Source: Halichondria panicea
Taxonomy: Eukaryota > Porifera > Demospongiae > Suberitida > Halichondriidae
Assembly: GCF_963675165.1 (NCBI RefSeq)
Contig: NC_087387.1
Location: 5,482,990-5,546,989, forward strand
Direction of reading: 5' to 3'
DNA length: 64,000 bases
The notes under the pieces are model-generated. The model had not been told where the DNA came from. It ran no database searches and saw only the letters and a list, made by a program, of their open reading frames with translations. The number at the start of each line of letters is the position of its first letter. The stretch's first letter is position 1. Positions 1 to 64,000 of the stretch are shown here, piece by piece. Both the position numbers and the translations under genes were made by a program.

Positions 1-315
1 GTCCAGTCTGCTCTATACCCCCTCCACTCCACCACAGAGCTTCATTCTTCTTCTTGTAGTGTTGCAGTCAGTTCTAGCATAGTTCTAGGTTCTTTTTACT
101 TGTCTGTTCTTTCCAGTATCTTCAAGAAGCGTTTCACAAGCTTTACTAAGTTTTTTCATTGTTTTGAAGCCGTCTTCTTATCTTTTTCTGTCAACTGGTG
201 TCTCTCACAGCTCTCCAGCTCGTCCAGCTCGCACAAATTCAATTTCTGTTGCTATACGCACCAAACCTGGCTTTTTATAACCACGCCTCGCACATGCGCA
301 ATGAGGTCCAAGTTA

Positions 316-455
316 GATAGACCACACCTACTCGTAGAATATGCGTCTTAGTAACCACCTTGGTTACGGTTAGATTCCCTCGGCTTTGCGCCTCGGGCTA
401 ACCGCAACCGCGGAGGTTACATAGACGCATATTCTACTCTTAGGTGTAGTCTATC
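316..455. repeat. Foldback hairpin element
   Basis: About 140 bp that folds back on itself almost completely: the left arm begins GATAGACCACACCTA and the right arm ends with its imperfect reverse complement TAGGTGTAGTCTATC. The central part (TTACGGTTAG / CTAACCGCAA) also pairs. No clear target-site duplication was found. Confidence 0.75.
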
Positions 456-544
456 CTATACTTGAATTATGCTGACTGGCATAGTAACTAAATGCAAAAA
501 ATATTGGTGGAAATAGTATGTTTTTGTACGTACTGCAGTACCGC

Positions 545-773
545 ATAGCGCGAAATTTTTGAGGCACTTATATTTTGTGGATTGGCCTCTATAAAAGCCA
601 ATTCGTTGCACAATGTTTGTGGAATGACTGCTTACCGGAAAGCCGCGCCTTTAAATCTTTGCATGATAGCAGGTAATTCTAATTAGACAACAATTTTCGT
701 GGACTTAATTTTCGTGTAGAATTCTAACCCACGAAATCCGCGAAAATTAAGCCCCTAAAAAATTTCGCGCTAT
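545..773. mobile_element. MITE, ATAGCGCGAAATTTT family, copy 1
   Basis: About 230 bp bounded by imperfect terminal inverted repeats ATAGCGCGAAATTTTTGAGG and CCCCTAAAAAATTTCGCGC. Internal inverted blocks (GTGGACTTAATTTTCG / CGAAAATTAAGCCCC) are also present. Further copies lie at 25879-26106, 33763-33988, 38439-38651 and, degenerate, about 52404-52610 and 62489-62650. Non-autonomous; no ORF. Confidence 0.75.
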
Positions 774-814
774 ATATGGATTCAATTTTAAATTACTATA
801 ATTAGACTTAGGTG

Positions 815-1048
815 GCTTCAGGAGGAGGAGTGATTGACAAAGAATGTTTTACTTTCACATTACTTTCACATGTATTACCTTTAGCAGTCAACATCAACAT
901 AGCAAGCTTATTTTATGCATGCATAGAATAACATGCAGAGGTAATATATATGCATGAGGTTTAACAACATCCTGTACTGACTACAAGATTGGCCAAATCT
1001 AAAGTTTGGAAGTTTATAATAGCCATGCATAGCCATGTAATGTGCAAA
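815..1048 (+). promoter_or_regulatory. Conserved upstream region of unit A
   Basis: A block starting near GGAGGAGGAGTGATTGACAA, through TAGCAGTCAACATCAACATA and AACAACATCCTGTA, ends at the signal-peptide exon. Closely similar blocks precede units E (about 9590-9812), H (23318-23497), I (26146-26361) and M (34020-34223). Conservation directly upstream of exon 1 suggests promoter/5' UTR, though shared recent duplication alone could explain it. No canonical TATA box is assigned. Confidence 0.45.
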
Positions 1049-2504
1049 ATGCAAGCCACAAGCTTATTTTTGTTGGTTGCTACTACTGCTATTGCCACAG
1101 CTCAGTCATCAGGTATATAGTTATGTGTATTATACTTACATGTATATATACTGCACATTCTGAATTATGCAATGCAGAGTGTTTCAATGGACAACTTCGT
1201 GAATCTAATACAACATCACGTTTACTTGAGTACTGTTATGATGGAGAATGGAGATGGATCTGTTTCAAAGGTAGTCAGGGGGATACTGATATGTCAGTGG
1301 CTGCTTGTACAGAACTGGGCTACAGTGATTCTGGTAAGATAACTATCGTAATGGGAATAAATTAACGTGGTTTTTCGTTTTAAAGATAACTGCAATAAGA
1401 TTAGTGTGTACAGTAAATCCTCCAAAAGTGTTCATTCTGAGTGACTGCAAAGAACCAGGACTAACCAATTGCACAGTGACACCTAGTAACAATTGTGCTA
1501 CCCCATGCTTTGTTGGGAGTTTACAAACGTGCAACACAGGTTGAGTCATGATTTTCGGAGTGAATATTCACCTGTATAACAATTTTGAATTTCAGTCAAC
1601 TGTGCTCTTGGAGAGATAAGACTGGTGGGTGGATCTACTGACAGAGAGGGACGAGTGGAGGTGTGTGTGGGTGGTAGGCGATGGAGAACAGTTTGCACTG
1701 GCAGTCAAGAACTGGCAGGAGCTGTTTGTTCACAAATAGGATACATCTTTGAAGGTAACACAGTAGATTGATAAAATAATGTGCTGTGAATTGTATAAGA
1801 TCCACAAACAGGAAGCATTGTGGCAGTAAGTAACACATTTCCTCCTGGAGCATTTCCAGAGTATAGCCTCGAGTGCACACAACTAAGCAATGGATCATGG
1901 CACTGTAGTCCAGTTGAACAACAATGTGACAGATTTGTGGAGCTTGGAGTTGTTTGTATAAACTATGAGGAGTATTATGAACGTTCAAGGAACAGCACAC
2001 TATCTACACACTTTCCTACTAGTTCAGAAGGTAAATTAGATTTTATGCGCGCATGCTGAAGCAGGAATATCACTTTAATTCACAGAAACGTATTCTACTC
2101 CTTGGGAAACAACTACTAACAATGGCAGCTCAACTTCACTGCTAGCAGTAATTGCTGTTTTTGTTGTCCTACAAGCGGCTACAATGATTGCACTAATCAG
2201 CACATGTATTGTCTTTAAGAGGAAACTCAAACAAAAGTAAAGCTGTAACAAACTATAATACATTAGTATCCTAAGCATGCTTGTGTTCTTATAATTAATA
2301 CTTGTACATATATATAGGGTGACCATGGCTACACAACAAGCTGACCTATCCTATGCAGTGGTTGGAGGTACACAAACTGAAATGAAAATCGATCCCAACA
2401 TAGCTGCTAACCCAGCGTACGAGGCAGTCAAGTGTGACCAGGAGGACCATACCTACGATGTCGTCAGTGAGGGGGCGGCTTCAAGACAGAGGAGAGGCAA
2501 TTGA
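1049..2504 (+). pseudogene. SRCR receptor unit A (tail A), exon-3 acceptor damaged
   Basis: Seven exons: 1049-1112 (signal peptide MQATSLFLLVATTAIATA), 1178-1333, about 1384-1539, 1596-1754, 1812-2030, 2086-2236 (TM) and 2318-2504 (tail). Exons 4-5 form an SRCR domain (IRLVGG, EGRVEV, W-R-TVC, AGAVCSQIGY, six further Cys). The tail has LSYAVV, NPAYEAV and HTYDVV. All ectodomain introns are phase 1 and the tail intron phase 2. The exon-3 acceptor reads TTTTAA where paralogues have TTTTAG, and the next AG, 2 nt downstream, shifts the frame. Exon 3 is 156 nt, so skipping it would keep the frame and give a receptor lacking half of domain 1. Hence damaged but perhaps still expressed. Nearly the same unit recurs as I (26362). 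Confidence 0.7.
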
Positions 2505-2639
2505 CATTAACTTTAAATAATTGTTTTAGAAGGTTGTATAGCTCCTTATATTTACTAGCCAAGAGTATTAGAAACTAGAAGGCTCATTGTGACGACACGT
2601 ATATAGAGGAGAGAATCTTACATGTGTAATAGTGAACAT

Positions 2640-2772
2640 CAGAGGAGGTCCGACATGCGTGCACGAATCACTACAAGTTTAGTGCATTTGGCTAGAACTT
2701 TATCACGTGACCACAATGACATAAATACACTGAACTTGTAGTGATTCGTGCATGCATGTCGGACCTCCTCTG
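2640..2772. mobile_element. 133-bp MITE with 9-bp target duplication, copy 1
   Basis: Terminal inverted repeats of about 45 bp begin CAGAGGAGGTCCGACATG and end with its complement. Flanked by AGTGAACAT (2631-2639) and AGTGGACAT (2773-2781), a 9-bp target duplication with one difference. The corresponding flank of unit F (about 18036) lacks the element and reads as an empty site. A 9-bp duplication with long TIRs fits a Mutator-like (MULE) non-autonomous element. Confidence 0.8.
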
Positions 2773-3119
2773 AGTGGACATTGCTGCATCGTGTACAGGT
2801 CATGTGTACATTCTACCAGACGGTAGTCTTACCCCCCCCCCCTCCGTAATAGCCTGCATAATTATGGCAATTATAATAATATTATTATGTATAAATTCAT
2901 ATTCAGTATTTGTTTAGACGTGCAAAATAAACATTGGTTAGGATGTTATTCTGATAGGATGGCCAGGGAAATCAACAGTAGCAAAATTAATGTCTCTATT
3001 TGGCAAGAGGGACGAACATAAACTACTGATCATGGAAGCAGCATGCACTTTATGAGTTGCATGAATATATAAGTTTGAAACAATAACACAAAGGTAATCT
3101 CCGTGATCCTTTATCTTAC

Positions 3120-3626
3120 CTCCAAGGTCGTTAGGTTCAAACACCCCGGATGTATCCCGGACCTAGTCTGGTATTCGCCAAGTCAGCAGAGCTGCTCGAG
3201 ACGGACTACACACTGGACTAGTGGTGTAGAACTGAGTGAAGACGAGACCTTGCTCGGCTAGTAACTGGATGTGGGGGGTATTGGAGGTGGGGTGTCCGTA
3301 GGGAGTGAGGTCACCATAGCCAAGCTATGTGGGGGGGAGGATATTGATAAAAGTACGGACATTAGAATTAGCAATAATTTTGCTATAGTAATTTTGCTAT
3401 AATTATAGGCATGCTATAATTATGGATAGCTATTCATTAGCTAAAAGCACAGTAAAACAATTTCACATCCACAAATATTGTTTATGGATTTTACCACACT
3501 GCATGATGTACAGTATATACACCCATATCATCAGAACCATGTTGGGTGGTGTGGTGGCCATGACGATAAGATAGGAGACTAGCAGTAAGAGCACCAGAAA
3601 TTTAAACTCTTCAGTCGAGGCAACGT
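3120..3626 (-). pseudogene. Arylsulfatase 5' fragment, copy S1 (decayed)
   Basis: Minus-strand remnant of the first two exons of an arylsulfatase. The exon 2 equivalent is 3120-3324 ([19 protein letters not shown], then [11 protein letters not shown]) with an intact donor GTAAG at its end. Two one-base indels relative to the copies at 18351 and 28392 break it. Exon 1 (about 3527-3626) keeps a MATTPPN-like segment but its ATG is ACG and the FLVDD part is deleted. No later exons are present. Confidence 0.75.
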
Positions 3627-4118
3627 CGTGAAATTTAATACGTAGTTTAGTGCACATGCACACTAACACAAGCACTCTGTTTTACTGTGTTATTATGCAT
3701 GTGCACTAACTACGTATTAAATTTCACGACGTTGCAGATTATAATTATGTTGATCTGCAGTTATAATTATAGTTAACAGTGCTGCTGAGTGCATTAAGCT
3801 TTAAATTACAGCTTTTTAATTATGTGTATATATATGCAAGGATCGGTACAAGACATGCATAAGTGGGGGGGATAAACAAACTAATAATTATTTTGTTGCT
3901 GATGATGTGCATTCTTCAAGAGCCTCCCCCCCCCCCCCCCTTCCCTGTGCATGACAGTATGCAGCATTCAGATTGTTGAATACATAAATAGCAGCAACTA
4001 TAATTATATAATAATAGTGTTTCCTGTTGACATATACCGATTGCTATACCCAAACAAAGCCAACTTTCATTATCTTAATCATATCTAATTATCTCGACGT
4101 TGTAACAAACACAGTACT
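3627..4118. other. Spacer with inverted repeats and poly-C tract
   Basis: No gene seen. An inverted duplication surrounds 3640-3735 (ACGTAGTTAGTGCACATGCA on one arm, its complement on the other; both arms carry AAATTTCACGACGTTGC). A long C tract lies at 3926-3940. Part of this spacer (about 3880-3926) reappears at 28901-28935, exactly where the gypsy element begins. Confidence 0.5.
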
Positions 4119-4418
4119 ATGAAAAGAGTGACCATAATGACTGTTCACCGTGCAGTAATCATTGGAATACTGTTGTCAATCACTTCAACTATTGGCACTA
4201 ATCAACAAGGTATAATTATAATTATAAGTACACTAAGTAGAAAGAAGTTTACTTTGCAAATGTAGAGTGCTTCAATGGACAAGTTCGTAGACTTGTTTCT
4301 AATCTCCTTGAGAATTGCTACAATGGAGAATGGAGATTGATCTGTTTCTTGGAAAGTCAGTGGAGCGATCAGATAGAAAAAGCTACTTGCGGACAATTGG
4401 GTTATAGTGATTCTTTTG
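4119..4418 (+). pseudogene. SRCR receptor unit B, first two exons only
   Basis: Exon 1 (4119-4209) encodes a signal peptide starting MKRVTIMTVHRAVIIG and exon 2 (4266-4418) the first half of domain 1 (ECFNGQVRRL, GEWRLICF, LGYSDSFG), both open and with good GT/AG sites, joined in phase 1. Exon 1 of unit C follows 140 bp downstream, so no domain 2, TM or tail belongs to this unit. It resembles the 5' ends of units O and U. Splicing from exon 2 into unit C exon 3 would be in phase and could create a chimeric transcript; that is speculation. Confidence 0.7.
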
Positions 4419-4559
4419 GTAATTGACTACGTACATGAGCCCACTACCAAAATTTTGTACAGTAACAGGAAATTCACTGCACATCCTGTGGAAAATTCAT
4501 TTGGAAGTTTAGAATAACCATGCACTGCATGTGCATGCAGTCATTGTACATTTATTAAT

Positions 4560-5944
4560 ATGCAAGTCACAAGCTTATTGCTGTTGGCTGCCACTACAGC
4601 TATTGCTACAGCTCAGCCACCAGGTATAGCTATGTATATGTACTGAATTAGACTACATTCTGAATCATGCAATGCAGAGTGCTTCAATGGACAACTTCGT
4701 GAATCTAATTCCAATGTACTTGAGTATTGTTACTATGGAGAATGGAGATTGATCTGTCATGATGACAGCCAGTGGAACATTGATAAGACAGTGGCTGCTT
4801 GTACACAACTGGGCTACAGTGACACTCGTGAGTTAGCTATATATCATTAATGGTGGCTGAATAAGTGTTATCCTTATTTAGGGATAAATGTAAATCACAC
4901 AAGGTGTGAAAGTTATCCAATAAAAGCTGTCACATTTAGTGACTGCAACGGATCAGGACTAATAAATTGCACAGTGACACCCACAGACGAATGTGGTCGC
5001 TTCTGCTCTCTTGTGACTTCAGGACAGTGCAACACAGGTTGGTCATGACTGTCAGAAGTGGTTTTACGGCTTGAAACAATTTTGCATTCAGCTAACTGCA
5101 CTGATGGAGCCCTAAGACTGGTGGGTGGATCCACCGACAGAGAGGGACGAGTGGAGGTGTGTGTGGGTGGCAGGCGATGGAGGACAGTTTGCACTGGCAG
5201 TCAAGAACTGGCAGGAGCCGTTTGTTCACAAATGGGATACATCTTTGAAGGTAACAGAGGATCAATAACATTGTTCTCTATACAATTAAAAATCTCTATA
5301 CAGGAAGCTCAGTGGGAGTAACCAACTCATTTCCTCCTGGAGCATTCCTTGAGTACAGACTAAACTGTGCACAACTAAGCAATGGAGCATGGCTCTATAG
5401 TCTAGTCAAAGAACAATGTGACAGCTTTGCGGAGCTTGGAGTTGTTTGTAAGAACTATAAAGATCAACCAGACATCCAAGTTATTACACAGTTGCCTACC
5501 ACATCATGTGCCCCTCAAAGCAAAGAATATCTTGGATGTATATGTACTAATAATTCCACCACCTTTACTGCTGGTAGTGGTGTACTGGCAACTCTCCCAC
5601 AAGCCGTAATTGCTGTTCTTGTTGTCCTACAAGCGGCTACAATGGTTGCACTAATCAGCACCTGTGTTGTCTTTAAGAGGAAACGCAAACAAAAGTAACA
5701 AAACTATAATGGTATTAACATTAGTAACCTAAACATTGCATGCTCTTGTGGTCTTAATACTCTATAATATAGGGTTACCATGGCTACACAACAAGCTGAC
5801 CTAACATTTGCAGTGGTTGGAAGCTCACAAACTGAAATGAAGATCGACCCCAACATAGCTGCTAACCCAGCATACGAGGCAGTCAAGTGTGACCAGGAGG
5901 ACCACACCTACGATGTCGTCAGTGAGGGGGTGGTTTCAAGATAG
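4560..5944 (+). CDS. SRCR receptor unit C (tail A, intact frame)
   Basis: Six exons give an open 363-residue type I membrane protein: 4560-4623 (signal MQVTSLLLLAATTAIATA), 4678-4827, 4882-5037, 5092-5250, 5304-5694 and 5773-5944. Domain 1 runs from ECFNGQLRES to CNTG. Domain 2 has LRLVGGSTDREGRVEV, WRTVC, AGAVCSQMGY and ELGVVC. Exon 5 continues through stalk and TM helix without the intron seen in A and F. The WHCSPV motif is changed to WLYSLV, losing one Cys. In the tail the first motif is LTFAVV, so that tyrosine is absent while NPAYEAV and HTYDVV remain; a CAG-to-TAG change ends the tail five residues early. The donor completes AAG-TAA, so intron retention would give a tail-less form. Role as a surface recognition receptor is inferred. 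Confidence 0.8.
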
Positions 5945-6288
5945 AGGAGGGGCAATTGACATACAAAACTTTGAACTTTTATTTTAGCCATTAGCATTTA
6001 ATCATGTCACATGATAGCTAGAGCTATAGTTGTAAATATACAGTTAGTAAGTTGAGAGGCATCAAACTTATTAAGATACATGTACTGTGCCAAGAACATA
6101 ATAAAGATTATAATTATAGTGTGAAGTTCAGATAGTCACTCTGCTACTGCATGCTAGTATAGTATCATAATGCAAGTCACAATCTGAGTACTGTTAAGGT
6201 AACGGAGGATCAATAACATTGCTCTTAGCTACATGCATCCAGTCTATAGAGAGTAGAATCCACAAATATGTGAGTAGTTCTGTAGTTA
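5945..6288 (+). pseudogene. Remnant 5' end of unit D, deleted
   Basis: After the 3' flank of unit C, a signal-peptide start (ATGCAAGTCACAA at 6171) is joined within about 15 bp to the end of an exon 4 and its intron (AAGGTAACGGAGGATCAATA). Exons 1 to 4 are thus almost wholly deleted. The intron continues like that of unit H (24199-24280) up to about 6288, where a 1.5-kb insertion starts. Confidence 0.65.
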
Positions 6289-7787
6289 CCCGAGGCGCGC
6301 GTGGGCGGCCACGGGTATAGTAGTCGTTAACCCGAGGCGCGTGGGCGGCCACGGGTTATAGTAGTCGTTTGGTTTGTTTGTTAACCCGAGGCGCGTGGGC
6401 GGCCACGGGTTATAGTAGTCGTTTGGTTTGTTTGTTTGTTTGTTTGTGACAGGTGAATCTACTCACCTGGATGCCACAGCACTGCGTTTACAGCATGGAT
6501 AGCCTTCATACAACAAGTTATTAATTTTAATAGTGGCAGAATTTCATGTTAAACCTTCGTTGTCAAATAAAAACGAGCAAAAGCTAAGAAGCTTGTGACT
6601 GGGTCTGCTTACCTGGATGCTCTAGCACTGCGTTTACAGCATGGGTAGCCTCCACACAACAAGTCAGTACTTCTAATAGTGGCAGCTTTCGGTGTTAAAG
6701 CTTCGTTGTCTAATAAAAGCGAGCAAAATGTAGCTTGAACAGAACTTGCACATGCGTTACTTATAACTGAAGTGATCCTGTACCAGGTCCAGAAACAATG
6801 GAACAGGGTCACTAAAGTAGAAAGCTGTATATACCAGGAACAATATTGGAACAGGGTCACTAAAGCAGAAAGCTTGCTTTAGCTGACTGGGATCCATGCA
6901 GGACCTGGAGCCATACTTCTCTGAGACTCCATGCTTCTTTGCTGTGATCCTAATCCACAGTGCATATATTTATAGTACTACTACCTGTTCTCAAATGTTT
7001 CAGCATGCCTCCAGTCTGGTTTAGTTTTATTGCTCCTGAGTTGCTGTGCAAGTCATGCATGATGATGATAACAACATCACTATAATTATGCACTGCATTA
7101 TATCAGTCTTCTGGTTTCTTTATAATCATGTCACCAGCCGAGGGTTTGCACTTTAGTGCTCTAGTTTGGTTTGTCTGTTTGTTTGTTTGTTTGTAAGTTC
7201 AGGATCTGCTCACCTGGCTGCCACAGCACTGCGTTTACAGCATGGATAGCCTTCACACAATAAGTTATTAGTTTTAACAATAGTAGATTTCGATGTTAGA
7301 GCTTTGTTGTCGAATAAAAGCGAGCATAAACTAAGAAGCTTGAACTTGCACGTTGGCAGCTAGCTAGCTCTAACACTATACACGCGGCCTTTATTATTTC
7401 CGTATTTACAGCTGAAGTGATCCCGTACCAAAAACAGTGGAAAAGGGTCACTACAATAGAAAGCTAGAATTGTGACTGGTTTGTTGCTCTGTTAGCTGAC
7501 TCTGTGATCCTACTCCATCCAAGAGTCATACTTCTCTGAGACTCCAGGCTTCTTTGCTGTGATCCTAGACTAGGACCTAGTTCACCTCATGTACCACTAA
7601 AACTCTGTTCTCAGCATGTCTCCAGTCTGACGGTTTGGTTAACCGACGGTTTAGTTTTATTGCTCCTGAGTTGCTGTGCATGCTAGACAGCTCAGTCATA
7701 CATCACTACATGCACTGCATTATATCACTCTTCTGGTTTATTTATAATCATGTGTCACCAGCCGAGGGTTTGCACTTCAGTGCTCTA
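6289..7787 (+). mobile_element. Composite repeat insertion, family X
   Basis: About 1.5 kb present here and absent from the same intron of unit H (empty site near 24285). It starts with a roughly 50-bp unit (ACCCGAGGCGCGTGGGCGG...) repeated three times. It then holds three diverged copies of a roughly 150-bp unit beginning TCACCTGGATGCC. It ends twice (about 7164 and 7787) with GGGTTTGCACT...AGTGCTCTAG. TAGTT occurs at both junctions, a possible 5-bp direct repeat. Related sequences lie at 43273-43475 and, inverted, at 45495-46882 around a Crypton-type gene. No ORF of its own. Confidence 0.6.
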
Positions 7788-8911
7788 GTTGTACTTATTA
7801 ATAAATGTAAATATCTTATGATTGAGTAAGTTGATACCATTGTGTAGGTGAATAAGCTACCAAAAATGTTTCCATGACAACATAAGGTGCATGGTGGGTT
7901 TGTGGTGATTAAAAAACAAATTGTAGGGAGTAATCAGTTAGGGAGAGAAAAGGCCAACGGTTTCCAGCTAAGGTTTAGGATTTTGTCACAACATCTATGG
8001 ATAGTTTGGCTATCTTATGAAAGGTTCACATATCTACACATCCTCCGCAGTGATCAAAATTACTAGTGCCATTTCGGTTGGAGAGCGATTTGAAGAAGAT
8101 CCATGGAGTAAATTAGTTCCGGAGATAATTTTTTTCAAGCAAGCAAGCACAGATTGACATGTAGAAGCAAATTAAAGAGAGTTGGTTTAATTTTGGTAAG
8201 AAAGTTAGTGGCAGAGTGTCTCTGAGGTGGCCAGGTAAATTTGTGGGGTATAGTGATGGTCCGACCCTGCGACGATCTTGCACCTCTAATACATTGAATT
8301 GGTGATCCGAGGAGAGCAAATGATAGACGGCATTGCACCTATCAATGATATGCCCCCACCCCCCCCCCCCCACCTGGGGAGCACATGGGGGAAATGTAGT
8401 GGAATGGTCAACATATTGACGCCCCGCCCCATAGGTGGGGATTGGTGGGGGAAGTGACTTTCGATTGTAGCCGCCCTCGACCGTTGTTTATAATTATTCA
8501 TGTTATTGTTCTCTTTATAATACATTTTTTGGCCTACTCAACATGGAGGATGGGGGATGGGGGAAAGTACACAGCTGATACGCCCCATAATACGTCACTA
8601 ATAGGTTGTCACTTCCCCCACGTTTCCCCATATTGCCCCCGGTGGGGGGGGGGGGGGCATATCATTGATAGGTGCATCTTAATTGATGTTACACACATTT
8701 TTTTACAATCACCCCCGTTTTCACCTAAATAGATTTTCCACAATAACTTCTGGGAAAATATTTTTGTAGCTTATTTGTTCACCTACAAAATGGTATCAGC
8801 ACAATTTCTTAGAAATGTTCCAATCTTGAGATACATTAATTTAAGTACAACTACTCACACATTTGTGATATTCTACTCTCTAGACTAGATGCACTGTATG
8901 TATCTCTACAG
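7788..8911. other. Intron of unit D with a second insertion
   Basis: Intron sequence shared with unit H (24285-24875). Relative to H an extra segment of about 555 bp (about 8130-8686) is inserted. It contains inverted ends TGCACCTATCAATGATATGC (8334) and its complement ending at 8676, plus poly-C and poly-G tracts that can pair. Confidence 0.55.
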
Positions 8912-9431
8912 GAGGCACGGTGGCAGCACTCAACTCATTTCCCTCTGGAGCATTCCCAGAGTACAGACTAGACTGTAGACAACAAACCAATGGAGCATGG
9001 CACTGTAGTCCAGTTGAAGAACAATGTGTCGGCTTTGTGGAGCTTGGAGTTGTGTGTAATAATGAAAATATAACGAACATGCGAGAAACTACACAGTTGC
9101 CTACTACATCATTTACTGACAATTTCACCACCTGTACTGCTGGCAGTGGTGTACTGGCAACTCTCTCACTAGCCGTAATTGCTGTTCTTGTTGTCCTACA
9201 AGCAGCTACAATGGTTGCACTAATCAGCACATGTGTTGTCTTTAAGAGGAAACTTAAACAAAAGTAGCTGTGGCTAACAAAGTAATAACAAAACAATAAC
9301 AATAAACAATAATACAGTATCCTAAGAATTGCTTGTGTCTTAATATTATTAGGATGACCATGGCTACACAACAAGCTGACGCAAAGGTTGGAAGCTCACA
9401 AGCTGAAATGAAAATCGACCCCAACATATAG
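8912..9431 (+). pseudogene. SRCR receptor unit D, 3' part only
   Basis: Exon 5 (8912-9263) is open: second half of SRCR domain 2 (SFPSGAFPEYRLDC, WHCSPVEEQC, ELGVVC), stalk and TM helix (AVIAVLVVLQAATMVALIST) in one exon, ending at donor GTAGCT. The tail exon (from 9353) has lost the LTYAVV segment by a small deletion and stops at 9429-9431 after a 2-nt insertion; the downstream motif-coding sequence (NPAY, TYDVV) is still recognisable to 9535 but out of frame. Exons 1-4 are missing (see 6171), so this is a pseudogene. Closest relative in the window: unit H. Confidence 0.8.
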
Positions 9432-9812
9432 CTGCTAACCCAGCATACGAGGCAGTCAAGTGTGGACCAGGAGGACCACACCTACGATGTCGTCAGTGAG
9501 GGGGTGGCTTCAAGACAGAGGAGAGGAAATACCATTGAATTATAACTTTTGATGACTGTGAAACATTCATAACAACTGAACACAAGAATATTCAGTGAAA
9601 ATAGTATGGTGATTGACGATTGACAAAATTAATGTATTACCTTTTAATTAGCAGTCAACATCAACATAGCAAGCTCATTTTATGCATGCATAGAAATAAC
9701 ATGCATGCAGTAGTAAATTAAATTAATGTGAGGTTTAACAACATCCTGTGTAAAAAATTGGCCAAATCTAAAGTTTGGAAGTTTAATAGCCATGCAATGT
9801 GATGACATCAAA

Positions 9813-12036
9813 ATGCAAGTCACAAGCTTATTGCTGTTGGCTGCCACTACTGCTATTGCCACAGCTCAGTCAACAGGTATATAGTTATGTGTGTATATAT
9901 ACTGCACATTCTGAATTATGCAATGCAGAGTTTTTCAATGGACAACTTCGTGAATCTAATTCAACACTTAGTTTACTTGAGTACTGTTATGATGGAGAAT
10001 GGAGAAGGATCTGTTCCAGAGACAGTCAGTGGGATACTGATATGTCAGTGGCTGCCTGTACAGAACTGGGCTACAGTGACTCTGGTAAGTCAACTATTCG
10101 TATGGTGGATGAATAAATTAATGTGGTTCTTCCTTTTAGAGGCAACTAAAATTCAAACACATTGTTCAAATCAATATCCTCCAATAAAAGTGTTCATTTT
10201 AAGTGACTGTAAAAAACCAGGACTAACCAATTGCACAGTGACACCCAGTGACGCTTGTGTTACCTCATGCTTTGTTGTGAGTTTACGAACGTGCAACACA
10301 GGTTGGTCATGATTTTCGGAGTGAATATTCACCTGAAACAATTTTCAATTTCAGCCAACTGCTGTTGGAGAGATAAGACTGGTGGGTGGATCTACTGACA
10401 AGGAGGGATGAGTGGAGGTGTGTGTGTGTGGGCGGCAGGAAATGGAGGACAGTTTGCACTGGCAGTCAAGAACTGGCAGGAGCTGTTTGTTCACAAATGG
10501 GATACATCTTTGAAGTTAACACAGTGGATTGATAAAATAATGTGCTGTGAATTATGATCCACAAACAGAAAGCACTGGGGCAGTAAGTAAATCATTTCCT
10601 CCTGGAGCATTCCCAGAGCACAGACTGGACTGTACACAACTAATCAATGGAACATGGCACTGTAGTCCAGTTGAACAACAATGTGACAGCTTTGTGGAGC
10701 TTGGAGTTGTTTGTATAAACTATAAGGAGTATTATCAACGCTTAAGGAACAGAACACTATCTACACACTTTCTTACTCGTTCAGAAGGTAAATTAGCTGC
10801 ACATGTATGCTGAAGCAGCGATCACTTGAATTCACGGAAACGTATTCTACTCCTCGGGAAACAACTACTAACAATAGCAGCTCAACTTCACTGCTAGCAG
10901 TAATTTCTGTTCTTGTTGTCCTACAAGCGGTTAAAATGATTGCATTAATCAGCACCTGTGTTGAAAGAACACAAACAAAAGTAGGAACTTATAATGCAAC
11001 ATAAGCATTAGCCTCGTTCCCTGGCCTTACTTTTTCTTGCTGTTGTCACTGTTCATCCATGAAAGACATAGTGCTAGTGAGGCAGCAAAGAAAGAAATGG
11101 GCGTACAGTTAAGAAAAAGTAAGGCCTGGTTTGGGAAATCGCGTGATCCACAAGGATTTTTATGAACGTGGGCGATATGTAGCCCACAATCGTGACGTAA
11201 GGTATTCTCCCACGCATTCAGAGTTAATAAGACTGTACTGAGACAACCACCAAGCTGTGCTGCAAGTCAGATCAGAGAACCAGCGTGGCCAGCTCTGGTG
11301 GCAGTAGCTACCTGCTATATATGATAATGATGACTAACTTAAGCTATTCTTGATCTATACTAGCATGTAGAAAGACACAAGAAAAGGTAATAGTCTGATA
11401 GAATCTGAACACACAATCTAGACTAGTAGATCATCTAGCTAAGCCTAAGGTATATAGCTAGCTATAGTGCTTGCAAACTTCCAGTTCCAAGTCCATGTCC
11501 AGCTTGCATGCTGCAGGCAAAGTTTTATTAGTCATAGATATCTGTGTGGGCAGTCCAACATCTCTAGCTCAGCATGCCCACGCTCATTTTCACCCTTCTA
11601 CCACCCTTCTACCCTCACGCGACTTCCCGATACAGGCTCTCCTTTTTCCTAACTCTACGTCTATTTCTTTCTTTATTCCTCTAATTAACTACCGTATTTT
11701 ATCTCATTGAACGATTAAGACAGTATTTTATCTTATTGAACGATTGTGATAAAGAACAGAAAAAGGAGAGCCTGTGTAGAGGCTACATAAGCATTGCCTG
11801 TGTTGTCTTAATACCAATGTGTTCTTATAATACTTGTACATATATATAGGGTGACCATGGCTACACAACAAGCTGACCTAACCTATGCAGTGGTTGGAGG
11901 TACACAAACTGAAATGAAGATCGACCCCAACATAGCTGCTAACCCAGCGTACGAGGCAGTCAAGTGTGACCAGAAGGACCACACCTACGATGTCGTCAGT
12001 GAGGGAGTGGCTTCAAGACAGAGGAGGGGCAATTGA
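9813..12036 (+). pseudogene. SRCR receptor unit E (tail A), multiply disrupted
   Basis: Exons: 9813-9876 (signal peptide), 9929-10084, 10140-10301, 10355-10515, 10569-10787, about 10838-10980 (TM) and 11850-12036 (tail). Domain 1 is open, though its first Cys is Phe (EFFNG). Exon 4 carries a 2-nt deletion, a CGA-to-TGA stop and a GT-repeat expansion, and its donor is lost (GAAGTTAAC). The TM-exon acceptor is CGG instead of CAG and the end of the TM exon is deleted. The last intron is enlarged by about 0.8 kb of unrelated sequence. The tail exon itself is perfect (LTYAVV, NPAYEAV, HTYDVV). Confidence 0.8.
11004..11780. repeat. Insertion in the last intron of unit E with inverted repeats
   Basis: Sequence absent from the last intron of all other units (about 70 bp there). 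It contains an inverted pair CCTGGCCTTACTTTTTCTT (about 11021) / AAGAAAAAGTAAGGCC (about 11112), another pair AGGCTCTCCTTTTTC (11633) / GAAAAAGGAGAGCCT (about 11759), and a short tandem repeat of GTATTTTATCT-ATTGAACGATT around 11693-11750. Probably more than one nested non-autonomous element. No convincing coding potential. Confidence 0.5.
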
Positions 12037-12990
12037 CATTATTTGTTGCAAACATACTTCGATTGTCGTGTAGCTATTATATACTAATTATATGTCATGT
12101 GCTAGGTGACTGTTTTTAACGACACATAATTATAGAGGAAACTATATAATAGTGGTCATTTGCTGCATCGTGTACAAAACGTGTATACACTAACTATACA
12201 TACAATGTTACCTCAACGAGGAGTTTTTTGCTTGCTCTCACTGCTATAATTATAGCTATAATTATAGATAGTGCATGTACATTCTACCAGACACCCCCTG
12301 GAATAGCCTGCATGGCAATAATGATAAGCTTTCAGTGACTGCTAAATAAGCATGTTGTTGATACACAGACTGTACATAACCAAACAACTATAATTATGCC
12401 ATTCACTCTGAATATAGTGACTATCGGGCAACTAAAGTTTCTACTGCAAAATACCATCACACACAATCACCGGTTGTATATAATGTCATAGTACATCGGA
12501 TAGTTCTATGGAATTTTGATACGAAAATGACATAATGTGTGCATGCACTGAACACTGCATGGCTTAAATTGATTTTGGTAAGTTAGTTATCAAGTGCTGC
12601 ATGCTACTGTTGATGCCTCGCGGCTTACAGGCATAATTTTGATAGTATGTGCCCTAGGACATACATCTATTCAGTATTTGTTTAGACAAAGAAACATAAA
12701 CATTGGTCAGAATGCAAAATAGTACTTAGCAAGCTCACGTGTGCATATGAAATTACCTACAGCAAAAGGAATTACAACAGCTAGTGTTAAATGTGCGTTT
12801 TATGTAGTGTACACAACAGTATTACCTACCCAAGACTGCATGTATCCTTGGGAGCTGAACTCCCCAATTCATTAAATAATCCTCCCATAAAAATTATTAT
12901 AGTAGGAGCCATGCAGCGCCAACAAACACCCCTAAAGTATCTACGTCCTTGCGGCGGGTACCTATATTACAGTTTTATCATGTGTTATCC
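12037..12990. other. 3' flank of unit E, duplicated spacer
   Basis: No gene seen. About 12060-12730 is closely similar to 36800-37470 behind unit N, marking a block duplication of unit plus downstream spacer. Confidence 0.6.
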
Positions 12991-13240
12991 TAGTAAAGAG
13001 AGTACCAACTCATCACAAACAACAATAAGTGTCACATGCCCTAAACACACAACTCATGTTTACCCATACTAATGTGTTGTTCCTACTAACGTTGGTTTCT
13101 GCAATCTCCACACAGTGTTGATGCAGGTATACTATCTCAACAAGCAATCAGAGCTATATACACAACAGGACATCAACACACAGAGGTCACCCTACACAAT
13201 CTACACTGGTAGGCTAAACAGAGGTGATAAAGTTAATTGC
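12991..13240 (+). pseudogene. Tail B fragment
   Basis: The end of a type B TM exon (ACAAACAACA then a mutated donor ATAAGTG) and the start of a tail B exon from about 13117 (VDAG, TQQDINTQR, TGRLNRGDK). The tail is cut off after about 40 codons and no upstream exons are present. It is the first appearance of tail B in the window, far from the tail B units at 52-63 kb. Confidence 0.65.
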
Positions 13241-13377
13241 TACTTTTGCTGGCTAATAAATGTGGAAGTACCTGCCATATTTTTGCAATTTGTTGTTGCG
13301 AAGCGATTACCACTTGCAAAATTCAAATACTTTGATATACTCGCAAAACATTCTATTATGGCTGTAGCTTAGAACAA

Positions 13378-14996
13378 CTCAGGTACATTCAGGACTGGGA
13401 CTAGCCTCGATCCCAGGCCGAGTTTTCGCTTTTATAACGGTTAGGCGAACAACTGGGCCTGGTACTAGTTGTCTGCGCATGCGTCAGTCGTTCGTCAGAT
13501 TCTGACGAATGGATATTCTCGTTCACTTTCGTGACATTTATATTTGTGTACTATCGTGTACTAGAAGTCAGTTCCCGTTTTATCATTATTTGGAATGGCT
13601 CTTAGCTGAAGCTTCTCTCTTCTCTGAAGCTTATTCTGAAGACTGAACAACAAGGGAAGAGGTATAAAGCTTTGTCAAGCTTGTTAAGGTCAGATATTTT
13701 GTGTGGGCCCTATGGCCGGCTATGCTATCAAGTCTTGTTCATGTTTGGCAAGAATGTAGGTAGACTATAGTTTCATCATTAATATGGTGGATCAAGTGAA
13801 GAGTGTGAGCTAGAGAACTTGGTGCTGCCATCATCAGCTCGTCGACAATGACACTATAACCGAGAAATTTAATATGTATAGATCTACACGTATTTAAAAT
13901 GTCTACTTCTCTGTACAGGAGCAATGGCTAATATCCAGCTATCCCAACAGTGCTCCTCTTGGCTATACTAACGGACGAGACTGGACAGTTTGAGGTAAGG
14001 GTTTAACCGTCTTTGGTTTCTTTTAATATTGTCCTATACTCACAGACACAGGACTGGAGTATGACCTGCTCATTCGAGCGTTGCTGGGTAGCTCAGAGAC
14101 ATCAAGAGAATCTACGTTTTCTCAAGCAATGAGTTACGAGTTGGGGCCTAGAATCAGAGAAGTCCAGCAGCCTGCTAAATCTTTTTGAAACGTAATTTGA
14201 AGGCATTCAATCATCCTGAAGTTGCCCTGGGTCACTGTAATTGTGCTGCAGCACAACTGGCAACTCCCCAGGCCTTTGTGAAGCAGCTCCCTATGTGCAT
14301 CTTTTGTGTACTCACTCTGTGCATTTTCTGTGTACAAATTTCGATTATTGATTTATTAAATATTTTTGCCGACCACAAATATACAATGAAAATTTGACGC
14401 ATGCGCAGACAACTAGTACCAGGCCCAGTTGTTCGCCTAACCGTTATAAAAGCGAAAACTCGGCCTGGGATCGAGGCTAGACTGGGACCAGCAATTATTG
14501 CTGATTCAGCGGAAACGAAGCTCCGCCCACGATTTTTACTATCAATTGTGCAGTAAAAATGGAGTTTTGCTGCTCTAATCTTTAGCTCAAATTCCGGAGC
14601 GTAAAACATTAGTTAAAGTGTTTACTTTTTAGTGCAGTAGTTAGTTCAAAGCTATATACAGGCACTACCGTTAGCGCCTAACAGTGGGATCAGCTAAAGG
14701 TGAGATTTTCTAAATAAAGTACTTTTTCAGCTTAATATTTTGCATGTAAAGGCTAATAACTTACTTTTCATTGATCCCACTGTTAGGCGCTAACGGTAGT
14801 GCCTGCATATAGCTTTGAACTAACTACTGCACTAAAAAGTAAACACTTTAACTAAGGTTTTACGCTCCGGAATTTGAGCTAAAGATTAGAGCAAAACTCA
14901 ATTTTTACTGCACAATTGATAGTAAAAATCGTGGGCGGAGCTTCGTTTCCGCTGAATCAGCAATAATTGCTGGTCCCAGTCCTTAATGTACCTGAG
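13378..14996. mobile_element. Foldback element, interrupted by a nested MULE-like element
   Basis: Outer element with inverted arms of over 200 bp: the left arm starts CTCAGGTACATTCAGGACTGGGAC (13378) and continues after the nested insert at 14489; the right arm ends at 14996 with the complement. The arms pair through GATTCAGCGGAAACGAAGC and CTAACAGTGGGATCA around a loop of about 70 bp. Without the insert it is about 0.53 kb. No ORF. The left arm is split by the element at 13402-14479. Confidence 0.8.
13402..14479. mobile_element. MULE-like non-autonomous element with 9-bp target duplication
   Basis: 1078 bp bounded by inverted repeats of nearly 90 bp starting TAGCCTCGATCCCAGGCCG and ending with the complement. 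GACTGGGAC occurs perfectly on both sides (13393-13401 and 14480-14488), and the joined outer sequence restores the arm of the host foldback element. Long TIRs and a 9-bp duplication fit the Mutator superfamily; no transposase was recognised. A relative with similar ends lies at 20791-21408. Confidence 0.85.
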
Positions 14997-15579
14997 AAGG
15001 ACACAGCCTAACTTTTTATACAAAACACTTCGACAGGACATTCAGAACATGCATTATTCAGGGGAAACTACAATCAATGTGAGGCGAAGTATATTTATAT
15101 TGAACGTTAATTTCCCTCCCTATAATGCGTAAGTGTGATCCTCCTGCATGCATGACCAGGTCACTTAGTTTGTGTGAGCTTCCTATAGGTTAAACATATT
15201 AAGCTCAAAACGTTTATGCTGACTATACGGGAGTGAAAAACATGTCAATCCTATATACCTTTGTATACAAAAATGAGCGCAGTGATTGAAAGGATGAAAT
15301 TGCCGATAAAGTGCAAAAAGGGCATTAATTCTCATAACAAAATATATTCTACTGAGTGTCTCCAAAGCACCATTCTCCGTTGTATATATCCGTATACTCA
15401 GTGAGTATAATTATAGGAACGTGAAGCATGTGATTGAAACATTTGCAGGCTTGTTATCATGACAGAGGAAACTAAATTAAATATACATCCATTTGCGTGC
15501 ATGTAAGCATCAAAACTACATCCTGTATACATAATAAAACTTGGATATAGCTAGAATCTATTCTATTGCTACTATCAAA
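14997..15579. other. Spacer upstream of unit F
   Basis: No gene or clear repeat recognised. It presumably holds the promoter and 5' UTR of unit F. AT-rich. Confidence 0.4.
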
Positions 15580-17041
15580 ATGCAGGTCTCAAAGATATTG
15601 GTGTTAGCTGTTGCTACTATCGCTACAGCTCAATCATCACGAGGTAGCAATAATTGTGTACATGCTAAATCAGACTTAACTATCAATGAATATAGAATGC
15701 TTCAATGGACAAATTAGTGAAGGTACTACTAATTTCCTTGAGTATTGTTACAATGGAGAATGGAGATGGATTTGTTACCAAGACAGTCAGTGGAACCACG
15801 AGAAGACAATATCTGTATGCACACAACTGGGTTACAGTGCACTCGGTGAGTTATTATCAAGTAAAGAGTAGATAGCTCGTAATATCTTTATATACAGGAG
15901 TAGCAGACGAGCAATGTGGGACTATACAAAGAAAAGTTGTCACATTGACTAACTGCAATGAACAGCATCTCACAGAATGCATAGTCACGGCCAGTGACAA
16001 CTGCACTACCTGTTCTTACTTGTATTTAATATGTTCCGCAGGTTGGTGCATATAATGTTGCCATGCGGTTTTAGCATACTAAATTTATTTCAGCCGTCTG
16101 CACTGATGGAGAGATAAGACTGGTGGATGGATCCACCGACAGAGAGGGACGAGTGGAGGTGTGTGTGGGTGGCAGGCGATGGAGGACAGTTTGCGCTGGC
16201 AGTCAAGAACTGGCAGGAGCTGTTTGTTCACAAATGGGATACATCTTTGAAGGTAACACTAAAACAATGTAATGTGGATATAATTATCTACCAACAGCAA
16301 GTGTTGTTGCACTACCAAACTCATTTCCTCCTGGAGCATTTCCTGAGTACAGACTAGACTGTACACAACTAAGCAATGGAGCGTGGCACTGTAGTCCAGT
16401 TGAACAACAATGTGACAGATTTGTGGAGCTTGGTGTGGTCTGTAAGAACTATGAAGATCTATACAATGAATGTTCAATGAACTGTACACTGCCAGTAGCT
16501 ACTACACTGTCGACAATATTAACCAATATGCAAGTAACTACTCAGACGCCTACTAGTTTAGATGAAGGTAACATTTGTTTATCTGCATGTCGATGGAAAA
16601 ATTGCTTGATTTTTTCGTTCACACAGAAATTTATTCGACTCCTCGGGCAACGACTAATAACAATGGCAGCTCAACTTCACTGCTAGCAGTAATTGCTGTT
16701 CTTGTTGTCCTACAAGTGACTACAATGATTGTACTAATCAGCACCTGTGTTGTCTTCAAGAGGAAACTCAAACAAAAGTAAAGCTGTAACAAACTATAAT
16801 ACATTTGTCTCCTAAACATGCTTGTGTTCTTATAATACTTGTACATATATACAGGGTGACCATGGCTACACAACAAGTTGACCTATCCTATGCAGTGGTT
16901 GGAGGTACACAAACTGAAATGAAGATCGACCCCAACATAGCTGCTAACCCAGCGTACGAGGCAGTCAAGTGTGACCAGGAGGACCACACCTACGATGTCG
17001 TCAGTGAGGGGGTGGCTTCAAGACAGAGGAGGGGCAATTGA
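15580..17041 (+). CDS. SRCR receptor unit F (tail A, intact)
   Basis: Seven exons, all with GT-AG borders and an uninterrupted frame of 374 residues: 15580-15643 (signal MQVSKILVLAVATIATAQ), 15696-15845, 15898-16041, 16094-16252, 16298-16567, 16627-16777 and 16855-17041. Domain 1 (ECFNGQISEG ... CSAG) is encoded by exons 2-3. Domain 2 (IRLVDGSTDREGRVEV, WRTVC, AGAVCSQMGY, WHCSPVEQQC, ELGVVC) is encoded by exons 4-5. A Thr-rich stalk and a TM helix (AVIAVLVVLQVTTMIVLIST) follow, then tail A with LSYAVV (ITIM consensus), NPAYEAV and HTYDVV. It is the most complete tail A receptor here. The donor of the last intron makes AAG-TAA, giving a possible tail-less isoform. Ligand unknown; function as a recognition receptor inferred. 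Confidence 0.87.
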
Positions 17042-18350
17042 CATTAAGTATTATTTAGAACACACCTAGCCAAGATTAAGTGTTTTAATCTGCGTGCCGT
17101 GGATGGCCTCAAGGTTAACGTGGTGCTCGAGGCGCAGCCGAGTGCATTACGTAACCGAGAGGCCATCCGAGTGCACCAGCATTAAAACACGTGACTTGGC
17201 TACGTGTATTCTAAAGGATTTAGTGCTGTCACGTGAGCTCTATAGCCTCGTGGCAGCTAGATCTAGCTACATTTTAAATCAGTTGCTGGTGGCTAGCTAT
17301 AGCTAGCTAGACGTAATAGCAAGTTTTAGTAGGTTTGTAGATCCAGTAACTGATGCAAAGGAGAAGGAGATACGATCTAAAGCTATCTGGACTGACTGGG
17401 CATGTTCTCGACTTATTTCTCCTGCTGACCAACAGTCCCGATTTCACTACTGGATATGCCTCCAGCTGATCTGGCTTACTGGATGGGAAACTTTGTGCGC
17501 AAACTATATGGCAATGAGTATCTGGTTTGCTCTTTTGGAAAGCTATGATATTCGAACCACCTTTGATGAAACGATTATATGGATCTGGCTTAGGTACAGG
17601 TATGTACATCTTCGAAGCAAGCTGAGCCTATTTCTCCAGACGAAAAAGCGATGCTATAGTCAAGTCAGCAATTTGGTACACTTACTACACATGAAACAAG
17701 TCGAAACAATAACATTCAACTTTCTCAGCTTTGCTTGTGTACATATTCAATCTGCTTGTATTATTATGATGACATTCAGATTCAATCTGCTTGTATTATG
17801 ATTGTTTGATAAAAAGTGTGCATTAACAAACCAACTTAAAGCACACTTAAGTGTGGATTAAGTTATTTAATCCATGGTCACCTGACTACATTCAGATAAG
17901 CTGATTGGCTGGAGATCATGTGATCAGCACTAACTTTAAATAGAAGGTTGTGTGTGTAGCTCCTTATATTTACTAACCAAGAGTGTTAGAAACTAGAAGG
18001 CTCATTATTATGACGACACGTAGAGGAGAGAATCTTACATGTGTAATAGTGGACAATTACTGCATCGTGTACAGGTCATGTGTACATTCTTCATATAATA
18101 GCCTGCATAAATATGGCAATAATAACATGTATAGATTCATATTCAGAGGTTTAGACGGTGCAAAATAAACATTAATTGGTTAGGATGTTATTCTCATAGG
18201 ATGGCCAGGGACAGTAACAAATGTCTCTATTTGGATGTACGCTATAAGAGAGACGAGCATAAACTACTGATCATGGAAGCAGCATGCACTTGATGAGTTA
18301 CATGAATATATAAGTTTGAAACAATAACACAAAGTGACCCTTCATCTTAC
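17042..18350. other. 3' flank of unit F with a roughly 0.9-kb insertion
   Basis: Sequence from about 17930 matches the 3' flank of units A and I, so about 17050-17930 is inserted. The insertion starts with a foldback hairpin (17067-17202: TAGCCAAGATTAAGTGTTTTAAT pairs with its downstream complement; GGATGGCCTC pairs with GAGGCCATCC). An open stretch at 17493-17801 resembles no family I know. Confidence 0.5.
17067..17202. repeat. Foldback hairpin
   Basis: About 136 bp of imperfect palindrome: TAGCCAAG...GTTTTAAT...GTGGATGGCCTC on the left and GAGGCCATCCGAGTGCACC...ATTAAAACAC...CTTGGCTA on the right. Non-coding. Confidence 0.7.
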
Positions 18351-18555
18351 CTCCAAGGTCGTTAGGTTCAAACACCCCCGGATATATCCCGGACCTAGTC
18401 TGGTATCGCCCAGTCAGCAGAACTGCTTGAGACGGACTACATACTGGACTAGTGGTGTAGAACTGAGTGAAGACGAGACCCTGCTCGGCTAGTAACTGGA
18501 GGTGGGGGGTATTGGAGGTGGGGTGTCCATAGGGAGTGAGGTCGCCATAGCCAAG

Positions 18556-20260
18556 CTGTGTGGAGGGGGAGGTAGTGACAAACAACATAAATAAATCAGC
18601 AGCTATATACATACAGTCATATATATTAGTAAAACCAGTAGGTTTTACATAGGATTGGCAGTGGGTTTGCCCATGTTTAGCAATATTTCAATTATTTTGA
18701 CTCCTGTTCAAACTGTTCTATCTCTGCAGGGAAAGGCCACATCAAGGAACTGGCTAGACAGATAGTTTATTTAGCCTTTTCTCTCTTTGTATCTCTCATT
18801 TCATAATCCATGAACATTTTAATGAACGAATATTATCATTTTAAAAATTGCACTATTTCGACGTTTCACCGCTCTTTGTCTGACTGACTAAGTAGATCTA
18901 AGTAAGTAGACTAAGTAAGTAAGTGAGTAAGTTTCTTGCCCAGCATTTTCTCCAAGTACAGCCATCTCCAGGACATTCTGCACAGGGTTTCCAAACGACT
19001 ACAACCTGGATTACAAAGCGCTTCTTCAGATTTGCGATTGCTTCCACAAGGCAGATGACCTCTCAGTATCTATTTCTCTTACCTAGACAATTCCGCCATC
19101 TTTAATGACTCAGCAATTTCGTTGTGGCCAATTAATAATAGATAGGCGTGGCTAAGAAACCGTGTGTGCCTAGCGCCTAAAATCAGTGCAGCAGTGCTTT
19201 TCCAGAGCCTGAGGTGTTGTTTTCTTCACACTGTTCAGCTCTAGCTCCCTTTCTCTGACAGGCATGCTATATGCACTGGCATATAGCATGCTCTTAAAAT
19301 GGCTGTCATTTATAATACTGATTCACAAGTTCAACATATCAAGAACATAACTCATTACTATAATTATTAGTCCAGAGATATTCGAGAAGATATCTGATTA
19401 GTCCTGTCTTCTCTTCTTGAACTTCTGTACTGCCTCTTGACGTTCCACTTATGCATGTCATAATACGTAAATTTATACTTCTGTACTGAAAAAGAAAGGG
19501 AATCCGACTAGAAAAACATTTGCAATGTGAAAAATTGCTAGGATTGGCCAGGGGAACCACAAAAAAGCGTGGAAACAAGAAATCAGACGAGAGCATAACT
19601 CCAATCCGTTACAACGTCATGAACATGCACAATGCATATATAGACTGTGTTCCAGATCCATCTACCATGCAGCTTCCATCCACCACATCATTCCATGCAG
19701 GTCACCAGTACGGTCCGTGCATGTTACTACGCATGGATGGACTGTGTGTACCTGTGCTCAACACTGCATGTATTAGGAACATCAATTCAGTACAAATCAT
19801 AATGATTATATGCCCGCACATTCCAAAATGGATATATAATAAATAGCTATATAGGGATTGCATGGTCATCACTCCACCAGTAAAAATTGCGTGGTATATT
19901 GGCCAGGAAAACATAGAAAACTACCAGTACATATGATTGACGTTGTAACGGATTGGAGTTATGCTCTCGTCTGATTTCTTGTTTCCATGCTTTTTTGTGG
20001 TTCCCCTGGCCAATCCTAGCAATTTTTCACATTGCAAATGTTTTTCTAGTCGGATATATATATATATAGGTCTACTTATGTTATACACTAAGCTAAGGAT
20101 ACACTCACTACTTATATCTACAGGCACAGAAGAAGTGAGTGCATGGTGGTCATTTCACTCATTCAATTGTCAATGCAAGCACGCACATGCACACAACTCG
20201 TATTATAGCTACTGAATTTGACACAACTACATATTACACAGATGTACAGCATACACCCAC
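18556..20260. other. Enlarged intron of sulfatase fragment S2
   Basis: About 1.7 kb between the two exons, containing an inverted-repeat element (19503-20054) and otherwise unrecognised AT-rich sequence (about 18620-19480). Confidence 0.5.
19503..20054. mobile_element. Inverted-repeat element in the sulfatase intron
   Basis: 552 bp with inverted arms of about 113 bp starting TCCGACTAGAAAAACATTTG and ending CAAATGTTTTTCTAGTCGGA; the arms run inward to TCCGTTACAACGTCA. No clear target duplication and no ORF. The right arm borders a TA dinucleotide tract. Confidence 0.75.
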
Positions 20261-20790
20261 ATCATCGACTAGGAACAGCACCACGTTGGGTGGTGTGGCG
20301 GCCATGACAACGGCTAGCAGAGAGACCAACAGAAAACTCTCCAGGTGAGGCAACATTGTGAAATTTATAAAGTTGACTATAGTTCAGTGAGACTATAATT
20401 ATGCAACCTGTACTCTTGATATACATAGCTGGTTATATTTAGAAACTGTGCTGGCATTCACTCTAGTGTTGATTAGCTGATTCCATTGTCATGAGTCGCT
20501 GAGCGCAGTAAGATTTGAATGACAGACTTTTAGATGGACAAGACAATAAAGGTACAAGACTTGCACAAGTCATGTGTGTATACAATTACAAGACCCTCCC
20601 CCTTCCTTCCTTCTCTGCATGACAGCATTGAAATTGCTGCATGCACATAAGTAGCTGATAATAATCTTGAGCATTTCCCCTTTACCTTGAACAAAACTTA
20701 GCAAGATACAAATAACGGCAAGACGGCATATAAAAGAGAGGACATGCAACAGCAAAACAGCAGAATCCATGCACCATGCATATATGGCGG

Positions 20791-21408
20791 TAGCCTCGAT
20801 CCCAGGCCGCACTTCACTCAGGGAAGTGGGCCTGGTATCGACTGCTTGCGCATGCGCTAATATCCCCCGGTAACTGGGGGCTTTGGATTACATCGTATAT
20901 TATGCTCAGTAAAATTATGAATCACAACGAACGGAAGTGGATTAAAGGAAGTAGATAGAAAGTTCGATTGAAGGCCATCGGATAGCATTCTCTGATAGCT
21001 ACCCTTAGCCTGCTATGCTAACAACAGACTCACAGCCGGCAACAGTGTGGATAACGATCGTCTAAACGGAGTGAAAGCTGACAAGAGCCTATATGTACAG
21101 GCCACGCCCATTTAACACTAACTTTGGTGAAAGTCTACAGACAGTAAATATACAACTGCTACTAATTCTGAAAGTCTACTATACAACTGCTACTGATTCT
21201 ATCAGAAGAAAATAACTGTACAACAAACCTACACAGCTCTGTCTCTAGCTAGCTAGCTAGCTATAATTATAGCTCTGTGTATGATTTTTAGTCTCTGATG
21301 AATCAGTATTATAGGAAATTTTACGGGGAAAAATATCCCAAAATTTTGCGCATGCGTAAGCAGTCGATAGCAGGCCTTCTTTTCTATGAAGGCCGGTGAA
21401 GGAGGCTA
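20791..21408. mobile_element. MULE-like element related to 13402-14479
   Basis: 618 bp with diverged inverted ends beginning TAGCCTCGATCCCAGGCC and ending GGCCGGTGAAGGAGGCTA; GTATCGACTGCTTGCGCATG pairs with GCATGCGTAAGCAGTCGATA. The flanks ATATGGCGG and GTAGGGCGG match at 7 of 9 positions, consistent with an aged 9-bp duplication. Non-autonomous. Confidence 0.7.
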
Positions 21409-21638
21409 GTAGGGCGGATGAATGTACATGCATGCATGGAGTGCGAAATTAGCACTTCATGCAAATGCACATTGTTCCTCCCACAAAGTGAATTCTGCTT
21501 GCTACGTGCATATACTAGAGTTGCATACCTTTATGAATAATTTGTTGAAGGTACCGTTTTTAAATCACAGTTTTCAAAAGGAAGTAATAATTTCTAGTTT
21601 GCATATACGTAGAAGCAAAGATCACTCTACAGTACAAC

Positions 21639-21955
21639 ATGAAAGTGCTTAGCATACTACTGCTATCTATCTTTACTTCAGTTGTTTGTAGGAGTATTAT
21701 TAACGCTCAAGGGACAACACACTATTCTATTATATACACAGTTTACCTAGTTTAGAAGGTATATCTGCGCATGCTGAAGCAGCAATCGCTTGAATTCACA
21801 GAAACGAATCCGGACACAACTACTAAAAATGGCAGCTCAACTTCACTGCTAGCAGTAATTGCTGTTCTTGTTGTGTTACAAGCGGCTACAATGATGGCAC
21901 TAATCAGCACCTGTGTTGTCTTTTTGTGTTGTCTTTTTTTTTTCTTTTTTTTTTT
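21639..21955 (+). pseudogene. SRCR receptor unit G, internally deleted
   Basis: A signal-peptide start (ATG at 21639, MKVLSILLLSIFTS) is fused directly to the middle of an exon 5 (GTTGTTTGTAGGAGTATTA), so nearly the whole ectodomain is lost. A TM exon follows from about 21804 (NGSSTSLLAVIAVLVVLQAA) but runs into a T-rich tract after CVVF instead of KRKLKQK. No tail exon. Confidence 0.7.
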
Positions 21956-22180
21956 AACAACCTCTCAACATTAAAGGCCACCTTTGTATAAAGGCCAAAA
22001 CATTGTTCCCCAAAGGTGTCCGTTATAGAGGGGTTCCACTGTATATCACAAGGTTGGGGTTTTTTGTGGTTGGCATAAGAATTTTATGTATGCACAGCCG
22101 ACCACAAGTAGTTGCAAACTAAGTGTCCTATAAAACGAGTGAAATCATTAGTTCAACGATTCACTCTGCGCACATTTATT

Positions 22181-23071
22181 ATGCCTCGGTGCGCATGCGC
22201 AAGCGAGGTATATACGGTAGTGTGTCTGTGTGTCTGTCTGTGTGTGTAGACTGTTTCAGCTGCTCAAGGATCAATGAAGTACAAGTAAGAGTTTCTATAG
22301 GCTTCTAGTCATGTTTTCTTGGCTTGGTATTTGTGGATTTGCAAAATAAAGCTTCATTGTCGAGTTATGCCTAGTTTTGCTTACTTGGAATGCCATTGCA
22401 GCCTTTTCAGAAGAGCACGTAGCAAAACTTGTTCACCGAGTATTGCTACTCTACTTAGTAGTTAGCTATGCACTAGAACGCTAGCTATTGATAGCTGCAA
22501 GAGTGAGAAGAGAGCTGCAAGGCTCGCTGACTTAACTTAGACTCGCAAGCCGTCACTGTTGCAGGCGAACAGTAGACTGGTCAAACTCCGTGTTGAGACT
22601 TGTGTAACGTTTGCCACGATATTTGTGGCAACTAACCGCATGCGGTTACCACAAGATCAATGATAGTGACGTTTCACTAGAAAACTCTACGTATCACATG
22701 CAGTATACTGACGTCACGAAAACCGCAGCCACTTAAAATATTTTCTGATATGCTGACTGTGCAACACGAGTCTCAACACGGAGTTTGACCAGTCTACTGT
22801 TCGCCTGCAACAGTGACGGCTTGCGAGTCTAGACTTAACTTGCAGCCATTAGACTTGAACTTTTGGCGTCGATCGTTATTAACAACAATCATCGTCGATC
22901 ATTACCCACTCTTTGAGTTTCCCTGTGATTCTGGATTCTGCATGCAGCAAAATTAAAATGTTCATCATCATAATTATATAATCAATGTGTGTATAAAAGC
23001 TAGCTATAGTAGCTTTATGTTATGTAGCTTTGGCACCTCCACCGAGGCATCAGCACCCGCGGTGCTTTCAT
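22181..23071 (+). mobile_element. Repeat family R, copy 1, with nested MITE
   Basis: Begins ATGCCTCGGTGCGCATGCGC and ends AGCACCCGCGGTGCTTTCAT; TGCCTCGGTG near the start is the exact reverse complement of CACCGAGGCA near the end. Both ends can form hairpins. Without the nested 293-bp element and its duplicated target it is about 588 bp, like copy 3 (47619-48207). Other copies: 40952-41506 and 41935-42585. No ORF; class uncertain. Confidence 0.75.
22539..22831. mobile_element. 293-bp MITE with 10-bp target duplication, nested in family R
   Basis: Inverted ends of about 60 bp start AGACTCGCAAGCCGTCACTG and end with the complement. GACTTAACTT flanks it on both sides (22529-22538 and 22832-22841). 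Family R copies 2 and 3 lack the element, which gives the empty site. Probably Mutator-like, non-autonomous. Confidence 0.85.
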
Positions 23072-23497
23072 ATTGGCTCAGTAGTGACGTATATAGGCCG
23101 GAGGGCTACAATATCCCATGTGGTACTCGTATATACACGTGCATGTCCCAACTATTACTTGTTCTGTATTAGGTGGTTCTTTGTACAGGAAACTGAATCG
23201 AGAAAATCTAATCTATAACCATGCATAATGGGAAGCATTCATATAGTATAGCTGAATACAATATTGGTGAAAATAATGATAGTTTTGTTGCAGTATTCAA
23301 TTGAAAGTTTAGAAGATGCAGGAGGAGGAGAGGAGTGATAGACAACTCAGTTTCACATGTACTACCTTTAGCAGTCAACATCAACATAGCAAGCTCATTA
23401 TGCATAAAATTAATGTGAGGTTAAACAACATCCTGTACAATTCGAATCAAGAAGTTTATAATAGCCACTGTAGCCAATGTGCTAAATTAATATCAAA

Positions 23498-25487
23498 ATG
23501 CAAGCCACAAGCTTATTGCTGTTGGTTGCTACTACTGCTATTGCTACAGCTCAGCCACCAGGTATATAGTTATGTACTGAACTAGACCAGATTATGAATT
23601 ATGGAATGCAGAATGCCTCAATATACAACTTCGTGAATCTATTTCAAATGTCCTTGAGTATACTGTTACAATGGAGAATGGATATGGCTCTGCCTTTCCG
23701 CAAACAGCCGATGGGATACTAATATCACAGTGGCTGCTTGCACACAACTGGGCTTCAGTGACTCTGGGAGTAAGTTAGCTGTCGTTATAGTAGGGGATGA
23801 ATAAATTCAGGTGTGGCTCTTATTATTTTTAGAAATAACTAGAGGTGTACCACTGACGTGTCATACGCCTCCAATAAAAGTAGTCATTCTGAGTGACTGC
23901 AACAGACTGGAACTAACAGAGTGCACGGTGACACCCAGTGACAGCTGTGGTGATACCGGATGCTCTCTTGTGAAATTAGGGTGCAATACAGGTTGGTCTT
24001 GATTATATCAGAGTGAATTTACCTAAAACAATTTCAGCTAACTGCACTAAAGGAACCATTAGACTGGTGGGTGGATCCACTGACAGAGAGGGACGAGTGG
24101 AAGTGTGTGTGGATGGCAGGCGATGGAGGACAGTTTATACACTCGCAATCAAAAACTGGCAGGAGCTGTTTGTTCACAAATGGGATACATCTTTGAAGGT
24201 AACGGAGGATCAATCACATTACTCTAGCTACATGCATCCAGTATAGAGAGTAGAATATACCACAAATGTGTGAGTAGCTCTGTAGTTGTACTTATTAATA
24301 AATGTAAATATCTTATGATTGAGTAGATCTGCATGCTGATACCATTGTGTACGTAATAAGCTACCAAAAATGTTTCCATGATAATTTAAGGTGCATGGTG
24401 GGTTTGTGGTGATTAAAAAAACAGTAGCTAAACAATTGTAGGGAGTAATCAGTTAGGAAGAGAAAAGACCAACGGTTTCCAGCTAAGGTTTAGGATTTTG
24501 TCACAACATCTATAGATAGTTTGGCTATCTTATGAAAGGTTCACATATCTACACATCCTCCACAGTGATCAAAACTGCTAGTTTTTATGCCGTTTCGGTT
24601 AGGGAGAGATTTGAAGAAGATCTTACGGCTAAGTTCCAAAAATTACCTTAAATAAATTAGTTCCGGAGATAATTGATGTTACACACAATCACCCCCGTTT
24701 GCACCTAAATAGATTCCCACAATAACTCCTGGGAAAATATTTTTGTAGCTTATTTAAATGGTGTCAGCACAATTTCTTAGAAATGTTCCAATCTTGAGAT
24801 ACATTTAAGTACAACTACTCACACATTTGTGATATTCTACTCTCTAGACTGGATGCACTGTATGTATCTCTACAGGAGGCACTGTGGCAGCACTCAACTC
24901 ATTTCCCCCTGGAGCAATCCCAGAGTACAGACTAAACTGTAGACAACAAACCAATAGAGCATGGAGCTGTAGTCCAGTTGAAGAACAGTGGGTTGGCTTT
25001 GTGGAGCTTGGAGTTGTTTGTAATAATGAAGATATAACGAACATCCGAGAAACTACACAGTTGCCTACCACATCATTTACTGACAATTTCACCACCTGTA
25101 CTGCTAGTAGTGGTGTACTGGCAACTCTCCCACTAGCCGTAATTGCTGTTCTTATTGTCCTACAAGCAGCTACAATGATTGCACTGATCAGCACCTGTGT
25201 TGTCTTTAAGAGGAAACTCAAACAAAAGTAAAGCTATAGCTAACAAAATAAACAATAAATAATATAAGCATTGCTTGTGTCTTAATAATATTATTATTAG
25301 AATGACCATGACTACACAACAAGCTGACCTAACCCATGCAGTGGTTGGAAGCTCACAAACTGAAATGAAGATTGACCACAACATAGCTGCTAACCCAGCA
25401 TACGAGGCAGTCAAGTGTGACCAGGAGGACCACACCTACGATGTCGTCAGTGAGGGCGTGGCTTCAAGACAGAGGAGAGGCAATTAA
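23498..25487 (+). pseudogene. SRCR receptor unit H (tail A), frameshifted
   Basis: Exons: 23498-23561 (signal peptide MQATSLLLLVATTAIATAQ), 23612-23769, 23833-23991, 24038-24198, 24876-25227 (half of domain 2 plus TM in one exon) and 25301-25487 (tail). Exon 2 has a 2-nt insertion after LEY, and exon 4 has a net 2-nt gain after RRWRTV, so domains 1 and 2 are both shifted; the stalk/TM and tail remain open. In the tail the first motif reads LTHAVV, so its tyrosine is lost; NPAYEAV and HTYDVV remain. Intron 4 is 677 nt, the relative of the enlarged intron in unit D. Confidence 0.78.
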
Positions 25488-26361
25488 TTGTTGCAAAGAT
25501 ACATAACTTCAATTGTTGTATAGCTTTACCTATATCGTTCTGTTTAGTGGCTCTTTTTGTTAAGAACATGTACAGGAAACTGAATTGAGAACCAACACAT
25601 GATTTGCTGCAATCTACCGGAATATAATATAATACCCAGAGATGGCAATAATGATAAGCTTCCTATAATTAGTGACTGCTAAATAAACAACATGCATGTA
25701 TGTACATAACCCGCAAACAACTGGGGTAGCTAATGCTGCCATTCATTGCCCCAAGTATTGTTCAATATGCAAGCAAGTCTATATACCATTGAATTATAAC
25801 TTTTACTGACTGGCATAGTAACTAAATACAAAAAATATTGGTGAAAATAGCATGTTTTTGTACGTACTGCAGTACCGTATAGCGCGAAATTTTCGAGGCA
25901 CTTATATTTCGTGGATTGGCCTCTAAAAGCCAATTCGTTGCATAATGTTCGCGAAATGGCTGCTTACCGGTATCCACGCCTTTAAATCTTTGCATGATAG
26001 CAGGTAATTCTAATTAGACAACAATTTTCGTGGACTTAATTTTCGTGTAGAATTCTAACCCACGAAAAATCCGCAAAAATTAAGCCCCTCAAAAATTTCG
26101 CGCTATACGGATTCAATTTTGAATTACTATATACTTAGGTGGCTTCAGGAGGAGGAGTGATTGACAAAGAATATTTATTATTTTACTTTCACATTACTTT
26201 CACATGTATTACCTTTAGCAGTCAACATCAACATAGCAAGTGCATGCATAGAATAACATGCAGTATAGTAATGTGCATGAGGTTTAACAACATCCTGTAC
26301 AAAATTGGCCAAATCTAAAGTTTGGAAGTTTAAAATTGCCATGCAATGTGATAATATCAAA
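25488..26361. other. Spacer between units H and I
   Basis: No gene. About 25490-25800 matches the flank behind unit L (33377-33690). A MITE copy follows (25879-26106), then the conserved upstream block of unit I (26146-26361). Confidence 0.6.
25879..26106. mobile_element. MITE, ATAGCGCGAAATTTT family, copy 2
   Basis: Near-complete copy with inverted ends ATAGCGCGAAATTTTCGAGG and CCTCAAAAATTTCGCGCTAT, same internal layout as 545-773 and at the same position relative to the following receptor unit, so inherited through block duplication. Confidence 0.75.
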
Positions 26362-27780
26362 ATGCAAGTCACAAGCTTATTTTTGTTGGTTGCTACTACT
26401 GCTATTGTTACAGCTCAGTCATCAGGTATATAGTTATGTGTATATATGTACTGCACATTCTGAATTATGCAATGCAGAGTGCTTCAGTCGACAACTTCGT
26501 TCTAATTCAACACTTAGTTTACTTGACTACTGTTATGATGGAGAATGGAGAAGGATCTGTTCCGGAGACAGTCAGTGGGATACTGATATGTCAGTGGCTG
26601 CCTGTACAGAACTGGGCTATAGTGAATCTGGTAAGTTAACTATTCGTATGGATAAATTAATGTGGTTCTTCATTTTAGAGGTGACTACAATTCAAACATT
26701 TTGTCCAAATCAAAATCCAATAAAAGTGTTCATTAAATTCTGAGTGACTGTAAAGAACCAGGACTAACCAATTGCACAGTGACAGCCAGTGACGCTTGTG
26801 TTACGTTTACGAACGTGCAACACAGGTTGGTCATGATTTTCAGAGTGAATATTCACCTGAAACAATTTTGAATTTCAGCTGACTGTACTGATGGAGATAT
26901 AAGACTGGTGGGTGGATTCACTGACAGAGAGGGGCGAGTGGAGGTGTGTGTGGGTGGCAGGCGATGGAGAACAGTTTTCACTGGCAGTCAAGAACTGGCA
27001 GGAGCTGTTTGTTCACAAATGGGATACATCTTTGAAGGTAACACAGTGGATTGATAAAATAATGTGCTGTGAATTGTATAAGATCCACAAACAGGAAGCA
27101 TTATGGCAGTAACTAACTCATTTCCTCCTGGAGCATTCCCAGAGTACAAACTGGACTGTACACAACTAAGCAATGGAACATGGCACTGTAGTCCAGTTGA
27201 ACAACAATGTGACAGCTTTGTGGAGCTTGGAGTTGTTTGTAAACTATGAGGAGTATTATGAACGTTCAAAGAACAGCACACTATCTACACACTTTCCTAC
27301 TAGTTCAGAAGGTAAATTAGATTTTATGCGCGCATGCTGAAGCAGGAATATTACTTTAATTCACAGAAACGTATTCTACTCCTTGGGAAACAACTACTAA
27401 CAATGGCAGCTCAACTTCACTGCTAGCAGTAATTGCTGTTTTTGTTGTCCTACAAGCGGCTACAATGATTGCACTAATCAGCACCTGTGTTGTCTTTAAG
27501 AGGAAACACAAACAAAAGTAAAGCTGTAACAAACTATAATACATTAGTATCCTAAGCATGCTTGTGTTCTTATAATACTTGTACATATATATAGGGTGAC
27601 CATGCATGGCTACACAACAAGCTGACCTATCCTATGCAGTGGTTGGAGGTACACAACCTGAAATGAAGATCGACCCAAAAATAGCTGCTAACCCAGCGTA
27701 CGAAGCAGTCAAGTGTGACCAGGAGGACAACACCTACGATGTCGTCAGTGAGGGGGCGGCTTCAGAGGAGAGGCAATTGA
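26362..27780 (+). pseudogene. SRCR receptor unit I (tail A), multiply disrupted
   Basis: Exons: 26362-26425, 26478-26630, 26679-26825, 26879-27037, 27095-27311, 27367-27517 and a tail exon from 27595. It closely matches unit A. Exon 3 has a 5-nt insertion making a TGA stop and then a 17-nt deletion. A domain 2 Cys is Phe (TVF for TVC). Exon 5 has a 2-nt deletion giving TGA soon after VVC. The tail exon has a 4-nt insertion at its ATG (CATGCATGG) and a deletion near the end. Signal peptide, exon 2 and the TM exon are open. Confidence 0.8.
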
Positions 27781-27908
27781 CATTGACTATTGTTTTAGAA
27801 GGTTGTGTAGCTCCTTATATTTACTAACCAAGAGTGTTAGAAACTAGAAGGCTCATTATGACGACACGTATATAGAGGAGAGAATCTTACATGTGTAATA
27901 GTGAGCAT

Positions 27909-28041
27909 CAGAGGAGGTCCGACATGCGTGCACGAATCACTACAAGTTCAGTACATTTGGCTAGGACTTTATCACGTGACCACAATGACATAAATGCACT
28001 GAATTTGTAGTGATTCGTGCATGCATGTCGGACCTCCTCTG
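27909..28041. mobile_element. 133-bp MITE with 9-bp target duplication, copy 2
   Basis: Same element and same site as 2640-2772, flanked by AGTGAGCAT (27900-27908) and AGTGGACAT (28042-28050). The insertion is therefore older than the duplication that produced units A and I. Confidence 0.85.
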
Positions 28042-28391
28042 AGTGGACATTGCTGCATCGTGTACAGGTCATGTGTACATTCTACCAGACGGTTCTGACC
28101 CCCCCCTCCGTAATAGCCTGCATAATTATGGCAATAATAATTATAATAATATTATAATAATATTATTATTAAATTCATATTCAGTATTTGTTTAGACGTG
28201 CAAAATAAACATTGGTTAGGATGTTATTCTCATAGGATGGCCAGGGAAATCAACAGTAGCAAAATTAATGTCTCTTTGGCAAGAGGGATGAACATATAAA
28301 CTACTGATCGTGGAAGCAGCATGCACTTTATGAGTTACATGAATATATAAGTTTGAAACACAAAGGTAATCTTCGTGATCCTTTATCTTAC

Positions 28392-28893
28392 CTTTAAGGT
28401 CATTAGGTTCAAACACCCCCGGATATATCCCGGACCTAGTCTGGTATCGCCCAGTCAGCAGAGCTGCTCGAGATGGACTACACACTGGACTATTGGTGTA
28501 GAACTGAGTGAAGACCAGACATTGCTCGGCTAGTAACTGGATGTGAGGGGCATTGGAGGTGGGGTGTCCGTAGGGAGTGAGGTCACCATAGCCAAGCTGT
28601 GTGGGGGGGGGGTGATAAAAGTACGTACATTAGAATTAGCAATAATTTTGCTATACTAATTTTGCTATAATTATAGGCATGCTATAATTATGGATAGCTA
28701 TTCATTAGCTAAAAGCACAGTAAAACAATTTCACATCCATAAATATTGTTTATGGATTTTACCACACTGCATGATGTACAGTATATACACCCATATCATC
28801 AGAACCATGTTGGGCCCGTGGTGTGGTGGCCATGACGATAAGATAGGAAACTAGCAGTAAGAGCACCAGAAATTTAAACTCTTCAGTCGAGGC
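28392..28893 (-). pseudogene. Arylsulfatase 5' fragment, copy S3
   Basis: Exon 2 (28392-28596, 205 nt) is open and keeps the sulfatase signature [12 protein letters not shown] followed by SGIYPGVFEPNDLKG, with [16 protein letters not shown] before it. Exon 1 (about 28795-28893) keeps PPN but is damaged in the FLVDD segment and lacks its start codon, because the sequence breaks at 28893 and jumps to spacer seen elsewhere at 3888. No further exons. Confidence 0.75.
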
Positions 28894-28934
28894 TATTTTG
28901 TTGCTGATGATGTGCATTCTTCAAAAGCCTCCCC

Positions 28935-31900
28935 CTAGACACAGGTGCCTCAGTATCTCTAGTATCAGAGTCACAGTACAAACAGTTGTGGCCAGGGAGG
29001 AGCTTAGATCCATCTGATATCAACTTACAGACCTACTCAAAGGAACCCCTTGTAGTAATGGGAAGTTTTGATGTTGAGGTTGTGTATGATAACAAAAAGG
29101 TGACCTTACCTCTTGTTGTTGTTCAAGGGAATGGACCTTTGTTGTTTGGCAGGAACTGGCTAAATGCTATTAAGTTGAATTGGTCTAACATTCACTATAC
29201 CCAAGCTCCAGGTTTACAGGACTTACTGGCCAAGTACCCCGATGTGTTCCAGAAAGGACTGGGTACGTACCAGGGACAAGAAGCCTCCCTTGTAGTGGAC
29301 GCTGATGCTGTTCCCCGTTTTAACAAAGCCAGACGTCTTCCATATGCTATGCGAACGAAAGTTGAAGAGGAACTGGAGAGGCTGGTTCAGGAAGGCACTC
29401 TGAAGCCCGTGGACTATGCTGAATGGGCCGCACCAATTGTGGCAGTGTTAAAGAGTGATCGAACGAGTGTGAGAATATGTGGCGATTTCCGAATGACAGT
29501 TAACCCCGTTTCTAAACTCCATCGTTACCCCCTGCCGAAGGTGGAAGATTTATTTGCAACCCTGGCTGACGGAAAGATCTTTACTAAATTAGATCTGACA
29601 CAAGCTTATCAACAGTTAAAGCTTGACACCCAATCTCAGAACTATGTGGTAATCAACACCCTAAAAGGGTTGTTCCAATACACGAGATTACCTTTTGGAG
29701 TGTCATCAGCCCCTGGAATTTTTCAGAAGACCATGGAGACCCTGCTACAGGGTATTGCTGGGGTAGTGGTGTATTTGGACGACATTTTGATCTCTAGTGC
29801 AACCGAAGCGGAGAACCTGAAATCACTCGAGGAAGTGTTGAAACGCCTATCCGAAGCTGGTTTGCGAGCCAAACGAGGCAAGTGCACGTTCATGGCTCCA
29901 TCTGTCGAGTTTTTGGGTCACCTGGTTGACGCTAAGGGTATCCGACCCTTACCTGAGAAAGTCCGTGCTGTCCAGCAAGCACCTACCCCTACCAATGTGA
30001 CGGAACTGAGGTCCTACATTGGATTGATTTCTTATTATGGGAAGTTCCTACCGAATCTAGCCACTCGCTTAACACCATTGTACAAGCTGTTAAACAAAGA
30101 TGTGCCATGGGAATGGTCATCTGAGCAAGAACTTGCTTTTAACAGGTCGAAACAGCTGCTGACATCAACAAATCTGTTAGCTCATTACAACCCCCAATTA
30201 CCTATTGTTCTGGCCTGCGATGCCTCTGCATACGGAATTGGAGCCGTACTTGCTCACCAAATGCCTGATGGTACCGAGAGACCGATAGCCTATGCTTCTA
30301 GGACTTTGAATTCGGCTGAAAGAAATTACTCGCAACTTGAAAAGGAAGGACTGTCCTGTGTTTTCGGAGTAAAGAAATTCTATGCATACCTATTTGGTCG
30401 AAAATTCACTCTAATTACGGATCACAAACCGTTATTGAGCCTGCTGAGTGGACAGAAACCAACCTCATTACAAGCCTCCGCAAGGATTCGTCGATGGTCA
30501 TTGGCACTGTCGATGTACGAGTACGAGCTGAAGTTCCGAAACACTACAGCTCACGGTAACGCAGATGCTTTGAGTCGTCTGCCCTTAACTGACACTGTTC
30601 CTGATGACCGAACACCACCAGAACTGGTGCTCTTACTGGAACATCTCGATTCCTCACCGATCACGGCTGCACATATCAAAGAGGCTACCAGACGAGACCC
30701 AGAACTCTCTACTATTCACCAGTATGTGCAACAAGGATGGCCACACCGTTCCGCCATGGAAACCAGTCTAATGCCCTTTTATGAGCGACGAGAAGAACTT
30801 TCAGTACATGATGGTTGCTTGCTGTGGGGAAATCGTGTGGTGGTACCCAAGACCTACCGAGGTGATGTGCTCGTACAACTGCACGAAGGACATCCTGGCA
30901 CCACTCGCATGAAAGGACTATCGCGTATGTATGTGTGGTGGCCTGGTATTTCGAAAGACGTCGAAGAGACGGTACAAGATTGCATTCCCTGTCAACAACA
31001 ACAGTCAAAACCACCTGTTGCCCCACTCCATCCTTGGGCTTGGCCTACACGCCCGTGGGCCAGATTGCATATCGATTATGCTGGTCCCATTCACGGACAA
31101 ATGTTTTTGATTATCATTGATGCCCATTCAAAATGGATTGAAGCAATTCCAACATCTGGCTCGACATCCCGAGTAGTGATCGAAGAACTACGGTTTTTGT
31201 TTTCTCAATTTGGCCTACCAGAGTGTGTTGTGTCTGACAATGGCACATGTTTCACTAGTGCAGAATTCAAAGGATTCCTGAAGAAAAATGGTATCAACCA
31301 AATTCTGTCTGCCCCTTATCACCCCTCTACAAATGGCCTGGCTGAACGAGCAGTGCAAGTAGTTAAGAAGGGACTTAAGAAGGAAACAAAAGGTTCGATG
31401 CGCAGTAGACTTGCAACGGTGTTATTTGCTTACAGGTTAACTGCACAGTCAACCACTGGACAATCCCCAAGTGAACTTTTGTTAGGTCGTCGACCACGAT
31501 CTCGTCTAGATCTGCTTAAACCGAACACAGCAGAGAGAGTTGAACGTCAACAAGCAAAACAGGTGAAACAACACGACAACCGTGCTCGCGAAAGAAGTTT
31601 TGAGCCCGGAGATCTGGTGTATGTCAGAAATTACCAGTCAGGAAATCGTTGGTTACCGGGTGTGATACAGGAAAAGACAGGACCAGTATCGTTTCGAGCG
31701 AAGATGCAGAATGGTCAAGTGCGAAGGTGTCATGTGGACCAGGTTCGGAACCGAACAGTAGACGAACCTACCGAGCCAGAAGAGGTCCCTATTCCGAATG
31801 CAATTCTTCCTGACGAATTGACCACACCGTATGCACCTCAAGCTGATAGTACTCCTGGAAACAGCTCCCCTTCACCTGAAGTTGGTGTAGAACCACCTGT

Positions 31901-32003
31901 CGACGTCCCTAGTCAAGGTGTTGTCTCAAAACCTGCAACTGCGATTAAAGTATATCCTAAGCGTAACCGTAAGACTGTGGATCGATATGAACCTAAATGG
32001 TAG
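28935..32003 (+). CDS. pol: Ty3/gypsy retrotransposon polyprotein, 5'-truncated
   Basis: One open frame containing, in order: a protease active site LDTGAS (28935 onwards, cut off just before it), reverse transcriptase (LPFGVSSAP, then YLDDILI near 29771), RNase H (CDASAYGIGA near 30211; ITDHKPLLSLL), integrase zinc finger (H-H-C-C around 30880-30990), integrase core D-D-E (HIDYAGP, VVSDNGTCF, NGLAERAV) and a GPY/F-like module (WLPGVIQEKTGPVSF). The first in-frame ATG is at 28986. Gag and the 5' LTR are absent. The frame is intact, implying a young copy, but without a 5' LTR or gag it cannot be autonomous. Lineage within Ty3/gypsy not resolved. Confidence 0.92.
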   Translation, partial: LDTGASVSLVSESQYKQLWPGRSLDPSDINLQTYSKEPLVVMGSFDVEVVYDNKKVTLPLVVVQGNGPLLFGRNWLNAIKLNWSNIHYTQAPGLQDLLAKYPDVFQKGLGTYQGQEASLVVDADAVPRFNKARRLPYAMRTKVEEELERLVQEGTLKPVDYAEWAAPIVAVLKSDRTSVRICGDFRMTVNPVSKLHRYPLPKVEDLFATLADGKIFTKLDLTQAYQQLKLDTQSQNYVVINTLKGLFQYTRLPFGVSSAPGIFQKTMETLLQGIAGVVVYLDDILISSATEAENLKSLEEVLKRLSEAGLRAKRGKCTFMAPSVEFLGHLVDAKGIRPLPEKVRAVQQAPTPTNVTELRSYIGLISYYGKFLPNLATRLTPLYKLLNKDVPWEWSSEQELAFNRSKQLLTSTNLLAHYNPQLPIVLACDASAYGIGAVLAHQMPDGTERPIAYASRTLNSAERNYSQLEKEGLSCVFGVKKFYAYLFGRKFTLITDHKPLLSLLSGQKPTSLQASARIRRWSLALSMYEYELKFRNTTAHGNADALSRLPLTDTVPDDRTPPELVLLLEHLDSSPITAAHIKEATRRDPELSTIHQYVQQGWPHRSAMETSLMPFYERREELSVHDGCLLWGNRVVVPKTYRGDVLVQLHEGHPGTTRMKGLSRMYVWWPGISKDVEETVQDCIPCQQQQSKPPVAPLHPWAWPTRPWARLHIDYAGPIHGQMFLIIIDAHSKWIEAIPTSGSTSRVVIEELRFLFSQFGLPECVVSDNGTCFTSAEFKGFLKKNGINQILSAPYHPSTNGLAERAVQVVKKGLKKETKGSMRSRLATVLFAYRLTAQSTTGQSPSELLLGRRPRSRLDLLKPNTAERVERQQAKQVKQHDNRARERSFEPGDLVYVRNYQSGNRWLPGVIQEKTGPVSFRAKMQNGQVRRCHVDQVRNRTVDEPTEPEEVPIPNAILPDELTTPYAPQADSTPGNSSPSPEVGVEPPVDVPSQGVVSKPATAIKVYPKRNRKTVDRYEPKW

Positions 32004-32105
32004 TTATTGATTGGAAACTGGTATTTTATTGGTATTGTTTTGTCATTAGTTGGATGATTTTTGTCATTAGTTAATTTTGTGAGTCCTCACTAAAGGAAGG
32101 AGGAA

Positions 32106-32252
32106 TGTTGTGGTTTAGTTTACTTCCTGTTCTATGTGTACTATTTATGTACGTGTGTTCTCAATGTTTTTAGTCTCTATTAAACTGTCAACTGTAAACC
32201 AGTACTGAGTTGGTAACTTAGCGGTGAGTCCAGACCTAGCTAAGTTACGACA
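32106..32252 (+). repeat. Probable 3' LTR of the gypsy element
   Basis: Follows a purine-rich tract (AAAGGAAGGAGGAA, about 32092-32105), begins TGTTGTGG and ends ACGACA, i.e. TG...CA, 147 bp, with the unit L intron resuming right after it. There is no second copy in the window, so the LTR call rests on position and termini only. Confidence 0.65.
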
Positions 32253-32297
32253 GCTATATCATTAATAGTGGCTGAATTAATGTTATCCTTAATTCAG

Positions 32298-33376
32298 GGA
32301 TAAATGTAAATGACACACAGTGTGAACGTTATCCAATAAAAGCTGTCACATTTAGTGACTGCAACGGATCAGGACTAATAAATTGCACAGTGACACCCAC
32401 AGACAAATGTGGTCGCTTATGCTCTCTTGTGATCTCAGGACAGTGCAACACAGGTTGGTCATGACTGTCAGAAGTGGTTTTACGGCTTGAAACAATTTTA
32501 CATTCAGCTAACTGCACTGATGGAGCTCTAAGACTGGTGGGTGGATCCACCGACAGAGAGGAACGAGTGGAGGTGTGTGTGGGTGGCAGGCGATGGAGGA
32601 CAGTTTGCACTGGCAGTCAAGAACTGGCAGGAGCCGTTTGTTCACAAATAGGATACATCTTTGAAGGTAACAGAGGATCAATAACATTGCTCTTAACTAT
32701 TCTCTATACAATTAAAAATCTCTATACAGGAAGCTCAGTGAGAGTAACCAACTCATTTCCTCCTGGTGAGTACAGACTAAACTGTGCACAACTAAGCAAT
32801 GGAGCATGGCACTGTAGCCTAGTCAAAGAACAATGTGACAGCTTTGCGGAGCTTGGAGTTGTTTGTAAGAACTATAAAGATCAACCAGACATCCAAGTTA
32901 CTACACAGTTGCCTACCACATCATGTACCCCTCAAAGCAAAGAATATTCTGGATGTATATGTACTAATAATTCTACCACCTTCACTGCTGGTAGTAGCGT
33001 ACTGGCAGCTCAGTTACTAGCCGTAATTGCTGTTCTTGTTGTCCTACAAATGGCTACAATGATTGCACTAATCAGCACCTGTGTTGTCTTTAAGAGGAAA
33101 CGCAAACAAAAGTAACAAAACTATAATGGTATTAACATTAGTAACCTAAACATTGCATGCTCCTGTGTTCTTAATACTCTATAATATAGGGTTACCATGG
33201 CTACACAACAAGCTGACCTAACATTTGCAGTGGTTGGAAGCTCACAAACTGAAATGAAGATCGACCCCAACATAACTGCTAACCCAGCATACAAGGCAGT
33301 CAAGTGTGACCAGGAGGACCACACCTACGATGTCGTCAGTGAGGGCGTGGCTTCAAGACAGAGGAGAGGCAATTAG
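32298..33376 (+). pseudogene. SRCR receptor unit L (tail A), exons 1-2 lost to retrotransposon
   Basis: Exons 3 (32298-32453), 4 (32508-32666), 5+TM (32730-33111) and tail (33190-33376) are all open and match unit C closely. A 9-nt in-frame deletion shortens FPPGAFLEY to FPPGEY. The tail reads LTFAVV, NPAYKAV and HTYDVV. The signal peptide and first half of domain 1 are missing: the gypsy element and its LTR occupy that place, and intron 2 sequence resumes at about 32253. Expression would need a cryptic promoter, for example in the LTR, and a new start codon. Confidence 0.8.
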
Positions 33377-34223
33377 TTGTTGCAAAGATACATAACTTCA
33401 ATTGTTGTATAGCTTTACCTATATTGTTCTGTTTAGTGGCTCTTTTTGTTAAGAACATGTACAGGAAACTGAATTGAGAACCAACACATGATTTGCGCCA
33501 TTTATACATTCTACCGGAATAATATAATACCCAGAGATGGCAATAATGATAAGCTTCCTATAATTAGTGAGTGCTAAATAAACAACATGCACGTATGTAC
33601 ATAACCCGCAAACAGCTGGGGTAGCTAATGCTGCCATTCATTGCCCCAAGTATTGTTCAATATGCAAGCAAGTCTATACCATTGAATTATAACTTTTACT
33701 GACTGGCATAGTAACTAAATACAAAAAATATTGGTATGTTTTTGTACGTACTGCAGTACCGCATACCGTGAAATTTTCGAGGCACTTATATTTCGTGGAT
33801 TGGCCTCTAAAAGCCATTTCGTTGCACAATGTTCGCAGAATGACTGCTTACCGGAAGCCACGCCTTTAAATCTTTGCATGATAGCAGGTAATTCTAATTA
33901 GACAACAATTTTCGTGGACTTAATTTTTGTGTAGAATTCTAACCCACAAAATCCGCGAAAATTAAGCCCCTCAAAAATTTCACGCTATATTGATTCAATT
34001 ACTATAATTAGACTTAGGTGGCTTCAGGAGGAGGAGTGATTGACAAAGAATGTTTTACTTTCACATTACTTTCACATGTATTACCTTTAGCAGTCAACAT
34101 CAACATAGCAAGCTTATTTTATGTAAAGTGCATGAGGTTTATAACAACATCCTGTACAAGATTGGCCAAATGAAGTTTATAATAGCCATGCAATGTAGCC
34201 ATGCAGTGTGATGATGTATCAAA
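33377..34223. other. Spacer between units L and M
   Basis: No gene. Contains a sequence shared with 25490-25800, MITE copy 3 (33763-33988) and the conserved upstream block (34020-34223) of unit M. Confidence 0.6.
33763..33988. mobile_element. MITE, ATAGCGCGAAATTTT family, copy 3
   Basis: Inverted ends ATACCGTGAAATTTTCGAGG and CCCTCAAAAATTTCACGCTAT, same position relative to the downstream receptor unit as copies 1 and 2. Confidence 0.7.
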
Positions 34224-35240
34224 ATGCAAGTCACAAGCTTATTGTTGTTGGCTGCCACTACTGCTATTGCTACAGCTCAGTCATCAGGTATATAGTTATG
34301 TGTATATATATACTGCACATTCTGAATCTTGCAATGCAGAGTGCTTCAGTCGACAACTTCGTGAATCTAATACAACACTTAGTTTACTTGAGTACTGTTA
34401 TAATGTCTAGCGTCAGGAGTTCATATGAACTCCTGCAGTTAATAATTATTAGTCTACCTTGGTACGGTAGATGTCTGTGTAGTAGCTACTGGCTGTTCAG
34501 AACAATCATTGTATAGATTTTCATAGCTTTTACAAACAACTCCAAGCTCCACAAAGCTGACACATTGTTGTTCAACTGGACTATACAGTGCCATGCTCCA
34601 TTGCTTAGTTGTGTACAGTTTAGTCTGTACTCTGGGAATGCTCCAGGAGGAAATGAGTTGGTTACTGCCACCGAGCTTCCTGTAGATTTTGTGCATGAGC
34701 TGATGCATAGAATTAGAGCAATGTTATTCATCCTCTGTTACCTTCAAAGATGTATCCTATTTGTGAACAAACGGCTCCTGCCAGTTCTTGACTGCCAGTG
34801 CAAACTGTCCTCCATTTCCTGCCACTCGTACACACCTCCACTCGTCCCTCTCTGTCAGTGGATCCACTCACCAGCCTTATCTCTCCAATTATGCAGTTGG
34901 CTGAAATTCAAAATTATTTTAGATGCACTCTGAAAATCATGACCAACCTGTGTTGCACGTTTGCAAACTCACAACAAAGCATGGGGTATCATCACAGCTG
35001 TCACTAGGTGTCACTGTGCAATTGGTTAGTCCTGCATGGTTCTTTGCAGTCACTCAGAATGAACATTTATAGAGAATGTTCATGACACACTGTTCTAATT
35101 GCAGTAATCTCTAAAATGAAGAATCACGTTAATTTATATCTATATACGAGTATATAGTTGACTTACCAGAATCACTGTAGCCCAGTTCTGTACAGGCAGC
35201 CACTGACTGTCTCTGGAACAGATCCTTCTCCATTCTCGAC
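34224..35240 (+). pseudogene. SRCR receptor unit M with internal inversion
   Basis: Exon 1 (34224-34287, signal MQVTSLLLLAATTAIATAQ) and the first 63 nt of exon 2 (34340-34402) are forward. From about 34403 to 35238 the rest of the gene is inverted, reading on the minus strand: end of exon 2 (about 35170-35238), exon 3 (34948 to about 35115, with a TAA stop), exon 4 (34742-34900, open) and exon 5 (34458-34679). The exon 2 halves meet precisely at codon level (CYN / GEWRRIC), so a single inversion broke the gene. A perfect 22-bp palindrome lies at 34414-34435 next to the left breakpoint. No TM or tail remains. Confidence 0.85.
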
Positions 35241-35310
35241 ATAAACAGTATTTTACTTCACTATACATCCCATATATATTCAACTGAGGCACTAATCACT
35301 CCAGTGGCAT

Positions 35311-35412
35311 GCACATGTACTTATGACGACAAGTCTACATGTACTGATAATTCCATCGCCCTAACTGCTGGCATTGGTGTACTGGTGGCTCTGTTACCAG
35401 CTGTATCAGTTG
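35311..35412 (+). pseudogene. Type B TM exon fragment
   Basis: Encodes part of the type B stalk and TM segment (TDNSIALTAGIGVLVALL, then PAVSV) and then breaks off. It sits between the right breakpoint of the unit M inversion and unit N, and may be debris of a third unit. Confidence 0.65.
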
Positions 35413-35447
35413 TAATAATGAATTTCATAAACAGAATATTATTACAG

Positions 35448-36788
35448 AATGTTTGAATGGACAAATTCAAGAAACTATTTCTAATTCCCTGGAGTACTGT
35501 TACAATGGAGAATGGAGCCTGATCTGTCATGATGACAGTCAGTGGAACCGAGAGAGGACAATATCTGCATGCACACAACTGGGTTACAGTGACTCCGGTA
35601 AGTTAGTTATCAAGTGAGGAGTAGATAGCTTGTATGTATGTATCTTATATGTATGTATCTTATAGGAATAGGAGGAAGGTCATGTGGGACTACTCAAAGA
35701 AAAGTTGTCACACTGACTAACTGCAGTGAACCAGGACAGCATCTCACAGAATGCATGGTCATGGCCAGTGATAGCTGTACTACCTGTTCTATATTGTCTT
35801 TAACATGCTTCCTAGGTGCGTTCATATTATTATATATAACAAGGTTGCCATTTAATTTTATTTATTTCAGCTACCTGCACTCATGGAAAGACAAGACTGG
35901 TGGGTGGATCCACTGACAGAGAGGGACGAGTGGAGGTGTGTGTGGGTGGCAGGCGATGGAGGACAATTTGCACTGGCAGTCAAGAACTGGCAAGAGCTGT
36001 TTGTTCACAAATGGGATACACCTTTGAAAGTAAGAGAGTGGATTGATAAATGTGCTATGAATTTTATGATCTATCAACAGAAAGTACTGTGGCGAACCCA
36101 TTTCCTCCTGGAGTATTTCCAGAGTACAGACTGGACTGTACACAACTAAGCAATGGAACATGGCACTGTAATCCAGTAAAACAACAATGTGACAGCTTTG
36201 TGGAGCTTGGAGTTGTTTGTAAGAACTATGAAGATCTATACAATGACTGTGCTCTGTCAACCAACATGCAAGTCAATACACAGATGCCTATAGCTACTAG
36301 TTTAGAAGGTATATAGATTTTATCTTCGTACCAAAGCACCAATTGCTAGATCTCCATGCACACAGGACTGTCTTCTACTCCATGTGAAACAACTACTAAC
36401 AATGGCAGCTCAACTTCACTGCTAGCAGTAATTGCTGTTCTTGTTGTGTTACAAGTGGCTACAATGACGATACTAATCAGCACCTGTGTTGTCTTTAAGA
36501 AGAAACTCAAACAAAAGTAAAGCTGTAACAAACTATAATACATTTGTCTCCTAAGCGCTTGCACGCATGTGTTAATTCTTATAATACTTGTATATATGTA
36601 GGATGCTTATGGCTACACAACAAGCTGACTTAACATATGCAGTGGTTGGAGGCACACAAACTGAAATGAAGATCGACCCCAACATAGCTGCTAACCCAGC
36701 GTATGAGGCAGTCAAGTGTGACCAAGAGGACCACACCTACGATGTCGTCAGTGAGGGGGTGGTTTCAAGACAGAGGAGGGGCAATTGA
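35448..36788 (+). CDS. SRCR receptor unit N (tail A), own exon 1 missing
   Basis: Six open exons: 35448-35597, 35666-35815, 35871-36029, 36081-36308, 36366-36516 and 36602-36788. Domain 1 ECLNGQIQET to CFLG. Domain 2 TRLVGGSTDREGRVEV, WRTIC, ARAVCSQMGY, WHCNPVKQQC, ELGVVC. TM AVIAVLVVLQVATMTILIST. Tail LTYAVV, NPAYEAV, HTYDVV. No signal-peptide exon lies directly upstream. The exon 1 of unit M (34224-34287) has an intact donor in phase 1, and joining it to 35448 gives a continuous frame of 362 residues with the conserved E-C start. So N may be expressed as an M/N chimera across a 1.16-kb intron that holds the inverted exons. The chimera is inferred. Confidence 0.72.
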
Positions 36789-37882
36789 CATGTATTTGTT
36801 TTGCAAAGATACTTCGATGGTTGTGTAGCTAGCTATACCTTACTTATTAATTATATGTTATGTGCTAGGTGACTGTTTTTAACGATACATCATTAGAGGA
36901 AACTATATAAGTGGTCATTTGCTGCATCGTGTACAAAACGTGTATACACTAACTATACATACAATGTTACCTCAACGAGGAGTTTTTTGCTTGCTCTCAC
37001 TGCTATGATTATAGCTATAATTATGCTATAGTGTACATTCTACCAGACACCCCCTGGAATAGCCTGCATGGCAATAATGATAAGCTTTCAGTGATTGCTA
37101 AATAAGCATGTTGTTGGTACACAGACTGTACATAACCAAACAACTAGAGTAATTAGCTATTCACTCTGAATAGTGAGTGACTATCGGGCAACTAAAGTTT
37201 CTGCTGCAAAATACCATCACACACAATCACTGGGTGTATAATGTCTCATCATAGTGCATCGGATATAGTTCTATGGAATTTTGATACAAAAATGACATAA
37301 TGTGTGCAATGAAAACTGGGTTAAATTGATTTTGGTAAGTTAGTTATCAAGCGCTGCATGCTACTGTGTGATGCCTCGCGGCTTACAGGCATAATTTTTA
37401 TAGTATGTGCCCTAGGACGTAGATCTATTCAGTATTTGTTTAGACAAAGAAACATAGACATTAATTGGTCAGAATGTTCTTCTAAGGAGTGATGTTCATA
37501 GGAGGTGAGGTCTGTCACTCATAGCCAAGCCGTGGTGATGGTGATAACAAGTACGGACATCAATGAATTTAGTACTATGACAGCCATACTAACAGAGTAG
37601 GTATAGCTAATAATGTTATATTAGATTAACATTTAGTGCATTAGCTACAAGTATATAGTGTAAAACAAATTGAATGGGTCACGGCTATTTCATGCACTCA
37701 TTTTATAACTCCGCATATTGCATGTATATATTCTCCAAGACCCCCCCCCCCCTTCTCTGCATGACAGACAGCAACTAGTGTTTCCTGTTGACATAATATT
37801 ATACTAAATGCTGTACTCAACTTTTAGTCTCTTGAGCATTACAATTATATAGTTCTCTCTAAGTTGAAACAAACAAAGCACT
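36789..37882. other. Spacer behind unit N
   Basis: No gene. About 36800-37470 duplicates 12060-12730. A C tract lies at 37740-37752 and CCTGTTGACATAATA near 37788 resembles the spacer ahead of units B and U. Confidence 0.6.
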
Positions 37883-39634
37883 ATGACCAGCATGACTGTT
37901 CACCACGGAGTACTATACTGTTGTCGATCATTTCAACTATCGGCACTGCTCAACAAGGTATGTTCATAAGTAATCTTAGTATAGATAAGCAGTTTACTGT
38001 GCAAATACAGAGTGCTTCAATATGGGCAAATTCGTAAACTTCATTCCAATCTCCTTGAGTATTGTTACAATGGAGAATGTAGATTGGTCTATTACTCAGC
38101 GAGTCAGTGGAGTCTGGATATGACAAGGGCTGTGTGTGCACGACTGGGTTACCGAGATTTTTTTGGTAGTTATAATAATTATACAGCGTGTATGAAGTAT
38201 ACACAGTCTGCATATTTCTAATAGTAACACTGAAAGGGTCACGTCAGAGTGGTGCAGGAACATTTATCACTCTGAGTGAATGCAACGAACCAGGACTAAC
38301 AGGATGCATATAGTGATGCCCAGTGACGACAACTATACTGAGTGCTCTCTTGTGTTTCTACGGTGTATCGAAGGTTAATCTCAGTTTTACCAATAAAATT
38401 TTGGACGTTATTCTCTTGTCGTATAGAAATAATAAAGTATAGCACGAAATTTTCGAGGCACTTAAATTTTGTGGAAAAAAAAGCATTTTGTTGAATACGT
38501 TTTGTGGGTTGACTGCTTACCGAAAGCCACGCCTTTAATATTTGCACGTTATAATTCTAATTAAAGAACAATTTGGAACCTTAATTTTCGTAGAATTACT
38601 ATTAACTCACAAAAACAGCGAAAATTAAGCCCCTCGGAAATTTTGTGCTATACGGTAGTTACCATAATTATGGAGGGTAATTTTAGTTAGTGCACATTTT
38701 CGTATGAACTACTCAATTAAATTTTAACAATTCGTACAGCTCAGGATAGTTATGTTGAACGTATTGCGGTAGAATAATTTCATAGTTAACTTTTCGTATG
38801 ATTCTCTATGCGAAATTTCCACTATACGAAAATAACCCGCTATTACGGATAATGTATACAGCTAACTGTGCTGATGGAGAGATAAGACTGGTGAGAGGAT
38901 CCACTGACAGAGAGGGACGAGTGGAGGTGTGTGTAGGAAGTCCCCCAACTTTATGGAGGACAGTTTGCACTGGCAGTCAAGAACTAGCAGGAGCCGTTTG
39001 TTCACAAATGGGATACACCTTTGAAGGTAAGAGAGTGGATTGATAAATGATTTTATGATCCATCAACAGAGAGCACTGTGGCCAACTGATTTCCTCCTGG
39101 AGCATTTCCAGAGTACAGACTGGACTTTACACAACTAAGTAATGGAACATGGCACTATAGTCCAGTTGAACAAGAATGTGACAGCTTTGTGGAGCTTGGA
39201 GTTGTTTGTAAGAACTATGAAGATTTATACAATGAACGCTTGAAGGACTGTGCTCTGTTAACCAACATGCAAGTCACTACACATATGCCTATATAGCTAC
39301 TAGTTTAGAAGGTATATAGAGTTTATCTTCGTACCAAAGCACCAATTGCTAGATATCCATGCACACAGAACTGTCTTATACTCCATGTGAAACAACTAAT
39401 AACAATGGCAGCTCAACTTCACTGCTAGCAGTAATTGCTGTTCTTGTTGTCCTACAAGTGGCTACAATGATTGCACTAATCAGCACCTGTATTGTCTTTA
39501 AGAGGAAACACAAACGAAAGTAGGAGCTATAACAAACTATAATGCATTAATAATCTAAGCACTTGTGTTCTTATAACAACTTGTTTAGGGTGACCATGGC
39601 TACACAACAAGCTGACCTAACCTATGCAGTGGCT
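37883..39634 (+). pseudogene. SRCR receptor unit O (tail A), pseudogene
   Basis: Exons: 37883-37957 (signal exon with an internal deletion that changes phase), 38011-38165 (2-nt insertion, FNMG for FNG), about 38224-38372 (stop and indels), 38862-39026 (open; RLVRGSTDREGRVEV with an insertion GSPPTLW before RTVC, as in unit U), 39070-39311 (TGA replaces a codon in AN-SF), 39369-39519 (TM, open) and a tail exon from 39589 cut off at about 39632. The tail break joins GCAGTGG to downstream flank CTCATGACGACACG, a deletion with short overlap. A MITE copy (38439-38651) sits in intron 3. Confidence 0.8.
38439..38651. mobile_element. MITE, ATAGCGCGAAATTTT family, copy 4
   Basis: Diverged copy with ends ATAGCACGAAATTTTCGAGG and CCTCGGAAATTTTGTGCTAT, inside intron 3 of pseudogene O, a site not shared with copies 1-3. 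Confidence 0.65.
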
Positions 39635-40008
39635 CATGACGACACGTATATAGAGGAGAGAACCTTACATGTGTAATTGTGGACAATTGCTGCATCATGT
39701 ACAGGTCATGTGTACATTTTACCAGACGGTAGTCTGACCCCCCCCCCCCCCCGTAATAGAGTTGCATGAATATATAATTTTGAATAAAGGTAATCTCCGT
39801 GATCCTTTATCTTACCTCCAAGGTCGTTAGGTTCAAACACCCCCGAATATATCCCCGACCTAGTCTGCTGCTCGAGACGGACAACACACTGGACTAGTGG
39901 TGTAGAACTGAGTGAAGACGAGACCCTGCTCGGCTAGTAACTGGATGTGAGGGGTATTGGAGGTGGGGTGTCCGTAGGGAGTGAGGTCATCATAGCCAAA
40001 CTGTGTGG

Positions 40009-40009
<1 letters not shown>

Positions 40010-40041
<32 letters not shown>
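40010..40041. repeat. (GT)n microsatellite
   Basis: Near-pure GT repeat of about 30 bp at the acceptor side of the S4 sulfatase intron (its CA complement lies just upstream of exon 2 on the minus strand). A (GTAT)n tract follows at about 40167-40192. Confidence 0.9.
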
Positions 40042-40042
<1 letters not shown>

Positions 40043-40115
40043 ATGTAGGTGTGTGGGTGGGTGTAGGGGGATAGTGACAAGCAACATAAATGAACCAGCT
40101 ATATACACAGTCATT

Positions 40116-40836
40116 GGGGCGAGCGTAGCGAGCCCTATCTTAGTGACCTCGGTAGACAATTTCTCTGTATGTATGTATGTATGTATGTATGTCATGGTAC
40201 GTGCGGCCTGATAGCCGGTTTTTACACACGCGGTCCTTACCAATTTCGTGTATTTGTCGTGTATTTTGCACAATTGGAGGCATAAGAAAAAGTTGCATAA
40301 AATGAATCCTGACAATGAACGCAAACAAGAAAGACTTCGAATAAGGAGGGATCGAAACAGACAAGCAAGAGCCCAAGAAACAGCTGAAGAGAAAGAAGTC
40401 AGGCTAGCCAAACGCAGAGAAAAGCACAGGGCACTCAAATTCAATTGCACTGGATGCCAATAGAGCATCCCAGCAACTGAGACGGGACACAGAGATTCCT
40501 GAGGCTAGGCAGGCACACCTACAGCAAATGGCTGCTTCCACCCAAACCAGCAGAGCTTCAGGTAAGTACAGGTGGCGTACAGGTGATATAAGCCAGTGTA
40601 ATTTTCATTACAGATACTCCTGAGGCCAGACAGGCACGCCTACAGCAAATGGCTGCTTCAACTCAAACCAGCAGAGCCTCGGGTAAGTGCCACTTGTCAG
40701 TGGCGTTCATGATGATAAACCAGTGTTTTTTTCTACAGACACTCCTGAGGCCAGACACGCACGCTTAGAACAAGACAGGCATAGGTATTCACAACACATA
40801 GATGTGAACCACCTGTACTGCGCTCACGCTCGCCCC
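40116..40836 (+). mobile_element. TIR element carrying a TPEARQARL-repeat coding fragment
   Basis: 721 bp bounded by imperfect inverted ends GGGGCGAGCGTAGCGAG and CGCTCACGCTCGCCCC. Inside, from 40302, a basic helical segment (MNPDNERKQERLRIRRDRNR) leads after a one-base frame break into three exon-like repeats with GT-AG borders, each starting TPEARQARL or a variant and followed by QQMAASTQTSRAS (about 40497-40560, 40612-40682 and 40739-40800). I have the impression that similar basic repeat proteins accompany transposons in sponges and cnidarians, but no transposase is visible and the frame is broken. Confidence 0.5.
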
Positions 40837-40951
40837 ATGACACCTTGTGTCACCCTAGTTATAATTATAATCATAGGTCTACCCATGTAGTAAGGATGTA
40901 CCACACTCACTACTTATATCTGCAGGCACAGAAGAAAAAGCAGTGGTTATT

Positions 40952-41506
40952 ATGCCTCGGTGCGCATGTGCAAGCGAGGTATACGGTAGTGTGTTTGTGT
41001 GTCTGTGTGTGTGTCTGTGTAGACTGCTACAGCTGCTCAAGGATGAATCAAGTGCAAGTAAGAGTTTTTATAGGCTTCTAGTCATGTTTACTTGGATTTT
41101 AATTCGTGGATTTGCAAAATAATGCTTTGTTCTCGAGTTATGCCTAGTTTTGCTTACTTGGAATGCCATTGCAGCCTTTTCAGTAGAGCACGTAGCCAAA
41201 CTTGCTTACCGAGTGTTGCTACTCTACTTAGTAGTTAGCTCTGCACTAGAACGCTAGCTATTGGTAGCTGCAAGAGTGACAAGAGAGCTTCAAGGCTCTG
41301 CGAGCTGCTAATGCAGCCATTAATTTTAGACTTTAACTTTTGGCATCGATCGTTTTTAACAACAATCATGGTCGGTCATTACCCACTCTGTGAGTTTTTG
41401 CATGCAGCAAAATTAAATTGTTTTATCATGATTGTGTATAAAAACTTTATGTTATGTAGCTTTGGCATCTCCACCGAGGCATCAGCACCACCTGTGGTGC
41501 TTTCAT
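40952..41506 (+). mobile_element. Repeat family R, copy 2
   Basis: 555 bp, starts ATGCCTCGGTGCGCATGTGC, ends CACCTGTGGTGCTTTCAT, collinear with copies 1 and 3; lies in the S4 sulfatase intron. Confidence 0.75.
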
Positions 41507-41934
41507 TTCATGCAAGCACACCCACAACTCACACAGCTACACAACTACATAATTATTACACAGATGTACAGTATACACCCACATCATCAACTAGGAACAG
41601 CACCACGTTGGGTGGCGTGGCAGCCATGACGACGGCTAGCAGAAAGACCAACAGAAAATTCTCCCGTTCTGGCAACAAAGTTGATTTCCACACGATAATC
41701 AAACACTCCAGTTAGACTATAATTATGCAGCCTATATATAATTATACTAACTTGATATATAGCTGGCTAATAAAATATGGAGTATATAGCTATACTTAAG
41801 ATTCAAAAACTGCCTGTGCTGAACGTTCACTCTATAATTATCTGTGTGTATTAATTATTGATTATAGCTGATTGTCATGAGTCACAGAGTGCATTAAGAT
41901 TTGATTGACAGCCTTTTATTAATTATGCCTCGGT

Positions 41935-42585
41935 GTGCATTTTTAATCAGTGAAACATTAATCATCTTGTCCTGGGTTCTTGACCTTTGCTTGGATTATA
42001 GCAGATACCGTTTCTGTTGCTCTTGACCGTTTATTTGCTTGCTTGGAAAGCTTGCTATACCTAGTTCTATCCAGTGCAGCAAACTAGTACATCATAATTT
42101 ATACCCTAGCTACAGAAGGCTAATTTTCCATATCTTGTGGTTTCAAAGAATGCAATCAAAGGTCAAAGGTTGCAATTAAATCTGAGATCTCTTTTCTCAA
42201 GCTGTTTCGTCTGGGGCGCGATAGCTCAACTGATTTCTGCTATGATTATAAAAAGGATGAAGCTATAGTGGTGGTGTATAAACCCAGGGGCGTGAGGGTA
42301 AACTCAGTTTTACATGTAAAACATAAGCCCACGTGATGTTTTAATTAGTGACCTTTTGACATTGGTGTACCTCCTCTGGGCTCTGCTAATGCAGCCATTA
42401 ATTTTAGACTTGAACTTTTGGCATCCATCGTTTTTAACAACAATTATGGTAGATCATTACCCACTCTGTGAGTTTTTGCATGCAGCAAAATTAAATTGTT
42501 GATCATGTGCATAAAAGCTATTAGTAGCTTTATGTTATGTAGCTTTGGCATCTCCACGAGGCATCAGCACCCACGGTGCTTTCAT
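41935..42585 (+). mobile_element. Repeat family R, copy 4 (divergent interior)
   Basis: Starts ATGCCTCGGTGTGCAT and ends GCACCCACGGTGCTTTCAT. The last 200 bp match other copies, but about 41955-42370 is unrelated, so the interior is replaced or rearranged. Confidence 0.6.
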
Positions 42586-43272
42586 TATACACATGACTTG
42601 TGAATATAGATGGACAAGACAAATGATGGACAAGACTTGCACAAGTCATGTGTATAATTAAAATATCCATCCCCTTCCTTCTATACATGACACTCGCAGC
42701 ATTGAATTGCTGTTGTGCACTTATTAGTAAATAATTAGCTGATAATCTTAAGCATTTCTCTTCGCCTCGAACTATAAAAAACGTACAAATGATAAGACCT
42801 AGTATGTGTACTATAATATATACTGCGACTGTATATTTGCATAGCTCAATGAGGTATTATTATACCAAAGATCTGTGACAACGTATAATCGAACCCCGCT
42901 ACCGAATATTGATCCATGAGTGCCTCGACAGAAACCCTCACTGCATAGCCGTGCAAGCACGTTGCAACTCCAAATTTGGGGACTTCTTATAAGCATATAT
43001 ATCTTATCTCAGCAAATCCCCTTCAGGAGAAACGGTAAGCTATGTCCAATGATCGATGTTGTTGTCTAATTTTGCGTAAGGTCAGACATGTATATGGCGA
43101 TGTTTTATAATTATCACATCCAGTAGAAAAAGCTATAGATCTATCAACACAACAAATGAACTCTCATTGAGTCTTGACATAGAATGTATGGTGAAATACA
43201 TGATGAATCATAAACCGCCAGTAAAACAGTATAACATTACGTCACAATGATAGCAAGCTATAATTATATAAT

Positions 43273-43475
43273 TAGCGCCTCGGATTATAGTAGTCGGTCA
43301 GTCTGTCTGTTTGGTTTGTCGTTTTGTGTATTCCATCTGCTCACCTCGATGCGATAGCGCTGTGTTTGTACCATAGATAGCTTCAAAAGGTATAGTGAAT
43401 TTGGCAGATTTTGATGCTTTGACTCGAAGCTTTAGATTACACTAAACGCCAAGGGTTTGCACTCAGTGCTCTAGT
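43273..43475 (+). mobile_element. Family X, short internally deleted copy
   Basis: About 200 bp: begins CGCCTCGGATTATAGTAGTC and ends GGGTTTGCACTCAGTGCTCTAG, matching the two ends of the composite insertion at 6289-7787 with one internal TCACCTCGATGCGA-type unit. Confidence 0.55.
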
Positions 43476-43805
43476 TGTTCCATATTCCACTTACACATTA
43501 GCATATTCTCAGTTCTTGAATACTTGGTAGTATAAATAAAAATAACTGATGGTGCAAACGACCGCTTGTTTCCTTAGATGAACGAACATCCATATTGTGT
43601 CGGATTATTGATACCTTAAATTAAGCTATAGCATAATACTCTATAATTATAGCTGGAGAGTGAACAAATAATTGTTTAAGGTACTTTTAAGTGGCAATTT
43701 TCAATAGGAAGTAAATCATGTAACTTATAAGATTGTCATTTCCTGTAAAATTGTATGACCTATAAACAGATGCCTACAAAGATCACTCTAGCTCTTATAG
43801 TCAAC

Positions 43806-45470
43806 ATGAAAGTGTTTAGCGTACTGATATCTATCTTTACTACTATTTCAACTCAACAACAAGGTATGTATGTAATTATAATGCTATATATAGACACCTA
43901 TATACAATGAATTTCATGAACATGCAGAATATTTGAATGGAAAACTTCAACATACTATTTCTGATATCCCTGTGTACTGTTACAATGGAGAATGGAGATG
44001 GATCTGTTACCAAGATAGTCAGTGGAACCAAGAGAGGACAATATCTGTATGCACACAACTGGGTTACAGTGCACTTGGTGAGTTAGTTATCAAGTTAGGA
44101 GTAGATAGCTTGTAATATCTTTTATATACAGGAGTAGCAGACGAGATATGTGGGACTATTCAAAGAAAAGTTGTCACACTGACTAACTGCAATGAACAGC
44201 ATCTCACAGAATGCATGGTCACGGCCAGTGACAGCTGCACTACCTGTTCTTACTTGTTTTTAAGATGTTCTGCAGGTTAGTGTATATAATGTTGCCATGC
44301 CGTTTTAGCATACTAAATTTATTTCAGCCATCTGCACTGATGGAGAGATAAGATTGGTGGGTGGATCCACTGACAGAGAGGGACGAGTGGAGGTGTGTGT
44401 GGGTGGCAGGCGATGGAGGACAGTTTGCAATGGCAGTCAAGAACTGGCAGGAGCCATTTGTTCACAAATGGGATACATCTTTGAAGGTAACGTGAAATTG
44501 ATATTTAATTTACTGTGAATGTACTACAATTAACAGCAAGTGCTATTGCACTACCAAACTCATTTCCTCCCGGAGCATTCCCAGAGTACAGACTAGACTG
44601 TACACAACTAAGCAATGCAACATGGCACTGTAGTCCAGTTGAACAACAATGTGTCAGCTTTGTGGAGCTTGGTGTTGTTTGTAGAACTATGAAGATCTAT
44701 ACAGTGAATGTTCTAGGACTAGTACACTGTCTACATTGTCAACCAGCATACAAGTTAGATAAATGTGCATCATTATACATATTCGGTAGTGTACAAAATA
44801 ATATTCCCCCACCCATGACTGTGCACAAACCCAGTGGCAGATCTAGAAAAAGTGGTAGGTAGGTGCTGAGTAAGAGAGGCAAGGAGTATTCCGCATAGTA
44901 GCGCGCGAAAATAGAGAGTTACACCCCCTTTGATATCATTTCCGGTGGGTGCGGGTATCAGTGTGACATTAATAATTTTGTGTGGTTTGCATTGCCGCTG
45001 GTGCTTGTTGAAACACTCTTACCAACAAGATAATGGTGCTGTTTGCTGTCTTTAACATGAGGTAGTAATAATTTATGTACAGGCTTAATCAGACCTAAGT
45101 ATCTCACGTGCTGGCAATTCCATGCACCACCTTCATTGCTGTCATTGGTGTACTGGTGGCTCTGTTACTAGCTGTATCAGTTGGTTGGATAGTGTCCTGT
45201 GTTATTCTACTCATGCAGGAGAGGACAGACTGTGCACAAACAACAGTGAGTGGTCCTAAACACACACCTCATGTTTACCCATACTAATATGTTGCTCTTA
45301 CTAAATGTTGTTCACTGCTATTCCCACACAGTGTTGATGGTACTATCTCAACAAGGAGCAATCAGAGCTACACACAACAGGACATCAACACACAGCTCTA
45401 GTAGAGTGAACAGAGATGATAAACAGATGGAGGAAAATATGCTACCCTTTTGTCGTTTATTAGTATTAGT
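43806..45470 (+). pseudogene. SRCR receptor unit Q (tail B remnant), frameshifted
   Basis: Exons 43806-43863 (signal MKVFSVLISIFTTISTQ), 43928-44077, 44132-44275 and 44328-44486 are open; the first domain 1 Cys is Tyr (EYLNG). Exon 5 (from 44537) loses one base after VVC (TGTAGAAC for TGTAAGAAC) and drifts into unrelated sequence near 44757. A type B TM exon (about 45106-45243) has a 4-nt insertion (CTCATGCAGG) that shifts its frame. The tail B exon (from about 45332) is cut to VDGTISTRS and a short remainder. The ectodomain resembles tail A unit F, so this is another mix of an F-like ectodomain with type B 3' exons. Confidence 0.75.
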
Positions 45471-45494
45471 GAATCACTGAGTGCATTAACATTT

Positions 45495-46882
45495 TAACTA
45501 GAGCACTAAAGTGCAAACCCTCGGCTGATGACATATGTATTAGTTAATGTACAGTGTAGAGGGGTCCGACTACGAGGGCGTAAGCCCGAGGGGGAGGTGT
45601 GGTTTACTGTCATAAACCCCGAGGCACTGTGTATTAACTGATATATATCCCATCTGATTGGTTGCTGCATGACCACCATAACTACCGGGTATATAACAGC
45701 AACATACTACTTGACAACCACATTCAAAACGAGAAACGGCAAAAAACAATGGCTTGTCAATACTCCGAGTCTTGCATTGGTATGTGCGAATGGACAGGCT
45801 GCCCAGGAATTGCGGGAAGTCAGCCACTCCCTCTCCAAGGAAGCCAAGTGAATGCTCCCCCTCTCTCTTACAAGCATTGAGCCCGCCCTTCCTTGCTCTC
45901 CTTCTAATTCTATGGCTGACCAGGCAAGCGAAGGTAAACTCCACTGCAAAAAAATTAATACTGCACAAAAATTTGAATTATGACTATCTAGTATTGACTC
46001 TACAATAACTTCTTTTTAGGACATGGAGACCTTCAGCCCCTCCCCCAGTCTCGTTTTGAGTTTTCATCTGCCAGCACACTGGCAGAATTTTCGAAAGGGC
46101 TGATTCCACAGAACACCTCCAAGAACACCAAGTGGGCAATGACCAGTTTTGAGGCCTGGAAATCTACCAGGAATGCCATTCACCCTGAAGACCAAGTTCC
46201 TGAAGACTTCCTGCAGTGCACTGATCCAGACACCATCAACAACCAACTTTCTAAATTCATTGTCGAAACAAGGAAGACAAACGGAGCTCAATATCCACTG
46301 GCAACTCTTCACTCCCTCCTTTGTGGCGTCTTGAGGTGTATGCGTGAATCAAACCCTGTCGGATGCCCAAATTTCCTCGACAAAAAATACACCCGGTTCA
46401 GACCACTTCAACGTACACTTGACAACTACTTCAACAAGTTGCATTCTGATGGTGTTGGAAGAAAGGTGAAGCAAGCTGAGACCATCTCATTGGAGGAAGA
46501 AGACAAAATCTGGGGTAGTGGTTTCATGGACTTGAATACACCAAAAGGTCTCCAAAATGCTGCTTTCTATAGTGTTGGAAAATTTGTCTGTTTGCACGGA
46601 GGTCAAGAACACAGGCGTCTTAAACTCAGCCAAATACAACGTGGCGACGGCAAGTACATATACCACGAAAACGTGTCGAAGAATCAAAATGGAAGCTTTA
46701 TATATTTTTTAGCTATTTATATTGTTCGTCCACCCAATTGGGCTACTCTCCTAACAATGAGGCTACAAAGAAGAAGAAAAAGTAGCTAGTTAGCTAGCTG
46801 CCAACGTGCAAGTTCAAGTTTCTTAGCTTTTGCTCGACAAAGAAGCTTTAACGTCAAATTCTGCCACTATTTAAACCAAGAT
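45495..46882. mobile_element. Family X-like element carrying a Crypton-type gene
   Basis: The left end (45497-45530) is the reverse complement of the family X terminus (CTAGAGCACTAAAGTGCAAACCC). Sequence after the recombinase gene (46790-46870) is the reverse complement of the family X internal unit at about 7313-7375 (GCCAACGTGCAAGTTCAAG). Family X sequence thus flanks the recombinase gene on both sides. The right border near 46883 is set by comparison with the S block, where TAATAAGCCTAAA follows different sequence (52724). Confidence 0.5.
45912..46789 (+). CDS. Crypton-type tyrosine recombinase, C-terminally truncated
   Basis: A short first exon (45912-45933, MADQASE) and a second from 46020 (acceptor TTTTTAG) join in frame to give GHGDLQPLPQSRF, then FSKGLIPQNTSKNTKWAM, FEAWKSTRN, YPLATLHSLLCGVLR, NFLDKKYTRF, NYFNKLHSDGVG and CLHGGQEHRRLKLSQ. 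This order matches the N-terminal part of Crypton-derived proteins (ZMYM2, QRICH1 and KIAA1958 relatives, DUF3504). RGGQEHR-like sequence is the start of the catalytic domain. The frame then ends after about 45 more residues of unrelated, Arg-rich sequence, so the later catalytic residues, including the tyrosine, are missing. Probably inactive; whether this was once a mobile recombinase or a host gene fragment is not decided. Confidence 0.75.
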
Positions 46883-47091
46883 AATAAGCCTAAACTTCTT
46901 GCAGAAATGGGTGGGCATATTTTTGCGAGGGTACGGTAATTACGAGAGTAAACGTTCTAAGTCGCAGTTTTCAGAAGGAACTATTAAATTACTATAGATT
47001 GTCATTTCCTGTATAAAAATTAACAGATGCCTATATATATATATATGCATAATTATAGTAAAGATCATGCACTCTAGCTCTTATAGTCACC

Positions 47092-49096
47092 ATGAGAGTT
47101 TTGAGCACACTACTGCTATCTATCGTCACTATTGTTTCAACTCAACAACAACAAGGTACGTATGCTATAGACATCCTATAATTATACATGCACGGCTTTA
47201 ATCATTATGACAGAATGTTTGAATGGACAACTTCAACAGACTATTTCTAATATCCTGGAGTACTGTTACCATGGAGAATGGAGATGGATCTGTCTCCAAG
47301 ACAGTCAATGGAACCACGAGAGGACAATATTTGTATGCACACAACTGGGTTACAGTGGATCTGGTAAGTTAGTTACCAATTAAGTGAGAAGTAGATAGCT
47401 TGTATGTATTTTATAATTATAGTAAGAGCAAATGGACCGTGTGGGACTACTCAAAGAAAAGTTGTCACACTGACTAACTGCAGTGAACCAGGACAGCATC
47501 TCACAGAATGCATGGTCACGGCCAGTGACAACTGCATTACCTGTTTTTATTTGTCTTCAACATGTTTCCCAGGTTGGTGTATAATGTTGCCAGCATGCTT
47601 GCGACGATATACATTACTATGCCTCGGTGCGCATGCGCAAGCGAGGTATACAGTAGTGTGTTTGTATGTCTCTGTGTGTGTGTGTGTGTAGACTGTTTCA
47701 GCTGCTCAAGGATCAATGAAGTGCAAGTAAGAGTTTCTATAGGCTTCTAGTCATGTTTTCTTGGCTTGGTATTTGTGGATTTGCAAAATAAAGCTTCGTT
47801 CTCGAGTTATGCCTAGTTTTGCTTACTTGGAATGCCATTGCAGCCTTTTCAGTAGCAAAACTTGTTCACGAGTGTTGCTACTCTACTTAGTAGTTAGCTC
47901 TGCACTAGAACGCTAGCTATTGGTAGCTGCAAGAGTGAGAAGAGAGCTGCAGCAAGGCTCTGATCTGCTGACTTGCAGCCTGATTAATTTTAGACTTTAA
48001 CTTTTGGCATCGATCGTTATTAATAACAATCATCGTCGATCATTACCCACTCTTTGAGTTTCCCTGTGATTCTGGATTCTGCATGCAGCAAAATTCATCA
48101 TGATAATTTTATAATTAATATGTGTATAAAAGCTAGCTATTAGTAGCTTTATGTTTTATGTAGCTTTGGTACCTCTATCGAGGCATCAGCACCCGCGGTG
48201 CTTTCATTTATTTCAGCTGTCTGCACTGATGGAGAGATAAGACTGGTGGATGGATCCACTGACAGAGAGGGACGAGTGGAGGTGTGTGCAAACAGGCGAT
48301 GGAGGACAGTTTGCACTGGCAGTCAAGAACTGGCAGGAGCTGTTTGTTCACAAATGGGATACATTTATTTTGAAGGTAACGGAGGATCAATTGTGACAAT
48401 TCTCATTAGTTACCATCTACAGGAGGCACGGTGGCAGTAACTAACTCATTTCCTCCTGGAGCATTTCCGGAGTACAGACTAGACTGTACACAACTAAGCA
48501 ATGGAACATGGCACTGTAGTCCAGTTGAAGAACAATGTGACAGCTTTGTGGAGCTTGGAGTTGTTTGTAAGAACTATGAAGATCGGTGCAGTGAATGTTC
48601 TAGGACTAGTACACTGTCCACCAACATGCAAATTACTACACAGTTGCCTACTAGTTTACAAGGTAATTTAAAACTGCAAAACGCATAACTTGAATTCCAT
48701 GCATATATACAGAAATGTATTCTACAACTAATAACAATGGCAGCTCAACTTCACTGCTAGCTGTAATTGCTGTTCTTGTTGTCCTACAAGTGGCTACAAT
48801 GATTGGACTAATCAGCACGTGTGTTGTCTTTAAGAGGAAACACAAACAAAAGTATGAGCTAATACAAAGTATAACATTAAGCATATACATGGCTTGTGTC
48901 CTTAAATAGGGTGACCATGGCTACACAACAAGCTGACCTAACCTATTCAGTGGTTGGAGGTACACAAACTGAAATAAAGATCGACCCCAACATAGCTGCT
49001 AACCCAGCGTACCAGGCAGTCAAGTGTGACCAGGAGGACCACACCTACGATGTCATCAGTGAGGGGGTGGCTTCAAGACAGAGGAGAGGCAATTGA
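47092..49096 (+). CDS. SRCR receptor unit R (tail A, intact)
   Basis: Seven exons, frame open for 362 residues: 47092-47155 (signal MRVLSTLLLSIVTIVS), 47214-47363, 47423-47572, 48217-48375, 48423-48662, 48713-48851 and 48910-49096. Domain 1 ECLNGQLQQT to CFPG. Domain 2 IRLVDGSTDREGRVEV, VCANRRWRTVC, AGAVCSQMGY, WHCSPVEEQC, ELGVVC. TM AVIAVLVVLQVATMIGLIST. Tail LTYSVV, NPAYQAV, HTYDVI. Intron 3 holds repeat R copy 3, absent in unit S. Exons 1-3 and the upstream 200 bp are almost identical to unit S, but exons 5-7 are of the other class. The last donor is GTATGA, so intron retention here gives a 19-residue extension and not an immediate stop. Confidence 0.85.
47619..48207 (+). mobile_element. 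Repeat family R, copy 3, in intron 3 of unit R
   Basis: 589 bp from ATGCCTCGGTGCGCATGCGC to CACCCGCGGTGCTTTCAT. Unit S has the uninterrupted intron (ATATACATTATTTATTTCAG at about 53444), giving an empty site and dating the insertion after the R/S duplication. The branch/acceptor region TTTATTTCAG is preserved immediately after the insertion. Confidence 0.85.
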
Positions 49097-49140
49097 CATA
49101 CAAAACTTTGAACTTTTATTTTAGCATTAGCATCAACTTA

Positions 49141-50916
49141 TTAAACGAGTATGTTGGCTTTAATTACCGCATTAGCCACTTCCGGATCCCAGAGCGAGTT
49201 TTGAGTATAAAAGAGCTGCCTAGGACGCGACCTTTGACCCCGAAAATTTCATTCAAGCCTTAGTAACGAGCTGTTTTTTTCTCTTGCGCAAAAGCGCTCA
49301 GAACCCATTCATACACACAGTGAACACTAAAAAAAATACACAGAAGGGAGGGGAATACATTCCTGGTGGGTTTTCTTCTTTACCAGAATCAAAAAGACAA
49401 AAATAAAATTTATGATTATGGCTGACAAATAAATAATGCTCAGGTAGGTCTGTAGGTACAGTAAAAGGCTATGTCTATTCAGCTCCAGGTTAGCTACAGT
49501 GAGCATTACTCCAGTGAACTCTTCCAAAGAGTTTTCCTTGCTTTCTTGCATATAAATAGACGGCATTGAGACTTGAGACTACGCCATTGTGCATTGTAGA
49601 AAGTTGACGAAATTGATTCTGAAAAGGAATTTATATCAGCATTAATTAATGTCAGTATATCAAACAAATCTTAGCTATCATTTAGAGTTGTAGAGTGGGG
49701 TGCAAACAAGTGAGAGCTCTCCCGGGTAGGGGTTGGTAGTGCTGGCAGCATAATTTTTGGGGAAGAATTATGCTGATATCATGGCCACATTAGTGAGAAT
49801 AATAGGCAGGTTTTGGAAATACAGGTCAGTCGAGTCAGTAGTATAAACATCTGTAGGCCTGATGGAAGTTAGAGTACATGGGATGTGGTCTATGTTATGC
49901 TTTGGAGGAATAATGTGGGAATGAATAATAGAACTACCAACCCCTAGCAGTGAGTCTTTCCAGAAAAGAGGCCAGAGAGGTAACGATATAATTATTGCTT
50001 GATACAGTAGTAAGACTTACATTTTCTATATACATAGGTTGTGATGCCAAGAAGACTGTCAACAAGCGAGGGTAGTCCTTCAAAGCGACTTGAGAAAAGA
50101 TGAACGTTGTTAATAATAATGACTCCATGTACGAAGGTTATTATACAAATGTCATGGTGGCTATGAGCATGATGACCCACTAGTAATTGAACGGAAAAAC
50201 ACTCGTCCATTTTGTCACTAGTCCCCCACTCTTCACCACAGCCACAACACCCAGCTGCTGTTTGTGCGATATTTTAAACTTACAATACTAGTACAATCAA
50301 TTTCCGTTCTTCAGGAGGTGCTTGGACGATACCCGAACCCACTAGGTGTTCCCTGGCCCTACAGACTTTCAACACTTCACTTTGTTACTTTATCCATGTA
50401 AAATGAAATGTTAATGTTAAAAAGCACTCGCAGGTTGATAAAGTCACATTACTGTATACTATATATACTACTTACTTTTATAGACTATACTACTTACCTT
50501 CTTCAACAACAACATCAGTTTGCCAAATCTTCATGTTTTCCAAGGCCAATGAACAACTGGCAGCAAGAAAATTAAACGCTTAGCACTGTCAATTCTATCA
50601 ACAAAGATCTGTTTGGTATCTTCAGTCTCGTGGAACCCCAGTAGGCTTCTTCTGAGGTTGAGAACACTTCTTGAAAATAAACTTTTGACAGCCATTTTTT
50701 TGTTAATTCAGTTTATGTCACGTCTACTATCTTGTGAGAGAGCGGAAGAAGCCGTATCAAAAGAAGACTGTAAGAATGTAAAGAATGTGCATTATACTGT
50801 CAAGGACGTCTTTTTGCAAGACTCAAGCAAATTCATTTTTTCATTTTCGCCATTTCCCGTTGCATCCGGTGAGCTGTCCTGGGCACGCCTTTTTATAGTC
50901 AGCATGCTCGTTTAAG
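49141..50916. mobile_element. Unclassified 1.8-kb insertion with short inverted ends
   Basis: The sequence departs from the usual 3' flank of receptor units at TTAAACGAGTATGTTGGC and returns at GCATGCTCGTTTAA; the ends are imperfect inverted repeats and TTAA occurs at both borders. Two modest open stretches (minus 49327-49566 with hydrophobic segments; plus 50613-50915) show no recognisable domain. It could be a non-autonomous element with TTAA target choice (piggyBac-like) or a gene fragment; evidence is thin. Confidence 0.4.
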
Positions 50917-51018
50917 ATGCAGGCTCATGCACTGTGCACAAGAAATTCTTTGTTTCGTATTAAATTATGGGTTTAACAATTATTGTGAAGCTCAGATAGT
51001 CACTCCGCTAGTATCATA

Positions 51019-51215
51019 ATGCAGGTCACAAGTTTAGCTGCCACAACTGATTATTGCTACAACTCACAGCTCAGCCACCAGGTATTAGTGGCTGTGCAAT
51101 TATCTTCTCAATTATGGAACTATTTCTGATCTCTTGGAGTACTGTTACAATGGAGAATGAAGATGAATGATCTGTTCCAGAGACAGCCAGTGGCTACTTG
51201 TACAAGAACGTTTAG
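51019..51215 (+). pseudogene. SRCR receptor 5' remnant behind unit R
   Basis: A degraded signal-peptide exon (ATGCAGGTCACAAG at 51019) and a decayed exon 2 (GATCTCTTGGAGTACTGTTAC near 51129; GACAGCCAGTGGC near 51182) with deletions. No further exons in order. Confidence 0.6.
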
Positions 51216-51601
51216 CTGAAATAAATATTTTAGCGATCGCACCTAAAAATTACGTGACAGGAATACAGGAGAATACATAGTACAGACAGACAGAGTGGTA
51301 AACGCATCATTATACATAATTATCCTGAATACATGTAATATTTCCCACCCATGCAAAATCATACAGGGCTGAAGCCTCCCCAAACTAGTCCTCCCTTATT
51401 AGTTTGTGGTAAGATCGCCAACGTCAGAGCCACCTTACTTGTCTAAAGTTGCCTACACAGTGGCAGATCCCGGAAAAAGAAAGGGGGATTCCAAACCAAC
51501 TAGTACGCAGAACGAAGGCGAAACATTTTCTGGGGGGGGGGAGGTTATGCTTACTTCCGGTCATACGTTGTGCAGAAGACTAGGGAAAATCCCGTTCACA
51601 G

Positions 51602-52120
51602 GATATAGTGTCCTATAGCTGTGTTATTATTCTACTCAGGAGAGGACAGACTGTGCACAAACAACAGTGAGTGGTCCTAAACACATACCTCATGTTTACC
51701 CATACTAATGTGTTGTTCTTACTAGATGTTGTTTACTGCTACTCCCACACAGTGTTGATGCAGGTACTATCTCAACAAGGAGCAATCAGAGCTACACACA
51801 ACAGAACATCAACACACAGCTCTACGCTGAAGCCACTCCTCCTGATACAACCTACAGTAGACTGATAAACAGACGGAGGAAATTGCTACCTACGATTACG
51901 CTGATCCCAACCAGATAAGAGTAGAGCATTCCCAAGCAACCAATCCACCACCATGCAGTGAGTGGTGAAGCTATTGTGAGAGAAGAGGAGTTCTACATTG
52001 CTGAGGATCACACGTACGCAGCTGTCAATAAAAAAAACCAAGCCAAAGTTGGATGAATCTGATAGAGAGGGAGAGAGTGAAGCCCCACCTCCTTTTGTCA
52101 GCACCCTGGCTGAAGTGTAG
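51602..52120 (+). pseudogene. Type B TM/tail remnant
   Basis: A broken end of a type B TM exon (about 51602-51666, LLRRGQTVHKQ-coding) and a tail B exon from 51753 (VDAGTISTRSNQS ...). A 10-nt deletion after TTYSRL shifts the frame, the same deletion as in unit U. An inserted TGCA (CCACCATGCAGTG) breaks it again. The NKK-K-rich end and STLAEV codons are still visible to about 52120. Confidence 0.75.
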
Positions 52121-52927
52121 AGTGGGGTGACGGAACACTGTGAACTGAGAGTGAGTTAGACATTAATTGAACTTTAATGACTGTAAAACATTCATAGTAT
52201 TAATTTATAGAGATTGAATACACGATCGATATTACACCAAAAGTTAGGAACATATTTACTAAAATTTCTCCCACCTAATTGCATGCTACAAAGCAGTTAC
52301 AGGTGGGATGGGCTTACATGCTTTAATCATATACTCATGCATTAGTTTATAACATTGCTATTGTTAATGAAATATTCATACTGAAATGAAATAATAAATA
52401 CCATGCAGCGGGAAATTTTCGTGAGGTGCAACATTTCGCGTGTTTCGAGGGCAGACAAAATTAAAACTGGGATAAACCCACGCACCAGTATTTCAAAGCT
52501 ATTGGCCATGGAGGGTGTGGTTTCCTGGCATTGAAACGCAAATATTAGAACTCACAAACATGATGCTGAGGGCTCTAGAGCCAAACAAGAACCCGCGAAA
52601 ATTCCCTATAATTATAAATACGGTATATTAATAAAAAATTGTCAAAGCCTCGGTTTGAGGCCGTGGGTGGGCGTATATTCGAGTGAAAAGTCACCTTTCG
52701 GGATTAAACGCTCAGTCCCCTAATAAGCCTAAATTTCTTGCAGAAATGGGTGGGCATATTTTTGCGAGGGTACGGTAATTACGAGAGTAAACGTTCTAAG
52801 TCGCAGTTTTCAGAAGGAACTAAATTACTATAGATTGTCATTTCCTGTACAAAAATTAACAGATGCCTATATATATATATATGCATAATTATAGTAAAGA
52901 TCATGCACTCTAGCTCTTATAGTCACC
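52121..52927. other. Spacer and upstream region of unit S
   Basis: No gene. A degenerate MITE of the ATAGCGCGAAATTTT family lies at about 52404-52610. About 52724-52927 is almost identical to 46884-47091 ahead of unit R and likely includes the promoter, with a TATATATATATA tract at 52870-52881. Confidence 0.55.
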
Positions 52928-54592
52928 ATGAAAGTTTTGAGCACACTACTGCTATCTATCGTCACTATTGTTTCAACTCAACAACACCAAGGTACGTATG
53001 CTATAGACATCCTATAATTATACATGCACGGCTTTAATCATTATAACAGAATGTTTGAATGGACAACTTCAACAGACTATTTCTAATATCCTGGAGTACT
53101 GTTACCATGGAGAATGGAGATGGATCTGTCTCCAAGACAGTCAATGGAACCACGAGAGGACAATATTTGTATGCACACAACTGGGTTACAGTGGATCTGG
53201 TAAGTTAGTTACCAATTAAGTGAGAACTAGATAGCTTGTATGTATTTTATAATTATAGTAAGAGCAAATGGACCGTGTGGGACTACTCAAAGAAAAGTTG
53301 TCACACTGACTAACTGCAGTGAACCAGGACAGCATCTCACAGAATGCATGGTCACGGCCAGTGACAACTGCATTACCTGTTCTTATTTGTCTTCAACATG
53401 TTTCCCAGGTTGGTGTATAATGTTGCCAGCATGCTTGCGACGATATACATTATTTATTTCAGCTCTCTGCACTGATGGAGAGATAAGACTGGTGGATGGA
53501 TCCACTGACAGAGAGGGACGAGTGGAGGTGTGTGCTAACAGACGATGGAGGACAGTTTGCACTGGCAGTCAAGAACTGGCAGGAGCCTTTTGTTCACAAA
53601 TGGGATACATTTTTGAAGGTAACAGAGAATAATTAATTAATATACTATGGATATAATGATCTATACCAACAGCAAGTGCCGTCGCACTACTACCAAAAAC
53701 ATTTCCTCCTGGAGCATTCCCAGAGTACAGACTAGACTGCACACAACTAAGCAATAGAACGTGGCACTGTAGTCCAGTTGAAGAACAATGTGACAGCTTT
53801 GTGGAGCTTGGAGTTGTTTGTAAGAACTATGAAGATCTATACAATGATTGTTCAAGGAACTGTACAACGTCAATATTGCCAGTAACTACTAAACAGTCAC
53901 CTACTAACAAGCAAGGTAAACTATAGAGATTACACTCCACTACATTATAGTACTTAATTCGTGTCAGTAACCATTCCTACTGATGACGCGAGTTTTGACA
54001 ATTCCACCACCATCATTGCTGGCATTGGTGTACTGGTGGTTCTATTACTAGTTGTATCAGTTGGTTGGATAGTGTCCTGTGTTATTCTACTCAGGAGAGG
54101 ACAGACTGTGCACAAACAACAGTGAGTGGTCCTAAACACACACCTCATGTTTACCCATACTAATGTGTTGTTCTTACTAGATGTTGTTTACTGCTATTCC
54201 CACACAGTGTTGATGCAGGTACTATCTCAACAAGGAGCAATCAGAACTACACACAACAGGACATCAACACACAGCTCTACGCTGAGGCCACTCCTCCTGA
54301 TACAACCTACAGTAGGCTGAACAGAGGGGATAAACAGACGGAGGAAATTGCTACCTACGATTACGCTGATCCCAACCAGATAAGAGTAGAGTGTTCCCAA
54401 GCAACCAACCCACCACCAGTGAGTGGTGAAGCTATCATGAGAGAAGAGGAGTTCTACATTGCTGAGGATCACACGTACGCAGCTGTCAATAAGAAACCCA
54501 AGAAGAAAAAGAAGCCGAAGAATGCAGAATCTGATGGAGAGGGAGAGAGTGAAGCCACGCCTCCATTTGTCAGCACCCTGGCTGAAGTGTAG
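52928..54592 (+). CDS. SRCR receptor unit S (tail B, intact)
   Basis: Seven exons, frame open for 433 residues: 52928-52991 (signal MKVLSTLLLSIVTIVS), 53050-53199, 53259-53408, 53463-53618, 53673-53915, 53968-54121 and 54208-54592. Domains as in unit R (VCANRRWRTVC; AGAFCSQMGY; WHCSPVEEQC). The stalk holds DNSTTIIAGIG and the TM is VLVVLLLVVSVGWIVSCVILL followed by RRGQTVHKQ. Tail B has QLYAEA, TTYSRL, ATYDYADP, EFYIAEDHTYAAV, then NKKPKKKKK and an acidic patch, ending STLAEV. The donor gives CAG-TGA if unspliced, i.e. a tail-less form. The 5' half is a recent duplicate of unit R, the 3' half belongs to the B class. Confidence 0.87.
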
Positions 54593-54835
54593 GGTGGGGT
54601 GAGGGAACACTGTGAACTGAGAGTGAGTCAGACATTGAACTTTACTGACTGAAATTAAATGTAAAACATTCATATAGTAGCTTTAGTATAATCATTATGA
54701 TTATGTACAGAGAGAGATTGAATACACGATTCATTACACCAAAAAGTTAGTACAATTATATTAGAGAGTATACCTAAGTCGCAGTTTTAAGAAGGAAGTA
54801 CATAAAGATCACTCCAGCTCTTAATTATAGTCAAC

Positions 54836-55258
54836 ATGACAGTTTTGAACATATATACTGCTATCTATAATTATGATAGTGTCCCTATTACTTCAACTCA
54901 ACAACAACAAGGTATGTAAACCATACACCTACAGGCTTTGAATTTCCATGAATTGTTTACAGAGTGGACAACTTCGAGAAACTACTTCTACTTCTCTGGA
55001 GTACCTTTACCATGGAGAATGGACATTCATCTGTCATGATGACAGTCAATGGAACCAGGAGAGGACAATATCTGTATGCACACAACTGGGTTACAATGAC
55101 TCTGGTGGTAAGTTAGTTATCAAGTGAGGAGTAGAATAGCTTGTGTATGGAATAGCGAGCCATGTGGGACTATTCAAATGAACCAGGACAGCATCTCACA
55201 GAATGCATGGTCACAGCCAGTGATAGCTGCACTAGAGTAGACTACCTCAGACGTCAAT
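54836..55258 (+). pseudogene. SRCR receptor unit T, 5' pseudogene
   Basis: Exon 1 (54836-54911) starts MTVLNIYTAIY, no longer a convincing signal peptide. Exon 2 (from 54963) lacks 8 nt of ECLNG, which shifts the frame. The exon 3 remnant is truncated (CATGTGGGACTATTCAAATGAACCAGG, ending ACTAGAGTAG). The fragment at the window end (63564-63998) is its closest relative and stops at the same point. Confidence 0.7.
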
Positions 55259-55830
55259 AATCGTTAGCTCAAAGTGCGTATAATGCACAAACAAGACGAG
55301 ATTCTAACTAACTGCACACACCAATAGGTGGCTATGGGACTACTAACCAGCGAACATTTGGATGGGCCAAATCGCTTCCAGTTGGAGCTGTGATCACTAT
55401 AAAAACTGTCCAATCATTTGATTTTCGGCGAGTGTAATCTTATAGCTAAATCTAGTTAAATGTGTTGCTGCATGAACTGTCACTCTGCATGTTGATTAGC
55501 TGATTGTTATTTGTTTGAGTGCATTATAATCAAGACTTGAACGACAGTCTTTTAAATGTGAATAGACTATGAAAAGGTACACTAAACATGCATTTACAAC
55601 TCATGTATATTCTCCAAGACCCTCCCCTTCCTTCTCTGCATGACAGCAGGTAATAACATGAACTACCGCAACTAGTATTTCCTGTTGACATGATTATATC
55701 AAATGCTGTACCCAACTTTTAGGCTCGCATTACAATTATCTACTTCTCTCTAAGCTGAAATAAACAAAGCAGTATAAAAGAGTGATTCACTGTGACAAGC
55801 GTGACTGTTCACTGTGCAGTAATAATTGGA
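55259..55830. other. Spacer ahead of unit U
   Basis: No gene recognised. The later half (CTGTTGACAT near 55683, TAAGCTGAAATAAACAAAGC near 55750) matches the sequence in front of units B and O, so it is likely the upstream region of this subfamily. TATAAAAGAG at 55773 is a plausible TATA box. Confidence 0.45.
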
Positions 55831-57212
55831 ATGTTGTTAATCATTTCAACTATCGGCACTGCTCAACAAGGTATGTTCATCAAGTAATTCTATAGTACAT
55901 GAGTTTACTGTGTAAATACAGAGTGCTTCAATGGACAAGTTCGTAAACTTCATTCCAATCTCCTTGAGTATTGTTACAACGGAGAATGGAGATTGATCTA
56001 TTACTCAGAGAGTCAGTGGAGTAGTTGGGAAATGACAAAGCCTGTGTGTGCACAGCTGGGTTACCAGGATTTTTTTGGTGATAATAATATTGACAATAGC
56101 GTGTAAGAAGTATACACAGGTCTGCATATTTCTAATAGGAATGATGCGAGGGGAAAGTCGCAGTGGTGCAGGAAAATTAGTCACTCTGAGTGAATGCAAT
56201 GGACCAGGATTAACAGGATGCATAGAGACGCCTAGTGACGACAACTGTACTGAGTGCTCTCTTGTGTTTCTACTGTGTACCGCAGGTTCATCCAATATAC
56301 TGTCATTCTCATGCAGAAAAAAAATGTATTATACAGCTGAATGCACTGATGGAGAGATAAGACTGGTGGGTGGATCTACTGACAGAGAGGGACGAGTGGA
56401 GGTGTGTGTGGGAACTTCTCTAACTGTATGGAGGACAGTTTGCATTGGCAGTCAAGAACTGGCAGGAGCCGTTTGTTCACAAATGGGATACATCTTTGAA
56501 GGTAACAAGGATCAATAACATTGCTCTTAATACCAATAGCTCTACCTACAGAGAGTATTGTGGCAAATAACTCATTTCCTCTTGGAGCATTTCCAGAGCA
56601 CAAACTAAACTGTACACAAACCAATGAAGTATGGCACTGTAGTCCAGTTGAACAACAATGTGACAGCTTCGTGGAGCTTGGTGTTGTTTGTATAAACTAT
56701 GAGGAGTTTTATGAACGTTCAAGGAACAGCACACCATCTACACAGTTGCTTCCTATAGAATGCACCCCCAGCAATGAAAGAGGCACTACTAGTTCTACAT
56801 GTGCTGACAATTCCACCACCTTCATTGCTGGCATTGGTGTACTGGTGGCTCTGTTACTAACCCTAACCCTAACCCTAACCCTAACCCTAGCTGTATCAGT
56901 TGGTTGGATAGTGTCCTGTGTTATTCTACTCAGGAGAGGACAGACTGTGTACAACCAACAGTGAGTGGCCCTAAACACACACCTCATGTTTACCCATACT
57001 AATGTGTTGTTCTTACTAGATGTTGTTTACTGCTATTCCCACACAGTGTTGATGCAGGTACTATCTCAACAAGGAGCAATCAGAGCCACACACAGCAGGA
57101 CATCAAGACACAGCTCTACGCTGAGGCCACTCCTCCTGATACAACCTACAGTAGACTGATAAACAGACAGAGGAAATTGCTACCTACGATTACGCTGATC
57201 CCAACCAGATAA
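55831..57212 (+). CDS. SRCR receptor unit U (truncated tail B, telomeric repeat in TM)
   Basis: Exons: 55831-55870 (the usual upstream ATG is lost; ATG at 55831 gives a short hydrophobic leader MLLIISTIGTAQQ), 55922-56077, 56139-56285, 56337-56501, 56552-56960 and 57047-57212. Domain 1 has lost a Cys (LIYYS for LICYS). Domain 2 has an insert (GTSLTVWRTVC) shared with unit O. In the TM region (CCCTAA)5 adds ten residues (TLTLTLTLTL) at 56860-56889 in frame. The tail B exon carries the 10-nt deletion after TTYSRL, so it ends INRQRKLLPTITLIPTR and lacks the later tyrosines; the unused remainder to about 57420 is still recognisable. Probably expressible but altered; a decaying gene is the alternative. 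Confidence 0.65.
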
Positions 57213-57420
57213 GAGTAGAGTGTTCCCAAGCAACCAACCCACCACCAGTGAGTGGTGAAGCTATCGTGAGGGAAGAGGAGTTCTACATTTCTGAGGATCA
57301 CACGTACGCAGCTGTCAATAAGAAAGCCATGAAGAAAAAGAAGCCGAAGAATGCAGAATCTGATGGAGAGGGAGAGAGTGAAGCCACGCCTCCTTTTGTC
57401 AGAACCCTGGCTGAAGTGTA

Positions 57421-58058
57421 GGGTGGTGGTGACTGAACACCGTGAACTGAGATATTGACACTAACTAATGCTGCCTGTAAAACGTCCATGCATAGTAGTT
57501 AGAGAGTGAATACACAAAATGGGTGATATATTGTACTGTAGTACACACACATAATTATTATAACATTATGAGAGTGCCTTTTCAGTTTCATAAGGAAGTT
57601 AAAGATAAAAATGTTGGCAACTAGGTGATTCGTTTTATAATACGTATACAGGAAACTGAATTGAGGATCAAATAAGAATAACAGTGGACATTTGCTGCAT
57701 CAAGTACATCAAGTAAGAGTCATGGAAACTGACCAATCCGAGTGCCTGGAGACTTGCCTCGAGGTAACAATACCAAATTGTCATTATTAATCACACATTT
57801 CAGACAGAAATACTGAATACATCATTATTATGCATGCGTTTGCTCTCTATAATTATAATTATGCGACCCCCAAACCCTGCCAGCTAGAATAGCCTACATG
57901 GCAATTAGGACAAGATTTCTCAGTGATTGCTAAATAATTAGGCATACATGTTGATACAGGTTGTTGATGCAGGATGTATAGATTCAATTGACATAACCAA
58001 CAACTGGGTATAGCTATTATATGCCATTCCCTCTAAGAACTGACGACTCTCGGTCATC
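57421..58058. other. Spacer between units U and V
   Basis: No gene seen. The part after 57870 (GCCTACATGGCAATTAGG, GTGATTGCTAAATAA) is diverged from the spacer at 12300-12360 and 37060-37110. Confidence 0.45.
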
Positions 58059-59768
58059 ATGCAAGTCTCAAATTTCATTCTGCTATTAACTGTTGTCACC
58101 ACTGTCACAGCACAACCAGGTATACAATACTTATGACTGTAGATCAGAGCAACACTCTGAGAATTGCGTACAGAATGTTTAGACGGACAAATTCGTCTTC
58201 CTGAAGTAACAGACACACTTCTTGAGTACTGTCACCATGAAGAATGGAGATGGATCTGTCATGATGAAAGTCAGTGGAATATCGAGAGATCAGTAGCTAC
58301 CTGTGCACAATTGGGATATTCGGATCAATTTGGTAAGTAAGATGTGTCCTAAAGTTATACAAAGAGTAAAGTACCTCTGCTTAGTTTATAAGATCAAATT
58401 AATAGGACTAGCAACCAGGAATTCTCAGAATGGTTCAAGAAGAGTAGTCACTCTGAGTGACTGCAATGGACCAAGACTAACAGAGTGTATGGTGACACCC
58501 AATGACAGCTGCAACTCTCTTGTGCATCTATTATGTTCCAAGGGTTAGTATAACTATTTGTAGAGATGCATAATGTTATGCACTACTAAATGTACATACA
58601 TAATAAGTTACCTGTGCTGCTGGTAGAGAGACAAGACTGGTGAATGGATCCACTGACAGAGAGGGACGAGTGGAGGTGTGTGTGGTTGGTCCTGCCAGTC
58701 GATGGAGGACAGTTTGTACTGGCAGTCAAGAACTGGCAAGAGCTGTTTGTTTACGAATAGGAATTGAAAGTTTAGTGTTAGAAGGTGATGATCATAAATT
58801 ATTATAATTATAAGCCATTTATTTAAATCAATGACTGCTGATAGCACAAGTACATATATAATTATATACAGGAAGCACTGTGGCAGTAACTAACTCATTT
58901 CCTCCTGGAGCATTTCCAGAGCACAGCCTGGAGTGCAAGCCGGCATCAAATGGAGATTTGCGCTGTAGCCCAGTTAAAGGATGTGACAGCTTTGTGGAGC
59001 TTGAAGTTATTTGTAAGAACTACGAAGATCTACGCAATGAATGTTCTAGGACTAGTACACTGCCTACATTGTCAACTAGAGCACATGCAAATACACTGTT
59101 GCCTAATACAACAAGTGGCCCTATCAAATCAGACTTTGACAATTCAACCACCATCATCATTGTTGATAATTCCACCACCTTCATTGCTGTCATTGGTGTA
59201 CTGGTGGCTCTGTTACTAGCTGTATCACTTGGTTGGATAGTGTCCTGTGTTATTCTACTCAGGGGAGGACAGACTGTGCACAAACAACAGTGAGTGGTCC
59301 TAAACACACACCTCATGTTTACCCATGCATACTAATGTGTTGTTCTTACTAGATTGTTGTTTACTGCTATTCTCACACAGTGTTGATGCAGGTACTATCT
59401 CAACAAGCAATCAGAGCTACACACAACAGGACATCAACACACAGCTCTACGCTGAGGCCACCCCACCTGATACTACTGCAACCTACAGTAGACTGAAGAG
59501 AAGTGATAAACAGACGGAGGAAATTGCTACCTACGATTATGCTGATCCCAACCAAATAAGAGTAGAGCTTTCCCAAGCAACCAACCCACCACCAGTGAGT
59601 GGTGAAGCTATCGTGAGAGAAGAGGAGTTCTACATTGCTGAGGATCACACATACGCAGCTGTCAATAAGAAAGCCAAGAAAAAAAAGAAGCCGAAGAATG
59701 CAGAATCTGATGGAGAAGGAGAGAGTGAAGCCCCGCCTCCTTTTGTCAGCACCCTGGCTGAAGTGTAG
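58059..59768 (+). CDS. SRCR receptor unit V (tail B, intact)
   Basis: Six exons, open for 446 residues: 58059-58119 (signal MQVSNFILLLTVVTTVTAQ), 58174-58332, 58406-58543, 58608-58784, 58872-59289 (half of domain 2, stalk and TM together) and 59381-59768. It is the most diverged intact member: domain 2 reads TRLVNGSTDREGRVEV, VVGPASRWRTVC, ARAVCLRIG, and LRCSPVKGC. The stalk is long and Thr/Asn-rich with a repeated DNSTT. TM VLVALLLAVSLGWIVSCVILL. Tail B is complete (TATYSRL, TYDYADP, FYIAEDHTYAAV, KKAKKKKKP, STLAEV). Exon 4 has acceptor ATAATAAG, weaker than the usual TTTCAG. Donor of the last intron gives CAG-TGA. Confidence 0.85.
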
Positions 59769-59989
59769 ATAAGGGTGACGGAACATTGAATGTGAACTGA
59801 ACATCGTACAGGCTGTAAGACGTCCATAGTAGTAGTATAGAGAGAGTGAATACACAAAATCAGTTATTTATATAATTATGTATACTGTATTACGCTAAAA
59901 TGTGATAGTTCACTTCAGTTTTAAATTCATACATTGCCATTTCTTGACAAAAGCATATTTCCCAATGGTGTCTGGAGGTACCACTGTAA

Positions 59990-60283
59990 AAGGTAATACA
60001 CGTGATAACAATTCCACCACCTCCATTGCTGGCATTGGTGTACTGGTGGCTCTGCTACTAGCTGTATCAGTTGGTTGGATAGTGTCCTGTGTTATTCTAC
60101 TCAGGAGAGGACAGACTGTGCACAAACAACAGTGAGTGGCCCTAAACACACACCTCATGTTTACCCATACTAATGTGTTGTTCTTACTAGATGTTGTTTA
60201 CTGCTATTCCCACACAGTACGTACGTGTTGATGCAGGTACTATCTCAACAAGCTATCAGAGCTACACACAACAGGACATCAAC
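59990..60283 (+). pseudogene. Type B TM/tail fragment W
   Basis: A TM-coding stretch (DNNSTTSIAGIGVLVALLLA, RRGQTVHKQ) ending at donor GTGAGT (about 60132), then the start of a tail B exon (near 60230, VDAGTISTS-like) broken after ACAGGACATCAACGCC. An insertion (GTACGTAC) disrupts the tail acceptor region. No ectodomain exons. Confidence 0.7.
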
Positions 60284-60575
60284 GCCTTGGATTTTGCATA
60301 ATAATTTATGAGCAAAATGATAAATTGTCTCGTGTCATAGTTAAAAATGAAAAAGTCTACTCTATATACTGCTATCTAGCAATACAATGATTAAAGTGAT
60401 TACATCAGCAATGATATGCATCAAGTGCATTTCTCATAGAGCCGAAACTACTGGCTATAGCTTACAGGAACAGGAAATTACTGCAGTGGTAAATATACGT
60501 AAGGTGTATACATCCTGTACACAATTGCATGATACTTGAATTCAACTTGAATAGCCACTGCGTACAGCCATCAAA

Positions 60576-62176
60576 ATGCAAGTCACAAGCTTATTGCTGT
60601 TGGTTACTACTGCTATTGTTACAGCTCAGTCATTAGGTATATAGTTATGTGTGTACTCAATAGACCACATTCTGAATATTGCAATGCAGAATGCTTCAAT
60701 GGACAACTTCGTGAATCTAATGCAACATTTGTTGAGTACTGTTATGATGGAGAATGGAGACAAATCTGTTCCAGAAACAGTCAGTGGGATACTAATATGT
60801 CTGTGGCTGCCTGTACAGAACTGGGCTACAGTGAATCTGGTAAGTTAACTATCGTAATGGGAATAAATTAACGTGGTTTTTCGTTTTAGAGATAATTACA
60901 ATTAGAACAGTGTGTCTAGATGAAAATCCTCTAAAAGTGTTCATTCTGAGTGACTGCAAAGAACCAGGGCTAACCAATTGCACAGTGAAATCTAGTGACA
61001 TTTGTACTACCCCATGCTCTGTTGGGAGTTTACGAATATGCAACACAGGTTGGTCATGATTTTCAGAGTAAATATTCACCTGAAACAATTTTGAATTTCA
61101 GCTAACTGCACTGATGGAGAGATACGACTGGTGGGTGGACCCACTAACAGAGAGGGACGAGTGGAGGTGTGTGTGGGTGGCAGGCGATGGAGGACAATTT
61201 GCACTGGCAGTCAAAAACTGGCAGGAGCCATTTGTTCACAAATGGGATACATATTTGAAGGTAACAGAGGATCAATGACATTGATCCAAAATTATACTTC
61301 TCTAACAGGAAGCGCTGTGGCAGTAACTAACACATTTCCTCATGGGGCATTTCCAGAGTACAGACTAAACTGTACACAACTAAGCAATACATGGCACTGT
61401 AGTCTAGTTGAACAACAATGTGACAGCTTTGTGGAGCTTGGAGTTGTTTGTAGGAGCAATGAAGATATATACAATGAATGTTCAATTTGCAACACACTAT
61501 CTCCACTGTGTACTAATATGGGAGAAACAAATTTGCTTACCACATTAGGCACCACCGATAATGAAAGAGGCACTACACGTGCTGGAAATTCCACCACCTT
61601 TATTGGCATTGGTGTACTGGTGGCTCTGTTACTAGCTGTATCAGTTGGTTGGATAGTGTCCTGTGTTATTCTACTCAGAAGAGGACACATTGTGCACAAA
61701 CAACAGTGAGTGGTCCTAAACACACACCTCATGTTTACCCATACTAATGTGTTGTTCCTACTAAATGTTGTTTACTGCTATTCTCACACAGTGTTGATGC
61801 AGGTACTATCTCAACAAGGAGCAATCAGAGCTACACACAACAGGACATCAACACACAGCTCTACGCTGAGGCCACCCCTCCTGATACAACCTACAGTAGA
61901 CTGAACAGAAGTGATAAACAGACGAAGGAAAGTGCTACCTACGATTACGCTGATCCCAAACAGATAAGAGTAGAGCTTTCCCAAGCAACCAACCCACCAC
62001 CAGTGAGTAGTGAAGCTATCGTGAGAGAAGAGGAGTTCTACATTGCTGAGGATCACACGTACGCAGCTGTCAATAAGAAAGCAAAGAAGAAAAAGAAGCC
62101 AAAGAATGCAGAATCTGATAGAGAGGGAGAGGAGGAAGTCCCGCCTCCTTTTGTCAGTACCATGGCTGAAGTTTAG
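60576..62176 (+). CDS. SRCR receptor unit X (tail B, intact)
   Basis: Six exons, open for 436 residues: 60576-60636 (signal MQVTSLLLLVTTAIVTAQ), 60690-60839, 60890-61048, 61102-61260, 61309-61705 and 61792-62176. Domain 1 (ECFNGQLRESN, EYCYDGEWRQIC, CTELGYSES, LTNCTV, CNTG) is of the same kind as tail A units A, E and I. Domain 2 IRLVGGPTNREGRVEV, WRTIC, AGAICSQMGY, WHCSLVEQQC, ELGVVC. TM VLVALLLAVSVGWIVSCVILL. Tail B complete, ending STMAEV. Thus a unit-A-like ectodomain coupled to tail B. The donor again forms CAG-TGA. Confidence 0.86.
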
Positions 62177-62658
62177 GGTGGGGGTGACTGAACACTGCAT
62201 GTGAACTGAGATATTGAACATTACTGGCTGTAAGACGTCCATAGTAGTAGTATAGAGAGAGTGAATACACAAAATCGGTTATTATGTACTGTAGTACGCT
62301 CAATTTAGAAGGAAGAAAATTATAATTGACATTTCTTGACAAAAGGCTATTCCCCAATAGTATCCATTTTATGGATGTACCACTGTACGGCAATTCGTAT
62401 TAGTGCCCTTGTAGTGATCTCAGTCCTTAACCACTACGAGCCAATACATTGCTTTGTGGCACTCATTGCCATATGTAATCTAATGTCGTAAAGCGTGAAA
62501 TTTTATATTTCGTCTAATGGCCTCTCAAGGTATTTCGTTGAATAAATTCGTGGGTTGACTGGTACTGAAAGCACTTCCAGGCCACGCCTTTAATCTTTGC
62601 ATATTAAGCAGTAATTAGGAACCATTTTCGTGGAATTAATTTTTGTGTAGGATTGCTA
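62177..62658. other. Spacer behind unit X
   Basis: No gene. A decayed MITE copy of the ATAGCGCGAAATTTT family (about 62489-62650) abuts the broken start of fragment Y, so the 5' truncation of Y may lie at this element. Confidence 0.5.
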
Positions 62659-63327
62659 ACACTATCTACACAGTTGCCTCCTATAGAATTTACCCCCAGA
62701 AATGAAAGAGGCACTAGATCCACACGTGCTAACAATTCCACCACCTTCATTGCTGGCATTGGTGTACTGGTGGTTCTGTTACTAGCTCTATCAGTTGGTT
62801 GGATAGTGTCCTTTGTTATTCTACTCAGGAGAGAGGACAGGCTGTGCACAAACAACAGTGAGTGGCCCTAAACACACACCTCATGTTTACCCATACTAAT
62901 GTGTTGTTTCTACTAAATGTTGTTTACTGCTATTCCCATACAGTGTTGATGCAGGTACTATCTCAACAAGGAGCAATCAGAGCTACACACAACAGGACAT
63001 CAACACACAGCTCTACGCTGAGGCCACCCCTCCTGATACAACCTACAGTAGACTGAACAGAAGTGATAAACAGACGGAAGAAATTGCTACCTACGATTAC
63101 GCTGATCCCAACCAGATAAGGGTAGAGTGTCCCAAGCAACCAACCCACCACCAGTGAGTGATGAAACTATCGTGAGAGAAGAGGAGTTCTACATTGCTGA
63201 GGATCACACGTACGCAGCTGTCAATAAGAAACCCAAGAACAAAAAGAAGCCAAAGAATGCAGAATCTAATGGAGAGGGAGAGAGTGAAGCCACGCCTCCA
63301 TTTGTCAGCACCCTGGCTGAAGTGTAG
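62659..63327 (+). pseudogene. Type B stalk/TM/tail fragment Y
   Basis: Stalk plus TM (LSTQLPPIEF ... STTFIAGIGVLVVLLLALSVGW) from 62659 to about 62849, with a 2-nt insertion (RRED for RRGQ) before the donor. The tail B exon (62944-63327) has one base deleted at GTAGAGTGTCCC, which shifts it to a stop just after the proline triplet; downstream EFYIAEDHTYAAV and the lysine-rich end remain legible. No ectodomain. Confidence 0.75.
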
Positions 63328-63563
63328 GGTGGGGTGAGGGAACACTGTGAACTGGGAGTGAGTCAGACATTGAACTTTACTGACTGAAATTAACTGTAAG
63401 ACATTCATAATTATAGTATATATTATATAGAGAGAGATTGAATACACGATTCATTACACCAACAGATTAGTACAATTATATTAGTATTAGAGAGTAAACC
63501 TTCTAAGTCGCAGTTTTAAAAAGGAAGTATATAAAGATCACTCAGCTCTTATAGTAGTCAACA

Positions 63564-64000
63564 TGACAGTTTTGAACATACTACTGCTATCTAGATAGTG
63601 TCCCTGTTACTTCAACTCAACAACAACAAGGTATGTAAACCATACACCTATAATAGGCTTTGAATTTCCATGAATTGTTTACAGAATGTTTGAATGGACA
63701 ACTTCGAGAAACTACTTCTAATTCCCTGGAGTACTGTTACCATGCCATGAAGAATGGACATTAGTCTGCCATGATGACAGTCAGTGGAACCAAGAGAGGA
63801 CAATTGTATACACACAACTGGGTTACAGTGCTCTGGTAAGTTAATTATCAAGTGAGGAGTAGAATACTTTGTGTATATATGGAATAGCAAATGAGCCCCA
63901 CTACACAAAGGAAATGTGTCACACTGACTAACTGCAGTGAACCCAGGACAGCATCTCACAGAATGCATGGTCACGGCCAGTGACAACTGTACTAGAGTAG
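63564..64000 (+). pseudogene. SRCR receptor unit Z, 5' pseudogene at window edge
   Basis: Exon 1 (from 63564, MTVLNILLLS then TAG), exon 2 (63685 to about 63835, insertion CATGCCATGAAG breaks the frame) and an exon 3 remnant to 63998, ending ACTAGAGTAG as in unit T. It may continue beyond the window. Confidence 0.7.

Follow-up and report, generated by a model that had tools for sequence, protein, structure and literature searches.

The tandem SRCR genes at this locus of the sponge Halichondria panicea raise the question of whether they form a genuine receptor family and, if so, of what kind. The window, meaning the whole stretch of 64,000 nucleotides that was analysed, is part of a larger tandem cluster of SRCR receptor genes on one contig (C11), which extends past the window to about C11:5.589 Mb and has older relatives from 5.437 Mb. 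A second cluster lies farther along the contig, within C11:6.63-6.80 Mb. The units have a common exon order: a signal exon, two exons for a first SRCR domain (SRCR1), two for a second (SRCR2), one for a transmembrane (TM) helix, and a single tail exon, either tail A (61 amino acids) or the unrelated tail B (about 127 amino acids). The window holds 26 units, as 25 clusters on the + strand plus one inverted copy (35256-34499). An earlier note, made from the sequence alone, had proposed at least six open genes and some twenty wrecks, and splice-phase modelling bears this out, with seven units open and 19 broken or partial; all exon types are present in 14 of the 25 + strand units, and seven of these 14 are open. 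Genes are named by their first coding base, the model builder having taken an upstream ATG at 1025 for gene 1049. Units 9928, 23498, 26362, 38024 and 55921, in which exon matches are split by frameshifts or stops, were left out of the splice modelling. The units are as follows.

1025..2504, + strand: open gene with tail A (gene 1049); exons: signal 1025/1049-1112, SRCR1 1178-1333 and 1405-1539, SRCR2 1596-1754 and 1812-2030, TM 2086-2236, tail 2318-2504
4265..4411, + strand: orphan SRCR1 exon
4560..5944, + strand: open gene (splice-phase model), tail A with LTFAVV (F in place of the ITIM tyrosine)
8917..9530, + strand: orphan C-terminal half of SRCR2, TM and frameshifted tail A
9813..12036, + strand: tail-A unit disrupted in SRCR2 by a stop and a frameshift
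13142..13231, + strand: tail B fragment
15580..17041, + strand: open gene with tail A; shares an ectodomain block of 92% identity with tail-B gene 67951, outside the window
21828..21911, + strand: TM fragment
23498..25487, + strand: broken tail-A unit (SRCR1 and SRCR2 matches split)
26362..27827, + strand: broken tail-A unit (match to C-terminal half of SRCR1 split)
32300..33373, + strand: tail-A unit lacking the signal exon and the first of the SRCR1 exons, on the far side of a Ty3-type element
34224..34404, + strand: signal exon and truncated SRCR1 exon
34499..35256, - strand: inverted, broken SRCR1-SRCR2 copy
35447..36788, + strand: unit 35447, with every exon from SRCR1 through tail A; signal exon not found
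38024..39631, + strand: broken unit with subtype IV ectodomain, TM of type A and truncated tail A
43770..45398, + strand: unit 43927, ectodomain exons, TM without donor site, truncated tail B
47092..49096, + strand: open gene with tail A, sharing with tail-B gene 52928 a 5' block of 98.6% identity
51019..52117, + strand: broken unit with tail B
52928..54592, + strand: open gene with tail B, partner of 47092
54963..55248, + strand: orphan SRCR1 exons
55810..57418, + strand: tail-B unit, tail frameshifted
58059..59768, + strand: open gene with tail B; its ectodomain subtype, V, was not seen here with tail A
59989..60283, + strand: orphan TM of type B and tail-B fragment
60576..62176, + strand: open gene with tail B; closest ectodomain is that of tail-A gene 1049
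62668..63324, + strand: orphan TM of type B and frameshifted tail B
63684..64000, + strand: SRCR1 fragment crossing the window end

The shared plan described in the earlier note (signal peptide, two SRCR-type domains, TM helix and tyrosine-bearing tail) was recovered, the exon matches falling at the places described; its picture of a clustered, high-turnover family of such receptors likewise agrees with the census above. PF00530 (SRCR) scored above the Pfam cut-off in all three window proteins searched, with two stretches in each at E up to 1, and SRCR_2 did so over domain 1 in two of the three; the PDB gave a match to the SRCR domain of neurotrypsin (E 1.4e-6). The division of each SRCR domain over two exons presumably places them in group A.

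Over 170 kb, 21 of the 30 units with all exon types have open spliced frames (five with tail A and 16 with tail B), a count favoured by the model builder's choice of stop-free signal exons and linker joins. In all 21 open proteins the most hydrophobic 21-mer is free of charged residues, and tail matches at E up to 1 (13 for tail A, 58 for tail B) all lie on C11. Because the phases match through six to seven exons, keeping the frame open, in 21 units, and because tail dN/dS is well below 1 (0.35 for A, 0.42 for B), the arrangement is not due to chance. The tails are under purifying selection, with dN/dS of 0.33-0.51 within subtypes and within-subtype intervals below 1 in both groups that were bootstrapped. 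Tail identity is a weaker sign of such selection, since B genes resemble one another in the TM-tail intron as closely as in the exons (median distance 0.045 versus 0.060; means 0.092 versus 0.070), so that tail similarity is partly the result of recent copying.

These figures bear on the proposal that the family is simply drifting, as a tandem array that expands without selected diversity through neutral gain and loss of copies, few of them expressed. The 19 window units that are not open would fit, as would the pN/pS near 1 of the second SRCR1 exon (0.92-1.54 across four subtype groups); the low tail dN/dS and the 21 fully open units speak against it, and drift is considered improbable. Positive selection on the ectodomains was sought overall and within subtypes, and no domain exon was established above 1; it is not claimed, because the intervals for the second SRCR1 exon include 1 in groups IV and V, those for which they were computed. 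Values of pN/pS above 1 in single groups also occur for linker, signal or TM.

The strongest feature of the locus, absent from the earlier note, is that the subtype of the ectodomain and the type of tail vary largely independently. Two strong pairs in the one cluster carry near-identical ectodomain sequence on different tails: A47092 and B52928 are 98.6% identical over 735 bp, from the upstream flank through SRCR1, with unrelated tails beyond, while A15580 and B67951 are 92.2% identical over 1,087 bp, in a block that ends just past SRCR2, in the linker. The nearest SRCR1 belongs to a B gene, with no A gene in the top two, for three of the five open A genes; of the remaining two, one gives a tie and one favours A by a single point. 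A tree of SRCR1 from 31 units requires seven tail changes, all seven forced by well supported branches, which contradicts a single early split into A and B lineages; when the A labels were shuffled, 57 of 500 trials gave equally low values, so that tail type is placed nearly at random on the tree. The membrane-distal SRCR domain falls into about five subtypes, four of which are found with both tails, subtype IV being joined to tail A only through the broken unit at 38024..39631. Along the older neighbouring array A-like tails take turns with B-like ones (B A B A B A B A B); of the four A-B couples formed by neighbours there, just one has its closest ectodomain in the partner, which counts against pairing. 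Judged from gene arrangement, the layout of the cluster is of the paired-receptor type, like that of mammalian paired immune receptors.

Tail A carries LxYAVV followed by NPAYEAV-x8-YDVV. The earlier description of the tails as ITIM-type fits tail A only. There the strict ITIM [SIVL]xYxx[ILV] is found in four of five open genes, a count that does not exceed that of shuffles (p 0.10), the ITIM tyrosine being lost in gene 4560 (LTFAVV). It was rejected for tail B, where the strict motif occurs in one of 16 open tails and YxxPhi is not enriched (shuffle p 0.24). The strict ITIM is also absent from the four older A-like tails. The NPxY site that had been pointed out in tail A is present in all five open A genes. 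All three tyrosines in the query copy of tail A lie within YxxV (shuffle p 0.0024), and YxxV-x8-YxxV has a relaxed ITAM form (p 0.015); canonical ITAM, Yxx[LI]-x6-12-Yxx[LI], occurs in none of the 21 open tails, and hence an activating partner was not found. Tail B usually has seven tyrosines, two of them in YxxPhi, and its tyrosine columns are conserved at 0.64 versus 0.28 (p 0.004) in ten diverged tails that are mutually related and uncertain in mid-alignment.

YxxPhi and NPxY are also used in endocytosis, and the genes might instead encode uptake receptors, their SRCR domains capturing debris or bacteria for a filter-feeding animal and their tails serving as sorting signals for two routes (YxxPhi for AP2, NPxY for PTB-type adaptors). 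SRCR proteins such as DMBT1 bind microbes, and the three YxxV motifs and constant NPxY of tail A would suit this role; the seven spaced tyrosines of tail B lie mostly outside YxxPhi, are for the most part retained in diverged tails and exceed the needs of sorting, and NPAY is without the F that precedes NPxY in the LDL-receptor signal. An uptake role is on this evidence rather unlikely. NPxY is found too in integrin tails, and a sponge SRCR protein of Geodia is reportedly an aggregation receptor; the present proteins might likewise bind an aggregation factor or one another through SRCR and link by their tails to the cytoskeleton and adhesion kinases. The Geodia protein is said to have many SRCR and SCR domains, against two SRCR here, and the high copy number, the many broken copies and the swapped tails are unlike a single adhesion receptor; an adhesion or aggregation role is very unlikely.

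On balance the evidence inclines towards paired receptors, built as type I membrane proteins and encoded by a clustered multigene family. The two SRCR domains would bind ligands, the membrane-distal one having diversified into its subtypes, and related or near-identical ectodomains would be presented on either of two unrelated TM-tail cassettes. Each tail would undergo tyrosine phosphorylation and bind SH2 proteins: the output of tail A would be of SHP type and probably inhibitory, and tail B, as a multi-site scaffold, would signal differently. The TM-tail cassettes would be spread, and ectodomains kept common to both tail types, by unequal crossing-over together with gene conversion. A gene for an SHP-type phosphatase seems to be present, to go by match positions on another contig (C3), where two SH2 matches, one of them partial and with an in-frame stop, and one PTP match are co-oriented within 1.8 kb. 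A side observation from contig C2 is that three Peptidase_C1 matches carry CGASYAF at the active site, which we take to be silicatein-like.

The earlier note knew of no named family that combines SRCR ectodomains with such tails; in fact there are precedents. CD5 and CD6 have SRCR ectodomains and tyrosine-phosphorylated tails that tune signalling, and differ in being single vertebrate genes with three SRCR domains. Among invertebrates, the Alr genes of Hydractinia are likewise clustered, and differ in their Ig-like ectodomains. They bear ITIM/ITAM-type motifs at an allorecognition locus, as the available part of PMC12065747 recounts; allorecognition has been shown genetically there and is a candidate role here. 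The same part of that source describes the Botryllus FcoR multigene family, which resembles the sponge cluster in its varied tyrosine tails (ITIM, hemITAM or core YxxPhi), adjacent gene pairs and swaps of tail motifs, made there by splicing, and differs in its Ig and sushi ectodomains, SRCR not being named (PMC12065747). Similar by description is WC1 (T19) of ruminant gamma-delta T cells, in the available part of PMC2681482 a clustered SRCR multigene family with a most diverse membrane-distal domain and phosphorylated tails of types I-III; WC1-4 and WC1-9 have highly similar ectodomains with different tails and are likened to paired receptors. The SRCR domains of WC1 are of group B and number six or 11; the present receptors have two, each encoded by two exons. 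Within the sponges, and with the same domain, Amphimedon queenslandica has 296 SRCR genes, 158 of them in tandem arrays, the largest case being nine genes on a scaffold, according to the available part of PMC10855680; that part gives no description of their tails, and neither 'tyrosine' nor 'ITIM' occurs in the main text of that paper. Among the matches listed from the open-access literature, none described a sponge receptor of the ITIM/ITAM kind.

By analogy with these systems, a recognition or allorecognition role for the SRCR cluster is plausible. ITIM/ITAM signalling is described as the point on which the allorecognition systems of cnidarians, tunicates and mammals converge (available part of PMC12065747). 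It is tempting, if doubtful, to go further and suppose that the cluster is a sponge self/non-self complex, in which paired SRCR receptors place one recognition module on two competing tyrosine tails and neighbouring genes give rise to new pairs by exchanging cassettes. The locus offers 21 open models, both classes of tail and matched pairs, 47092/52928 among them, and so makes the existence of tyrosine-tail paired receptors in sponges directly testable; a self/non-self SRCR complex, if true, would place ITIM-type paired-receptor logic at the base of the animals.

Two unrelated tyrosine-bearing tail exons are carried by the receptor units of contig C11, tandem copies named here by their first coding base in window coordinates (numbers above 64000 lie beyond the window). 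As read from exon searches and splice modelling, the units share a common plan: a phase-1 signal exon, two exons for SRCR1 and two for SRCR2 (phases 1-1), a linker and transmembrane (TM) segment that either has its own exon or is joined to the final SRCR exon, and one exon, entered in phase 2, for the tail. All three window proteins tested matched Pfam SRCR above cut-off (E = 1.2e-8, 2.1e-12 and 5.5e-7), with two stretches in each, and in two of the three SRCR_2 was also above cut-off over domain 1; among solved structures, the SRCR domain of neurotrypsin is the closest relative. In 21 of 21 open proteins (those with an intact spliced frame) the 21-residue stretch of highest hydrophobicity has no charged residue, by a measure whose choice leans toward that outcome. 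Tail A has about 61 residues and the motifs LxYAVV, NPAYEAV and HTYDVV; tail B has about 127, typically with seven tyrosines (6-9 among open genes) and a lysine-rich stretch.

Exon matches in the 170 kb of C11:5430000-5599999 form 71 plus-strand unit clusters, grouped mechanically; 21 lie upstream of 5.478 Mb and constitute an older subfamily, the other 50 the main cluster. By a count read from the unit table, 30 of these 50 have the full set of exon types, SRCR1 through tail. Six of the 30 (9928, 23498, 26362, 38024, 55921 and 72245), whose exon matches are split by frameshifts or stops, were excluded before modelling, and the remaining 24 yielded 21 open genes (five carrying tail A, 16 tail B) and three incomplete ones (35447, 43927 and 96664). 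Splice sites were picked by phase and consensus, so that individual borders may be off, and stop-free signal exons and linker joins were preferred, which somewhat favours openness. The window itself holds 25 plus-strand clusters and one inverted copy, and seven of these 26 units are open, which bears out the earlier estimate of at least six open genes and about twenty wrecks.

Tail type and ectodomain are decoupled. When the 21 open genes were compared module by module, tail identity was 93% within A, 93% within B and 49% between them, whereas SRCR1 identity across tail types (66.8%, and up to 99%) comes close to the 70.6% found within A and the 69.3% within B. Genes 47092 (A) and 52928 (B) are 98.6% identical over 735 bp that run from the upstream flank through the signal exon to SRCR1, introns included, fall to 83% over SRCR2, and are then unrelated; an intron of 47092 contains about 0.6 kb (window 47617-48200) that 52928 lacks. 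A second such pair, 15580 (A) and 67951 (B), shares 92.2% identity along 1,087 bp, a stretch that stops in the linker just beyond SRCR2. An SRCR1 tree of 31 regions from open and broken units (10 A, 21 B; nine tail-less units omitted; B51119 sits on a long branch) requires seven tail changes (bootstrap range 7-8), and well supported branches force all seven. With shuffled labels the average was 8.7 changes, and 57 of 500 (A) and 51 of 500 (B) shuffles needed as few, so that tail type is near random on this tree. Sorted from the tree and the signal sequences, the ectodomains appear to form five subtypes, I-V, of which four occur with both tails (IV with tail A solely as a broken unit) and V with tail B only. 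Orphan TM-plus-tail cassettes follow full tail-B genes at a distance of about 0.2-0.6 kb (window 59989-60283 and 62668-63324; beyond it, 66887 and C11:5562122), and orphan SRCR1 exons sit between genes; both could be alternative end exons or conversion donors.

Mean pairwise dN/dS among open genes is below 1 for every module. It is 0.35 for tail A and 0.42 for tail B, and highest among domain exons in the second SRCR1 exon (0.76 over the 21 genes together, 0.79 for B alone). In the four subtype groups, tails gave 0.33-0.51 and this exon 0.92-1.54; bootstrap intervals, computed for groups V and IV, were 0.35-0.67 and 0.18-0.67 for tails, and 0.65-1.64 and 0.78-4.10 for the exon. Median distances among B genes are 0.36 for signal plus SRCR1, 0.15-0.19 for SRCR2, 0.067 for TM, 0.045 for the TM-tail intron and 0.060 for the tail. 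The low intron value indicates that the TM-tail cassette has recently spread or been homogenised, and the case for tail constraint therefore rests on dN/dS and not on identity.

In tail A all three tyrosines stand in YxxV (shuffle p 0.0024), two of them as YxxV-x8-YxxV, a relaxed ITAM spacing (p 0.015). The NPxY site noted earlier in NPAYEAV holds up as exceeding chance (p 0.0046). The ITIM-type tails also proposed there are confined to tail A, where the single strict ITIM is not above shuffles (p 0.10) and occurs in four of five open genes, phenylalanine replacing its tyrosine in 4560; a strict ITIM is absent from tail B in 15 of 16 open genes. Neither NPxY nor a canonical ITAM was found in the 16 open B genes, and YxxPhi is at chance there (p 0.24). 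Even so, conservation in ten diverged tails is 0.64 at the seven tyrosine columns of tail B and 0.28 at the rest (permutation p 0.004), although these tails are not independent, the mid-alignment is uncertain and one of the seven tyrosines is retained in none. Three matches on contig C3 fit a putative SHP-type phosphatase gene:
C3:8406162-8406287, minus strand, SH2 match, partial, with one stop in frame, perhaps an exon end
C3:8405372-8405599, minus strand, SH2 match
C3:8404573-8404827, minus strand, PTP match, partial
Contig C4 bears a large array of tyrosine-phosphatase exon matches, many of them at 0.04-2.6 Mb; of 176 such matches in all, roughly 150 were listed, and most of those listed lie on C4.

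The genome searched comprised 131,455,214 bases in 39 contigs, the window being C11:5482990-5546989. At least 213 SRCR exon matches were found genome-wide, with 150 of 1364 candidates scored. Both tails matched only C11 (6,808,682 bases). Tail A gave 13 matches, 12 at 5.479-5.532 Mb and one on the opposite strand at 5.342 Mb, a number that is not exhaustive, since the search missed the older A-like tails and the cut-off tail of 38024. Tail B gave 58: near copies and fragments lie at 5.528-5.589 Mb, diverged forms (38-57% identity) at 5.444-5.474, 5.976-6.006 and 6.65-6.78 Mb. A unit at 5.99 Mb combines a B-like tail with SRCR-like exons, one set beyond the window plan (open frames, judged by eye). 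Three B-like tail frames at C11:5989657, 5992889 and 5996121, with identical translations and a spacing of exactly 3,232 bp, are a fresh tandem triplication. Ten mirrored SRCR match pairs of equal score and constant coordinate sum (13432128) at C11:6639772-6666863 and 6765265-6792356 show that a second SRCR cluster contains 27 kb or more duplicated in inverted orientation with no net indels; the duplication is either recent or an assembly effect.

In the older array (C11 5.442-5.475 Mb), nine units, read unspliced and with one B-like tail interrupted by a stop, alternate their tails as B A B A B A B A B, one of the 126 ways to arrange five B and four A. The simplest explanation of the alternation is that a block of two genes was duplicated repeatedly. 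In the second A-B couple the first block of the A unit is indeed nearest its B neighbour (90.1%; next A unit 89.7%), but in the other three couples partners share 82.2%, 77.0% and 79.7% and other units are closer, which speaks against simple pairing there. All four older A-like tails keep NPAY(D/Y)AV-x8-YETV, with the spacing of the window's NPAYEAV-x8-YDVV. Both subfamilies thus have two tail classes on related ectodomains, and near-identical pairs belong to the window's own cluster.

Other elements are interspersed in the window:
18298-18684, minus strand, sulfatase N-terminal stretch (Pfam PF00884), copy 1
28216-28626, minus strand, the same, copy 2
39860-40501, minus strand, the same, copy 3
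28911-32003, open frame of a Ty3-type retroelement, carrying parts of a reverse transcriptase and an integrase
45998-46786, open frame matching DUF3504 and QRICH1
The sulfatase stretches, antisense and dispersed among receptor units, were probably carried along by unit duplications. The Ty3-type element adjoins, inside the cluster, a unit lacking its first exons, and the DUF3504/QRICH1 frame we take to be perhaps a Crypton-like recombinase relic. Elsewhere in the genome, an active-site pattern gave eight matches against two for a reversed control, six of the eight within Peptidase_C1 matches; three of these six, on contig C2, read CGASYAF, a serine-for-cysteine change that marks silicatein, and the other three CGSSYAF. 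The host is accordingly likely to be a demosponge.

By its sequence the cluster has a paired-receptor layout, in which recognition would be shared and two outputs would follow; allorecognition, microbial recognition and uptake are possible roles. In domain and layout alike, WC1 comes closest among precedents, its WC1-4/WC1-9 pair being described in like terms (PMC2681482), and Alr and FcoR follow a similar cluster logic (PMC12065747); the SRCR cluster is assigned to none of these families. An SRCR expansion in Amphimedon and more than 600 SRCRs in the Halichondria panicea reference transcriptome are on record (PMC10855680; PMC8242945), so that sponge SRCR expansion as such is not new. No description of two swapped tyrosine tails on sponge SRCR receptors was found in the open-access literature searched, at the level of its listings.
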